Shown here: positions 1 to 64,000 of the stretch, in pieces
Layout of the letters: each line of letters begins with the position of its first letter
Numbering within the stretch: position 1 is the first letter of the stretch
Origin: Paratrimastix pyriformis
Taxonomy: Eukaryota; Preaxostyla; Paratrimastigidae
Direction of reading: 5' to 3'
DNA length: 64,000 nucleotides
Assembly: GCA_027972325.1 (NCBI GenBank)
Contig: JAPMOS010000011.1
Location: 741,112 to 805,111 of the forward strand
Made by a program: the position numbers and the translations under genes
Notes under the pieces: generated by a model
What the model saw: the letters and a program-made list of their open reading frames with translations, nothing else
What the model was told of the DNA's origin: nothing
The model's database searches: none

Positions 1-3000
1 CGTCCGCGACTGCAGCACGGCCCTGGTGGTCCCCTGCGACCCGGCCGGGTGCAGCCCCGAGCGCCCCTGGATCCTCGTCCCCGACCGGCAGACCGTCCGC
101 ACCCCATCCTGGCGGGGAGGGAGGGAGGAGGGGGAGGAGGGCATCTTGGGTGGGAGGAGCCTCGCCCCGGCTGTTCCTGGCGGATGTTGACGCGACCCGG
201 CGACCCGTTGTTGCAGGCTGGCCCGGAGGGCGAGGGCCCCTTCACGCTTGTCATCTCGTCGGAGTCCCCCCTCGACGACCTGGTCCTGGAGGCGCGCCCC
301 GATCGGTCCGCCCAGGGCTCGGCAGGGGCACGGGCACGGGGGCAGGGGTAGGCAGGGGCTCGGGGCCACTGGAAGGGAAGGATCGTCTCACAGCAGCTTG
401 TCTGCCCCCCAGGGCGGCTTCCCTGGAGGCCACCGGGTCGTGGGGAGGCTGGGAGCTGTGCGGCAGCGCGCCCTCGCTGACCAACCCCCAGTTCGCCCTC
501 ACCCTCGGCCGCCCCCTCGAGCACGCAGCTGTCTGCCCCGCCCCCCTCGATCCTCACCCCCGCCCAGCCAGGCCCCGAGCCAGCCCGGATCCCGTCAAAC
601 CATCGCCACCACGGTGTGGCCCGGGGCTGGGGGGGGCCAGGTGACGCTGGAGCGGCTGGATGCCCCCGCGGGTTCCGCCCCGGGGCTTGTCTTCGGCCTG
701 TACGAGCTGCCCGCCCTGCAGCCCCTGCGCCGGCTGGTCTGCCCGGCGGCCCCCGTCGACCGGGCTGCCCTGGCGGCCGCCGAGCGGGGCGAGGAGGAGC
801 GCGCCCAGCTGGCTCACAAGGCCCGCGACGGGGTCAGGCCCCAGGAGCCGCCCCAACGCCGGCCGGGCAGCCCAGTCACGGCCAACGCGGCCTCCGACCG
901 CCCCGCCGCCTCGGCCGCCCACACCATCGGGACCGGGGATGGCGGTGAGGGTGACGATGCCGAAGAGGCCCAGGCGCCCCCCCGCCTGCTGCTGACCAGC
1001 CCCTACTGGACCCGCAACCAGGTCCGCCCGCCGCCCCAGCCACGCCTGCCCCCCGTCCAGCCGGCCGCCTGCCCCGCACCGCGCCGCACCGCCCATGCCC
1101 CGCCCCGCCCATGCCCCGCCCCGCCCATGCCCCGCTCCGCCCCTGTCACGAACGGTTCCTTGGGCGGTGGGGCGGCGGTGGGTCTGTGTAGATCACCGTG
1201 AGCGATGTCAGCCTGCCCGCGGGCCGGTACGTGCTTGTGGGTGGGCAGCAGTTCCCCACCCCGGGCCGGCTGCGGTTCGCGGTCCAGAGCCCCGTCCCGG
1301 GGGGCCTCGAGGGGGCCGCCCTGGCCCTCCTGCCCTGCCACGCCACCGTCCTGGTCCGGCAGCGGAGCCCGCCGCCTCGCTCCTCGGCCCCTCGCCTCTT
1401 CCCTTCTCGTGCCCACTCCGATGGCCGCTGTTCGTGGCGGGCTGCATCTGCCTGGCCGGGGGGGTGTGGCTGCAGGACGGCTGCTGGCGGGGTTTCGAGG
1501 CAGCCGGGTTCCGGTCGCCGGCCAACCCGCAGGTGGAGCTGCGCTGCACGGCCTGGAAGCCCGGGGCGGCCCTGCCCCGGGTGCAGCTCATCCTCAGCAG
1601 GCCCGCGCTCCCCGAGGCCCGCGACCCCGCCGCCCCAGCAGCGCCCAGCAAGCAGGACCCCGCCCAGGGCTCGCCGTCGCCGCCCTCACCATCGCCCTCG
1701 CCCGCGCCCTCTGGGTGCCCCCTGGACGGGATGGCCCTCCTCGCATACCGGTCCGGCCCTCGGCTCGCCCCTTCCCCTCCCGCTGCCCTCCCTCCCCCGC
1801 TGTCATTTTTTTTTTTTTTTGACTATTCCTTCACAGTCTTGAGAAAGTTTTCGATTTTTTCAGAAACGACCAAAATTGTAGAAATCAAAGCAAACACATC
1901 TGTGAAGACAGTTTATTTTTGATTTTTTGAAGGGCAGGTGAGTCGGCATGACATTATCGAGTACCGACTTTTCAGAGCGCCCTTTTTCGCACGGGAGGTT
2001 TAACCAAGCATAGGGCAACACTTTTGGTGGGTCAGATTCACTGGCAAGTGAGTTTTTGGAGGGTGACCACTCGCCAGTGCGATCGAATTCCCTGGTGTGG
2101 CCTCGAGGGTGCGGATTCCTTTTGGGTGTTGCCCATCCTGAAGGTTATGTGTAATTTGGAACTATGGTCAAGTTGGATTAGGCGTTTATTTTTGACCGAG
2201 TTGTGGTGGGTTCGAATCCTGTCGGCGCTTGTCTTTTTCTCTCCGTTCATGACGAAATCTCAAGATCGGCTCACAGAATCGGCGCGAAACTTCCTTCCCC
2301 CCAAGACTTATTGACCTGCGAGTGGGCATCGACTCTTTCAGACCCAACTCACGAACTCATCGTCAGAGGTGCGTGGATGATATCGAATTTTTGTTGGCAG
2401 AGGACAATATGACCATACACTGTGCTATCAATTGGAGGTGTGCTACCAATTGATCCCACGCTAACTTCAGCCAACTCAACAGGATCATTTCTGAGATGAC
2501 GTCGACCCAATGTCACCCTTCAAAAAGTGATCGAAGATGCTCAAAAAATGGTGGGATTGATCTGTGGGTGAAAGAAACTTGACTTCCCTTGCTTCTGCTT
2601 TTCCGCGACCTTTTTCTGTGTGGTGGATGGCGTTCCGCCGCCTGAAAAACCACCACAAAAAAAACAGCCAACCAAAACCAGGTTCGAGCCTCTCCGGAAA
2701 TTTTAAAAATCTCTGGCATTTCCAGTGCCCCTGCTTCCTTTTTTCGCGATGGTCCCTTGGAGTTCTCTGTGAACGGCGTGCTACGATTGGAATCACTTGG
2801 TACGTTGACGAGGTCTGCCATCCCACTCAATTCAATCTCTTAACCTTTCCGCACTCCTCCTCTTCAGTCTTAGCGCATTTGGAGGCGCCATTCAGCTTAA
2901 TGCGATTTATTTCCGCAATGCGGCCCAACGGATGCTCAGCCATCACCATCGCTCTTACATCATCTACGATCACCTGCGGCCAGCAGTGCCTCAATGTTGC

Positions 3001-3202
3001 TTGGTGCAAATACGCCGCATCTCTGGCAGTGGACTGCTGCACAGTGGTCGCGCACAACCAGTGCTTCTTCCCTGGGCTGGTCCACTTCCCGCGTTGACTT
3101 TCGTGTGATTTACTGGCTGGTCCGGATTTTGGCCAGGCACGCCTTGACCTCCGTGGAGAGCGTGAAGTATTGAGCTGGGTCCGTGGCACGCGTTCTCCTC
3201 CA

Positions 3203-3235
<33 letters not shown>

Positions 3236-4562
3236 CTCCCTCCCCCCCCACACACACACCCATCCCATCCCCACCCCCACCCCACCCCCGCCCCTGCCCC
3301 TGCCCCTGCCCCTGCCCCTGCCCCTGCCCCTGCCCCTGCCCCTGCCCCTGCCCCTGCCCCTGCCCCCTGCCCCTGCCCCTGCCCCTGCCCCTGCCCCTGC
3401 GCCCGCCCCGCCCCTGCGCCCGCCCCCTGCCCCCGCCCCGCCCCGCCCCGCCCCCGCCCCGCCCCGCCCCGCCCCCGCCCCCGCCCCACCCCGCCCCACC
3501 GCCCCACCACGCTCCCACCACGCACGCTCCCACCACGCTCCCACCACCCCACCCACCCGACCCCACACGACCCCACACGACCCCACACGACCCCACACGA
3601 CCCCACACGACCCCGCCCTTGAGCGCTCCACCACAACACGACCTCCAAGTCTAACCGTCTTCCCCCACCCACCCTCACCCTCCAGTCTCCGGATCATCCC
3701 CCACGGCGGCCATTTGGATCCACCGGCTTCCGACATCGTGCGAGCCTCCTCATGCGGGCCCCCCCTTCCTTGATGGCACTCGCTTCGCCATGCCCGGTCC
3801 CCCCCCAGCACCGCCCGCGTTTCCAACACCGGCTCCACCTGCCATCGCCGTGTCATCAACCACACCTGTGCACCATGCGCCTGTGGGCCTGCGGCGTGGT
3901 CCCAGTCAGCAGGCCCCTTCTCGATTGGTTTCTTACATGCTCCACACACATACCCGTCGTCAAGCCGCACTGCCTCTTCGCCCGCTTCTTGGCGGTCGTC
4001 CTGACGTGGGGGACAAAGACACAAGCGCCCCGAGCCGCGCTCACCACCACCGTCACCGGGGCCGCCCTCCGGCAGCTGCAGCAGCAGCATGCGTCCCACC
4101 CCATGCCCGCTCCCCCTCGGCCATCTGGCTGCCCACTACGCTGACGCCCCAGCTGCCCGCCCAGTGGCGCCTCGTCTGGGCTGCGGCACCTCCCACCCGG
4201 GGCCGCCCCGCCGAACTCCCGACGTGGTGCCACAGGATGTCATGACGCTGAATTGCACGATGCTCAGCCATTTGACGGCACAGGAGCAGACGGACGCAGG
4301 CTCACTGGTTGATGGGAAGAATGATGTCGTATCACCCTCCTGTCCTCTCTCTGCGGTTGTTGTCTTTATGTCTCCCATAGTCCAGCTGGTTGATTGCTGG
4401 TTTTCTATACGTAAGACCAGGGGTTCAATTCCCCGAACTTCCAATAGCTTTTTTTGCTGAGGAACAGCCTTGTAGGGGCACACCTTGGGAGTCTTGGCTA
4501 AAAATTTTTTCTAATTTTTTTTTTCCAATAAATTTCATCAAGACTCTGGAGGATTAGCCTTT

Positions 4563-4593
<31 letters not shown>

Positions 4594-7500
4594 GCCATGG
4601 AGGTAGAGTCCATGGCAACGGTACAGTGGCATATACACCGCTCACCCCCGCTGTCATCCCTCCCCCGCTGCCACCCTCCCGCTGCCATCCCTCCCCCGCT
4701 GCCACCCTCCCGCTGCCATCCCTCCCCCGCTGTCATCCCTCCCCCGCTGTCATCCCTCCGCTCCGTCCCGTCGGCCGTTAGCCACATCCTTTGGTCTGCC
4801 GGCGGTGTCGATGCCTGTGCAGGGGGCTGCCGGGCCGCTGGGGGCGGCGCCGTGTGCGGCTGGACGCGGCCACGCTGGCGGCCCAGTCGGAGTTCAGCCG
4901 CGCCCGGGCCCTGGAGCTGGCCCTGGCCCTGGCCGCCCCGACCGAGGACCACGAGGCCACCCGGGGCGGGCTGCTCGACCCGACCGGCCTGCCCTGGATC
5001 CTCGTCCCCTGCCGCGAGAAGGTCCCCGCCACGCGCTGCCCCGTGAACCCCTCCCCCCCCCCCCCCCCCCCCCCCTGGCTGCCTCTCCGCGCATCCATTG
5101 ACGCGGCCCCTGGTTGGGGGCTGGGGTGCGGTCGGTGCCCCGTGCGGGGCGGCGGTGGTGCAGGTGGGGCCCGAGGGCGAGGGCCCCTTCCGGCTGACCG
5201 TCCTGGCGGACAGCCCCGACATCGCGGCCACCCTCCTCGCCCCGGCCACCCCGCCCGCACCGCCCGAGCAGCCCCACAGGGAGCGTTTCCTGTCTGCCCC
5301 GCCGGCCACCCACCCGCAAGGGGACAAGGAGACACCCCACCCAGGGAGCGGGTCGGCTCACGCGCATGGCTGCGTGTCTGGGGCCCGGGGCCCGGGGCCG
5401 GGGCCCGGGGCCTGGGGCCTGGGGGCAGAGAGGTTCTTGCTCGGCACGGGGCCGCCCCGGGCAGCGTGGTGGACGAGGTGGGCCGGGCCGAGCGGGGCCG
5501 CTTCTACCTCCGCAGCTGCCCCACGGCCGACCTGCTGGGGCTGGGGGCGCCCTTCGTCGACCCGGACTTCCCGCCCTGTCCGGCCTCCATCACAGGGCCC
5601 AGCCCCAGGACGGTCCGCCCCACCACCAGGCTGCCCCCCCCCCCCCCCCCCCCCGTCCCGTCCCGCCCCGTCCCGTCCCACGCCCGGCCCCGGCTGCCCC
5701 TGACCGGGCCGTCGGGTGGTCGGTGGTGGTTGGTATGGTTGGCCTGGGCGTGTGGTTGGCCTGGGCGTGTGGTTGGCCTGGGCGTGTGGTTGGCCTGGGC
5801 GTGTGGTTGGCCTGGGCGTGTGGTTGGCCTGGGCGTGTGGTTGGCCTGGGCGTGTGGTTGGCCTGGGCGTGTGGTTTGTGGTTGGTGCGGTGGTGCCGCG
5901 CAGCCACGAACACGCTGACGGCGGCCGAGGTGCTGGGTGCGGTGCACCACTGGGCGCGCCTGCCCGACTTCTGCGAGGCCCCGCGACTCTTCGTGGGGGC
6001 GTCGAGCCGGGCGACGTGCGGCAGGGCCTGATGCCCGACTGCTGGCTCATGTCGGCCATCGCCAGCTGCTCGACCCGGCCCGACCTGGTGCAGGCCATCT
6101 TCGGCCAGTGCGCCGTCAATCCGCAGGGCGTCTACAGCCTGCGCCTCTTCGCCAACCAGATGCCCTACTACGTCGTCGTGGTCCGCCCTCCCCTCCTCGG
6201 CCTCTCCTGTCACCCCGGCTCGGCTCCTTGCTCCCCCTCGCTTTTCACTCCCTTCACGCTTTATCCCGGCGGGCGGGCGGGCGGGCGGGCGGGCGGGCGG
6301 GCGGGCGGGCGGGCGGGCGGGCGGGCGGGCGGGCGGGCGGGCGGGCGGGCGGGCGGGCGGGCGGGCGGGCGGGCGGGCGGGCGGACGGACGGGCGGGCGG
6401 GCAGGACGACTACATTCCGGTGGGGCCCAACAACGCGCCCTGCTTCGCCCACAGCCTGGACGGGGACGAGGCCTGGGTTGTGCTGCTGGAGAAGGCCATG
6501 GCCAAGCTGCACGGCGGCTACTATGCCCTGACGGGCAGCGGGGCCCACAGCATGGGCACCTCGGCCGCCCTGCGCATGATGACCGGCGGCGTGGCGGCCG
6601 TCTTCCAGCACGCAGACCCCGAGCAGGTCCGCCCACCACCCGCCCACAGCCCGCCCACAGCCCGCCCACAGCCCGCCCACAGCCCGCCCACAGCCCGCCC
6701 ACAGCCCGCCCACAGCCCGCCCACAGCCCGCCCACAGCCCGCCCACAGCCCGCCCACAGCCCGCCCACAGCCCGCCCACAGCCCGCCCACGACCCGCCAC
6801 GCCTCTTGGCCGGCCATCGCGGTTGCGGGCGAGTGTGTGACCCTGTCCCGGCACCTCCTTGGGGGGGCGCGGGCGGGGGGGACGTGGCGGCAGGTTTGGT
6901 GGCGGCCCTGAGCGCGGGCCACGTGGCGGGCGCCACCTCGGTCGATGACCCGGCCATCAAGGAACTCGTCCGCCCATGCCCTTGCCCAGGCCCAGGCATC
7001 ATCACCATCATCACCATCACCATCACCATCACCATCACCATCACCATCACCATCACCACCATCACCATGACAGGTGGGTCATCATCAGTTGCATCCCGCC
7101 CACTCCCTCCCTCCCTTCCCTCCCTCCCTCCCTTCCCTCCCTCCCTTCCTTCATTCCTTCCCTCCCTCCCTCCCGGGACGGTCGGCCGCGCAGGGCTTGG
7201 TGCCGCTGCACGCGTACTCGCTCATCGGCTACCAGGTCATCGGGCTGCCTGAAGGCGGGTCGGCCCGGCTCTTCAGGGTGCGCAACACCTGGGGCCGCCA
7301 CGAGTGGACCGGCCCCTGGTGGTCCGCCCGCTGCCCCCCATCGCTCGCCTGCCCGCCCTCCGGCCCGCCTGTCTGTGCCCGCCTCAGGCGCCCCGGCCCC
7401 CCTTCACCCCCGGCAGCGACGGGGCCCCCGAGTGGACGCCCGAGGCGCTGGGCCAGCTCAGCCAGCAGGCCGCCAACCAGGACGACGGCTGCTTCTTCAT

Positions 7501-8669
7501 CGCCCTGCACGACTACGTCCGCCCCCACCCTCGCCCGCTGCCCTCGCCCGCTGCCCTCGCCCGCTGCCCTCGCCCGCTGCCCTTGCCCGCTGCCCTTCGC
7601 CCGCTGCCCCCTTTCCTCGCCCGCTGCCCTTCGCCCGCTGCCCCCTTTCCTCGCCCGCTGCCCTCGCCCCGCCCGTCTGCCCGTCTGCCCGCTTCTGCCA
7701 CCACCCGCGACCCTCACCCAACATGGGCAGCTGGGCGTGGGCGACCCTCACCCAACATGGGCGGCTGGGCGTGGTGGTGGGCAGTGCCGCTGCTTCATGG
7801 ACACGTACACCTGCCGTCTGCCCGGCCCCGCCGATGCGGCCCAGCGCTTCGAGGTCCGCCCCCCAGTTGCCCTTCCCCGCCCCGCTGGGCGGCCAGTGGG
7901 GTTGGTGGGCCGGTCCGGCCGCATCGGAACCTCATGAATCCCACCCGCATGGAACCCCATGAACGCATGGAACCCCATGAACGCATGGAACCCCATGAAC
8001 GCATGGAACCTCATGAATCCCACCCGCGGGCCGGCCTCTTGGGCCCCGCGCCAGCCGGTCCTATCCGGGCCACCCCCGCCCCCCCCCCCCACCCCGCCCC
8101 GCCCCCCCCCGCCCCCCCCCCGCCCCCCCCCCCCCCCCCGCCCCGCCCCGCCCCGCCCCCCGTCCCATCGCCCCCCTCGGTCGTCCTCATCGCTCACCCT
8201 CTGGCCCTCTGCCCGCTCAGGGGGCCGATCGGGGCGGCCCCGTGACGGTGGAGCTGACCGTGGGCTACGAGGACTTCCTCCGCCACCGGCGCGGGATGGT
8301 GCTCTTCCTGTTCGCCCTCCCCCAGGGCGCCCCGTCCGCCTCCTGCGCCTCGTTCGAGTCCGTCGCCCTCCCTCCCCGCCTACTCCCTTCCTGTGGTCTC
8401 CGCCCAGCCGGCTCATCCCGCCACACGCACGACGGTGTGGCAGCGAGCTGCGGGAGGTGGCCCGGAGCGAGTACAGCTGCGCCCGGCGGGTGGGGCTGAC
8501 CTTCGAGGGGCCCGCCGGGCCGGCGGACTACCTGCTGGCCGCCTGCCTGGAGGACCCCCAAGCGGGCAGGCCCCAGGCGCCCCCCGGCGGCCTCGGCCAG
8601 GACCTGCCCTTCCGGGTGGCCGTCGTGGCGCAGGCCCCGGGCTCGCTGGCGGCCCTGCCGCGCCCTTAG
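1..8669 (+). CDS. calpain-type cysteine protease with N-terminal C2L-like domains (5' partial)
   Basis: This encodes a calcium-type cytosolic cysteine protease split by about 15 introns. The upstream exons (to 5612) repeat calpain beta-sandwich (C2L/domain III) signatures: WILVP at 69-83, LTNPQF near 480-497, SPANPQVEL near 1515-1540, then WILVPC and VGPEGEGPF at 4994-5190. The protease core follows: FVDPDFPP near 5555, a QG-x-x-PDCW block with catalytic Cys codon at 6040-6042, LLEKAMAKLHG near 6490, catalytic His in LHAYS (codon 7209-7211) and Asn in RNTWG (codon 7284-7286). C2L-like sequence runs to the TAG at 8667-8669. All three catalytic residues are present. Phase-consistent donors lie at 95, 306, 1022, 1354, 1751, 6181, 6968, 7322, 7517, 7854 and 8334, each starting GTCCG. 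A frame break precedes the Cys near 5992-5998, and the introns at 5613 and 6627 do not keep phase in my model. C2L repeats before the protease core differ from the human calpain order. Bases 1-1750 could be a separate gene, but phase fits across 1751-4822. Confidence 0.82.
2158..2229 (+). pseudogene. tRNA-like sequence (A and B boxes)
   Basis: An A-box match (TGGTCAAGTTGG, 2165-2176) and a perfect B-box (GGTTCGAATCC, 2209-2219) lie 44 bases apart, the spacing inside a real tRNA. The D stem can pair through GTC/GGC. The acceptor and anticodon stems do not pair, so this looks like a degraded tRNA or a tRNA-derived retroposon head rather than a working gene. Confidence 0.35.
2827..3180 (-). other. 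unidentified reading frame inside the insertion
   Basis: The minus strand carries a non-repetitive open stretch ending at 2827, with segments such as DDVRAMVMAEHPLGRIAEI and, in a neighbouring frame, QYFTLSTEVKACLAKIRTSQ. Composition is protein-like and unlike the low-complexity tract to its right (3190-3620). I do not recognise a family and see no reliable start. It may be the tail of a small gene carried by the insertion or captured host sequence. Confidence 0.25.
3189..3620. repeat. compound simple-repeat block (CT, CCCCTG, CCCGCC, ACGACCCCAC)
   Basis: Successive tandem tracts: CT dinucleotides from 3206, CCCCTG hexamers from about 3290 to 3400, CCCGCCCC-type units, CACCACGCTC near 3510-3545, and a 10-bp ACGACCCCAC unit at 3570-3612. 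These make long spurious frames on both strands. Confidence 0.85.
4371..4443 (+). pseudogene. second tRNA-like sequence
   Basis: An A-box-like TAGTCCAGCTGG (4378-4389) and a B-box GGTTCAATTCC (4422-4432) are again exactly 44 bases apart. A six-pair stem flanks CTATACGT in the anticodon position (8-base loop), and GGGG/CCCC closes the T loop. The acceptor stem does not form. Read as a tRNA relic or tRNA-derived element; the spacing shared with 2158-2229 argues against pure chance. Confidence 0.35.
5743..5876 (+). repeat. 18-bp minisatellite in calpain intron 5613-5903
   Basis: About seven near-perfect copies of an 18-mer (TTGGCCTGGGCGTGTGG-type) fill the middle of the intron. Confidence 0.9.
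6268..6403 (+). repeat. (GGGC)n array in calpain intron 6181-6404
   Basis: Roughly 30 GGGC tetramers reach almost to the CAG acceptor at 6402-6404. The intron begins GTCCGCCC. Confidence 0.9.
6641..6795 (+). repeat. 11-bp minisatellite CCCGCCCACAG in calpain intron 6627-6893
   Basis: About 13 copies of CCCGCCCACAG. Every unit ends in CACAG and so could serve as a cryptic 3' splice site. Confidence 0.9.
6998..7178 (+). repeat. (CATCAC)n then (CCCT/CCTT)n in calpain intron 6968-7193
   Basis: A CATCAC hexamer tract (about 6998-7068) is followed by a CCCTCCCTT pyrimidine tract to about 7175, just before the CAG at 7191-7193. Confidence 0.9.
7526..7672 (+). repeat. CTGCCCTCGCCCG minisatellite in calpain intron 7517-7784
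   Basis: About ten imperfect 12- to 14-bp units based on CTGCCCTCGCCCG directly follow the GTCCGCCC donor. Confidence 0.85.
7934..8160 (+). repeat. 18-bp minisatellite and C-rich tract in calpain intron 7854-8220
   Basis: Four units of ATGAACGCATGGAACCCC (about 7934-8020) precede a C-rich tract (about 8068-8160). Exon sequence resumes at 8221. Confidence 0.85.
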
Positions 8670-8763
8670 GTGGGGAAGCCGAGGGCAGGGGCCAGCGCCC
8701 ACCGCCCAAAGAAGCCAACCCGGCTGCCCTCCGCAGCGAACAGAGTCAGATGATCAAACACGA

Positions 8764-8791
8764 TTGTTGGGGGGGGGGGGGGGGGGGGGGG
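8764..8791 (+). repeat. poly(G) tract between convergent genes
   Basis: An uninterrupted G run of about 28 bases lies in the 180-bp gap between the calpain stop (8669) and the WD40-gene stop (8852). Confidence 0.9.
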
Positions 8792-8851
8792 AGAGGAGGG
8801 GGAGGGATGGCCCGAGAGCTGGGGGAGGGCTGAAAGGGGTGGGCGCGGTGG

Positions 8852-11800
8852 CTACTGGAGGGCGGCCGCGACCCGGTCGAGGTTGGCGGTGGACTGGGCC
8901 AGCACCGAGTCCAGGCCGGACTTGCAGGGGGTGACGGCCAGCTGGCGGAGCCGCTCGATGGCCGCCCGGACGAGCCCCGCCATCCGCCGCTTGGCCGCCA
9001 CCACGGGGGCGGCCTGGGGACCCCCGCCGCCGGCCGAGGCCGAGGCGCCCGCGAGGCCGAGGGCCTGCAGCAGGCCGGACATGTTCACCTGGGCCGACTC
9101 GAGGTCCGCCACCAGCCCGCCCAGCCGCTCGGGCAGCGTGGCCAGCGGGGCCGGCAGCCGGGCAATGTCGTGCAGCACCTGGGCCGCGTCCTGCACCGGT
9201 GGAGCGCAACGACACACCGTGAGCGAGCCGGGGGGGAAGGGATGCAGGCAGGGGGAGGCGCGGATGCCGGCGTGGGGAGCGGGAGGGGATGCTGGCGGGG
9301 GGGACAGTGGAGGCGGGGAGGGACCTGGATGACCCGGGCGGCCCGCTCGGCGGTGGCTGCGATTTCCTCGGCGGCCGCCTTGGCCTGGGCCCACGAGGAG
9401 GCCGAGCTCTTGGGGCCGCGCTGCTGCCTGAGGAGCAGCACCTGCTGCTGGTGGGCCCGGTGGGCCAGGGCCAGCTGCTCCTGCAGGGCCGTCAGGTGGC
9501 TGATGTACCGCGGGGCCGCGTCCTCCTCCAGGAAGTGCAGCAGGTCCTCGGCGAAGGGGAACCGCGAGATCTGCGCCCCCAGACGGCAGGCAGGCCAGGG
9601 GGACGCCCGGCCCGCCGAGTGAGCGTGGTCAGGGTCCGTCTTTCCGGAAGCCCGCCGGCCGATGGGAGGCCGAGGCGAGGACCCGACCGATGGGGGGGCC
9701 GGACGGACCTGGGCGCGGGTCTGCGAGGCGGTGATGATGCAGGGGGCGAACTGCTGCGACTCGAGGAGGGCCCCCAGGACGATGCCCACCAGGCGCTGCG
9801 ACTGGAACTTGGCGATGTCCTTGTAGTAGGCCGCGATCTTCTCCGGGGCCGGGGCCGGGTCCCCCGTGAACTGGGCCAGCAGCTTGGTCTGCAGGACCAC
9901 GTCCCCCGCCGCCATGGCCCCGCTGCCCGCAGTGCCGACGGCCGTCGCGGCCGCGTCGGCTGCCCGGCCCGAGCGACCCCCCGCGGCGGCCAGACCCACG
10001 ATGGCGGGCCCGGGGCCGCTCAGCGGGCCGGCGCCCTCGTAGATGGTGGGCCGCAGCACCTGCACGGCCACCTCGAGATACGGCAGCGCGTGGGGCGTGT
10101 TCAGGTACGCGTCCCTGGCCGTGGCGGGCGCAACGAGGAGGCGCAACAAGGAGGCGCAACAAGGAGGCGCAACAAGGAGGCGCACCGAGGGACGGGGAGC
10201 GGGCGGGGAAGGGCGAGAGGAGCGAGGGACCGGGGGGGGGGGGGGGGGGGGGGGGGGTCAGAAAGCCGTGTGAGGATGAAGCGGCGCCGGCCGACACCCA
10301 CCCGAAAGGCGAGGCCCCCGGCGGGCGGCGCCAAGTGGGAGGGGCGGACCCCATGCGGGCGGTGAGGTGGTAGCAGCGGTGCTCGTCCTTCTCCCGCAGC
10401 ATGGCCAGCGCCCCTGCACCGCCCCAGCACGACGCCACCAACGGCGCACCGCCGCACACAGGCCAGTAAGGGCATGGCCCATGGCCCACGGGGGCGGGCG
10501 GCCCACGGCCGCGAGGGCGACGATCGAAAGAAGGGCAGGGCAGGGCAGGACAGGACATGGCCGGGGCGGGGCGGGGCGGGGCGGGGCGGGGCGGGGCGGA
10601 CCCTGGAACATCTTCGGGGTCAGGAAGATCGAGGGCCCCCCGGCGCCGGCATCGTCCTCGTCGGGCTCCTCCTCGTCGTCTTCCTCGCCGGCGGGCTCCT
10701 CCAGGAGGGGGATGCCCTCGCCGTGGGGCCCGATCTCGTCCAGGTCCCACTCGGGGTCGGGGGCCCCCAGCTCCAGGGCGAGCCCCTCCCGGGCGGGGGC
10801 CTTCTGGGCCTCCGCGGCCGCCCGGGCGGCCACCTTGGCGGGAACCCGGGCCGCAGAGAGGAGGCCCGTCGCGCTCTTCCAGAGGCCCGAGGCGGCCTTC
10901 CCGGTGGCGGCCAGGGTGGCCGGGGCCTTGGCCTTGGCGGCGGGCAGGGGCCTCTTGGCCGACCCCAGGGCCCCCGTCGTGCGGGGCGACAGGCGCTCCT
11001 CCTCGGATTGCTCGCCCCCGTCCGCTTCGCCGGCGGCGCCCCGTTCGGGGTCCCGCTCCCGGCCGCGCGAAGAGGCCCGCCTGCCCCGACTGGCGGGGGG
11101 CTCGCGGGAGCTGGGGCCGTCCCGGTCGGGGCCCTCCGGGTCGGGGGCATCGGCCCCGAGGTCGCGCGAGCGGCGCGATGAAGGCCTCGAGGCGGGCCCG
11201 CGGCCTCCCGCCGATGCAGCAGACCGGCGCGACTGGGGCCGCTCCGCGTCCGGGTCCGGGTCCGGGTCCCCCCCATCGGACGCGCGATCGGGAGCGCCCT
11301 GGTCGTCGTCCCCTTCGCTGGCGCCCCCGCCGAAGGCCGCCCGCGGCACGGGCCGCACCACCCGGCGGGCCATCATCGACACGCCGCCCCGCCCACGGGG
11401 CCCACCCCGAGGCCCCTCCTCGCGGCCGGGCTCGTCGTCTTGGGGCTCGCCGTCATGTCCAGGCGCCGCCCCGTCGTCCCGTTCCTCCTCTTCCTCCTCC
11501 TCCTCCTCGGGGTGGGGGGCCAGTCGCCCTGCTTGGGACGGCGGCACCGCCCGGCGCCCGCCAGCCTTTGACAGGTCGCCCTTGTCCTTGTCCTTGTCCT
11601 TGCCCTCCTTGCCCTCCTCTCCCTTGTCCTGAGCGGCTGCCTCGGCGGCTTGGCGGCGGCGGCGGGCGATCATCTCGGCGAGGGCCGGGTCCTGGTCCTG
11701 GTCCTCGTCATCCTCGTCCTCGTCCTCATCGCCGTCCCCGTCCCCGTCCCCGTCGCGATCCCCGTCGCGATCCCCGTCGCGATCCCCGTCGCGGTCGCCG

Positions 11801-14800
11801 TCGCGGTCGCCGTCGCGGTCCCGGTCGGGCTCGCTGAGCTCGTCGCCCTCGGCCGTCCGATCGGCCTCGGTGCCGCCGTCGGGAGCCCCCGAGCGCTGGC
11901 TCACGTCCCGGGAGCCGTCCCGACGGGCCTCCTCGCCCTCGCCCTCGCCCTCGCCCTCGCCCTCGCCCTCGCCATCTTCCTCAGGAGGGCCTCTCTGGGC
12001 GCGGGGATTCTCCTCGAAGGCCTCACCGGATGTGGGTGGCGACGAGCGGGCCCGGCCGCCCATGATCTGCAACGATCCCCCACCGCCGTGAGCAATGAGC
12101 GAGCCATGCATGGCTGGGTGGGTGGCTGGGTGGGTGGGGTGGGGGGGAGAGCGGGCATGGCATCCCGGCGAGGGCGGGCGGGCGACGGGAGGGGCGGGGG
12201 CGCCGACCTGGGCGAAGATCTCCTCCTCCTCGGAGACCAGCTTGCGGTAGCAGCGGTCCGGGTCGGACATATCGAGCAGGCTGTGTGCGATCCGGAGCTG
12301 GTTCAGCTGCGACTGGTGCCGCGCCCCGATGGGGCTGGCCCGGCACATGCGGTAGTTGGGCGGCACCCGCTGGGCACACTCCTCCACGGCGGCCCCGAAG
12401 GGCATCCCGGCCACGTCGGCGCTGGTCAGCGGGGTCAGCAGCCACAGCAGCTGGGCCGACACATACAGGGCCCCTGGGCCTGGGCTGCGGGCGCCGTGAG
12501 GAGACGAGACCAGGCCGGGAATGGTCAGTGAGAAGGGATGGCCGGCCGGGAATGGTCAGTGAGGAGACGAGACCAGGCCGGGAATGGTCAGCGAGAAGGG
12601 ATGGCCGGCCGGGGGGTCGGGGTGGGTGTGGTGGTTGCGGGCTTGTGGGTGGGGGTGGGGGTGGGGGTGGGTGGGGATGGGCGGGGATGGGTGGGGATGG
12701 GTGGGGATGGGTGGGGATGGGTGGGGATGGGCGGGGATGGGCGGGGATGGGCGGGGATGGGCGGGGTGGTGGCGCACGGACCCTTGGCGGCCAGGGCGCA
12801 GGCGCGCCGGTAGGCCCCGCCGAAGTCGCGGATGCGGAGGGCGTGCACAATGCGGTCGAAGGCCGCTTGGTGAGGGTCGGCCTCTTTGCGGGCCGGGACG
12901 GCGGTGGTCGGGGGCGGAGGGGGCCAGCCAGAGCGGGGGCCCTTGCCTGGCCGGGCGGGGTGGAGGGCGGCATCCTGGAAGGCCTCCAGGTGGGCCCGGA
13001 GGAGGTCGTTCTGCTCGTCGGGCTCCAGCAGCAGGGCCGGCAGCGAGATGGCCAGGCCCTCCATCGTCAGGGCGCTCGGGGTGGGCCCCGGGGGGGCGGC
13101 GGGGCTCTTCGGGGGCGCCGCCTCGGCGGGCGCAACCGGAGGGGCCGAGGCGGCCGGGGCGGGCTGGTCGTCGGGGTGGGGCTGGTCCGCCGCCCCGGCC
13201 GAGGGGGCGCTCTTGTGGCGGCGGTGGCCCGTTCGGGTCTTCCTGGAGGCCTTCTTGGGGGCCTTCTTGGGGGCCCTCGGGGCTGCCCGCCGTGCGCCGC
13301 GACGGACTGACCCCCTCCGGGCCGGGGCGTCCTCGGCACCATCCTCGGCGTCCTCATCGGGGTCGCCTTCGTCCTCCTCGTCCCGCTCTTCGCCCTCTTC
13401 GTCCTCGTCGCCCTCCTCGCCCTCCTCCTCCTCCTGAGCGGCCACGTCGCTGCGGGCGTCGGACTCGTTCGCCTCGTCGCCCTCCTCGTCGCCCTCCTCG
13501 TCGCCCTCCTCGTCGCCTTCTTCGCCCTCCTCCTCGCCGTCCTCCTCGTCTTCTTCGCCACCGTCGCCCTCCTCGCCCGACTGGGCGGCCCAGCGCTCGC
13601 GTCCGCGCGGGCCTGTGGGGGTCTTGAGCGGGGGCGGCGGCACGGGGGCGGCGGGCTTGGGGGCGGCCGGGTCGGGGGCGTCGCTGTCGTCGCTGTCGTC
13701 CGATGATGAGATGTCCTCGGCCGGGCCGCCCGGGGCTGCCGAGTCGGCCGGCGCGGACGCCGGGGCCGGGGCGACGGGGGCCGGGGCCGGGGCGGCCGAG
13801 TCGGCGGGGTTCTTGAGGGGCAGCGGGGCCGCCAGGGCCACCACCAGGGCCGGGTTGAGCAGCTGGGTCGAGACGACCCCCGTCGTGCCCACCGCAACCG
13901 CCATCCCGGGGATGTGCTGCGCCCAGCCCAGGGCCGCCACCCCGTCGTCGCCGCACTTCCACTGGGCCACAACCTGGCCGTGGTGCCCCATGAAGGGCGT
14001 GCCCCAAAAGACGAGCAATGAGAGGAGGAGATGGAGGAGGGGATGGAAGAGGAGATGGAAGAGGGGATGGAAGAGGATATGGAGGGGGGGATGGAGGGGG
14101 GGATGGAGGGATGGGATGCGAGGGCATGGCCATGGTTCCCAATCCATGGAGGCGCTCAGGGCCGGGCAGCTCAAATCAGAGGTCGGCATCAGGCGATCGG
14201 GCAGGCATTTCAGGGCACAGGGCGGGGCGGGAGGGCAGGGCGGGGCGAGGGCAGGGCGGGGCGGGGCGGGGCGGGCGGGGCGGGGCGGGGCAGGGCGGGG
14301 CGGGGCGGGGCGGGGCGGGGCGGGCGCGCCTGCTGGGCGGACCTGCCCGTGTTGCGGACGTCCCAGACGTGGACGACCCCGTCCTCGCCGGCCGAGGCGG
14401 CCCAGTGGTGGACGAAGGGGTTCCAGGAAACCCCGCGCACGCCGCCCCGGTGGGCCACCGCAGCCCGCCAGGAAATCTGCGATGGAGCGCAGAGCAGGGC
14501 CAGGGTCGTGGATGAGCGAAGGGTCGTGGATGAGCGAGGGATGATGGGCCGGCCGCACAGAAATAATGGGGTGGCGGGTATGGCGACGGCGGATGGGCGG
14601 ACCCGGTGGTGGCGAGGGCGGGTCCGGGTCGGCGGCGACGTCGTCCGTGTCCGTGACGAGGGCTGCGGGCCCTCCGGGGCGCGCAGGTCGACCAGCTGCA
14701 GGCCGCGGGACATCCCCCCCAGCAGGAACTCGCACTCGCTGCCCGGCCGCCAGGCGGCTGCCGTCACGGGCGCATAGCTGACGCGCCGAGTGGCGGCCGG

Positions 14801-15260
14801 AGCCTGTAGAAGGAGAGCGCGCGCGGTGAGGAGTTGGAAAACGGGGAAGCAACGGGGGCGACATGGTCACCGCCGCCCCCCAGGCCATGACCCACCAAGC
14901 CCCTGGGGGGGGGGGGCCGACCTGAGGGTGCTCGAGGTCCCACAGGCGCGCACCGCAATTTTGGAGCTCAAGGAGCTTGGTGGGCGCGACCCCGGCGAGC
15001 TCCAGTTTGGTGGTGCGTCGGGAGGAGGGGAACGACCCCGGGTGAGGCGGGGGGGGCTCATCCTGAGGGGGGCCTTTCAGGCGACCCGCTTCGGAAAAGG
15101 CGATCGCCCCACCAGACTTCTGGGCGGTGGAGCAGATGACAATCTCCGAGGCCGTGCTGGTGCCGGTCCCGGTGAGCCCCACCGCCAGGACGGTCCCCGC
15201 CCATGAGATGGCCGAAGGCGTGAAGGTGCCGTCTCCCATCCGGAGCGAGATTCGGTTCAT
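8852..15260 (-). CDS. large WD40-repeat protein with acidic low-complexity centre and helical C-terminus
   Basis: A multi-exon minus-strand gene with stop at 8852-8854. The N-terminal exons hold WD40 blades: CGARLWDLEHPQ (about 14930-14955), VTAAAWRPG and LQLVDLRAPEG (about 14690-14765), GVRGVSWNPF and DGVVHVWDVRN (about 14350-14450), then VAALGWAQHIPG. Blade order and spacing recall the Sec31/EIPR1 type. A helical stretch (DRIVHALRIRDFGGAYRRAC, about 12810-12870) could be the ACE1-like solenoid of Sec31, but this is inference. A long acidic D/E/R region (about 10600-12060) includes an RDRDGD repeat, and the C-terminal exons (8852-10130) are helical. Donors read from the minus strand are GTCCG, e.g. 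near 14342, 12778, 10607 and 9709. The start at 15260 is the first Met before WD-like sequence; an open frame continues to 15566. Two adjacent genes are not excluded. Confidence 0.55.
10133..10257 (+). repeat. intronic AGGAGGCGCAAC units and poly(G)
   Basis: Four copies of an AGGAGGCGCAACA-type unit (10136-10186) and a G run (about 10232-10257) lie in an intron of the minus-strand WD40 gene. Confidence 0.8.
11742..11830 (-). repeat. coding repeat (Arg-Asp-Arg-Asp-Gly-Asp)
   Basis: A CGTCGCGATCCC-type 12-mer repeats in frame within an exon of the WD40 gene and encodes RDRDGD units grading into DGDGDGDEDED. It is charged and probably disordered. Unlike the intron arrays it keeps a 3n period. 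Confidence 0.75.
12650..12770 (+). repeat. GGGGATGGGTG minisatellite in a WD40-gene intron
   Basis: About ten 11-12-bp units (GGGGATGGGTG/GGGGATGGGCG), just inside the minus-strand donor near 12778 (reads GTCCGTGC). Confidence 0.85.
14022..14335 (+). repeat. GGAGATGGA-type and GGCGGGGC arrays in a WD40-gene intron
   Basis: GGAGATGGAAGAGGGGAT units (14026-14112) and GGCGGGGC units (14218-14330) flank about 100 bp of unique intron sequence. Confidence 0.85.
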
Positions 15261-15775
15261 TGGATCGGGAGAGGGGGCCACGGGGGCACGAGAGCGAGAA
15301 TGCGAAGGAGCAGGGAAGGCGATCGAAGGGAGTCCCACGAGCTGAAGGAATCGGGAGGAAGGAGAGGATCCAGTCGCAATCACGAGCCCGGAGTGCGATC
15401 GATGGAATCCCGCCGAAAAGAAAACATTCGGTTGTTGAGACTCCCCGAGAGAAGGCCACCGGGGGCCGTGAATTACGGCGTTGTTCTCCATAATAATCTC
15501 TCGTGCTTCTTCATCGGGTTGTGGGTGCCAGACCCGTGAGTTGTCAAAGAGATGGTGGCGCCACATGGCTCACTAAATATGCTGCCGCGTGGATTTTTCA
15601 ACGCCGACTCAGTTACGAAGCGAGCTTCCCTCACGCGTGGGTTAGCGAGGCTGCCTCCTTTTTTTTTGTTTCGAAGTCAGCGGGGGAAAGCACGATAATT
15701 CAAGAGACCTGACCATCGCCAGCAAGCTACTGACGAGCGAAGGTGGGGAAAAAAAAGAAACGAAAACGAACTCGC
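15261..15775. other. gap between two minus-strand genes
   Basis: An open minus-strand frame extends from the proposed WD40-gene start up to 15566 and may be 5' UTR or extra N-terminus. 15567-15775 is AT-richer and holds no recognised gene; it includes a T run at 15659-15667 and A-rich DNA just after the ACL4-like stop. Confidence 0.4.
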
Positions 15776-18460
15776 TCATCGGCCCCTTTGGGCGAGATCG
15801 TCTTCCTCCTCCTCTTCGACAGCGACCGCACCTCTGCGACCAGACGTGGTTGGGTGGGCAGCGGTCGGAGCACCTTGGGCCGGCTGGGTGGCCAAAGGCA
15901 TCGCGGCAGCGTCCTCCTCCTCCTCTTCTTCTTCCTCCTCCTCGCTTTCGTCCCCCCCTTCCAGATTGCCTGTTGGTGGCTCGGGCTCGGGGTCCTGTCC
16001 ACCACAGTCGATCGGGAACACCAAAACAGATGAAGCGACATGGGTTAAAACGACCCGCCCCTCGCGGGGAGGCTGTTGCAACAGAGGCAAAGGAGGAGGC
16101 ACAGGAGCAGAAGACCGACCTCGGGGGGCGGGGGACCCACCTCGGCCGCGAGGCGGTCCAGGACAGGCTTGTGGTGTTCGAACTCGGGGTCGGGCTCCTG
16201 CTCGTAGATCAGCTGGGCCTTGCGGGCAAACTGCGCAGCCGGCCCCAGCCGGCCCAGCCGCTGGTTGACCAGGCCCAGAAGAAGAAGCACCTCTGCGGGC
16301 AACCACCAAGGGAGGGGACGATGAACCCACCAGACAGTGCGCACAGGAAGACCACCGCGAGAAGTGAAGGCACAGTCCACGAGGGAAGCGCCAGAATCAA
16401 GCAGTGCCCACCCATGTCTGGCACAGGCAGACAGGCACAGGCAGGCAGACAGGCACAGGCAGACAGGCACAGGCAGACAGGCACAGGCAGGCAGACAGGC
16501 ACAGGCAGACAGGCGCAGGCAGACAGGCGCAGGCAGACAGGCGCAGGCAGACAGGCGCAGGCAGACAGGCGCAGGCAGACAGGCGCAGGCAGACAGACCG
16601 AAGTCCTCGTCTTGGTAGTGGTAGAGGAAGTTGAGGACCCGCTCGGCCGTGGGGAACTCCTCCAGCTCCACCAGGAGGCGGCCGCTCTTGAGCAGCACAT
16701 CCAGGGGCGGAAGCGACTCCTCGTCCACTGAGGAGAGTGGGCACCCAGGAAGGGTGAGACCGGGAGCAGAGGTGAGGCGGGGAGGGGGGGAGGGAGGGTG
16801 GGGAGCGGCTTGGCACGCGGAGGGGTACGGACGCTGCTCGGGGTCGAAGTCACTCTCGGGGATCAGGGGCAGCCACTGGCCGACCGACTGCATCAGGGCC
16901 GCGTGTGCCTCCTCGCGCCGCCCCTGACCGATTCGAAGATGGGCCAGCGCCTACACGGTCCGAAAGGGCGCCATGTGAGCGGAAAAGGCGGGGAACCAGG
17001 GCAAGCGGACAAAGAGCACCTCGGGGGCCTGCGGGTTGATCTCGGCCGCCTTTTGCAGGGTGGCCTCGCAGTTGGCGATCGAGTCGGGCTGCTCGCTGCC
17101 CACAGAGAACCGCCCACAGAGAACCGCCCACAGAGAACCGCCCACAGAGAACCGCCCACAGAGAACCGCCCACAGAGAACCGCCCACAGAGAACCGCCCA
17201 CAGAGAACCGCCCACAGAGAACCGCCCACAGAGAACCGCCCACAGAGAACCGCCCACAGAGAACCGCCCACAGAGAACCACGCAAATCGACCCGCAAAAT
17301 CGGTCAACCTCTGGACAGCGGAGACTGGCTGGCGGGGTGCGTGCGGAAGTGGCGCGGGAAGTGGCGCGGGAAGTGGCGCGGGAAGTGGCCGCGGGAAGTG
17401 GCGCGGGAAGTGGCGCGGGAAGTGGCGCGGGAAGTGGCGCGGGAAGTGGCGCGGGAAGTGGCGCGGGAAGTGGTGCGGGAAGTGGCGCGGGGCGCGGGTG
17501 CGGGGCGCGGGTGCGGACCCCAGATCGGTCATGTAAACTTCGGCCCATGAAACGTACGCGCTCACGATGTCTTGGTCGATGGAGGGTAAGTTCCCGATTT
17601 CCTGGGATACCGGAGGTGAATAAGTGATGTGATGCAAGCTTCCACCACCACCCACCACCCACCACCACCCACTCCACGCCACCCACCACCCACTCCACGC
17701 CACCCACTCCACGCCACCCACTCCACGCCACCCACTCCACGCCACCCACTCCACGCCACCCACTCCACGCCACCCACCACCCACTCCACGCCACCCACTC
17801 CACTCCACGCCACCCACTGCACGCCACCCACTGCACGCCACCCACTCCACGCCACCCACCACCCACTACACCACGCCACGCCACCCACCACCCACTACAC
17901 CACGCCACGCTCCCGGGTCCATCCCTACAGACAAGGCCCTGCGCCACGTTCGCACGTTCGGCCATTAGCAACTCGACGCCTTTTGAAAAGTATTGGATGG
18001 CCTCCTGACCCCGGCACATCTGCATTCGACGGGAGTGAGACCGGGGGGGGGGGGCGGAGGCAGACAGTGGCAATGTTGAGGAACTTGCATGGATTATGGC
18101 CTTCATCAAGTTCGATTGAATGCCGAATGTACTGACGTAAAGGATCGCTCGGTGAGATTGGAGGAAGCCGAGCGTGCAGACATTTTTTGCTTGATCGGGA
18201 TCAACTTCACTCAAAATCTCGCCCAGCGTATCCAGTAGCTGCCAACGGAAAGGACCCATCAATACCGTTCATGTAAAATCGGCGGGACAGACATCGACAT
18301 TGTCAGGAGCGATCAGAACAAGACGCTGCAATTCAGGAAGGGCGCTGAGTGGATCTTGGACGGCCATATCGAGGGCCTCCCGAATCTGTGTACCCAAGTT
18401 GCGCACCTTCTTTGTCGTGCTCTTCACCCCACCCTTGGCTCCCTTCTTCTTGGGCGGCAT
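15776..18460 (-). CDS. ACL4: ACL4-like TPR protein (probable assembly chaperone of ribosomal protein uL4)
   Basis: This is read as a tetratricopeptide chaperone. It starts MPPKKKGAKGG at 18460; exon 1 (18293-18460) and exon 2 (18182-18238, LLDTLGEILSEVDPDQAKN) are exact 56- and 19-codon exons joined in phase. TPR-like helices follow: EAIQYFSKGVELLMAER (about 17945-17995), ATLQKAAEINPQAPEVL, an exon around 16850-16965, SGRLLVELEEFPTAERVLNF (about 16630-16690), and LGRLGPAAQFARKAQLIYEQ (about 16200-16250). The C-terminus is a glutamate tract ending at TGA 15776-15778, like the acidic tail of yeast Acl4. Donors read GTCTGTCC, GTCTGCAC, GTCTGTAG, GTCCGCTT, GTCCGTAC, GTCTGTCT and one GTGGGTCC. It diverges from GPN1 across 37 bp. 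The Acl4 assignment rests on architecture; another TPR protein is possible. Confidence 0.6.
16428..16592 (+). repeat. AGACAGGCRCAGGC minisatellite in an ACL4-like intron
   Basis: About 12 copies of a 14-bp AGACAGGCACAGGC / AGACAGGCGCAGGC unit immediately inside the minus-strand GTCTGTCT donor. Confidence 0.9.
17098..17278 (+). repeat. AGAACCGCCCACAG 14-bp minisatellite
   Basis: About 13 near-identical copies of AGAACCGCCCACAG, reaching the minus-strand 3' splice site of the EATLQKAAEIN exon. Confidence 0.9.
17342..17505 (+). repeat. GGAAGTGGCGCG 12-bp minisatellite
   Basis: About 13 copies of GGAAGTGGCGCG in the same intron as the preceding 14-bp array; two unrelated arrays share one intron. 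Confidence 0.9.
17640..17912 (+). repeat. CACGCCACCCACTC 14-bp minisatellite
   Basis: About 17 imperfect copies of CACGCCACCCACTC with CACCACC variants fill the next intron of the ACL4-like gene. Confidence 0.88.
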
Positions 18461-18497
18461 GTTGCTTTCCGCACGGGCCTCTGTTCCCCTGGCACGG
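18461..18497. promoter_or_regulatory. 37-bp bidirectional start region, ACL4-like / GPN1
   Basis: Only 37 bases separate the two divergent ATG codons (18458-18460 minus, 18498-18500 plus). Promoter elements must be shared or lie inside the opposing genes. No TATA box is visible. Confidence 0.6.
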
Positions 18498-19167
18498 ATG
18501 CAGATCGAGCAGGCGCCCCCGGAAACCCCCGTTGCTGCCACCGTGGAGAAGCCAGTGGCTCCGAGCACTACCACTCCCGTCCCTCTCGCAGATGGATCTG
18601 TCCCAAATCCGGCCAAGAAGAAGCCAGTCGTTTGCATTCTCATTGGGATGGCCGGATCGGGGAAGACCACTCTCATGCAGGTCTCCTTGGGTTGTTTGGG
18701 AAAAGCCGTCAAGCGATCCCCTTTTCTTTTTTGATTGCAGAGAATCAATGCCGAACTCCGGCAGAGACACAAAAAAGGGTACATCATTAACTTGGATCCT
18801 GCTGTTACGTACATGCCTTACAAGCCAAATATCGACATTCGAGAAACGGTGAACTACAAAGAAGTTATGAAGCAGTCTGTACCGCTTTGAATGCGCCTCC
18901 AACCTCTGCCTAGGTATGGGCTTGGCCCGAACGGGGGCATCCTCACCTCGCTCAACCTTTTCGCGACACGGTTTGACCAAGTGTTGGGCTTCTTGGAAAA
19001 ACGCCAGGATAAGCTCGAGTTCGTCCCACCCTCCCACGCTCGACACTCTTTCACACTTTTCCCCCTCCCCGCTCAGTTACATTTTCCTGGACACCCCGGG
19101 TCAGATCGAGGTTTTCACCTGGTCAGCATCAGGCCAAGTCCGCGGATCCCCCCCCCCCCCCCACTTC

Positions 19168-19219
<52 letters not shown>

Positions 19220-20582
19220 CACCATATGATTCCATCCGCTCTGGCACCTGTGTCGCATATGTCATGGATACGCCCCGCTCCGTCGCCCCAACGACGTTCA
19301 TGTCGAATATGCTCTATTCATGCAGGTCTGTCGCAAATCGAACGCGCCCATTTTGCTCATTTTGGCACGACCCCGCCTCCTTTGGGGCCAGTATCATGTA
19401 CAAGACCAAGCTTCCCATGATTGTGCTCTTCAACAAGATCGACATCCAGCCCCACGAGACCCTCCTCCGCTGGATGGCCGACCTGGAGTGCTTCCAGGAG
19501 GCCCTTCGCCAGGACGAGTCCTACTCGACCAACCTGACCCACTCGATGGCACTCGTCCTCGACGAGTTCTACGCCAACCTCTCGGTCGGCATGCCGCACT
19601 CCCCCCCCCCCCCCCCCCCCCCGGATCTCCTTGCGTTCTCTCCAACGACTGAGGGACGGATTGACGTTGCCCGTGGTTGTTCTCCCTCCTTGTGCAGCGT
19701 GTGGGCGTCTCGGCCACGACGGGGCAGGGGATTCCACAGTTCTTCGAGCTGCTCGCTGGGGCCGAGCGCGAATACGCCGAGTCTGCTGTCCCTCCATCCA
19801 CCGATTTGTCTCACCATCTCCCACCCAACCCGCAGATTCTATTTGCCGCATCGCGAAGCCGCCCTCCAGCGGAAGGTCTGGCTGGCTGCTTTTCCGGATC
19901 ATCCGACCTGTCCTGTCTCTGTGGTGCAGGCCAAGTTGGAAGAGGAGCGTCAGGCTCGCGAGATGGCCAAGGTCCGCAAGGAAATGGCTGGCGTGGCCAT
20001 CAGCGAGCGTCAGAGCCAGCCCCCGGCGGCAGAGGACCTGCTCCGCGTCCGAAGGCGGCGCCACGACGACGAGGATGACGAGGACGCGGACGGCCGCGAG
20101 GCTCGCTACAGGCGCGAGGACGAGGACGAAGACGCCTTCTACGCCGACGGCCAGGAGGACGATGGCGAGGAGACCGCCGAGGGCGAGGAGTGGATGATCC
20201 AGGGAGGCGACCGTTACCCGGACCGGCCCCTGGTGGCCGAGAGCGCCGAGGAGGACGAATGCGAAGGTGTGCAGCGCCCAGACGACGCAGCATGTATGGG
20301 TGGCTAACTTATCTCCCCTCCCACCCCAGTGACGTTCCAGGGTCGCACAAGGGAACGGCCTGCCGCGCCACCTGCCCAAGACAGCAGCGCCAGCAGCGCC
20401 CCCAGCAAGCCAGCCCAAGGTTCGACGACCTTGACAGAGAGAGCCACCAGGGCGGAGAAAGAAGGTCCGTGCGGGGCTCTCGATTCGCCACCAAACTCAT
20501 GGGTTCATTTCCCTTTTGTGATCTTTGGTGATGGATGAACGGCGCAGAGTTCCAGCAATTTATGCGCTCCATGCTCCACTAG
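18498..20582 (+). CDS. GPN1: GPN-loop GTPase 1 (XAB1/Npa3)
   Basis: GPN1 is a cytosolic GTPase needed for assembly and nuclear import of RNA polymerase II. Visible motifs: P-loop GMAGSGKTT (exon 18498-18680), [10 protein letters not shown] (18741-18874), the family-defining GPN loop [13 protein letters not shown] (18914-19018), [15 protein letters not shown] (19077-19137), YVMDTPRS and TFMSNMLYS, then [16 protein letters not shown] (G4) and [11 protein letters not shown]. The C-terminus is a coiled, acidic tail ending [10 protein letters not shown] with TAG at 20580-20582. Donors: GTCTCCTT, GTCTGTAC (18875), GTTCGTCC (19019), GTCCGCGG (19138), GTCTGTCG, GTCGGCAT, GTCTGCTG, GTCTGGCT, GTCCGTGC. 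The intron beginning at 19138 ends in a CA repeat with no AG before the next required exon. Confidence 0.93.
19164..19217 (+). repeat. (CA)n microsatellite in GPN1
   Basis: A C run (19148-19163) then about 24 CA dinucleotides between the WSASGQ exon and the [13 protein letters not shown] exon. No AG dinucleotide follows the repeat before coding sequence resumes. Confidence 0.9.
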
Positions 20583-20683
20583 CCTCCGCCGAACTAACAC
20601 CCTGTTCATTACAGAGTCCCATTTTTCCTGACCCAGAACAAAAGGTGGGGGTACTATATAATGAGGCGGGAGGCCGGGCCCGC

Positions 20684-21262
20684 TCAGCGTCTCTCGGGGA
20701 TGTGCTGCGAGCAGATCAAGGTATATTCTTTTTCTGTGGCAGGCAAGATTCGGAATGAGCCCAACGATCCACAGTAGGCCAAATCGGAGCAGACCTGGTG
20801 CGATCATGATCTCAACCCGATGCGTCGTGCGGATTCGGAGGAAGGAAAGATCATTCTGAGTCCCAAGTTTCGAAGTTTTGGTGACGGGGGAAGTAAGCCC
20901 CAGACCGATGGGTCCAGATCGCGAACAGCGGAACGTGCTTGAGCGGCCAGAGCGGTACACTGTTCCGCGTAAAGATCTGCTTGCGCTTGAATTGGGCTCA
21001 AAGGATCACGGGCAATAATTCTTCGGTGAGCCTTTTCGTTGTGTGTGATGATAATACCATCGACATCTACGACACTAGTCAGAACAAGCCCAAAGAAGTT
21101 CCCCGACCAGGATGATCCTTGATCCGATTCAAGGTTTCTTCGATCTCGCTTTGGTGTGCTGATGGGGAAACGTGAATGGTGGGTGCTGTGAGCGAAAAGA
21201 AGAACTCGATCCCGCTGCAGACAGGCAGGAGCCGCAGAAACAGCAGCAGCCGAAGCTTCCAT
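20684..21262 (-). CDS. DYNLRB: roadblock/LC7 dynein light chain
   Basis: This encodes the roadblock-type light chain of cytoplasmic or axonemal dynein, a small alpha/beta dimer on the intermediate chain. Spliced exons give MEASAAAVSAAPA, then HQSEIEETLNRIKDHP, DVDGIIITHNEKAHRR through ARSAVRDLDPS, NDLSFLRIRTTHRVEIMIAP and a final KEYTLICSQHIPERR before TGA (20684-20686). The blocks RDLDPxNDLxFLRIR and EIMIAP are diagnostic of the family. Total about 110 residues, slightly longer than the human 96 through its N-terminus. Donors are GTCTGCAG, GTCGGGGA, GTCTGGGG and GTCTGCTC. It converges on GPN1 with 101 bp between stops. Presence suggests dynein transport and possibly cilia. Confidence 0.9.
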
Positions 21263-21414
21263 GACCTTTGGACTGGATGGTAAAACCGTGGCGTTCGAAT
21301 TTTGAGAAATGAAGCGAGGGGACGGCCGGCAATCAGATCACGCACACCACCACAAAAAACTGTACATATCAACAAACAAAAGAGAATCGAGAAAAGAAAG
21401 CTCCGACGATTCCT

Positions 21415-22054
21415 TCATTGCGGCGGTTGAGGGGCGGATTTCGCCTTAATCGCGCGTTCACGTCCTTCCTCGACCTTCCGAATCTCCGATTGGGCTCGAG
21501 CGACACGCTCCAACTCCGCACGCTCGTGTCTCTCGCGGCCCTCGTCGATCTGGCGCGCCAGGTCTTTGAGAGTGTGTGTAGCCTCTTCTTGCTCGCTCTT
21601 TCGATGTTCCTCCGACTTCCGGCGAGCCTTTTCTGCCTCCTCCTTGCCGATGGAGGCGCGCCGTTCGGTTGCCCTCTCCGCGCGGGCGGCAGCCTCCAAG
21701 CTCCGCTGCACGAGAAATTTTGGTGTGGTTTGGATCAAGACGCAGCCAGACTTGCTGATGAATATTTGCTTCTTGTTGGATGCATTCAGCAGAGGCGCTC
21801 TTCTGGAGGCGGGCGACATCTGCAGCATGGGCGCTCTCCTTATGGGCCTTCTGCTGTCGGTCGTGCAGAGCTTCTTCATGTGCTCTTTCTGCGTGCCTTT
21901 GTCGCGACGCGAGCTCGTAATTGACCAGAGCAGGATTGAGGACCTCGCTCTCCAAACGGAGAGCCACCTCAGGCTTCCGGGGCGACTTCGGGAGGGGCAC
22001 TTCGATGCAGACAGGACGGGGAGGCGGAATTGCGATAGTGGGACCTCCTTGCAT
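21415..22054 (-). CDS. coiled-coil protein, paralog of the gene at 54598-55244
   Basis: Two exons joined by a GTCTGGCT...GTGCAG intron give a protein of about 195 residues. The N-terminal block is CIEVPLPKSPRKPEVALRLE, followed by an uninterrupted Glu/Arg/Ala-rich helix (ERAHEEALHDRQQKAHKE, later EAEKARRKSEEHRKSEQEE) to TGA at 21415-21417. The gene at 54598-55244 has the same layout, with KIEVPLNKSPSKPDIAVRLE. The short proline/serine head before a single long charged helix recalls stathmin-like microtubule regulators, but the match is general; stathmin is only a hypothesis. Met at 22054 is the first in frame before the conserved block. Confidence 0.65.
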
Positions 22055-22282
22055 AAATGGTGTTTTCTTCTTTTTTTTTGGATCTCGTGAGTGGATAGAG
22101 GGATGGGCATTGATGACGTCCCCCAAAGTGCGCCAAATTTGAGAAGCATGTGGTGGCGAAGCGGGGGGGTCTATCCAGAAGACACACAACAACGAGAACA
22201 AAATACGGTGGTTCGAAAAGGAGGGAAATTTAATAATAGCAAACACCTGGGAATGGTTCGTCGTCGATGTACAATAGTCTCA

Positions 22283-25200
22283 TCAGGGGAGCGGGGATCC
22301 CTCGTGCTCGGAGTAGTCAAGGCTCTGGAGGCTCAAGCTGAGAGAGGTGGATGCGAGCCCCAGGCCCGGCGAACGGGACGAAAGCACGCCTGGAGGAGGA
22401 CCGCCTCGCCTGGGGGCGGCGCCAGAACAGGCATTGTGGACAAAAGCATGAGGGCGAGGGACTGCAACGCGCGAAAGAACAAGCGACGGGGAGGTTGGGA
22501 AGTGGCCGGTGACAGACAATGAGGTGGAGGAAGATGGGGCGGGTGGACCAGGCGACGGCCGAGCGCCCCGACTTGCCGACAGGGGCCGCGTTCGTTCGCG
22601 GCTGTCGCTGCGGCCCACCCGGGGAGTGTCTCTGGGAGGAGGCCAAACCGTCGGCTGGCTGAACGTGGCGGCTCCCCTCGAATTGGCATCCGCCCCAGCC
22701 CGTTGCTCGCCTTCTTCTGGGTTGCCGACGGCAGCAGAGAGGGCGGAGTCTTCCAGGTCGTCGGAACGCAGGATGCGCGCGATCAGCTCCCGATTCGAGA
22801 GCTCGTTGGTCCGAGGCCGAAACGTGCACTCCCGCATGGCCCGCTCGGCCGAGTCCTTGGCCGCTTCTGCCGGCATGCAGCAATAAAAACATCGTGTGAC
22901 CAACCAGCCATTATGCGACACAAGGGGAGGAGGAACAGGGGGGGGAGGGAGGGAGGGGGAGGAGGGGGAGGGAGGAGGGAGGAGGAGGGAGGGGAGGAGG
23001 GGGAGGAGGGGGAGGAGGAGGGAGGAGGGGGGAGGAGGAGGGGAGGAGGAGGCGGAGGAGGCGGAGGAGGCGGAGGAGGCGGAGGAGGCGGAGGAGGCGG
23101 AGGAGGCGGGCCTTGTTTGAGGCGGGCCTGGCTGGGCGTGGGCCCAGAGAGCTTAAAGGGCTTGGGGATGGTGAAGGGCACGCCGGTGGTGGTCGGGGCC
23201 GTCGATGAGGTCCCCTCCGCGGCCCTCTCGGCTGCCAAGAAGGCCTTTCGCTCCCGCTCGCGGGCTTCCTCCTGCTGCCTGCGGGCCAGGTCCTGCAGGT
23301 CCAAGAAACTGCGCGGACAGTGCGGGCGGATGGGGCGTGGTGACAGGGCGCTCGGACCGACCGGCCATGTCTGGGGGGGCCGTGGGCGGGCAGACCGGCT
23401 CAGGCCCCGGACGAGGATGGGGCCCGCGGGCTGCTTGGGCAAGTTGGTCGTGGACGGGGCGAAGGTACAGTTCTACAGCCACCCAAAATACACGAGGAGA
23501 CCCAACATGGGCGCGAGCGGGAGGGGGGGAGGGGGGAAGGGACACGCGTGCGCACGCGCATCCAAGTTCTCACGGCGGGCTGGGCACGAGTGCGTGAGGC
23601 CTTCGGCGCCACTCAGGGAAGGCGCGGAGAGGCGGAGGCGGAGGCGGAGGCGGCGGCTGACCTTCATCTCTTCGTACTGCTTCAGGCGACGCTCCTCCTC
23701 GAGCAGCTCATCCTTCCGCCGCTGGGCCTCCTGCGCCGCCATCCGACCCGAGCCCCCGTGCCCCGTGCGATGGGCGCGCGCGCATACGCGGGTGCGTGAA
23801 GACGGGCCCCGAGCGATGCGTGGGCGTGGGCGTGGGGGCGAGTGACGGAGCAAGCAGCACCCGGGTTGAGCCAAACCAGTCCAGCCACCCCGTAGGACCA
23901 GAAAGGTGAGGAGGGCGGCATCCCGGGGCATGTGGTCCTCCGTCGCCATCCCCCCCGTGAGGAGGGTGCGAGTCCCCAATCCCCCGCCATCCCCCGAAGG
24001 GGACGGCAGTCCGGGAAGGAGGGGGACGCATCCCCTGGCACCACCTCGGCAGCACCCGGGTTAGGGTTGAGGGTTAGGGCCAATCGGAGCAATGGCGATC
24101 CCAGCGCCCCATTTGCCGCCCTGGACTCCGCTGGCCCTGCGGGCAACAACTTTCTTTGTAGCTTTGCGTTTGTTTGTCCGTCTGCCTGTTTGTTTGTTTG
24201 TTTTGGCTATCTGTCTGTTTGGCTATCTGTCTGTTTGGCTATCTGTCTGTTTGGCTATCTGTCTGTTTGGCTATCTGTCTGTTTGGCTATCTGTCTGTTT
24301 GGCTATCTGTCTGTTTGGCTATCTGTCTGTTTGGCTATCTGTCTGTTTGGCTATCTGTCTGTTTGGCTATCTGTCTGTTTGGCTATCTGTCTGTTTGGCT
24401 ATCTGTCTGTTTGGCTATCTGTCTGTTTGGCTATCTGTCTGTTTGGCTATCTGTCTGTTTGGCTATCTGTCTGTTTGGCTATCTGTCTGTTTGGCTATCT
24501 GTCTGTTTGGCTATCTGTCTGTTTGGCTATCTGTCTGTTTGTCTGTCTAGGCTGGGGGGGGGAATGTCTTGGGTGACGGTCTCGATGTGGATCTGGGGGC
24601 GCCCCGCGGGTGCGTTGGGCCCGGTGGGGGTGTGCGTCTGGGGCTTGAAAGGGTGCTGCGCCCGGAAGGCGGCCTCGGCGGCCTGTTGGACCTCCTCCCG
24701 GTTCTGCGGTGCCGCCGCCACCACCCACCCACGGTGAGCAGGTGCCCCGGCGCCATCGGGTTGCGGTGGGGGGGGGGGGGGGGGTCGGGCGGACACGTCT
24801 GGTCTGGTCGTCGTCGACGAGCTCCTGCACGCTGTGCGCCCGGGCCAGCGACCGCGAGAGGGGGTTGATGGCGGGCTTGTGCTTGAACTGGGCGTAGTAC
24901 CGCTCCTGATGAGGGCGCAGGCAGAGGCGCCGGTTGGTCAAGGGGCGAGGAGGGACCTGCCGCGCTTGCCACTGGCCTGTCGGCTGGGCCCAGGGCGGGG
25001 CGGGCGGCGGCGGCGGCGGACCTGGGCGCGCTCCTGGGCGCGCTCCTTGTGGGTGAGGTCGTTGTACGCGAGCCGCTCGACTCGCTCGGCCAGCGACTCG
25101 GACAGGATCGGGTGGCCCCGCCCGCTCAGAACCTGCCCGTCAGCCCATGCAGCGGCCCGCCACGACCACAAGACAGTCAGCAGCCGGCCCGCGCCACGAC

Positions 25201-28200
25201 CGGCAGCCCCGGGCGGAGCGGCATGGGTTGCGGGGGGACCTTCTCGGCGGCTGGGATGGAGGGCTTGAAGGTGTACGTCTGCTGGGCCGCCTGCTCGCTC
25301 TGCCGGGGATGCGAAGGCCGCGCAACCGGTCAGAGGCGCGCAAACGGGTCCGTGGGTCGGGGAGGGAGGTGAGAGGGGAGGGAGGGAGGGGAGGGAGGGA
25401 GGGAGGGAGGAGGGAGGGAGGGAGGGAGGGGGAGGGGGAGGGGAGGGGAGGGAGGGAGGGGCTGTCACCGACGGAGCGCCGGGCTCTGGGCGAGCCATTT
25501 TGAGGTGGGGGCAGGGGAGGAGATGGAGGGCAGACCAAGGTGCGCTTGCGCTGCTGCTCGTAGAAGTTCTGCCGGGCCACGAAATCCCGGTTAGGGCCGG
25601 CAAAGGTGGCGCTCTCCTGGAGAAGAGGAACCACGCCAACGGGGCGCGAGGGAGGCGAGCAATGTGACACGAGGAGCAAAGTGAGGGCGAGGTGAGGCCT
25701 GCAGCATGAGCAGGGCATGAAGAGCAGGGCATGAGTGAGCAGGACATGAGCAGCGGATGGCGGGCCCGTCACGGGGCGGCGACCTCGGCGATGCGTTGGG
25801 AGAGCCCGTTGATGGCAGGGGTGAATGTGTACTGCTCCTGCAGGCCCCGCTGCCAGGATTGCTGCAGCTCCTGCTTCCTCCGCATCTCCTCGTCCTGCCC
25901 ACCCCAAGCCCAGCGGGTGGCCAACAAGCAGCCGGGGGAATCCATCAGCAGCCAAGAGGTTTGGGCCGGTATGGCACATGATCGTCCACGAAGCAGGGGC
26001 GGGAAGGGTGCGGCAAGAGTGCGGCAAGGGTGCGGCAAGGGTGCGGCAAGGGTGTGGCAAGGGTGCGGGGAGGTGGGGGGGGGGGGGGGGGACGGACGGC
26101 CTCCTTGGAGAGACGCTCGACGAAGGAGCCGCCCGCGGGGCGCCCCTTGGCAGCCACGAGGAGCCTGCTGTTCTCCGACAGGCGCGGCCGGAAGGTCAGC
26201 TCGTCCTGCCGGGACGCCTGCCCCGCCAAAGGCCAAGGGAAAGCCCCATGCGCCACCATGAGCTCCTGTTGAATCGGAGCGCGGGGGCCCCGACCGACCC
26301 GACGGCAGGCCCGCCCGGCCAAGGGGGCCTGGCGGTGTGCGTGTGTGGGTGGGGGTGGACGCGGACTTCGATGCGGGCCCGCTGGAGGCGCTGGTTGTGC
26401 TGCCGCTGGAGGAAGCCCACCCGCTCGTAGATGGGCCTGTGCTTGGCCAGGTCCAGGAAGCGGGACGGGTCGTTGATCCGCGGCTGGAAGGCCCCCTCCA
26501 GCTGCCCGCCCAGAGAAGCCAGGCCGCCCGAGGGGAGTGGTGCCGGTGAGGCGCGGCCCCCAGCGCTCTCCCTCCTGGGCCGGGCGATGCCCGGCTGGGC
26601 AAAGGGGCGGGCGGACGGACCTGCCTGTCCTCGAGCTCCCGCCTCAGGCGCTCCCGCTCCTGGTCCCGACTGGCGGCCCCCTGCAGGAGCCGGTCCTCCA
26701 CGGGCGTGGTCGCTCGGGGGGCGGCGGGCACGGCAGGCGAGGCCAGCCGGGCGGCGATGCGGCGGCTCAGCTCGTCGGACGGTGCCCGGATCTGCGGGTC
26801 GTTGGGCGAAGCGAGCTCGGCGATGTGGTGGCTGGCGGGTGGAGGGGGCGGGACAGACTGCTGAGGTGGGGCGCCCCGGCCTCGCGGGTCCGGCGCTGGC
26901 GGGCCGCCGGGCGGGGCGGGAGGGCGTAATCCGGGGGGCGGGCGATGGGGCCCGGTGGAGGGGCGGGGCCTGCTGGTTGATGCGCGGCTTGAAGGTGCAC
27001 TCGGCCAGCAGCTTCTCCTCTTCGCGGGCCCGCTCCAGCTCCCGCTCGCGCGCCTCCTGCGTTCGGGGCCGCGCCAGCCGCTCCACGGCCGGGTCGACCA
27101 TGGTCTGCGACAGGGCGGAGCGTGCGTGAGGAGGCGCCTCGGGCATCCCGAGCGGAGCCGGCGAGCAGGGAGCGCCAGGCGAGGAAGCAGACCGTCAGCC
27201 GAGCGCGGCCAGCCTTGGCGGGGGTCCCACTTCGGCTCACGGGCAGGCTCTGGGGCACGGTGGTGCGGTGCGTTCGGGAGGATGCCCGTATGATGAGAGT
27301 GCCGTGCAAGGGAGTGACGGAGGGAGTGAAGGGACACGGACCGGGGTTTGGCGAGGCTGCGAGGCGGGTCTGCCATGGGGTGCCGAGAGGGGGCGCTGGC
27401 GGAGGGGGGGACGTCAAGGCGGAGGGAGAAGGAGAAGGGCAAGGCGGAGGGAGAAGGGCAAGGAAATGAGGCCGGACGACGAGCAGGAGCGAATGCCCAC
27501 GTCGGCGGGCACACATCGGGCGGCAACAAAACGTCAATGCCAAAGCAAACCGTTCGCCGTGGGGTGGAACCCGGGGCGGCAGAGGCGAGGCCTCCAGTCC
27601 CAGGGGCGGTGCCGCTGGCGGGGGTGGAGGGCGGGCGGAGTGGCGTCCCGCCGCGGTTCCCCATGGGCGCACCGATCGCGAACCCGTCACCGCCACCAGC
27701 CAGATGTTGGCTGGAGGGAGCTGGGCAGGTCATGGACTCCAGACGGGCCCGGAAGGGGGATGGCTGCTGGTAGGGGGGCTGGGCGGTGGGCGGGATGTCG
27801 CCGGGGTTGTATGGGTGCAAGGGGCGCGGGGATGGTGGCGAGCGAGAATGGCTCGGATGGGAAGTCCCCCCAGCGGGAGGCTGACGAGCGGTTGCAGGGG
27901 AGCACGGAGGGCGGGCGGGGGCCGTGCCGTCGGAGAGGCGGCGCTCGGGGAAGCGTCGGTCAGCGGAGGGGGAGGGGAAAAGGCCCATGGAGGTATATGG
28001 GCCCCCGATGGTGGTGGGTCTGGTGGGCGAAAAGGTCTCAGGATGTGGCGCGAACATGCCGGGCGGTGCCGCCCGAGCTTTGGCTGCGCTGCGGGCGCGC
28101 GACCAACGCCCGGGTGACTCCCTGCTGGCACCGAAAACCGCCGGAGCAACGTCCTCCGACAGCGGATCCTGCTCGAGATTCTCGTCGGCCCAAGCAACGC

Positions 28201-28213
28201 GACCAGTCTTCAC
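22283..28213 (-). CDS. proline-rich coiled-coil protein with repeated (T/Q)FxPxI motifs
   Basis: A large multi-exon minus-strand gene. Met at 28213 opens a proline/serine-rich N-terminal region (28213 to about 27150). Then, exon after exon, short charged helices alternate with an aromatic-Pro motif: AECTFKPRINQ (about 26990), AFQPRINDPSRFLDL (26480), ELTFRPRLSENSRLL (26190), QYTFTPAINGLSQRI (25820), TYTFKPSIPAAEKV (25260), QFKHKPAINPLSRSL (24870) and RECTFRPRTNELSNREL (22800). Helices between read like EARERELERAREEEKLLAE. Stop TGA at 22283-22285. Donors are GTCCG (near 26634, 26090, 25020, 24797). Proteins with this motif spacing are common in protist cytoskeletal and ciliary proteomes, so that setting is inferred. 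No enzyme domain is visible. Exon limits are approximate. Confidence 0.6.
22924..23112 (+). repeat. GGAGGA / GAGGAGGCG purine array in an intron
   Basis: A purine-strand tract of GGGAGGAGG units passing into about eight copies of GGAGGAGGC, in an intron of the minus-strand FxP gene. Confidence 0.85.
24058..24080 (+). repeat. short interstitial telomere-like sequence
   Basis: GGGTTAGGGTTGAGGGTTAGGG-type sequence (three TTAGGG-like units with one variant) inside an intron, about 40 kb from the chromosome end. Confidence 0.6.
24192..24548 (+). repeat. 16-bp minisatellite TATCTGTCTGTTTGGC
   Basis: About 22 almost perfect copies of a 16-mer fill an intron of the minus-strand FxP gene. The unit length is not a multiple of 3, yet all three forward frames stay open. 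Confidence 0.92.
25366..25464 (+). repeat. GGGAGGGA purine tract in an intron
   Basis: An imperfect GAGGGAGG array within an intron of the FxP gene; on the minus strand it is a pyrimidine tract. Confidence 0.8.
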
Positions 28214-28664
28214 GAGGGGAGCGTTGCCCGGGTGCGATTGAGCTAATTGAAAGGTCGATGAAAAGAGGCGCCGAACCGAGTGCGGACCAATTTGTTGTGT
28301 TTGTTGCGAGTACCGTTGTGTGTATCCGGATGGACGACTTCTTGGGCGAAAATCTGCGGCGGCAAGACAGGAAGAAGATGTTGAAGGAAAAATGCCTCGA
28401 CGATCCCATCCGACTGACCACCAAGTTGCACAGCTTTTTGGGCAAATGAAGGGCGCGCTGACGCCAGGGCTGTGAGACCACCGGTCGAGTGGAAGCCCCG
28501 ATTTGAATCAAAAACACAGCCTCCTCAACAAAGGGTCGAGAGACAAATACGGCGAAAAATCAAATTCTAAAACAAGACGCAGCCAACGCGCACCAACAAG
28601 TGGGACCAGCAACAGCAACCAGCATTTATTGGGGTCAATCGAGGGACAGCGTCCCGAAAATGGG
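28214..28664. other. gap between divergent genes, possible extra first exon
   Basis: On the minus strand a GTCCGCAC donor-like site (near 28293) and a TTAG acceptor (near 28240) bracket a possible intron. An upstream exon of the FxP gene may therefore reach 28430, and Met 28213 may be internal. 28450-28664 shows no recognised gene and likely holds the KHDC4-like 5' UTR. Confidence 0.35.
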
Positions 28665-31600
28665 ATGTCCCCAATCCCGCAGTCGTGACGCTACCTCAAC
28701 AACCGATCTCACCGCCACCGTTCAATCCGATCAGCACAGCGATTGAAGTTGCGCAGAGGATCAACGCGCAACTTTCTCAAAAGCACTTTCTGCACGCACC
28801 TTCTTCTGTCTGTGCGATCGTTCATTCGTTCAAGCCTCCATTTCCACAACAGGAGAGCGCTGCACCTATGTCGATGCAACCGCCTCCCAGCGAGCGTGAA
28901 GTAGAAATCAACGATTGCCCGAATCGCGACCGACTCACCCGCAAAGGGACCCACGAGGAGGTCGGTGCGCTTGTTGGCGCCCCTGGGCGATGCCTCCGTC
29001 TCCGTCTCGCTTCCCCCCCCCGTTTTGCGCAGATTCGACGGAAAACCGGGGCGTCGATCATCACCCGCGGCGTCTACAAGGCCCCTGGAACGTCCACTCC
29101 CGGACGGGCGTTGCATTTGTTCATAGCCGGGCCCAGCCCGCAGGCCGTCGATGAGGCGGAGCGGCTGATCCGGGGCATCATCGACGAGGGCAAGCGCAGC
29201 GCCACCGCCCTGGGTCTCCAGCATCCCGACCTGATCTCGGCCCCGGCAGGGATGGTGGTCCTGGATGTGCTCTCCTCTTTGTCCAGCCGGCCGCCCCCCG
29301 AGCCCCCACTCCCACTGCCCCCCCAGCCCCCGATGCCACGCTTCGAGCACACGGTCCGAGGGCCAACCCCAACCCCAACCCCAACCCCAATCCCAATCCC
29401 AATTCCAACCCAATCAAATCCAAACCCAAACCCAAACCCAATCCCGATCCCAAACTGGCTCGATCCCAGCTGCCCCAGGGAAAGCTCTTGGCCACCACCA
29501 AGGACCCGAACACCACGTTCCGTGGGTGGCGGGGGCGGGGTGGGGGGGGTCGCAGGTGGCTGTTCCTATTCCGATCGACTCCCAGTTCGACGTGGTGGCC
29601 CGGCTGCTGGGCCCCGATAACGGCTACTTCGACCACATCGCCCGCGAGTGCGAGGGGGCTGTCGAGCTCCTCCTCCGGGGGGCCGAGATCCCGTCGGGCT
29701 ACTCGCCCAAGTACATCCAGAGTCTGCTGTCCTGCTTCTGCCGGCGGTGCGGTGGTTCCCCTCGCCTCGACTTTGCCCCTTCTGCCCATCAATCGCAAAC
29801 ACCGCATCTCACCGCCCTGCGCCTTGATCGTTGGTCGGGCCCGAAACGACGATTTTGTCCTCATTCACAGCCGACTTGAAGACCAGGGTGTATGACACAC
29901 CACCACCACCACCACCACCACCACCACCACCACCACCACCACCACCACCACCACCACCACCACCACCACCACCACCACCACCACCACCACCGCACAGTCA
30001 TCATCAGCACTGCCTCTCCTTTGGTTGATCGTGCGGGGCGCAGCGGGAGCGCCGAACCTGCTCGACGTGCACCTGTGTACCCCCAGCCCGGACACCCTCC
30101 GGCAGGCGGCCGGGTTGGTGCACAACTTGGTGCAGACCGTGTGGACCGACTACCGCCAGTGGTGCCTCGCCCAGGGCATGGTGGCCCCGCCACCGGACGC
30201 TCTCCATCTTCCCGAACTCCCCCAGGCGCCCACCGCGACCGGAGCCCCGCCGCCAGGGCCCTCGAACCCACCCGCAGCAGTGACCACCCCGATTGAGGCG
30301 GGCTCCGTGGACCTGGCCATCACTTACCGCACAGACGGCCCCCGGGTGTCCCCCGAGTACGGCGCTCGATTCGCTGCTCCCTTCCCGCCTCCACCGTTCG
30401 GAGGGGCGATGTCCATGCCCATGTCCATGCCTATGCCCATCCCGGGGCCCTTTCTCCCGCCGCCCACCCACCCGTTCGCTCCGCTCGCTGCGTTCCCTTC
30501 GGGCACCCCGCCCACCTTCCTTCTGGGGGGTCCATCCGGGCCACCGTCCTGGCCCGCCCTCCCGACCCAACCCGCCTTGGCCGCGGCGGCGCCATCCCCG
30601 CCGGGGCCTGGGCTGGCCCCCGAGCTGCCCCCCGTCCCGACGGCCTACGGGATGGCACACGCAGCATTGCCAAGGCCGTCCGACCCACACCCGGCGATGG
30701 CTCAGGGTTTCGCGCCTGCTGGCCCGCCTGCTGGTGCAAGCGCCCTGCCGCCTCCGTTCGCCTTCCCGCCGCCTCTGGCCCCCTTCCCGGGGTTTGCGGG
30801 GGTCGGGCTCGCGCCGCCCGTCGGTCCGTCCGAGCCATTCGGTGGTGCGGGCGCTCATCATCATCGGGGGTCTCCCTGCGCAGGCGCCCTCGGTGTCGGC
30901 GTCTCGCCGCTGCCGGTGCCCCTCTCCCCGGAAGAGGCCCAGACGGCACGGATGACCCCATCCCAGAGATACGCGGCCGCATCGGGGCACACCCTCCCCC
31001 CGCCGCCCTCGCTCCCCGCCCCGCCCGAGGACTTCGCCGCCGGGGCAGCCCCGCCTCCAGCCGCAGCCGCAGCCGCAGCCGCAGCCCCGCCTCCGCCTTC
31101 GCCCCCATCCCCTCCGCCTGGGGTCGGTCTTCCCCCGGCCCCGAGCAGGCCCCGGCCCCCGCAAGCCCGCCCAGAGGCGGCCGGCCCACAGCTGCCCCCG
31201 CCCATGTTCGAAGAGCGCCGCACCAAGAAGAAGGACAAGGTCCCTGCCCGCCCTGCCCGCCCGCCTGCAGATCCTGCAGGGTGTTGTCCGTACGTGCGCG
31301 CCCGGATGCGCGGTGGCAGGTATGGTGGCAGACGCCTTCGCCTCACTCTTCGCCCTCCGTCGGCCCTCCGTCGGCCCTCCCCAGAAGGCGAACATGGCCG
31401 CGACGGGTGCCGGGACAAGTCTCGAGAACCAGAGCCCATCGCCCGTCCTCCACCAAAAGCGTCCCGCCAGCCAAATTTCTGGGCCTGGGTCCGGGCTCGG
31501 ACACGGAGCCAACGGGGATGCCCTCTCCCCTCGGGCGGCCGCCTCGGGGATGCCCTCCGACCTGCTCACCCGCGCCTCGGGATCCGCTGACGCACAAGAA

Positions 31601-32696
31601 GGCTCGGCCTCGCCGGGGGGCTCGCTCTATGCCGTGCCTCAACCTCGCCTGCCCCGGGCAGGCAAAGCGGCCGCGCCGCGCCCGCAGGAGGGCCGTGCCC
31701 AGGCAGCCCCCGCACCCGGCAGCGGTCCAGGTCTGGAGCCGGTCCTGCGGGTGTGGCCCCATTCCATCCCTGGGCCCTGGGCCCTCCTCGCAGGGCATGG
31801 ACATGGACATGGACATGGACACGGGTGGGCATGGACTTTGGCCGGTGTTTCTCCGCCGAGGGGTCCCTTTGACCGCACTCATTGTGTTTCCTTTCTGGGG
31901 CCCTCTCTGCCCGCCATCTGCCCGTGCGTGCGGGGGCTGGTCGGCTTCACGGCTTTCCTTCACCTTCTCACCGCAGCTCCAGGTTCGTCTGCGCCCCGCG
32001 GCCCTTCGTTGCTTGTGCCTTTCGAGCGGCCTCCGTCCCGAGCCGCCTCGCACCCGGTGAGCCTGATCCCGGCCCAGTGAGGCGGCCGAGCGCGCCACCC
32101 ATGCTGCATGTCCACATCATGAGCCCCCGTGCCGCCCGCGCTCACTCCCCACACGCCCCTCACCTCACCCCCCGATTATGGCGCTGTGCTTCTCTGGCTC
32201 GGTGGCGGGCGTCGCGGGTTTGGGCTTGGGTTTGGGTTTGGGCTTGGGCTTGCCTATTTGCCCGTCTCCGCGGTGGGTGGCGGGTGGCGGGCAGCAGAGC
32301 GGGACCCCCTCTCGCTCCTCGGAGCCTATGCCGACGAGGATGATGAGAACAACGAGGCCGAGGCCGCAGGGGCACCATCCGAGCCCTCGCGCATCACCAG
32401 CGACGTCTCCAAGACGCCAGGCGCGCCCCCGACCACGCATGTCGTCGTGCGGGTATCGCCCTCATCAGCGGCCCCGCTGATGCCCCCGCCCCCGCCGCAC
32501 GCACGCCGGCCCAACGATGGCGAGAGAGGCCGGGTCCGCAAGGGTGGGTGTGCCCACTCGCGCGATGATGCCCCGCCTGCCGTCAATCCAACCCTTCAGT
32601 CTGCCTCTCCCCCGCCGCCATGCCTCCTGCCTGCAGAGCCCCCTGGGTGCCATCTTCGCCAAACCGGGGAGTCGCGCGGCTGCCCAGCTGCTATAG
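28665..32696 (+). CDS. KHDC4: KHDC4/BLOM7-like KH-domain RNA-binding protein
   Basis: The human homolog KHDC4 is a spliceosome-associated RNA-binding protein. MSPIPH (28665) joins TAIEVAQRINAQLS after a GTCGTGAC intron. First KH-like unit: REVEINDCPNRDRLTRKGTHEE (28900-28960) spliced to IRRKTGASIITRGVY and LHLFIAGPSPQAVDEAERLI. Second unit: VPIPIDSQFDVVARLLGPDN, YFDHIARECEGAVELLLRG, then DVHLCTPSPDTLRQAAGLVH and TVWTDYRQW, in human KHDC4 order. A long Pro-rich region (30180-31200) and KKKDK precede LSLLGAYADEDDE (32305-32345), resembling the human GLVAYAADSSDEEEE block. The last exon ends FAKPGSRAAAQLL, TAG 32694-32696. Donors include GTCTGTGC, GTCGGTGC, GTCCGAGG, GTCTGCTG, GTCCGTAC and GTCCGCAA. 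KH order and phase across introns support the call. Confidence 0.8.
29363..29456 (+). repeat. CCCCAA / CCCAAT array in a KHDC4-like intron
   Basis: CCCCAA units grading into CCCAATCCCAAT, directly after the GTCCGAGG donor; the complement resembles TTGGGG telomere-like DNA. Confidence 0.8.
29893..29990 (+). repeat. (CAC)n array in a KHDC4-like intron
   Basis: About 32 perfect CAC triplets between the exon ending near 29725 and the exon starting near 30041. It gives spurious poly-His and poly-Val frames. Confidence 0.92.
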
Positions 32697-33114
32697 TCCC
32701 CTGCCTGGACCGGCAAACCCAAGACTCCGACCAGCCGAGAGGCCCCCCAAGCGGTCGGGGATCTTGCGACCCCCCCCCCCCCCCGAACTGCGATGGGAAA
32801 AGAGAGGCTCGAGGCGCTCGTGGAATTCGACAAAAAGAGAAACTGGAAAGGAAAGGGGGGAAAGAAAGGCCCTAATGGCAATGGTGGTAGTGGAGGATGG
32901 GGAGCTCGAGGCGTGGAAGGCGAGAGAAGCTGGGAGGGAACGAGGGAATAATTAGCCCTCTACGGGGGAGGCGAAAGAGGGAGGATGGGCCTTGCTGCAA
33001 GGGGGAAAAAGGGAGGCCCCCGCCTCGAACACAGAAAAGACGGTGCTGCGATCTTGATCTGGCGGCGGTGACCGTGTCAGTGAAAAGGGGGTCCCGTCTC
33101 GGATACGCAAGGAA
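32697..33114. other. gap between convergent genes
   Basis: Between the KHDC4-like TAG and the RAB32 TAG. GC-rich then G/A-rich sequence (32800-33020) with a C run near 32770. I see no gene or RNA. Confidence 0.5.
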
Positions 33115-34014
33115 CTAGCAGCACTTGCCGCCCTTGCCGCCCTTGCCCTCGGGTGGGTTGGACGGCTTGGAAATGTCGATGTTCGGGGTAGCCTCCTTGG
33201 CGGCGGCGGGTTCCTTGGTTTGTGTCTCGGTTTCCAGAATCTTAGTGACAAGGAACTGGACGGCCTCCTCGATATTGATGTTATCCTTGGCCGATGTTTC
33301 GAACCTGACATGAGCAGGGAATGAAAATAGTCAACCACTCAGGCAGGTGATGTGAGACGCAAAAAGCAGACCAGCCAACGAAACCGTTCTCTTCGATATA
33401 ACGATCGAGCTGGGCGGGGTTGGTGGCGTCCTTGACAAGGTCGCACTAACAAAAAATGAGGATGTGTTCGCTCAAAAAAAGGCAGACGAACCTTGTTTGC
33501 GAGAAGAACGACCGGGATCCGACTCTCATTTTCATCGGGCAGTCTGACCTTGGCGTCAATGTCTGCCTTCCACTTCTTCACAGCCTCAAAGGTGTTGGCA
33601 CGAGAAACATCAAAAACAATGAAGGCGCCAACAGCCTCCCGGTAGTACACCTAGTAAAGGGGGGAAAAGATGGGTTACGGCAGGCAAAGAAAACCCGAAC
33701 CCGAGTCATATTGCCGTAACGCTCTTGACCTGAAGGGGGGAAGGAAGGGAACGCGGGAGTGAGATGATGTTTCGAGAGAACCACAACATACCGGCAATAT
33801 CCCAAAGCTGCAAGCGAACGATCCGGTTCTTGCTGACTTGGATGAGCTTGTAGGCAAAGTCGACACCAATAGTTGACTTGTACTCACGATGGAAGATATT
33901 GTGGACGTAACGCTGGATAAAAGAGGTCTTCCCAGTACCCAACTCGCCAACAACGAGCACCTTCAGGAGGTACTCCACAACTTGGTTGTCACCCTCGGCT
34001 GCGCCTGCCTCCAT
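33115..34014 (-). CDS. RAB32: Rab32/38-family small GTPase
   Basis: A membrane-trafficking GTPase of the Rab32 group, which acts on lysosome-related organelles and mitochondria in animals. Start Met 34014 gives VEYLLKVLVVGELGTGKTSF (P-loop), then YKSTIGVDFAYKLI, QLWDIA|GQERYGNMTR, VYYREAVGAFIVFDVSR, VVLLANK|CDLVKDATNPA and GWFETSAKDNINIEEAV. The C-terminus is GGKGGKCC, a double-cysteine geranylgeranylation signal, before TAG 33115-33117. The WDIAGQERYGNMTRVYY and NINIEEA blocks are typical of Rab32. Four introns: one donor is conventional GTATGT (after WDIAG); the others are GTTCGGGT, GTTCGTCT and GTCTGCTT. The introns here are short and carry no tandem arrays. Nucleotide-binding residues are intact. 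Confidence 0.93.
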
Positions 34015-34110
34015 GAGATTCGCAAGGGTAGAAGTAAGTTAAAACTGCTGTGGTGTGGCTGTCTCGCCGGTTGTCGAAACTCGTATCGCCTCTCTTAAGC
34101 CCGGAACGCA
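34015..34110. promoter_or_regulatory. 96-bp divergent start region, RAB32 / unknown gene
   Basis: Divergent ATGs are 96 bases apart, which implies a shared promoter. No TATA element is evident. Confidence 0.45.
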
Positions 34111-34962
34111 ATGGAGTGGATTCAGGGTCTTCCGACTGAAGTTAAGGACGTCATTCTCCGCGAAGCTGCTGCCAACCACCCAGACGTCGCTGCTGCTCTG
34201 CGCCGTGCCGCCAACCATCCTGTCGATGTTCCCGATCTCACTGCCGGCGGTGAGGTGGACATTGAAGAGTTGAACGAGCTCCTCGAGATTGTTCCAAATG
34301 TAACACACTCTAATATTATTCGCATCTTAACGGCCGTGACCAATGCTGTCGCCTTCAGTTTTGCCCACCCCCCATCTCGGCCTCTCTGCGAGTCCGTGTT
34401 GTTTTCCCCCCACTTTCCCTCCTACCTAGTTTCTATTCTCTTCCCCACCACCAGGAGCGAAAAGATTGATCGCCTCTTTGTTCACACACTGGTGGCCCAA
34501 TGGCACGATCTGGTGCTGTGCCGGCGGCAATGCATGACCAAGGAGGTCTGCGGTCAATTAGAGCCCCTCTTCGCGGAGTGGACCACAAGTGTGGACGAGC
34601 CAACCCGCCGGCTGCCCTCGGATGACGAGGACGACGAGGACGACGGATGGCTCTTCGCCGACATGGTCGAAGACCTCGCCGGAATCCGGCGCAAGCTCGC
34701 CGAAGCCCCGCTCCCCACCCCGCCTGCCTCAAGTGCCACCGAGTCGGAGTCCCCCGATGTAGCAGCCCTCCTTGGCCCCAGTCCTTCGAAGGCCCCTGCG
34801 GAAGCACCCCGGCCAGCACTCCCTGCCTCTGCCCCCGCGAGCGCCCCCGCGACTGCTGCTGCTGCTGCCGCCGCCGCCGACCCCCGCCCGCCGAGGGGAA
34901 TCCCTCCCCCACCTGGGGTGGTTCCAACGAGCACAGTCACCGTGACCCATTTCCGGGCCTGA
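34111..34962 (+). CDS. unknown protein with helical N-terminus and Ala/Pro-rich tail
   Basis: Starts MEWIQGLPTEVKDVILREAA with helices EEHPDVAAAL-type and IEELNELLEIV. A GTCCGTGT donor (about 34392) and CACCAG acceptor (about 34455) join in phase to KIDRLFVHTLVAQWHDLVL and CGQLEPLFAEWTTSV. An acidic stretch DDEDDEDD and a region of Ala/Pro follow, ending VTVTHFRA at TGA 34960-34962. The first helix (LP-x-EV...HPDVA) faintly recalls the proteasome tether Cut8/Sts1, but the rest does not, so no function is assigned. An alternative donor GTAACACA near 34300 would break the frame, which supports the GTCCG site. Confidence 0.55.
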   Translation: MEWIQGLPTEVKDVILREAAANHPDVAAALRRAANHPVDVPDLTAGGEVDIEELNELLEIVPNVTHSNIIRILTAVTNAVAFSFAHPPSRPLCESVLFSPHFPSYLVSILFPTTRSEKIDRLFVHTLVAQWHDLVLCRRQCMTKEVCGQLEPLFAEWTTSVDEPTRRLPSDDEDDEDDGWLFADMVEDLAGIRRKLAEAPLPTPPASSATESESPDVAALLGPSPSKAPAEAPRPALPASAPASAPATAAAAAAAADPRPPRGIPPPPGVVPTSTVTVTHFRA

Positions 34963-35049
34963 TCCACCTTCCCCTTGAGGGCTCCGAGCCCGGTTTCCCA
35001 AAAGAGAGCTGTGGCCTTGACCCGGGTCTTGACGGGCGGGGGCGGTGTT

Positions 35050-37844
35050 TTAGAGGTAGAGGGACGCCGCAAAGACGATGTCCCGCTTGATGTGAGTGAC
35101 AGCCTCCTGGAAGCGAGTCACGAGTTCCTTCGAGCCGATCAGCTGGGCCGCCGCCACGAGCTCCTGCAGCAGCTCGGCAACCCGGCGCAGGCAGCGCACC
35201 ATCGACCCTGCCCCACCCGAAACAGAGCCGGGCGACAACCACCAAACGGAGCCGGCGCGCGGTGAGACAGGGAAACTCCAAACGGAGCGGGCGCTCGGTG
35301 GGACAGGGGGCGCTGGAGGGAACAAACCTTCGTGGATCTTGGCCAACACGCATGCCTCGGCGAACTTGCAGCCCTGCGAAACGACCCCCATCACACCGCG
35401 TGAGATGCGAGGTCGGCCCTGACCCCTCCCCGGAGCGCCCCCAGGCGTGTATGCTCTGACTGCCACCCGAAGAGGGTGAGCACGGACCTTGGCCCACATG
35501 TAGCCCACCTCGGCCATGGCCGGGCTGAAGCTCTTCATGTACTCTTCGGTGTCCTTGGGCAGGCGGCACTCCTGGCAGATCTGCCCAGAAAAGACCGCCC
35601 GCCCAGCGAGCATCGGGACGTGATGAGCACGCGATGTGTGTGCGGTTGTGATGTGTGCAGTGTGCGTGCGTGATGTGCGCGTGGTGTCTACGACATCTCC
35701 AAGGGTCGCCCTGAGTGGGGACGAGCCACGACAGCGCGACAGGAGGAGGACGCAGCCAGTAAGATTTCGTGCGCGTTTTTTCCCCTCTTGCCACTAGATT
35801 ACCCAAGAGGATCACAGATGTGTCGTGTGCGTGTCGTGTGCGTGTCGTGTGTGTGTCGTGTGTGTGTCGTGTGTGTGTCGTGTGTGTGTCGTGTGTGTGT
35901 CGTGTGCGCGTCGTGTGTGTCGTGTGCGTGTCGTGTGGTGCCGGGGGTGATGTCGATGGAGGGCCGAGGGACCTTGGCCACCCGGGCGGCGGTTTCGTGG
36001 AGCTGCCGAATCGGCTCCACAAGCTCGTCGCGCGGAGGGGCGCTTTCCTTGGTCTGTTGGATGCCCAAGGCCGCCCCCAACCAGAGAAAGCCATGGGCGA
36101 GCGCACTCATCGCCCACGGAAAGGAAGCCGGAGGGCGGGGCGTTGGGCATGACATAGAACATAGGCGCAGGCACGGAGCATGGGGCATCGGCATGAGCAT
36201 GAGGAGCATGAACATAGCATGGACATGGGACCGGGACCGGGCGGGACGACAGACGACTTCCTCGAAGACGAGCAGCGTCAGGAGCCCCACGGTCTGCTCG
36301 ACGGTGAGCGACTGCAGCAGGGGCGAGAAGAGCAGCTCCGTGCACACGAGCTCGTCGCCGCTGTTGACCTCGCACGCGACCCGCCCTTTCAGCGAGAGAA
36401 TCTCGCCTTCGTCGATGTAGCCCATACTGACGAGCCAAGAAGCGGAGGGGAGGGAGGGGGGGAGGGGAGGGGAGGGGGGAGGGGGGAGGGGAGGGAGGGG
36501 AGGGGGAGGGGAGGGGAGGGGAGGAGGCGACAACGGGAAGACAAAGCGGTGAGGCAGGGGGCGATGGGGGCGATGGGGGCGATGGGGCGATGGGGGCGAT
36601 GGGGCGATGGGGCGATGGGGGCGATGGGGGCGATGGGGGCGATGGGGGCGATGGGGGCGATGGGGGCGACGGACGGACCGCCTGAGGACCCGCTTCATGG
36701 CGACGAGCTCCTCGCGGAAGACCATCTGCTGGGTGCGCTTGATGACCTGCTCCTGGACCCGCGCCTGGGCCAGCAGGTCCGCCTGCGGCCAGCCGACCCC
36801 ATTTCACCAAACATTGCTCGGGTGCACCCGGGGTGGCCACGAGGGGGATGGAGCCCGGGCAGACCTTGGCTGCGAACTGGGCGAGCCGAGGGGGCATCGT
36901 GGGGGCCAGGTAGGCCGGTTGGGCCGCATATAGCTCCTCCAGCTGGACGATTTTCTGGGCGGGCGGTTCCGACCAGGGCAGGCAACCCGCAAGGAGCAAG
37001 AGCATCAGGAGGAGCATCAGGAGGAGCATCAGGAGGAGCATCAGGAGGAGCATCAGCATGTAAAGCGGGCGGCTGGCCGGGAGACCTTCAGCAGGGCCGG
37101 CAGCGCCGGGTCCGGGATGCGCATATCCTCGACGGGATCCATCAGCGGGGGGCCCTGCGGGTAGGTTTGCATGACCTTGGCCAGCGAGAGCAGCACGCTC
37201 TGGGCGTGTGCTTGCGGGCCGCCCTTGGCCGCGGCTGTGGCGGCCTTGGGGAGGCACAACCGGACGGTGCTCAGGGCCCGGAGCGTATGCAGAGCCACGT
37301 GGATGCACTGTGGCCGGTCCGACGCAGCCAGGGCGTGATCCCAGGCACAGGGGACGACAAACCCGCCCGTCCCAACAACCATCCACAAAAGGGACCCTAT
37401 CAGCTCCACGCAAGCGGGTGGCGATTGGTGGGTGGTTGGCGGTGGGTGGTGGGTGGTGGGTGGTGGGTGGTGGGTGGTGGGTGGTGGGTGGTGGTGGATG
37501 ATTCGGACGACGGGCCTCGATCCTGCCCTCACGGCCCCGTTTCGGAGGGCGCGGCCTCCCCTGGCTCATGGGGTCGACCAGGATGTACACGGGCACCTCG
37601 AACTCCTCCGGCCCCGCTTCGGCCAGGCCGGCAGGCAAGTCCTGGGCGTGCGCGAGGGGCCTCGAGTCCTTCTTCTTGGCGTCCGCTGGGGCCGCAGGGG
37701 CGGGCGGCGGCGGGGGAGGGGCATCATCATCACCATCGTGGTCTTCGTTCTCCCCGAAATCGCCCCGGCGCCTCCGCAGCGTGGCTCCGTCGCCCGGCGT
37801 CAGGGGCGCTTCTTCGCTGCCCTGTGGGGTGGCGGCTGCCGCCT

Positions 37845-37875
<31 letters not shown>

Positions 37876-40800
37876 GGCGGCGGCCGTGGGCGGGAGGCTC
37901 TCGAGGGTTTCCAGGGCAGCCGCAGCAGCCGAGGGGCCGCCGGCCTGTTTGCTGCCGCCGTGCTGGGGCAGAGGCCGCTTCCGGGGGGCGCCTGCGATGC
38001 GGCAGGCAGGCCCGGCAACGACGCCCCAGCCCCAGTCGTCGGCGCGGTCTTGCACGTGCACCAAACGGCCCCGCTGCAGGAAGGGCACCACGTGGGCCGG
38101 CCGGGCGATGAGGCCCAGCAAGGCGGCCCGGAGGCGCTCCAGCTGGGTGCGCACCTGGTAGCAGGTCGCCACCGTTGGCTCGTCTTCGATGGCAATGGCC
38201 GCGGCCTGGGCTTGCAGGTCATCCAGAGCTGCCCGAGGCCCCAACCCCAACCCCAACCCCAACCCCAACCCCAACCCCAACCCCGACCCCGACCCCGACC
38301 CCGACACGAGTGAGCGCCAGCCCCAGAGTGCCCGTCTCCCCGTCTCTGCTCAAGCAATCCCCAACCCAAGCACTCACCCCAGCAATGCCGAGGAGACGGT
38401 CAGCCGCACGCGCACGCAGGTCGTTGGGGGGCCCGAGGGGACGAGAGGCCTCGACGGACCCTTCTGCTGTGCGGGCAAGGCGCGCATGGCCTGGAACTGC
38501 ATGAAGCTGTTGCGGATGATGTGCTCCGGGTCGGCGCCCTCCACCCGGATGGTGTTCAGGGTCATGTTGAAGCTCAGGTGGAAGGTGCTGTTCAGTGGGT
38601 CCGCTTCGCCCTGGCCCATCAAGAGCCCAGGCCCCCAAGAAGCATATAGATGCCGATGGGAGGAGGAGGAGGAGGAGGAGGAGGGAGGGGGGGAGGGGGA
38701 GGCAGGGGCAGCAGGGTCAGCAGGGTCAGCAGGGGCAGCAGGGTCAGCAGGGTCAGCAGGGTCAGCAGGGGCAGGGGGGAATGGGGGCAGCTGAGGGACC
38801 TTGATCATGGCCCGGGCGGCCTGGGGCTCAAGGCGCTCATCGAGCATGGTGATGACAATACCCCGCTTGTCGAGCCCACGGCGCCCTGCACGGCCGCTCA
38901 TCTGGATGTATTCGCCCGAGCTTAGCTGTCCCAGGCCGGGGAGGGGGAGGGGAAGCTAAACAAGGGGGAAGGACCGAGGACCAGCGTCCTCGGGTTCTGG
39001 GCGAGGCTGGGCGAGGCTGGGCGAGGCTGGGCGAGGCTGGGCGAGGCTGGGCGAGGCTGGGCGAGGCTGGGCGAGGCTGGGCGAGGCGGCCAGACGAGGC
39101 GGTGCTGCTGGCCGTCCCACTTCTTGACCGAGGTGAAGACGACCGTCTTGGCGGGCATGTTGAGGCCCATCGAGAAGGTCTCCGTCGCGAAGAGGACCTT
39201 ACCCCGACCCAGAAACCCACCCGAGACGAGGGCGACATCAAAGGCCGCACGGAAGGCGGCAGCGGCCCGACCGAGGGCGGCTCCTGGGCAACCCAAGAAG
39301 ATAGCAGGCGGGGGTCGGGGGCGCGGACCTTGATGAGGCCCTCCTGGAAGAGAATCTCGATGACCTCCTTCAGAATGGGCAACAGGCCCTGCGCGACCCG
39401 CACGCAGAGGTCATCGCGACCCGAAGCAGCGAGACCCAGTGCCAACGTGTGATCGAGGGATGACGACTCAGACCCCCCCCGCCCCCACCCGGGTGGGCAG
39501 GGCAGGGTAGGCGGCGGACGGAGTGGTGGAGACCGATGCCCCTGCGGAGCCAAGGCAGCACCTGGGTCAGCTGGGGCAAGTTGCGGTCGTCGGGGCCCAG
39601 GGGCTCGACCGCGTTGGCGAAGACCATGTCCACCAGGGCCTTCTCGTCGTCCGAGTTGAAGTCCAGCTTGGCCATGGCCGCCGCGTTGTCCTGCACCTCG
39701 CGCTTGCTGAAGCTGAAGATGATCACCGGGTCGTAGTTGCGCGCCATGATCATCTGCACGATCCGGCCCAGGTCGGCCCGCACGTCTGCCCGAGCAGGGG
39801 GTCCCGAGGCGGAAGAAGAGAGGCTGAGCATCGGCTCGCTCTTCGGGAGCCGTCCTCCCGCCAGGGCGGAGGGGGCGCAAAGGGCAGACCGTTTGGCTTC
39901 CGACGCGGCGTGTCCCCCCCGAGGAGCGCGTCCCCCGATGGCGCCAGCGACGAGACGGCCTTGCTGAAGGCCGCTTCCTGGGTGCCGCAGAAGCGCAACC
40001 GGATGGGGCATCAGCCACCGGTCCGTTTGCTGCCTTCCCCATCTTGGGAGGCGAGTGGGGCGGGGCGGGCGGAGCGGGGCGGAGCGGGGCGGGGCGGAGC
40101 GGGGCGGGGCGGAGCGGGGCGGAGCGGGGCGGGGCGGAGTGGGGGGGGGGGGACAGACACGGAAGACGCCGTGCTCGTCGAGGACCAGGTGCAGCTCGCT
40201 CGTCCCGCCCGGGTAGATGTAGTGCTGCAGAGGCGTCGGCCGGAAGTCCGTGTACACCACGTTGCAGGGCTGCCGAGAAGGAGGGGCGGTGGGAGGTGGG
40301 CGGGAGTGAGCCAGAAGCCGCGTCGCCGGGCGGGGCGGACCTGCTTGTGGAGGTGGGCGATCCACTCGGCGAACTCGCGTGCATTGGGGATGGTCGCCGA
40401 GAGGAAGACGAAGTGAGCCTTGTCGGGCAGCATGACGATGGTCTCCTCCCACACCACACCACGATCTGCAGACCCGCCGCATCCAGGGGCCAGAGGACAT
40501 GAGCAGGAGCCACACCCGCGCTGGCCAAGCCAGGGAACACAGCGAGTGGTCACTCGCGGGCATGCGCGAGGAGGATCGCCCGCCCCCGCCCGCCCCCGCC
40601 TCCGCCCCCGCCCCCGCCCCCGCCCCCGCCTCCGCCCCCTCCGCCCCGCCTCCGCCCCCGCCCCCGCACGGAGAAGCACCAGGAGGAGAAGAGAACGTGG
40701 CGGCAGTCTGGTCGACCTGCGTCCCGCATGTAATGGATCTCGTCGAAGATAACCCAGGCGATCTGGCGTGTGACTTCGGAGCCCCGGTAGAGCATGCTCC

Positions 40801-41559
40801 GCAGAATCTACCACGAGGTCGGGTGTGAATACCCCCGATGGCGGTCGCGGGCGCATGCACGGACCTCGGTGGTCATGACCAGGCAGGATGCGTTTGGGTT
40901 CAGAGTCACATCGCCCGTCATCAGCCCCACGTCCCCGAATTGCTCGCTCAGCTCGCGGAACTTCTGGTTGCTCAGGGCCTGCCACCAGAGCCCAAGGTTA
41001 GGTTGGGTGGACGACGGCGAACCGACCTTGATGGGCGAGGTGTAGATCACTCGCTGGTTATCCCGCAGCGCTGTGGCGATCGCGTACCTGTGGCAGAAGC
41101 CGTGGTTCGAAGGGCGCAAGAGGAACGGTGGCACAGACAGGGCCACGACAGTCTTGCCGGCCGAAGTATGTGCCGAGACGAGAACCGATTCTCCTGCAAA
41201 CGTTTTGGAACTGTCTCTGAATGGACCCACAGACCTCGCTTTATGCACTCAATCGAGGCTTGCTGGAAGGGATCGAGCTTGAACGGGTAAGTCTTCGCAG
41301 GTGGCCGGTCATCGGGTGGGGTCGGTGTGCGATATTCAATACCAGCCACTTCCTGAACGCAATTATACGACAAGAGAGGCTCATTTGTGTGCTCTGCCGA
41401 GGAGACAGTGGGCTCTTCGGCGGCCGGTGAAGCTGATGGGGGAGATTGATCGGGTGAATCGCTGTCCTTTTCAGTTTTCGGGGACTCCTTGCCAATTTCT
41501 TCCCGGGGGCGCTTCGTTCCTTCAACAGGACGTGCTGGGCGGCGTTTTTGAGGGGGCAT
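35050..41559 (-). CDS. MTREX: MTR4 exosome-cofactor RNA helicase
   Basis: A nuclear Ski2-like 3'-5' RNA helicase that feeds substrates to the RNA exosome (rRNA processing, surveillance). Read from the minus strand: [14 protein letters not shown] (41559), [23 protein letters not shown] (Walker A, about 41130-41190), [42 protein letters not shown] (DEIH box, about 40730), [63 protein letters not shown] and [15 protein letters not shown] (about 38865-38910). The arch/KOW region ([15 protein letters not shown]) is enlarged by a low-complexity segment with Ala-Thr repeats (37800-38000). The C-terminal domain ends [13 protein letters not shown] 35050-35052, exactly like other Mtr4 proteins. Donors include GTCTGTGC, GTCCGTGC (near 40873), GTCGACCA and GTCCGCCC (near 40340). 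About 18 introns, many array-filled. It diverges from AFG2. Confidence 0.93.
35820..35940 (+). repeat. CGTGTCGTGTGTGTGT array in an MTR4 intron
   Basis: About ten 10-14-bp units of GTGTGTGTCGT-type sequence. Confidence 0.85.
36432..36672 (+). repeat. GGGAGGGGA and GGGGGCGAT arrays in an MTR4 intron
   Basis: A GGGAGGGGAGG tract (36445-36525) and about a dozen GGGGGCGAT 9-mers (36560-36668) that abut the minus-strand donor GTCCGTCC. Confidence 0.88.
36992..37060 (+). repeat. GGAGCATCA array in an MTR4 intron
   Basis: Five to six copies of a 15-bp AGGAGGAGCATCAGG-type unit. Confidence 0.85.
37424..37496 (+). repeat. GGTGGGTGGTG array in an MTR4 intron
   Basis: About seven GTGGGTGGTGG-type units. 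Confidence 0.85.
38234..38302 (+). repeat. CCCCAA / CCCCGA array in an MTR4 intron
   Basis: About eight CCCCAA hexamers followed by four CCCCGA hexamers. Confidence 0.85.
38640..38775 (+). repeat. GGA tract and CAGGGTCAG array in an MTR4 intron
   Basis: A GGAGGA tract (38655-38690) and about eight CAGGGTCAG/CAGGGGCAG 9-mers (38705-38772). Confidence 0.85.
38997..39087 (+). repeat. GGCGAGGCTG 10-bp minisatellite in an MTR4 intron
   Basis: About nine perfect tandem GGCGAGGCTG decamers next to the HRLV exon. Confidence 0.9.
40060..40150 (+). repeat. GGGGCGGAGC decamer array
   Basis: Decamers of GGGGCGGAGC and GGGGCGGGGC followed by a G run, in an MTR4 intron. Confidence 0.85.
40578..40672 (+). 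repeat. CCGCCCCCG array
   Basis: CGCCCCCGCC-type hexamer/decamer tract between the DEIH exon and the GVVWEE exon of MTR4. Confidence 0.85.
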
Positions 41560-41599
41560 CCACCCGAACGAAGTCTGGCCGCGGATCACTCGAACCTGC

Positions 41600-44926
<3,327 letters not shown>

Positions 44927-45396
44927 TAAGCTGCCATGATGGTGGTCACGACGCTCCTCAAACAGTGAGACCTCCCTGCCGCCGCGTCACCCAATGTCAC
45001 AAATGGCATCCCGGGTGGAACCCACCATCGAGGCTCAGGTGGGGGCGAGGGAAGGTGAAGGTGCGCTGGAATGCAGGCGAGTGAAGGGGCAGGGATGCGG
45101 GAGGCGCCGAGGAGGGGGTGCGATGAGGGTTGCGTCGCTGGCGAGGGAGTTGAATGAGCGTGGGCCAGCGAGGAGGGGCGGGCGAGGGTGGAAACGGCGA
45201 GTGGGGCGGTGGTAAGGCAGCGCGCGAATTGCGGGCTGAGGAAGGCGCGGAATGCTCGGGCGATGTGAGAGCATATTGCGAAGTGGTTCAATGTCTCACG
45301 GGCACGCCTACTGATGATACGTGCCGACGTGAAAGATGATGATAAACGTGTTGGCCCGGGGCAGAGGAGGAACAAAAGCCGGAGAGAAATACAGTA
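44927..45396. other. gap between AFG2 and the first TIR element
   Basis: Contains G-rich sequence (45030-45250) with no homology I recognise in any frame. The TA at 45395-45396 is one copy of the target-site duplication of the next element. Confidence 0.4.
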
Positions 45397-47383
45397 CCCT
45401 GCAGAAACCCGTCCAGCAGGCAAAAACCCGTCCGACGTCAAATGTGACATCCGCAGCCCTTCCAATCGAATCCGAAGCGCGAACACAACAGGGTTGTTTT
45501 CCAACACACAAAAAAGAAAGAATATTGCTTCAAAACGACACAGAGACATTTATTCTAGGGGCAGTCGATATCGATGCCGATGATGTCGATGGTCGCACAG
45601 GTCCACCAAATGTGGTCCGGGAAACAAGGTTTTCAGGGAATAAGGTCAAGTACCACCAAAGAACAAGCCTGTGATGTCATTTGTGGGCCGTGGATCATGG
45701 AAGGGGGTGATCTGGTGTCAGGGTGGCGAAGCCCCTGGGGGGGAGCTCAGCGACTCATGGGCACCCACCGGGGGTGCTCCGGGTATATGGGACGGTCGGG
45801 TGGTGGGGCGGGGTGATGTAGGGCGGTGAGACAGCCGAAAAGTAACACCGGGGATCAAGGATGGGGGAGAGACGCAGATCAGGGGAGAGATGCATGAAAA
45901 ATAGCGGTCGGGACAGGAAAGAGGCCAGAATACCGTGAAATGACGCCAATTTCGCAGTCCGTTGGTCTTAATAACAAGCGGACAGGCGCTGCCGGCTTCG
46001 GGGGCGTCGCATTCATGGGTGGGTGATCGTGAATGGTGGTGAATCGCGCGTCGCAGTCAGCGTGGTAGACGGCTTGACTGGCTTCGTGGGTGCGTGGAGG
46101 GCGGGCGATTCGGGAGCCCGGAGACCCCAACAAACCCGGTCACCGTCCACAGGCTGGGGGAAGACGGTCTAAGGGGGATTGAAGGGGAAGGATGGCGGGG
46201 TGCGAAAGCAGGACCTCTCCTTCCTCCCGACTTCCATCTGTGCCGAATGGGCTCACGGTGGCCGACTTCCATGAGCGGTAAATGCGGTTAAATCTCCGAT
46301 TCGTCATCCTCCGACAGTCCGGAGACCCTACGATGAAGGCGGTCGGTCCGGCTCCGCGGCCCCCTGCCGCAGTTGAACAGCGTTCGGTCAAGGGGATCAA
46401 ATAGGCGACGGACCGGCAATCGGAAATGATTCCCCAGCCAGGGTCGGAAGTTGTGGAGACGTGTTCCGCGCGAAAATGAAGAGGGCGGACAAGGCGCCCC
46501 CCATTGGGTGCTCACCCTGGCGGCGGGGGGGAAATGCCCATCTGAGTGCGTGGTAGGTCAGATGATGTCTGCAATGCACCTGCCCCGACAGGCGTTGGTC
46601 TAGAACAAGTTTTGAGAGAAAAAAGATGCCGCGGGGGGCAGACCAGGGCTCAGACGGCTCATCTCAGAGACCCACCAGACCGGCGTGAGCAGCCCCCAAA
46701 CGCCTTGGTGCCGTCGTGTTCTTGCTGTCGTGAGCATCGGTACTTGATTATTTGGGGTGGAGGACGCATAGGTCCCCTGTAAGGAAGGCACAGTGAAGGG
46801 GGAGCGCGCAGAGGGCTGACGGACCGTTTTTCGCGTGTTCACACCCCACGCCAGCTCAAAGAGGTATTCAGCTGGTTTTGAACGGTACGGTCGATGAAAA
46901 TAGGTATCCTCGACCAATCTGTGCGAGGTTCTGACAGAGAAAAACGGCGAACTGCCGGACGGTCAGGCAATGACATATCGATGTGCAGAAGTTTCTCGAA
47001 ATGAGAGTAAAACAGACCCAGTCACAAACGTCTAACAACTTGACCAACTTCCATCTTTTTCCGGCTTCAACCACAGATTCGAGGAGTTTGATCTTGCGGG
47101 GTTCAGAGATCATCAATGGTTGACCTCTTTGGCCTGCCGATCAACCAAAAGCACGAAGCGTAGGGCTTCTTTTGATGGTCTTGAAACCAGCCCCGATTGC
47201 CCGACCGGCTTCGAAAAAACGGATGCAATGATCGATGACCCGACCGAGGCCTCGTTCCAGCGGGGTATTGCGTCGGTACACAGCTCGAAGAAGGACCAAA
47301 GCAAATTTCTCGTCGGGGAGCCCTCTGCGGCGCGTGGTCGCGAAGTGGACGGGTTTTTGCGTGCTGGACGGGTTTCTGCAGGG
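45397..47383. mobile_element. TIR element 1 (about 2.0 kb, TA target duplication)
   Basis: A 37-bp terminal inverted repeat beginning CCCTGCAGAAACCCGTCC lies at 45397-45433 and, inverted, at 47347-47383, with one mismatch. TA flanks both ends (45395-45396, 47384-47385), as in Tc1/mariner-type insertions. The interior is non-repetitive and AT-richer than the genes. I found no transposase motif in either strand, so it looks non-autonomous. The TIR itself contains two AAACCCGTCC subrepeats. Confidence 0.7.
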
Positions 47384-47385
47384 TA

Positions 47386-48669
47386 ACGTGGGAACTTATA
47401 ACCCGAGAATCGCCACCAAACCCGGCACAATTGAAATTTGATTTTGGGGTCCTTCCGGGGGCGCACCCCTCGAGGCGTCAGGAGATCCGGAAACCCCAAA
47501 CCCCAAAGAAACTCAACGTAGGCCCAGAGAATCCCGGTGAGGGATGGCTGGTCCAGGACCTCGATCAGATGTCGACCTCATTCCGGACCCAACCTGCCCA
47601 AATGGCAGCAGAACAGAAAAACTAACATGCGGATCTATTGCAACTCGACGTGTTACGTAGAAACATGCAAAAATCACGATGCGGCGCCGAGGTCGGGGGG
47701 TGACGCGGCAGGCAGGCAGGGTTGGGGCAAGGCAATCGCCCCGGCACGGAGGCGGTCATGGCGCCTGGAACAGGACAACACGTGGCCCGTGTCCAAGGGG
47801 AGGCATATATTCACACCCCCGGGAGAGGTGGGGGCGGGACACTGTCAGCTGAGTGGGGGTGGGCAGCGGGGGCATGGCAGGGCCGCAAAACGCGGAGTCA
47901 AAGCGCCGCGGAGGGGTAGGTGACCCCGGGGGGATCCCTCCCACCATGAATCGATGGAACCCCGGAGTCCCGAGGTGAAGGCAAGAACTGGCGTCTCGCC
48001 TGCAAAACGCGTCACCTTTGCCGGGGCGGCGATGGGGTCCCTGATCCGGGGGGGCCACATGAATTCTGGCCCCTGTGCTCTGGGTGTTTCTCCGGGGCGC
48101 CTCGGGTGTCCAGGGAACTGGAGGGGACCATCAACGGAAGCCACCCGACCAACTGACGCGGACCTCCTCCCTCTGCCACGCCTCGCCGAGACGGGTCAGG
48201 GGCCCCCGTGGCCAGGAAAGCGGTTGTGCGCTCGGCGCATGCATGGTCCCGCGGATGGCAACCACAGATCGCGGAAAGACTGTGGACGGGCGTTTGGGAT
48301 CGAGAGGATTCGTGATGGAATGAAGACAGACGGGGTGGTCGAAGATCATCAGTCGACATTTAATGTCGGTGAAATGTTCGGGTTGGACACAGTTCCACTT
48401 TCAAAAGATACGCCAACGAGTTGTGGCCACTCTGCAGGGAGTTCGCCAGTGAAAGGCTCTTCTTGGACGAACAACTTCAACAAACTGGTTTCGATCGAGC
48501 CTGGTCGATCGGTTTGGCTGCAGCCTTCGCCGCGACAGCGGGTAAAACTCGGAGACCCGTCCGGTCTGACGGGCCAATTGGGAGCCCCCAGAGTCGCTCC
48601 GAGCTCTGCCGGCGAGGCCGTTTTTGGTGTCGGGTTTGGTGGCGATTCTCGGGTTACAGGTTCCCACGT
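47386..48669. mobile_element. TIR element 2 (about 1.28 kb)
   Basis: Left TIR 47386-47428 and right TIR 48627-48669 begin ACGTGGGAAC and match over 43 bp with about three differences. The left end abuts the TA of element 1. The interior is a diverged copy of element 3: both carry, in the same order, ATCGATCAGATGTCGACCTC-like sequence, AAAATCACGA, GGCGCCTGGAACAGG, GGGGCGGGACACTGTCAGC and GAAGATCATCAGTCGACATT. No transposase motif seen. Confidence 0.68.
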
Positions 48670-48670
48670 A

Positions 48671-49949
48671 ACGTGGGTGCCCCAAACCCGGAAATAGGCC
48701 CCAAACCCGTTACATGTCAAAGATGAATTTGGGATGGTTCCAAGGGCGCAGTCCTGCCGGCGTCAGGAAATACGGAAAACCCCAACCCCCAAGAAGACCA
48801 ACAGAGGGGCAAAACAGCCCGGAAAGGAATGGTTGGACCCGAGACATCGATCAGATGTCGACCTCATGTCGGACCCAACTTGCCCAAGTGACAGCGGAAC
48901 GCAACAATTGGCAGGCGGATCTCTTGTAACTCGACGAGTTCAGTCGAAACATCCAAAAATCACGACGCGACGTCAAGGTCGGGGAGGAAACGGCAGGGAA
49001 GCAGGGTCGGAGAAAGGCAACCCCCGCGGCATGGAGGCGGGCATGGCGCCTGGAACAGGGCAACAGGTGGCCCGCAACCAAGGGGAGGCATTGTGTGACG
49101 CCCCATGGCGAGGTGGGGGCGGGACACTGTCAGCGGAGCGGGGTGGGCAGTGGGGGCATGTCGGGGCAGCAAAACGCGAAGTGAAAGCGCCGCGGAGGGG
49201 CAGGCGCCCCAGGGGATTCCTCCCACCATGAATCGACAGGAGCACCAGAGTCCGAGGTGGGGGCAAGGACTGGCATCCCGCCCGCAGAACTCGTCGCCTT
49301 GTCCGGGGCGGGGACGGGGTCCCCGATCCGGGGGCCGCAGAAATTCTGCCCAGTGTGCACTGGGTTCTCCTCCGGGGCGCCCACAATGTCCAGGGAACTG
49401 TTGGGGACCATCAATTGAAGCCACCCACCCAACTTGTGCGGACCTCCTCCTCTGCCACACCTCGCCGAGCCGGGTGAGGGACCCACGGGACCAGGAAAAC
49501 CGTTGTGCGCTCGCAGGATGCATGGCTGCGCCAGCGTCAACCCCGGCTCGTGGAGATAATGTGCGTGGAGATTTGGGATTAAGAGGATTTGTGACGGAAG
49601 GAAGACAGACGGGGTCGTCGAAGATCATCAGTCGACATTTAATGCCGGGTCAGATGTTCAGTTGGGAAAGGTTCCTCTTGAAAAAGACACACCGTCAAGT
49701 TGTGGAAACTCCACGGGGGTTTGGGGTGTGAAATGTTCTTCTTGGTCGCGGAAATTCAGCAAGTGGTTGAGGTCGATCGCCTGATCGCCTGGTTGGGCTG
49801 CTGCCGCCGCCGCAACAGTGGGTAAAACTTGGGGACCCGTCCGGTTGGCGGGTGGATGGGGATCCTCCGGGGCCGCCTCGGACGTTCGCGGCGGCTCCCT
49901 CAAAGCATAACGGGTTTGGGGCCTATTTCCGGGTTTGGGGCACCCACGT
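48671..49949. mobile_element. TIR element 3 (about 1.28 kb, perfect TIRs)
   Basis: The 42-bp TIR at 48671-48712 (starts ACGTGGGTGCCCC) is repeated inverted and without mismatch at 49908-49949. TA occurs on both sides (48669-48670, 49950-49951). It is the same family as element 2 by its interior, but its TIR sequence differs from element 2 beyond the shared ACGTGGG tip and a CCAAACCCG block. The perfect ends suggest a recent insertion or end homogenisation. No coding capacity recognised. Confidence 0.72.
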
Positions 49950-50005
49950 TAATTTGACTTAACTTCAGGGGGTTATCTCGGCAATTCTCGGTTTTTTTGA
50001 TCACG

Positions 50006-50672
50006 ATGGAAGAGAAGGCTTGCGAGCCCGATCACGAGGCACACCTGTCTCTCGACGACCTTGCGGACATCACTCGTCGAGCTCAGTCGAATGACATTCA
50101 GCCATGTTATGATGCGATTCCTTCATTGATCATGATGGTGAAAGAGCCTGATTTCGACCATCCCGCCAGATTGTTACGTGCTTTGGAATGCACTCGAGCC
50201 TTGTGTGCGCATAATCCGTTGATGTATACGCTGAAGAAGTCAGTGTTTTTTTGACACGAAAGGCTCATTTCTTTCTTTGAAAAAACAAACAACAATTACA
50301 GCTTTGGGGCCATTCCTCACCTGACGCGTCTGCTCGATCGGATCGACAATTACGAACGTCGTTGGAGTCCTGCCGTTGGGGGCACTGCCTCGGAACACGA
50401 CCCTGACCCTGCCAGTCTTCGTGACCTGGCCGACGAGTGTCTCACCTCGATCTTCGAGAACACGAAGCGCCCTTCGCGGTCCCAATTTGCCTTTTGCGCA
50501 CACCCACCCATGTGCCGTTGCGGGTCTGAAGCCCCGGACCCTTCCCTCTGGACTCTTCCGATTCGTTTGCTTAGCTACTGCATGTTGCCGCATGAGTCTG
50601 AGCGGGTATGCCGCTTTTCCCGGCCGTCGTTTCCTCCAGAATGGTCTTGCCTCTCCCTCCCCCATCTCTGGA

Positions 50673-50732
<60 letters not shown>

Positions 50733-52299
50733 GCCAACCCTCGTGAACCAACTTGACATTGCCGCTCCGATCCGTGCGCTCGTAGCGGCCAACTTGGAGC
50801 GGGAGGTGACCAACTGGTGTTGTGCCATCTTTCCAAGGCGTCTGCGCCGGACTGTCGGCTGTTCTTTGATCCGCGCACGTATCGTTTCTCGCGAATGCCA
50901 CTGACACAGCCCGGCGAGATGCCACAAGAAGGGGCGAGTTCCAGCCGGTTGGACATCTCCATCTACGACCCGCCGACCCGTAGCGAAATCGTGGGCGGCG
51001 AGATCGCTTCGGCCCTGTGGCCTTCCGAGATTGTCCTCTCGCGGATGCTCTGGGATGGAGGGGCGGGCCTCCTCGAGGGCTGCACTGTCCTGGAGTTGGG
51101 CGCTGGTCCACTCTCGCCCCCATCACGCCCCAATCACGCCCCAATCACGCCCCAATCACTCCCCAATCACGCCCCAATCACGCCCCAATCACGCCCCAAT
51201 CACGCCCCAATCACGCCCCAATCACGCCCCAATCACGCCCCAATCACGCCCCAATCACGCCCCAATCACGCCCCAATCACGCCCCAATCACGCCCCAATC
51301 ACGCCCCAATCACGCCCCAATCACGCCCCAATCACGCCCCAATCACGCCCCAATCACGCCCCAATCACGCCCCAATCACTCTCTCCCCCGCCCCCGCCCC
51401 CGCCCCCCTTCTTGTGCTCTTCGCCTTCCCAGGGCACGGCTTGGCGGGCATTACCTGCGCTTCTCTGGGGGCCACTCGCGTGTGCATGACCGACTTCAAC
51501 TTTGCCTCCCTGCAACATCTTCGCTGGAACATCGATCGAAACCTCCACGACCCCTGCCCCATCACCACCATTCCATCGGGAGCGCGTCCGCAGCCAGCAT
51601 CCGACCAGACGCCGGCAGGAGTAGGAAGAAAAACAGAAGTCCCGACGGCTACTGCGGATGACGACAAAGGAGACGAAGAAGGAGGCCACCGCCGGCGGGT
51701 GGTGGAGAAGATCTCGGCCATCTGCACTTGCCCCACCGTCGGGGAACTGGCAGAGCGGAGCAACGAAGGCCATCTGACGCTCCAACGGTTGGGGGCACAG
51801 TCAACCCCGGCTGTAGTGACGGCATCGTTCCTGGATTGGGCCAATCCCCCCGAGGAGGAGGAGCAGCAGCGCCCGACCGAAGGGATGGCGCCACCTGCAG
51901 GAAACAACGACTGCGGCGATCCAGTCGATCCGCTCCTCAAAAGTCGGGCGGATATTGTGGTGGCCTGCGATTGCATCTACGAACGGGCTCACGCCGCTCT
52001 TTTGATGAACGTCTTCAAAAGGTCTGCTGCTACTTGAGCATAATGGGCGACTTTCACCCGTTTCCCCTTTTAGATACGTCAAGAAAGATGGCCTGATTAT
52101 CTGTATGGGGGCTCTCAGCGAGCACCGCTACGGAATGGAAGAATTTGACGCCCTTCTCCGAAGCCCGGATTGTCCATTCGTTTGGACCTCTTTCGTTTTA
52201 CCGGGATGGCTCTTCAACCATGAGTCCATCACCGGCGATGTTCGGGCGATGCGGCATGGCGTCTGGTTCCTGAAATTTAAACCGGCCCGATTCCAGTAA
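50006..52299 (+). CDS. helical-repeat plus class I lysine-type methyltransferase (METTL21/MTF16-like)
   Basis: The C-terminal half is an S-adenosylmethionine-dependent methyltransferase: IVGGEIASALWPSEIVLS, CTVLELGAG|HGLAGITCASLGA (SAM-binding motif I, 51088-51470), TDFNFASLQHLRWNIDRN (motif II), DIVVACDCIYE (the DxxY-like motif of MTF16 enzymes), FKR|YVKKDGLIICMGALSEHRY, ending FKPARFQ at TAA 52297-52299. The likely substrate is a protein lysine, inferred from family only. The N-terminal exons from ATG 50006 give an ARM-like helical segment: PARLLRALECTRALCAHNPL, NFGAIPHLTRLLDRIDNYE, LRDLADECLTSIFENTK, later NQLDIAAPIRALVAANLE. Whether both halves are one gene is uncertain because the CA-repeat intron between them has no AG. 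Donors: GTCAGTGT, GTCCCAAT, GTCCACTC, GTCTGCTG. Confidence 0.65.
50674..50731 (+). repeat. (CA)n microsatellite
   Basis: About 27 CA dinucleotides with no AG before the coding segment LVNQLDIAAPIRALV that starts at about 50739. Confidence 0.9.
51121..51380 (+). repeat. CCCCAATCACG 11-bp minisatellite in a methyltransferase intron
   Basis: About 23 copies of CCCCAATCACG fill the intron that splits SAM-binding motif I (donor GTCCACTC, acceptor CCCAG near 51432). Confidence 0.92.
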
Positions 52300-52396
52300 A
52301 GCGAACCAGGAATTTGACAGGCTTGTAGAACGACAAGACCCCGGCATTCGATCCTCGGTTTCCCCACTCCTGGTTTTTGCAAAACACCCGAACACT

Positions 52397-54368
52397 ATGA
52401 TGCAAATCGATGCTGTCCTCTCGCAACTCAATTTTCGTGACAAACCACGTGTCGGCCGAGACGTAACATTCGCTCTGCAACGGTATCCGACACTTCATCC
52501 CCAAATTGAAACGGGTTTTCGCGACCATCAACTGGCACTCACTGGGACGATCCCTGTCCCCATCGGAGCTCAGAAGTATAACATCCCCATGAAGTTGACA
52601 CTTTCGGCGGGCTACCCGGTTGCTTCACCCCTCGTTTATGTGATACCAACTGCATGTCTGGTGCCTTCCCGTCCACGGCCACTTGGGAAACCCTCCCTTT
52701 CCAATAGCCATGTACATCCCGAAGCACAACAATGTCGAGCCGGACGGGAAAGTGACGGTGCCCTACTTGTCGAAATGGAGCATGTCCTGCACGCTCCTCG
52801 ATCTCATCGAGCAGCTTGTTCAGGTCTTTTCCCAGGCGCCTCCCGTGCACAGCCGGGCCGCGGGGAGCCAGGCCCAGCCACCTCAGCAGCCACCCCTTTT
52901 GGGGACGACCAGCATCCCCGCAGCGGGCATGACCATGTCCGGTGGGATGGGTGGCATGGGCATGATGCCGCCTCAGCAACCCCAGTGGGGCAATCCGATG
53001 GTCTGCTCGCCCTCTTGCTCCATCCCTTATCCCCCACCCTAGCTTCAGCAATGGGGTGGCATGAATCCGATGCCAAGCGGGATGGGTGGCATGAACCCGA
53101 TGGGTATGGGAGGCATGGGTGGTATGAACCCGATGCCCACTGGGGGGATGGGCGGCGTAAGTCGCCCCATGGTTGCGGGCATGGGTTTCAGCTCCATGGG
53201 GGGCATGACATCGACTCCCATCGGAGGTCCCGCAATGTCGACGGGCGTTCTCGGGACCCCACCCGCTGGCGCCAACAATCCATCGATTGCCGCCTTGGGC
53301 GTTCCTCGCCCAGCGGGTCCCTATGGGGCCCACAGTGGTCCCGTTGGCAACCCAGTCGTCCAGCAGCAGCAACAACAGCAGCAGCAACAACAACAACAGC
53401 AGCAGCAACAACAACAACAACAAATTCTCCAGCAGCAGCAACAAATTCTCCAGCAGCAGCAGGTTCGCATCTCCCACGGACCTCCCCCCGCCGCGAAGGC
53501 TCGCAAAAGCTCACACTCGCGGCTCGTCGCGGAGGCCTCATCCACACACAGCATATACACACCCGCTCTCCTTCCCTCCCTCTCCCTCCGACTACAGGAA
53601 CAGGAGCGGCTCCGAAGCCTGCGCGAGAGTCTGGCGGCGAAGGTGCGCGCAAGAGTTGGCGCCTTCTCATCGAAGTGTACCGAAGAGCACCAAGAACTCT
53701 CTCGCACTGCTGTTTCCATTACTCAGGGAGCTTCGACAGCGCAAGCCCAACTGCAAGCTCTCCAAACCGAGAAGGTCCGTCCGGCGGTTGGCATTCTGAT
53801 CACCGGCTGACGCACCCATGTCGTCCAGGCTCAGCTGGAACACAACGGAGCCATTCTCTCCTCGAAGAACCGGGAGTTGGCCCAGTGGCTTCGCGAGCAT
53901 CCCCAGCCTGCGGGGGGCGAGGAGGTCCCCGCCGACGTCGCTGCCATGCCCCAGGATCCAGCTGCTCGCCAGTCCGTCCCTCGGCATCCTCCCCCAAGCC
54001 CAACCATGCCGACGCTCACCCCTTCTGTCGCACGGATGCTCCCGGTTGTTCGTGTTTGCAGGGTTGTGCAGCTGGAAGCGGAGTCCCAGGCACATACTGA
54101 CGCCATCTATCAGCTTGAGGTGGCCATGAAACAGGGCGAGATGACCCTCGACGCCCTCCTCAAAGTCTGCCGATAAGCTCGCTCTCCCCGCTCCTCACGG
54201 CGCGCAACCCCCCCCCCCCCCCCCCCCCAGAACGTGAGGTATCTCGCCCGTGAACAGTTTGCCCGCAAGGCTGCCCTTCGTCGGCTCTTGGGCCAAAGCC
54301 CTTTGATCACGCCGGCGGCCCAACCTCTGGCCTTTCCCCCTGCCAAGGCCGCCGCTCTGGCCATGTGA
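52397..54368 (+). CDS. TSG101: TSG101/Vps23 ESCRT-I subunit
   Basis: An ESCRT-I component that binds ubiquitin and PTAP-like motifs through an N-terminal UEV domain. The UEV runs MMQIDAVLSQLNFRDKPRV, LALTGTIPVPIGAQKYNIPM, SAGYPVASPLVYVIPTA|S, MYIPKHNNVEPDGKVTVPYL, LDLIEQLVQVFSQAPPV. A Gly/Met-Pro linker with MGGMNPM repeats and a poly-Gln tract follows (53041-53460). The stalk coiled coil is EQERLRSLRESLAAKVRAR and AQLEHNGAILSSKNRELAQW. The steadiness-box region is VVQLEAESQAHTDAIYQLEV, GEMTLDALLK|NVRYLAREQ, ending AKAAALAM, TGA 54366-54368. Donors: GTCTGGTG, GTCTGCTC, GTTCGCAT, GTCCGTCC (twice), GTCTGCCG. All domains are in standard order and complete. Confidence 0.9.
53361..53461 (+). repeat. 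coding CAG/CAA (poly-Gln) tract in TSG101
   Basis: Mixed CAG and CAA codons encode long glutamine runs broken by two IL dipeptides (QQILQQQQQILQQQQ). Mixed codons make it less slippage-prone than a pure repeat. Confidence 0.9.
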
Positions 54369-54597
54369 CGTTGTGACGTTGTGCCTTGAAATTGCTTTTT
54401 GGGGGGCCGATTCCTCTTCCGACAGTTGATTTTTTGTGACGTTTGAATTTTTTGAGGACACCGATGAAGCGCCGCCACGGGCGAACGGCAAGAGAAAAAA
54501 AGAAGTGGAAAGAGGAAGGGAGACCGCTTATGTACAGAAAGAGTTCAGGAAACTGTGCAAAAAGATGAAGAGGGGGGAGAGCGGGGGCCGATTGCAT

Positions 54598-55244
54598 CTA
54601 ATCGGTGGGGTTGGTCGCGGAGGCTGGGGGAGCATGAGCACGCCGTTCACGAGCCTCCTCAACCTTTTTGGCCTCGCGAGCAGCCTTGGCAAGCCGTTCT
54701 TGTTCCGCCTTCTCACGCCGCTCGCGTCCTTGATCAAGGGATTGATCGAGACCTTCGCGGGCCTGGACTGTGGCCTCGTCGACACGGGTACGGATTTCTC
54801 CGGCCCGAGCGGCAACCTTTTCAACCTCTTGCTGGCCCTTGGTCTTGCGCTGCTCAACATTCTGGGCAGCACGAGCGGAAGCTTCGTCAATGCGCTTTAG
54901 GAAACCTTCGATGAGCATCGGAAAAATACAATGGTGTGACTGACCTGCTTCTGCCGGGCCAACTCGGCTGCGCGTTGGTCCTCCTCCTCCTTATGCCGCT
55001 GAGCTGCAATCTGGGCGGCCTTCTCGGACTCTTGCTCGGCTTTGCTCTTGCGCTCGGCCAAAATTTCCTGCTGGCGTTGTGTCGCCATGCGAACACGTTC
55101 TTCGCCATGTTGAATTGCGGCTGCCGGGTCGACATGCTGGCTCTCAAGCCGGACGGCGATGTCGGGCTTGGAGGGGCTCTTGTTCAGAGGCACCTCGATC
55201 TTGACAGGCCGGGCGGGGGTTGTGGGCTGCTGCTGAGTTTGCAT
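54598..55244 (-). CDS. coiled-coil protein, paralog of the gene at 21415-22054
   Basis: Two exons joined by a GTCAGTCA...CCTAAAG intron (about 54897-54945). The start MQTQQQPTTPARP (55244) leads to VKIEVPLNKSPSKPDIAVRL, then a continuous charged helix (ERVRMATQRQQEILAERKSK, later AREGLDQSLDQGRERREKAE) ending SATNPTD, TAG 54598-54600. The head block, total length (about 200 residues) and single-intron layout match the gene at 21415-22054, so these are paralogs 33 kb apart. The stathmin-like plan (short head, single helix) is suggestive only. It diverges from CLP1 across 87 bp and ends 229 bp from TSG101. Confidence 0.68.
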
Positions 55245-55331
55245 TTCGCGGTTCGAGGCTGCGAATTATTTTTGAATTCCGGGACAGTATTCCACAGGGT
55301 GTTGCCGATCCCATCGCCGAATCTCCCGTTG
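55245..55331. promoter_or_regulatory. 87-bp divergent start region, coiled-coil gene / CLP1
   Basis: Divergent ATGs 87 bases apart. The segment contains AT-rich AATTATTTTTGAATTC near 55263-55278 in otherwise GC-rich DNA, a possible shared promoter core. Confidence 0.45.
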
Positions 55332-56678
55332 ATGTCAACCCCGTCGTCCTCGAACGTGTCTGCCCCGCAGCAGCAGCAACAACCGCAGCAGCAGCACCTT
55401 GAACAGTTTCGTTTGAACCCCGAGGAGGAGTTGCGGGTCGAGGCGTCCACACCAGTGACGCTCACCTTGCTTGATGGCGGAACCGCTGAGATCTTCGGGA
55501 CGGAGCTTGCGGTTGGGCGCGCCTATTCGTTTTCTCACCAGAATCTGGCGGTATTTTCTTGGCACGGTTGTACCATCGAGGTGCGCGGCGATCCGGTGCA
55601 TGTCTACAAGGCTTCTGACACCCCCATGCCCACCTATGCCAACATACACTTCGCCCTGGAAACCATGCGCGAGCAGGCTGAGTCCTCTGGTTCTCTCGGG
55701 CCCCGGTTGGTGATCTGCGGGCCCGTCGACTCGGGCAAGTCGTCGCTTTCCTCCATCCTGCTCGGGTATGCCACAAAGCGCGGCCGCCGCCCGTTGTTTG
55801 TTGACCTCGACATCGGACAGGGCACCATCTCTTGCCCTGGGGTGCTCGCCGCCTCGGTGGTGGACCAGCCGGCCGATGTGGAAGATGGCCTGCGCGTCTC
55901 TGCTCCCCTGGCCTATTATTTTGGCCACGTCAGCCCCACTGAGAACCCACGACGCTTTCGGGGTTTGGTGGAGAAGCTCGTAGCGGGGATTGAAGCCCGC
56001 ATGGCGCACGACCCGGTGGTGCGGTGCTCGGGCTTGATCTGCAACACGATGGGCTGGGTGGATGACCTCGGGTACGAGCTGCTGGTCCACACGTGCAAGT
56101 CTCTCCAGGCAACGTCCGTGGTGGTGATCGACCACGACCGCCTTTACACCGACCTTGACCGGCACCTCAATGGCCCCCTTGCCGCCGATCCCCCCCCTCA
56201 GCCAGCTTCCGCACCGTCACCCGTGGCTCTGATCAAAGTCCCTAAATCAGGGGGCGTCGTTTCGAGGCCCACAGCTTTCAGGCGCAGCGCTCGCTTCTCT
56301 CGCATCCGCACCTACTTTCATGGGCCTCGGGATACGTACAGTCCTGCTCGGGGGAATTTGAAGTTTGACGAGATCCGCCTGTTCCGAATCTGGGGTGGGA
56401 AGGAGGCCCCGCGGAGTGCCCTCCCACTGGGGGCTGCACCCACTTTTGACACCACCCGTCTGCTGGAGGTCGGCCCAGGTCCAGACTGCCTCAACTCCCT
56501 GGTCGCGGTGGTCTACGCCCGTTCCGAGGAGGATCTCCCCACCGCGAATGTTGCGGGATTCCTGCACATCGTCCAGGTCGACCTCACAACCAAAACCCTG
56601 GCCTACTTGAGTCCCATGGCAGGCCCCTTACCGTCCAAGTTTCTGATCATGGGATCCCTAAAATGGATTGAGCAGTAA
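55332..56678 (+). CDS. CLP1: CLP1 polyribonucleotide 5'-hydroxyl kinase
   Basis: A nuclear RNA 5'-kinase of pre-mRNA cleavage factor II and tRNA splicing. A single open frame of 448 codons. It starts MSTPSSSNVSAPQQ, then the N-terminal beta domain (EEELRVEASTPVTLTLLDGG, AEIFGTELAVGRAYSF), P-loop CGPVDSGKSSLSSILLGYA (about 55718-55770), RRPLFVDLDIGQGTISCPG, PLAYYFGHVSPTENPRRF, CNTMGWVDDLGYELLVH, VVVIDHDRLYTDL, LIKVPKSGGVVSRP, FHGPRDTYSPARGNLKFDE and ALPLGAAPTF, ending LIMGSLKWIEQ. Lys and Ser of Walker A are present. Length and block order equal human CLP1. It has no intron, unusual in this window. The Met at 55332 is the first before the conserved N-domain; the frame is open further upstream. 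Confidence 0.93.
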   Translation: MSTPSSSNVSAPQQQQQPQQQHLEQFRLNPEEELRVEASTPVTLTLLDGGTAEIFGTELAVGRAYSFSHQNLAVFSWHGCTIEVRGDPVHVYKASDTPMPTYANIHFALETMREQAESSGSLGPRLVICGPVDSGKSSLSSILLGYATKRGRRPLFVDLDIGQGTISCPGVLAASVVDQPADVEDGLRVSAPLAYYFGHVSPTENPRRFRGLVEKLVAGIEARMAHDPVVRCSGLICNTMGWVDDLGYELLVHTCKSLQATSVVVIDHDRLYTDLDRHLNGPLAADPPPQPASAPSPVALIKVPKSGGVVSRPTAFRRSARFSRIRTYFHGPRDTYSPARGNLKFDEIRLFRIWGGKEAPRSALPLGAAPTFDTTRLLEVGPGPDCLNSLVAVVYARSEEDLPTANVAGFLHIVQVDLTTKTLAYLSPMAGPLPSKFLIMGSLKWIEQ

Positions 56679-56853
56679 CAGATTGGATTTGGAAAACATG
56701 CCACTCATCTGTCCTTCCCTCTCACAGCCCCCGATCCCCCAACTACCTTCCTCTGTGGTGGGGAGAGTAGCGTCCTAGCCAGAGCGCGTCAAACAACCAC
56801 CCCCTCGGTGCCACACCACAACGCCGGAACCTGTCAAAGGCGGAGAAGAAACA

Positions 56854-57598
56854 ATGGGGGAAGTGGTCTTTTTTAGCGAGAACATTCGGACCATTCTTCC
56901 CCAACTGTTTTTTTCCAATACCCAATTCGTCCAGCGTCTGGCTGATCAGAGGTCCGACTGACATCAATCCCGAAATTCATTCACTTCCGGGGGGGGGGGG
57001 GGGGGGGGGGCTGGTTGAAGGTGCCTCCCTCATCTCCTCTTTCCGTCCCGTGGACTGGCCTTGCAATTCGCGGTTGGTCAGGCCGATCTTTCAAATCTCC
57101 CCACCTTCTTCAGTGGATATTCCCACTCGTGTCCGTCTTCGCGGCGTCTTCTTTCTTCTCCGGGCTGATGAACTGGCCTTTCCCGAAGTTCTCTTTTTCA
57201 TCGGCCAGAACATCACCGAAATCATCGATGAGGTCGCCAAAGTGCAAAAAAACGTCCCGAATTCCCGAATTCTGCTCTGCACAACCTTCGCAGAAACCAG
57301 GGAGACACTCGCCAAGCTCCTATCGTCGTATCCCCCGTTGAAAAGAACCACAAAAAGACTGGACACTCAGCCCGTCACGGCAGCGCCGGTTCACCTCTCT
57401 CGCTTGCTGGAGGCCATCCCAACCTTGCGGCAGCATGAGACATTTGAATTGACAGAGACATTTGGGACTCTCGCCACCCTGCTCCAAGCCCGCGAGAATG
57501 ACATTATTAGCCGGACATCACTCTCCAAAAAGCAGGCACGGAACGTGGTGCGCTTCTTCACAGAGGAGGCACAAGAGCCACTTACTGGTTCCCAATGA
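56854..57598 (+). CDS. FAAP24/ERCC4-like protein with C-terminal helix-hairpin-helix
   Basis: Three exons: MGEVVFFSENIRTILPQLFF, ...RLADQR|gtccgact (donor near 56951); a short exon CLPHLLFPSRGLALQFAV; and, after a GTCAGGCC...TTCAG intron, DIPTRVRLRGVFFLLRADEL. The exons join in phase. An alpha/beta segment (FPEVLFFIGQNITEIIDEVA, SRILLCTTFAETRETLAKLL) precedes LSRLLEAIPTLRQHETFELT and SLSKKQARNVVRFFTEE, which has the spacing of the tandem HhH of XPF/ERCC1/FAAP24 proteins. Size (about 225 residues) suits FAAP24. No ERKxxxD nuclease motif is seen, consistent with a non-catalytic member. TGA at 57596-57598 lies inside the last exon of the convergent UMP kinase gene. Family assignment is inference. 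Confidence 0.45.
56989..57011 (+). repeat. poly(G) run in a FAAP24-like intron
   Basis: About 22 consecutive G, in the first intron of the FAAP24-like gene. Confidence 0.9.
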
Positions 57599-58687
57599 TC
57601 GTTCCGTTGAACTCCTGTCCACGAAGGCAGCGCTCCAGGTTCTCAATGTCTTGCCCGTTGATGACGACTCCGGTGATGTTGGATTCCTTGAAAATCTGGT
57701 GGACGGAAAGAACAAAAACACGTCATTAATGATCAAAGCAGCAAGAACAACACAAACAAACAAAAAGGGAGGCCGGCTCCGGTGAGACCCAGAACAGAGT
57801 GGCAATCGGTTTCGGGCTGGACGGATGGGGTTGGGGCTGGGTGTCCGCGTGCCAAAAAGAGGGCGGACGCAAAGTGTCAGGGTGGGGAAAGGGGACAAAC
57901 CCGAGCAGCGATGGGGTCGATCACGAAGCTCGCGCCGGCCCTGTGCTCAGTGCCCACGATCTCGATCAGACGGTCGTGGGAGATCCGTTGGTACTTTTGC
58001 AGGCCAGGGTTCTTCCGTGGGTCTGCGGGGTAGACACCATCCACATTGGTGGCATTGATCATGCGGGGGCATCCGATCGCCCGCGCCAGCTTGGCCGAGA
58101 CTGCATCGGTGGTCTGGCCAGGGAAGGTGCCACCCATAACTGAAGGGGGGAGGGAGAGACCGGCGGGGACGGGAGTGGGCGGAGGGAGCGAACACAGAAC
58201 GGGTAAGGGGAAACAGAATTGACATCCTTTCAAACCCGTAATGAGGCCGGGCCGGACAGCATCGGGGGTGGTGTCCAGAGGAATATCCTGCCGAGCGGCA
58301 GTACCCAGAGCGGACAAGAGGAGCTTTGAGTTCAGGCGAGTGCATATAATGCCAAGCTCGTCGCACTACAAGTAAATGAACTTGTGAAGGCGCAGGAAGA
58401 GGGGCGGGGGGAGACCTCGGCATCGGAGACCTGAGGATTGATCGCGCGGGCTGCGTTGATATAAGTCCGAGCGACAGTGCCTCCACCGATAACAACATGG
58501 CCAACAATTCCGTCGGCTCTCAGACGAAGGAGCATGGCAGCAATTTTCTGGGCAGAAGACGGGGAAGACGGCACTCTTCAAGCTGGTCACATAATAGCAA
58601 TCAGACCTGAACATATTCGACTTGGGGAACAGGAGATGCAACCAGAGAGCCCCCCAGACTCAACACGAAAGAAGGCGCGGCGCTCAT
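57582..58687 (-). CDS. archaeal-type UMP kinase (amino-acid-kinase fold)
   Basis: Predicted to phosphorylate UMP to UDP with ATP. Met at 58687 opens MSAAPSFVLSLGGSLVASPV (exon to 58607, donor GTCTGATT). Next come KIAAMLLRLRADGIVGHVVI, GGGTVARTYINAARAIN, CDELGIICTRLNSKLLLSAL, DIPLDTTPDAVRPGLITGLK, VMGGTFPGQTTDAVSAKLAR, NATNVDGVYPADPRKNPGLQ, LIEIVGTEHRAGASFVIDPI, then NITGVVINGQDIENLERCLR and GTIIGNQ, with TAA at 57582-57584. The glycine loops and PVMGGTxPGxTTDAVxA, TNVDGVYxADPxK and SxVIDPxAA blocks are those of archaeal PyrH rather than bacterial UMPK or eukaryotic CMP/UMP kinase. Introns and GTCTG/GTCTC donors like those of neighbours show it is nuclear and domesticated. Overlaps the FAAP24-like gene tail-to-tail by 17 bp. 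Confidence 0.85.
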
Positions 58688-58787
58688 CCGATTCGAGAAA
58701 GGAGAAAGGAGCTCCTCGGGACCGTCGGCTAACACCACCCTTTTTGTGCTTTTTGGGCGTTTGGCCCCTTATGCCCCTGCTTTTGGG
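58688..58787. promoter_or_regulatory. 100-bp divergent start region, UMP kinase / ARMH3
   Basis: Divergent ATGs (58685-58687 minus, 58788-58790 plus) are separated by 100 bases, implying a shared promoter. Confidence 0.45.
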
Positions 58788-61700
58788 ATGAGGCGATTAT
58801 TAAACTTCATCACACCTGCTATTTCCAAAGCCGGAGAACATGCGGTCTTACATCCCACCCGGTCGGCCTATTACCTGGCTTTTGAGCGAATACTGTCGGG
58901 GGAGACCGGTGAAGCCTTTTGGACGGTTTTTTTTGGCATTCCTGTGGATGGTTCAGCCATCGCATCTCTAATGGGAGCCATTCCCGATTCTCAACTCCAT
59001 TCAAAAAAGGTTTCGCTCCTACTTGTTGTTTTCTGTCCTGGAGTGATTTATACCGTCCACAAATCACTCAGGCTTCTTTAAACGATCTCTTCTCCCATTG
59101 CGTTGGCGGGCTTGCCTCTTCTTTCAATCAACCATCTTATATGAACAGCATCCAGGTCTGGACGCACTCCGCATTGATCCGGCATGCAATCCCGTTCGCC
59201 GTTAGACTCTTGTCCTTGGAATGCAGCAACTCTTTCGGAAGCACCTCGTCAACTTTTCTTTCGACTGCATCAACTATCTGTGCGGTATGGAGGAGGCCGA
59301 TGGATTTTTCGGGCGCCTCTTCACTGCCATTCAAACCGTTCTGCTCTCCGACGAACCATGTCTGCCCTTGAAACACTCCCTTTCACACAAGGAGAAGATT
59401 GCCAGAGCCCAGACTGTGACACCCTCATTCGGTCGTCTCCCTATCACACCCTCCCTCCCTTTCGCAGCCTCGACCAAGCTCTGGGGGATGCACGCGCTCC
59501 TACTGATTGCCACGGCCACGGAAAACATCCATCAGAACTCCATGCTGGAGTTTCTACTCACCCATGACCTCTTCCCGGCCGTCATGCGGGTCTGCCTCCA
59601 TGCCGAACCACACCCTCGTGGCACGAACGGCCCGTCGAGCCCACAGGCAGCCCCACGACGGAAAGGGGCTTGGCCGGCCGGCTAATGTGGCATAGCTGTG
59701 TAGGCAAACATATCAGGCAAACAGGCAGGCAGCAGACATGACAGATCTGCTGTGCATAATACGAGGGACATCTGGTTGAGCTGAATGACGATCTCAGCAG
59801 CGGTCGGTCATCCAGGCACAGAGGTGGGTCCAAAGGGGAAACGTGGAGCGGGCTCTGAGACTCCTTGCTGGAGATTCCCCTTGTCGCCCACTTTCCCCAT
59901 GACCGACACCCTCCCAGGCGGCCGAGTCGGGCGAGCAGCCCCTGACGACGCACGCCTACGGGCTGCTGGTGGTGCTGAGCAGCTACCAGCGATACGAGAT
60001 CGCCAATCTCTACGTCCATCACATCGCCCATGCAGAGGATGCCCGCCTCTTCCAAGCGGTGGCCGCCTTCTGCAACGGCACCTTTGCGGCATTCGTCAGG
60101 TCCGCTGCGCCCCTTCGGTGGCGTTGGGGTTTCTTTTGGGCCGCTTCGGTTCTGACCGCCCTTTGCGGTGCCGCGCAGGAGCCAGACACCCCGCCTTCTG
60201 CTGAGCCAAGGGCCCCGACCCCCGATCCCGATGTCCGGAGCCAACCCCCCCCCCCCCCCCGTTGGGTGGGCCTTGGTGTTGACCGCCATCGAACCGTGGA
60301 CTCCTTCTGCTTCTTTTGCAGCCCCCTGGACCTTCACGTGGCCCTGAACATCTTCTACCAGTTCGTGTACACCTGTCCACCCTTCGTCGAGTGGCTGGGC
60401 GGAACGGCCCAATCCTCCGTGGACCGGGACCCGAACGGGGTCGAGTTTTGGACGAACAGTCCCGGTCTGACCTGGCGCCCGTCTTCCGAGATTAGGTTCG
60501 ATGCCTGCCTGCTCTCTCCCATCTCGTAGAGCCGCCCGTGGCACTTCTGAGGCGCTTCCTGATGATGCTCTCCATCCTGCTCCAAGAAGACTTCCGGTCT
60601 GTCCACGACGACCCTCGCCGGCTGCCCTTGACCCTCGCCGATCGCAGGGAGTTTCGCGTCGCCTGTTTGGCCAAGGTGGCCCTGCTGGGGCTGCTCTCCC
60701 TCTGTGAAAGCTCTCGTGGTCTGCTGGCGCCCCTCCTCGCCCCACCTTGAACGCACTCGTGCTTCCACCTGCTTTCTTCAGGGATCCGACTGCTCCTGGA
60801 GCCCGACACTGGCCAGCCCGTCGAATGCCTCCGCAAGGTCGGCTCCCACGCGAGACGCGTGCCTTTTTCGCCTCATGCGCTGCCTGACCGTTGGCCCTCC
60901 GTTGCTGCCATTCGGTCTCCCAGCCATGTTCAGGAGCTTGTGTTCTTTCTCCGTTTTCTCTGTCGTCTGGCACCTCCCGTTCTTTCCAGGAAGCAGGCGG
61001 GCGGCTCACGGTGACGGCCTTCTCGGGGCCGGGCAGTCTGGCTGTTGCGGGATGTTTCCTGGTGGGCCAGTTCATGGGGCACCATCTCCGCAAGGGGATG
61101 CCCGAGCTGGACCTGTACCGCAAGGGCGCCACCATCATCCACCGCCTCCTGGTGCAGGCCCACCGGACCCAGACCGTCCTGCGGGCCCCCCTCGACTGGG
61201 CCGCCCTCTGGGAGGCGCTCCTGAAGACGCTCCGCTTCGTGGCGACTGCCGAGGAGCGTGCGCAAGGTGCGGCTCCGCCAGATCCTTTTCCCGCCTCGGC
61301 GCCCAGTCCGCCCAGTAGTCCGCACCCCTCCTTGGGCCCGACCATTGCTCCCGTTCATCACGGTCCGGCCCATCGTGCGCCACTGCTCATCGCCACCTTT
61401 GGTAGGTCCCCCTCCTGCGAGCGCCAGCAGCACCTTACTGACCCTGCTGGTTTGTCGACCCCCAGCGCACGCTGGCGCTCCCCGTGGCGCACACTCTTTC
61501 TCCGTCGTCCCTCCTTCCCCTCCTCCTCCCTCCCCATTCCTCCTCCCTGTCTTCCCCTCGGTTGCCACTCGGTGTCAACGGGGGGGGGGGGGGGTGGATT
61601 TGCCGGCGGGGTGGTGGGTGTTGCTGCCTGGTGGTGGTACTGACGGCCAACATCTTGGGCATGAGAACAAGTTGGAGCAGCACCAGGCTCGGCTCGGGGT

Positions 61701-62937
61701 TGATGGCATGTTTGAGGACCCATTGCCCATTTCTCATCGCGGCTCTCGGACCTGTCCTGAGATTCGCTTTTTCGAAGCCTCACTCGGGCCCACCCACCGC
61801 ACCATCCCCACGACACGACAGGGCGGCAACCCTGGCGGCGGCCTCCAGCTGTGCGCCCAGCTGCTGGATGTGCTCGACATTTTCCTTGTGTTCGGGGAGC
61901 ATTTCCTGCCAGAGCCGGCCCTGCTGGATACGCTCTTCTACGAGATCATTCGCGCGGCCGATGCGATCACCACCCTGGTGCGGCTCGGTCCGTCAGCACG
62001 GCATGCCACCCCGGTCCCATTGGTCTCCCGCTCCTTTCACCAAACTGTCTTGGGCTTCTTCTTCTTTCTGTGCAGCCGAGTCTTTTCGTGTGGGAGCGTT
62101 GAGCCGGGCCCTGGTCAACCCGCAGGCCATCATCCAGCACTTCTTGCCCAGAGTCGAGCAATGGCGGCGCGACAAGGGCCGAACGGGGCCCTCGCCTTCC
62201 CAGGTTCGCGCTCTTGCGTCGTCCCGCACAGGGGTTACAACGGACGCTCCCATCTATAGATCGTCGCGATTCTGCACGAGGGGTATAAAACGCTGACGCT
62301 CCGGTTCCACGGGAACTATGAAGGTCGGGGCGGCGAGCTCTACATCGAAAACCCCCGCGAGGTGACATTCTTTCAGCACCTCATCCGGACCCAGGCAGCC
62401 GAGATCCGGACCGCGTTGCAAGGGCACCTTGATGCTCTTGTTGCTCGGGCTGGTCACGCGCTGGCAGCTTCGGCGCCCGGAACAGGATCGCGGCCACCCC
62501 TGGGGAACCCGAGTGTCCCCGCCTCGCCCCTTTCACAATTCTCCCCAACCCCAGCAAGTCAGCCTCCCCCGCCAAGCCCCAGCAGCTCGTCCTTGGATTC
62601 CCCCCGAAGTGCAGCATCAACTTCCGGGTACGGGCTTCCTCCCCTCCATCTGGACTTCTCGTCGAGTTCGGTGTTTCCAGGACCCCCCGCGCGGCCAGGC
62701 AGACGAGAAATGCCACCTGATGTGCCAAGACCAGGACCAGCGCCAGCCTCGAGTGGCACGGAGGCCGCAGACCCTCATCCTCCGGAAGCGGTGCCAACAC
62801 CCGGGGGCACTTCTCTCTCCTCACCCCCTCCCTCGACGCGGCGTTCTTCTGCCGCGTCGATTTCGGGTCCCGCTGGACCACCTCTCCCGAATCCCCTCCC
62901 TGCCAGAACATTTTTTACTGCGCACAACCGAAAATAA
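58788..62937 (+). CDS. ARMH3: ARMH3 (C10orf76) armadillo-like protein
   Basis: The human homolog binds GBF1 and PI4KB at the Golgi. Recognisable blocks, in human order: SSYQRYEIANLYVHHIAHAE and LFQAVAAFCNGTFAAF (about 59970-60100), DLHVALNIFYQFVYTCPPF, VALLRRFLMMLSILLQEDF, FRVACLAKVALLGLLSLCES, LDLYRKGATIIHRLLVQAHR with LDWAALWEALLKTLRFV (about 61110-61245, the counterpart of human VVHKLL...WRELWSALINLLKFL), GEHFLPEPALLDTLFYEIIR, LSRALVNPQAIIQHFLPRVE, and LHEGYKTLTLRFHGNYEG with REVTFFQHLIRTQAAEI. A proline/serine tail absent from animals ends at TAA 62935-62937. The N-terminal exon (MRRLLNFITPAISKAGE, AYYLAFERILSGETGEAFW) is less certain. It ends about 175 bp from the subtelomeric repeats. 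Confidence 0.85.
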
Positions 62938-63111
62938 GAGGGTTCGTCTTCGCCTCTGGCCCAGTTGACTCGGTGGGGGAAGTGAGCAACCCGCCGGCCT
63001 GGTCTGCCGTGGTAGAAAGGTGAAAAAATAGGGCGAGGGGTGGAAGGGTTGCGGTTCGAGTAGTGTCGATCTCAGGTTCTTTTTCATCAAACATAGATTC
63101 GAATGGGGGGG

Positions 63112-63253
63112 GAGGGGGGGTTGTGAGGTGAGCGGGTTGTGAGGTGAGCGGGTTGTGAGGTGAGCGGGTTGTGAGGTGAGCGGGTTGTGAGGTGAGCGGG
63201 TTGTGAGGTGAGCGGGTTGTGAGGTGAGCGGGTTGTGAGGTGAGCGGGTTGTG
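63112..63253 (+). repeat. subtelomeric array A (16-bp unit)
   Basis: About eight copies of GAGGTGAGCGGGTTGT start right after a G-rich spacer that follows ARMH3. Confidence 0.93.
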
Positions 63254-63724
63254 AGGGACGTTAGGGTTGTGAGGGACGTTAGGGTTGTGAGGGACGTTAG
63301 GGTTGTGAGGGACGTTAGGGTTGTGAGGGACGTTAGGGTTGTGAGGGACGTTAGGGTTGTGAGGGACGTTAGGGTTGTGAGGGACGTTAGGGTTGTGAGG
63401 GACGTTAGGGTTGTGAGGGACGTTAGGGTTGTGAGGGACGTTAGGGTTGTGAGGGACGTTAGGGTTGTGAGGGACGTTAGGGTTGTGAGGGACGTTAGGG
63501 TTGTGAGGGACGTTAGGGTTGTGAGGGACGTTAGGGTTGTGAGGGACGTTAGGGTTGTGAGGGACGTTAGGGTTGTGAGGGACGTTAGGGTTGTGAGGGA
63601 CGTTAGGGTTGTGAGGGACGTTAGGGTTGTGAGGGACGTTAGGGTTGTGAGGGACGTTAGGGTTGTGAGGGACGTTAGGGTTGTGAGGGACGTTAGGGTT
63701 GTGAGGGACGTTAGGGTTGTGAGG
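63254..63724 (+). repeat. subtelomeric array B (18-bp unit containing TTAGGG)
   Basis: About 26 near-perfect copies of GAGGGACGTTAGGGTTGT. Each unit contains one TTAGGG hexamer and shares the GGGTTGTGAGG segment with array A. The 18-bp period keeps a frame open (RDVRVV repeated), which is not a gene. Confidence 0.95.
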
Positions 63725-64000
63725 GTTAGGGTTAGGGTTAGGGTTAGGGTTAGGGTTAGGGTTAGGGTTAGGGTTAGGGTTAGGGTTAGGGTTAGGGTTA
63801 GGGTTAGGGGTTAGGGTTAGGGGTTAGGGTTAGGGTTAGGGTTAGGGTTAGGGTTAGGGTTAGGGTTAGGGTTAGGGTTAGGGTTAGGGTTAGGGTTAGG
63901 GTTAGGGTTAGGGTTAGGGTTAGGGTTAGGGGTTGGGGTTAGGGTTAGGGTTAGGGTTAGGGTTAGGGTTAGGGGTTAGGGTTAGGGAGTTAGGGTTAGG
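63725..64000 (+). repeat. telomere (TTAGGG)n
   Basis: Continuous TTAGGG hexamers with occasional TTAGGGG, TTGGGG and GGGAG variants, G-rich strand running 5'-3' off the end of the window. This is the terminal orientation of a right-hand chromosome end. Confidence 0.97.

Follow-up and report, generated by a model that had tools for sequence, protein, structure and literature searches.

In the sampled genes of Paratrimastix pyriformis, most 5' splice sites follow an unusual consensus, and this is very probably the work of a major (U2-type) spliceosome with a shifted donor code, to which the 5' end of its U1 snRNA appears to have changed in step. Introns placed by protein homology have no purine at +3. 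All eight U1 genes found carry the 5' end AUACAGACCU instead of the usual AUACUUACCU. The window referred to below is the whole stretch of 64,000 nucleotides that was analysed.

Donor consensus in introns anchored by homology

The anchored set consists of 38 introns, 18 from PRPF8 and 20 from MTR4. Their donors read GTCCG (18), GTCTG (12), GTCGG (2), GTCCC (2), and GTTCG, GTTTG, GTCGA and GTCTC (one each). At +3, C is present in 36 and T in two, and as purines are found there in 0/38, the set fails as a GTRAGT-like donor class. Position +4 is C in 21, T in 14 and G in three; position +6 is T in 22, C in 14 and G in two; on the exon side, 29/38 have G at -1. The donors had been claimed to be GTYYG with the +5 G retained, and this is borne out by 32 and 34 of the 38, respectively. 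Against chance, the binomial P is about 3e-13 for C at +3 and about 1e-13 for G at +5.

For PRPF8, a human guide sequence was used; 2315 residues were aligned, of which 1801 are identical to the guide. All 18 donors were unchanged after the requirement for GT was lifted. The MTR4 gene (35.2-41.2 kb, minus strand) was placed by spliced alignment against eight homologues as guides, with 17 introns supported by all eight and three by six. C is seen at +3 in 19/20 of its donors, T in 1/20, and G at +5 in 16/20. The introns are as follows.

41194..41234, minus strand: MTR4 intron, donor GTCTGT; 8/8 guides
41088..41138, minus strand: MTR4 intron, donor GTCTGT; 8/8 guides
40979..41026, minus strand: MTR4 intron, donor GTCGGT; 8/8 guides
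40808..40864, minus strand: MTR4 intron, donor GTCCGT; 8/8 guides and gene finder
40466..40716, minus strand: MTR4 intron, donor GTCGAC, without +5 G; 8/8 guides; gene finder gives same donor, different acceptor
40270..40340, minus strand: MTR4 intron, donor GTCCGC; 8/8 guides and gene finder
39978..40158, minus strand: MTR4 intron, donor GTCTGT; 6/8 guides and gene finder
39786..39889, minus strand: MTR4 intron, donor GTCTGC; 6/8 guides and gene finder
39389..39519, minus strand: MTR4 intron, donor GTCCGC; 8/8 guides; gene finder gives donor 39561 with same acceptor
39198..39328, minus strand: MTR4 intron, donor GTCCGC; 8/8 guides; same donor in gene finder
38926..39095, minus strand: MTR4 intron, donor GTCTGG; 8/8 guides; gene finder gives donor 38981 instead
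38611..38799, minus strand: MTR4 intron, donor GTCCCT, without +5 G; 8/8 guides and gene finder
38229..38459, minus strand: MTR4 intron, donor GTCCGT; 8/8 guides and gene finder
36955..37085, minus strand: MTR4 intron, donor GTCTCC, without +5 G; 8/8 guides
36783..36864, minus strand: MTR4 intron, donor GTCTGC; 8/8 guides and gene finder
36427..36678, minus strand: MTR4 intron, donor GTCCGT; 8/8 guides and gene finder
36054..36254, minus strand: MTR4 intron, donor GTCTGT; exact ends in 6/8 guides and gene finder
35581..35972, minus strand: MTR4 intron, donor GTCCCT, without +5 G; 8/8 guides and gene finder
35374..35487, minus strand: MTR4 intron, donor GTCCGT; 8/8 guides and gene finder
35208..35327, minus strand: MTR4 intron, donor GTTTGT; 8/8 guides and gene finder

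All eight guides also give a donor GTTGCC at 38019, where conservation is weak; they join it to four different acceptors, and it was left out of the count because its acceptor is uncertain. It has neither a pyrimidine at +4 nor G at +5; with it, MTR4 has a +3 pyrimidine in 21/21 and +5 G in 16/21. Also left out were donors 37603, 37596, 37532 and 37308 (one or two guides), the single-guide alternatives 40160, 40154 and 36257, and donor 36254 with a different acceptor. MTR4 has at least 120 relatives at 46-58% identity; the best score among the matches listed belongs to Balamuthia mandrillaris, at 56% identity across 66% of the query.

Predicted introns and base composition

A gene finder was trained on 264 kb of sequence pooled from five contigs, its donor weights starting from bare GT and its coding and intron composition initialised from the PRPF8 alignment. 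It predicted 435 introns, with 163 GTCCG and 82 GTCTG donors; a canonical GTRAGT start converged in the same way (437 introns, again 163 and 82). GTYYG accounts for 266 of the 435, a count that includes gene-finder errors, and the recall of anchored donors was 12/18 for PRPF8 and 14/20 for MTR4. Among the 117 introns predicted in the window, 73 are GTYYG, 92 have C at +3 and 92 have G at +5. The near-absence of GTRAGT-type donors described earlier is upheld, with GTRAG at 2/435 predicted introns overall and 0/117 in the window. In the small C86 sample, GTYYG makes up 3/10. As for words in the window, GTRAGT is not enriched (17 observed, 24.5 expected), GTATGT occurs six times (3.8 expected), and GGTCYGY is enriched (89 observed, 57.8 expected; 0/100 shuffles).

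Five donors cited in the earlier note, at 1022, 6181, 6968, 7517 and 7854, are all donors in the model trained from bare GT. All but the first lie in a calpain gene, the spliced product of which matches Peptidase_C2 (PF00648) at 143.4 bits, residues 1-230 covering profile positions 61-297 of 297.

1022..1191, plus strand: predicted intron upstream of the calpain gene, donor GTCCGC; gene finder, without homology anchor
6181..6404, plus strand: calpain intron, donor GTCCGC; gene finder, spliced product matches Peptidase_C2
6627..6632, plus strand: calpain donor GTCCGC, acceptor uncertain; gene finder
6968..7193, plus strand: calpain intron, donor GTCCGC; gene finder and Peptidase_C2 match
7322..7416, plus strand: calpain intron, donor GTCCGC; gene finder and Peptidase_C2 match
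7517..7784, plus strand: calpain intron, donor GTCCGC; gene finder and Peptidase_C2 match
7854..8220, plus strand: calpain intron, donor GTCCGC; gene finder

It might be argued that the donors are only loosely constrained, that GTCCG reflects the composition of a GC-rich, C-rich genome and that pairing with U1 matters little, by analogy with organisms in which U1 is reportedly absent. The predicted introns are indeed 44% C, which could explain C at +4 and +6, and the absence of A at +3 is by itself weak evidence because GTA is rare genome-wide (3% of non-donor GTs). At the 3071 non-donor GTs within predicted introns, however, +3 is C in 38%, G in 39%, T in 19% and A in 3%, and +5 is G in 31%, against 36/38 for +3 C and 34/38 for +5 G in the anchored donors. 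The loss of G at +3 together with the gain of C is, thus, the strong evidence. Moreover, one altered, donor-fitting 5' end in eight U1 genes would hardly arise from functionless drift. Composition is, therefore, a very unlikely explanation.

U1 genes and their fit to the donors

The U1 set comprises the matches to RF00003 at E <= 0.001, for which 41 of 992 first-look candidates were scored. The sequence ACAGACCUU is found in all eight genes, in agreement with the 5' end AC[A/G]GACCUG that had been predicted from the donors. The change is confined to positions 5-6, which face donor +4 and +3 and read AG for UU; ACAGACC is present in every copy and the expected recognition sequence ACUUACC in none. 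An extension pairing with CCC at +6 to +8, which had been put forward as a possibility, is not seen, as the RNA opens with the ordinary AUAC.

One copy (L001) was aligned and folded. It spans RF00003 positions 1-166 end to end (60.2 bits, E 9.9e-15 in a 351-base search), matches no second family at E <= 1, and folds at an MFE of -70.9 kcal/mol (z -3.38) largely in the manner of the four-stem U1 cloverleaf, its stems having been matched to the family alignment by eye. By sequence, stem-loop I carries the GAUCAC loop, and an Sm-like site, AAUGUUUGG, precedes stem-loop 4. In the fold of the free RNA, bases 4-8 are predicted to pair with this Sm-like region.

When all 16 dinucleotides at positions 5-6 are ranked by pairing with the 38 anchored donors, the native AG comes second and UU 15th; with the 435 predicted donors, AG keeps its second place and UU drops to last. 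GG would pair better than the native AG. The fit is imperfect: C at +4 (21/38) is commoner than U, though it does not pair with A5 of U1. No compensating strength was found at other positions of the +4 C donors, nor did the bases at those positions vary with C or T at +4 (five Fisher tests, p from 0.15 to 0.89). A second U1 class, ACGGACC, for the GTCCG donors was also sought; a pattern with the two bases free and up to two mismatches returned the same eight genes only.

Could these RNAs be a minor or pseudogene U1 family, with the active, standard U1 undetected? Their RF00003 scores (50.8 to 60.2 bits) are below the Rfam gathering cut-off of 69.5, only a fraction of the candidates was scored, and the assembly is possibly incomplete. 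A standard U1, however, would be expected to outscore the altered copies with RF00003, and the exact pattern of a standard end followed by GATCA gave 0 matches; a standard-ended U1 with no alternative copy, which the earlier note had named as evidence against its reading, was thus not found. The poor rank of UU against the donors, and the identical 5' end of all eight copies along with an upstream CCCATAA, common also to the four U6 genes found, make such a hidden U1 very unlikely indeed.

Other parts of the spliceosome

The U6 ACAGAGA box is standard in 4/4 copies found; the altered box that had been tentatively suggested is, thus, absent from them. The branch-binding sequence GUAGUA of U2 is standard in the two copies read of 10 matches, as is the U5 loop CCUUUUAC in the two read of seven. 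Minor (U12-type) or other non-U2-type introns, suggested by donors unlike GTRAGT, are extremely improbable, as the anchored donors are GTCCG/GTCTG-like and not the U12-type consensus RTATCCTT, all 18 PRPF8 introns end in CAG or TAG, and major-type U1, U2, U5 and U6 are each multi-copy.

Among the proteins, METTL16 has a family match (PF05971, 64.5 bits; DFCMCNPPFF in the six-frame reading), and so has SNRNP27K (PF08648, 34.7 bits; RRYRQYMNRKG in the six-frame reading). U1-C was not found in a zf-U1 search, and introns can split such short domains; the single match was ruled out as U1-C, its own sequence being WBP4-like. The U1-70K N-terminal family PF12220 has no match here and none in the control genomes either.

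Proposed mechanism

The donor code of these U2-type introns may be written as approximately AG|GU-C-Y-G-Y. The U1 transcript would begin with AUACAGACC, its start being placed at the A of AUAC. In the register proposed for the cell, C9-U10 of U1 would pair with the AG of the exon end and C8-A7 with G1-U2. The two new bases would pair as well, G6 with C+3 and A5 with U+4 in donors that have it; C4 would pair with G+5, and A3 with any U at +6. The donor would then be passed on to an ordinary U6, with an unchanged ACAGA box that is complementary to +6 to +2 of a GUCUGU donor at 5/5 positions. GTCYG introns would be removed efficiently, and the change presumably spans the whole transcriptome.

A further reading, possible though rather doubtful, is that the donors moved first, to suit an unchanging ACAGA box in U6, and that U1 followed, the first seven bases of U1 (AUACAGA) now being the same as the AUACAGA of U6, the RNA that takes the place of U1 on these intron bases. 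This stretch of U1 also resembles the METTL16 target in U6. If so, donors would be selected for one sequence that is read twice by two same-lettered RNAs. A non-standard pair might accommodate the majority C at +4, both with A5 in U1 and with the middle A of the box in U6; alternatively, this C might be read through a modified A5 of U1, such as inosine.

Implications

No earlier report of a genome-wide recoded U1 was found in the literature search. U1 ACUUACC is treated as near-universal because it is constrained by very many donors simultaneously. In the present genome, the sampled genes are intron-rich (18 introns in PRPF8, 20 in MTR4). Every U1 copy found has changed together with the consensus of the donors, which indicates, at the level of sequence, that this code can be moved. 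The joint change may be viewed as a natural compensatory-mutation experiment on the genome scale, and it is relevant to the way in which donor recognition is shared between U1 and U6 and to the reason for the two U1 pseudouridines. It also bears on gene annotation, as donor models trained on GTRAGT would be expected to perform poorly here.

Comparison with known systems

The system resembles the canonical U1/GURAGU one in its GT-AG introns, U1 cloverleaf, Sm-like site, predicted position-by-position donor pairing, retained G+5 and standard U6, U2 and U5 motifs. It differs at donor +3 (C, against the canonical A/G), at +4 (mostly pyrimidine, against A) and at U1 positions 5-6 (AG, against UU).

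Donors of Entamoeba histolytica are GTTTGT, with pyrimidines at +3/+4 and G at +5. Both this pattern and a standard U6 ACAGAGA box are shared with P. pyriformis; however, E. histolytica is reported to be without U1 snRNA (PMC13292270), so there is no U1 there to recode.

Published accounts report that U1 retains ACUUACC in Giardia, in two nucleomorphs and a ciliate, and likewise in Fritillaria and the Saccharomycotina set. Fritillaria borealis, with its non-GT/AG introns, likewise departs from the usual splice sites genome-wide, but its U1 5' end is described as strictly preserved, and U2AF duplication and m6A changes are proposed (PMC13326754); here, GT-AG is retained and U1 is recoded. A changed 5' end on a U1 copy is also described in the diplonemid S. 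specki, where one copy with a C stretch stands beside a standard copy (PMC12621601), whereas here the change is common to 8/8 copies found.

The UU at positions 5-6 of U1 is a pair of pseudouridines in human and yeast (PMC3510501, PMC10581693). The switch from A to U at +4 in Saccharomycotina is similar in that donor preference leaves +4 A; it accompanies the loss of METTL16 and SNRNP27K, and U1 ACUUACC is invariant wherever there is a U1 candidate (227/230 Saccharomycotina, 9/10 outgroups) (PMC10581693). In P. pyriformis, by contrast, U1 itself is changed, and family matches to both proteins are present. A change from pseudouridine to A at U1 position 5 is named in the same work as a possible compensation (PMC10581693), and it is an A that occupies this position in the present genome.

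Donor sites

Donors were anchored by homology in two genes, with a purpose-written spliced protein-to-DNA aligner in which GT..AG was compulsory and no other splice-site score was used. With a human PRPF8 sequence as the guide, 18 introns were placed in a locus on contig C456 (about 81.8-92.3 kb), where 1801 of 2315 aligned residues are identical. When the GT rule was lifted, the AG acceptor still being compulsory, the identical 18 donors were returned, every one of them GT. In MTR4, on the minus strand of the window, 17 introns are supported by all eight homologue guides and 3 further by six; with the GT rule lifted for two guides, 19 of 22 introns had GT donors with each. Donors or ends supported by one or two guides were left out, as was donor 38019 (GTTGCC), which is used by all eight guides with four differing acceptors in a poorly conserved stretch. 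The 120 MTR4 relatives listed are 46 to 58% identical, with Balamuthia mandrillaris (56%) scoring highest; thus, among these matches, the organism has no near relative for MTR4.

The earlier note had claimed that nearly every gene in the window has GTCCG, GTCTG and GTTCG donors; this is confirmed. The 38 anchored donors comprise GTCCG (18), GTCTG (12), GTCGG (2), GTCCC (2), and GTTCG, GTTTG, GTCGA and GTCTC (1 each). By position they read C36 T2 at +3, C21 T14 G3 at +4, G34 C3 A1 at +5 and T22 C14 G2 at +6; on the exon side, G occupies -1 in 29 and A occupies -2 in 20. With 38019 included, +3 is a pyrimidine in 39/39 and +5 is G in 34/39.

A two-strand gene finder, its coding and intron composition seeded by PRPF8, trained itself on 264 kb of sequence taken from five contigs of the assembly (495 contigs, 56.06 Mb). 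From a neutral start, with flat donor weights save GT, it predicted 435 introns (GTCCG 163, GTCTG 82, GTCGG 31, GTCAG 19), and a GTRAGT-matrix start led to the same end point (437 introns; GTCCG 163, GTCTG 82). Among the 435, GTRAG occurs twice, A at +3 once and a purine at +3 in 43. As a control, non-donor GTs within predicted introns have C at +3 in 38%, G in 39%, T in 19% and A in 3%. The gene finder regained only 12/18 anchored donors in PRPF8 and 14/20 in MTR4; its intron list therefore contains errors, and the motif is blurred.

Predicted donors per contig: C at +3; GTYYG
Window (C13:741112-805111): 92/117; 73/117
C441: 180/207; 142/207
C112: 49/69; 30/69
C456: 25/32; 18/32
C86: 7/10; 3/10

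The trained acceptor (in the window, e.g. 7193 and 35208) is CAG with G preferred at -4 (GCAG, 56%), which is unusual and may be partly gene-finder error. GC per 4-kb block across the window is 57 to 77%. Other features observed there are:

5715-5880, 6240-6390, 17100-17280 and 24150-24550: short tandem repeats, e.g. GGGC and GGCTATCTGTCTGTTT, which crowd introns and other stretches
22286-28057, minus strand: charged, coiled-coil-like proteins, exons split by 17 predicted short introns; GTCYG at 10/17 predicted donors
57585-58137, minus strand: predicted segment, by eye uridylate-kinase-like and prokaryotic in look (TNVDGVYPADPRK)

U1 genes with an altered 5' end

The genome search with RF00003 found eight U1 genes (E <= 0.001, 50.8 to 60.2 bits, under the Rfam gathering cut-off), the scoring having covered 41 of 992 first-look candidates. 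All eight begin with AUACAGACCUUGCUUGGCC, which supports the predicted compensating 5' end. A genome-wide pattern search for the standard end with the stem-loop I motif gave 0 matches. One copy, aligned by Rfam from model position 1, differs from the consensus AUACUUACCU in its first ten bases at 5 and 6 only, so the suggested extension toward CCC at +6 to +8 does not hold. Its predicted fold is close to the U1 cloverleaf; in the free RNA (L001:1501-1656), an extra helix is predicted between bases 4-8 (CAGAC) and the GUUUG within the Sm-like site of the same molecule. Upstream, each of the eight U1 genes and four U6 genes that were found carries CCCATAA (mostly TCCCATAAT); closer to the start, the U6 genes have an additional TATA-like sequence, TTATAAG or TTATCAG.

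In the proposed pairing register, U1 G6 lies opposite +3 C and A5 opposite +4. Of the 16 dinucleotides possible at U1 positions 5-6, GG gave the best mean duplex energy over the 38 donors (-11.1), followed by the native AG (-8.1) and CG (-7.1); the standard UU ranked 15th (-3.5). With the 435 predicted donors AG was again second and UU last. Thus, G6 fits the donors well, and A5 fits only the minority with U at +4. The trained matrix has U at 25% at +4 and 34% at +6, and lower, at 12 to 18%, at +7 to +9; the excess is as U1 A5 and A3 would favour. The C at +4 possibly reflects compositional pressure in favour of C, an A-C pair that is tolerated at A5, or reading by a modified A5; in the gene-finder set, no compensating strength was found at other positions of +4 C donors.

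Other spliceosomal components

An altered U6 ACAGA box, also guessed earlier, is refuted by the standard AUACAGAGAAG in 4/4 copies. U2 carries GUGUAGUAUC in the two copies read (10 matches in all, one a fragment under the cut-off), and U5 carries CGCCUUUUAC in two copies read (7 matches in all). AUACAGA is identical, letter for letter, in U1 and U6. By a simple count, GUCUGU can pair with U6 ACAGA at five positions, and GUCCGC and the canonical GUAAGU at three each; the anchored donors score 5 in 7 cases, 4 in 19, 3 in 11 and 2 in 1. The genome also has a METTL16-like gene and a match to SNRNP27K. Family searches of the genome gave no match for U1-C or U1-70K, short domains of a kind that introns can split, and for U1-70K the control genomes gave none either. 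The sole zf-U1 match (L027:4809-4943, on C86), with WW-like sequence downstream, we take to be WBP4/FBP21-like and not U1-C.

Comparison with known systems

No published report of a genome-wide recoded U1 was found in a search that covered only a minority of subscription papers and no bioRxiv preprints. In the reports compared, the U1 end is mostly retained. Saccharomycotina switched +4, yet ACUUACC is invariant wherever a species had a U1 candidate (PMC10581693); Giardia U1 starts with ACUUAC (PMC3510501); nucleomorphs keep the motif even with donors motif-free past GU (PMC6461891); Stentor retains ACUUACCU (PMC9505925); and Fritillaria retains its U1 5' end with 95% of introns outside the GT/AG rule (PMC13326754). 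Further reports describe an additional C-rich U1 alongside the standard one in one diplonemid species (PMC12621601), a reported absence of U1 in Entamoeba (PMC13292270), and the view that two donor classes are read by U5 and U6 (PMC11732430). The recoded U1-donor system of P. pyriformis, with ACAGACC in place of ACUUACC, would function like ordinary U1 recognition, from which it presumably descends.
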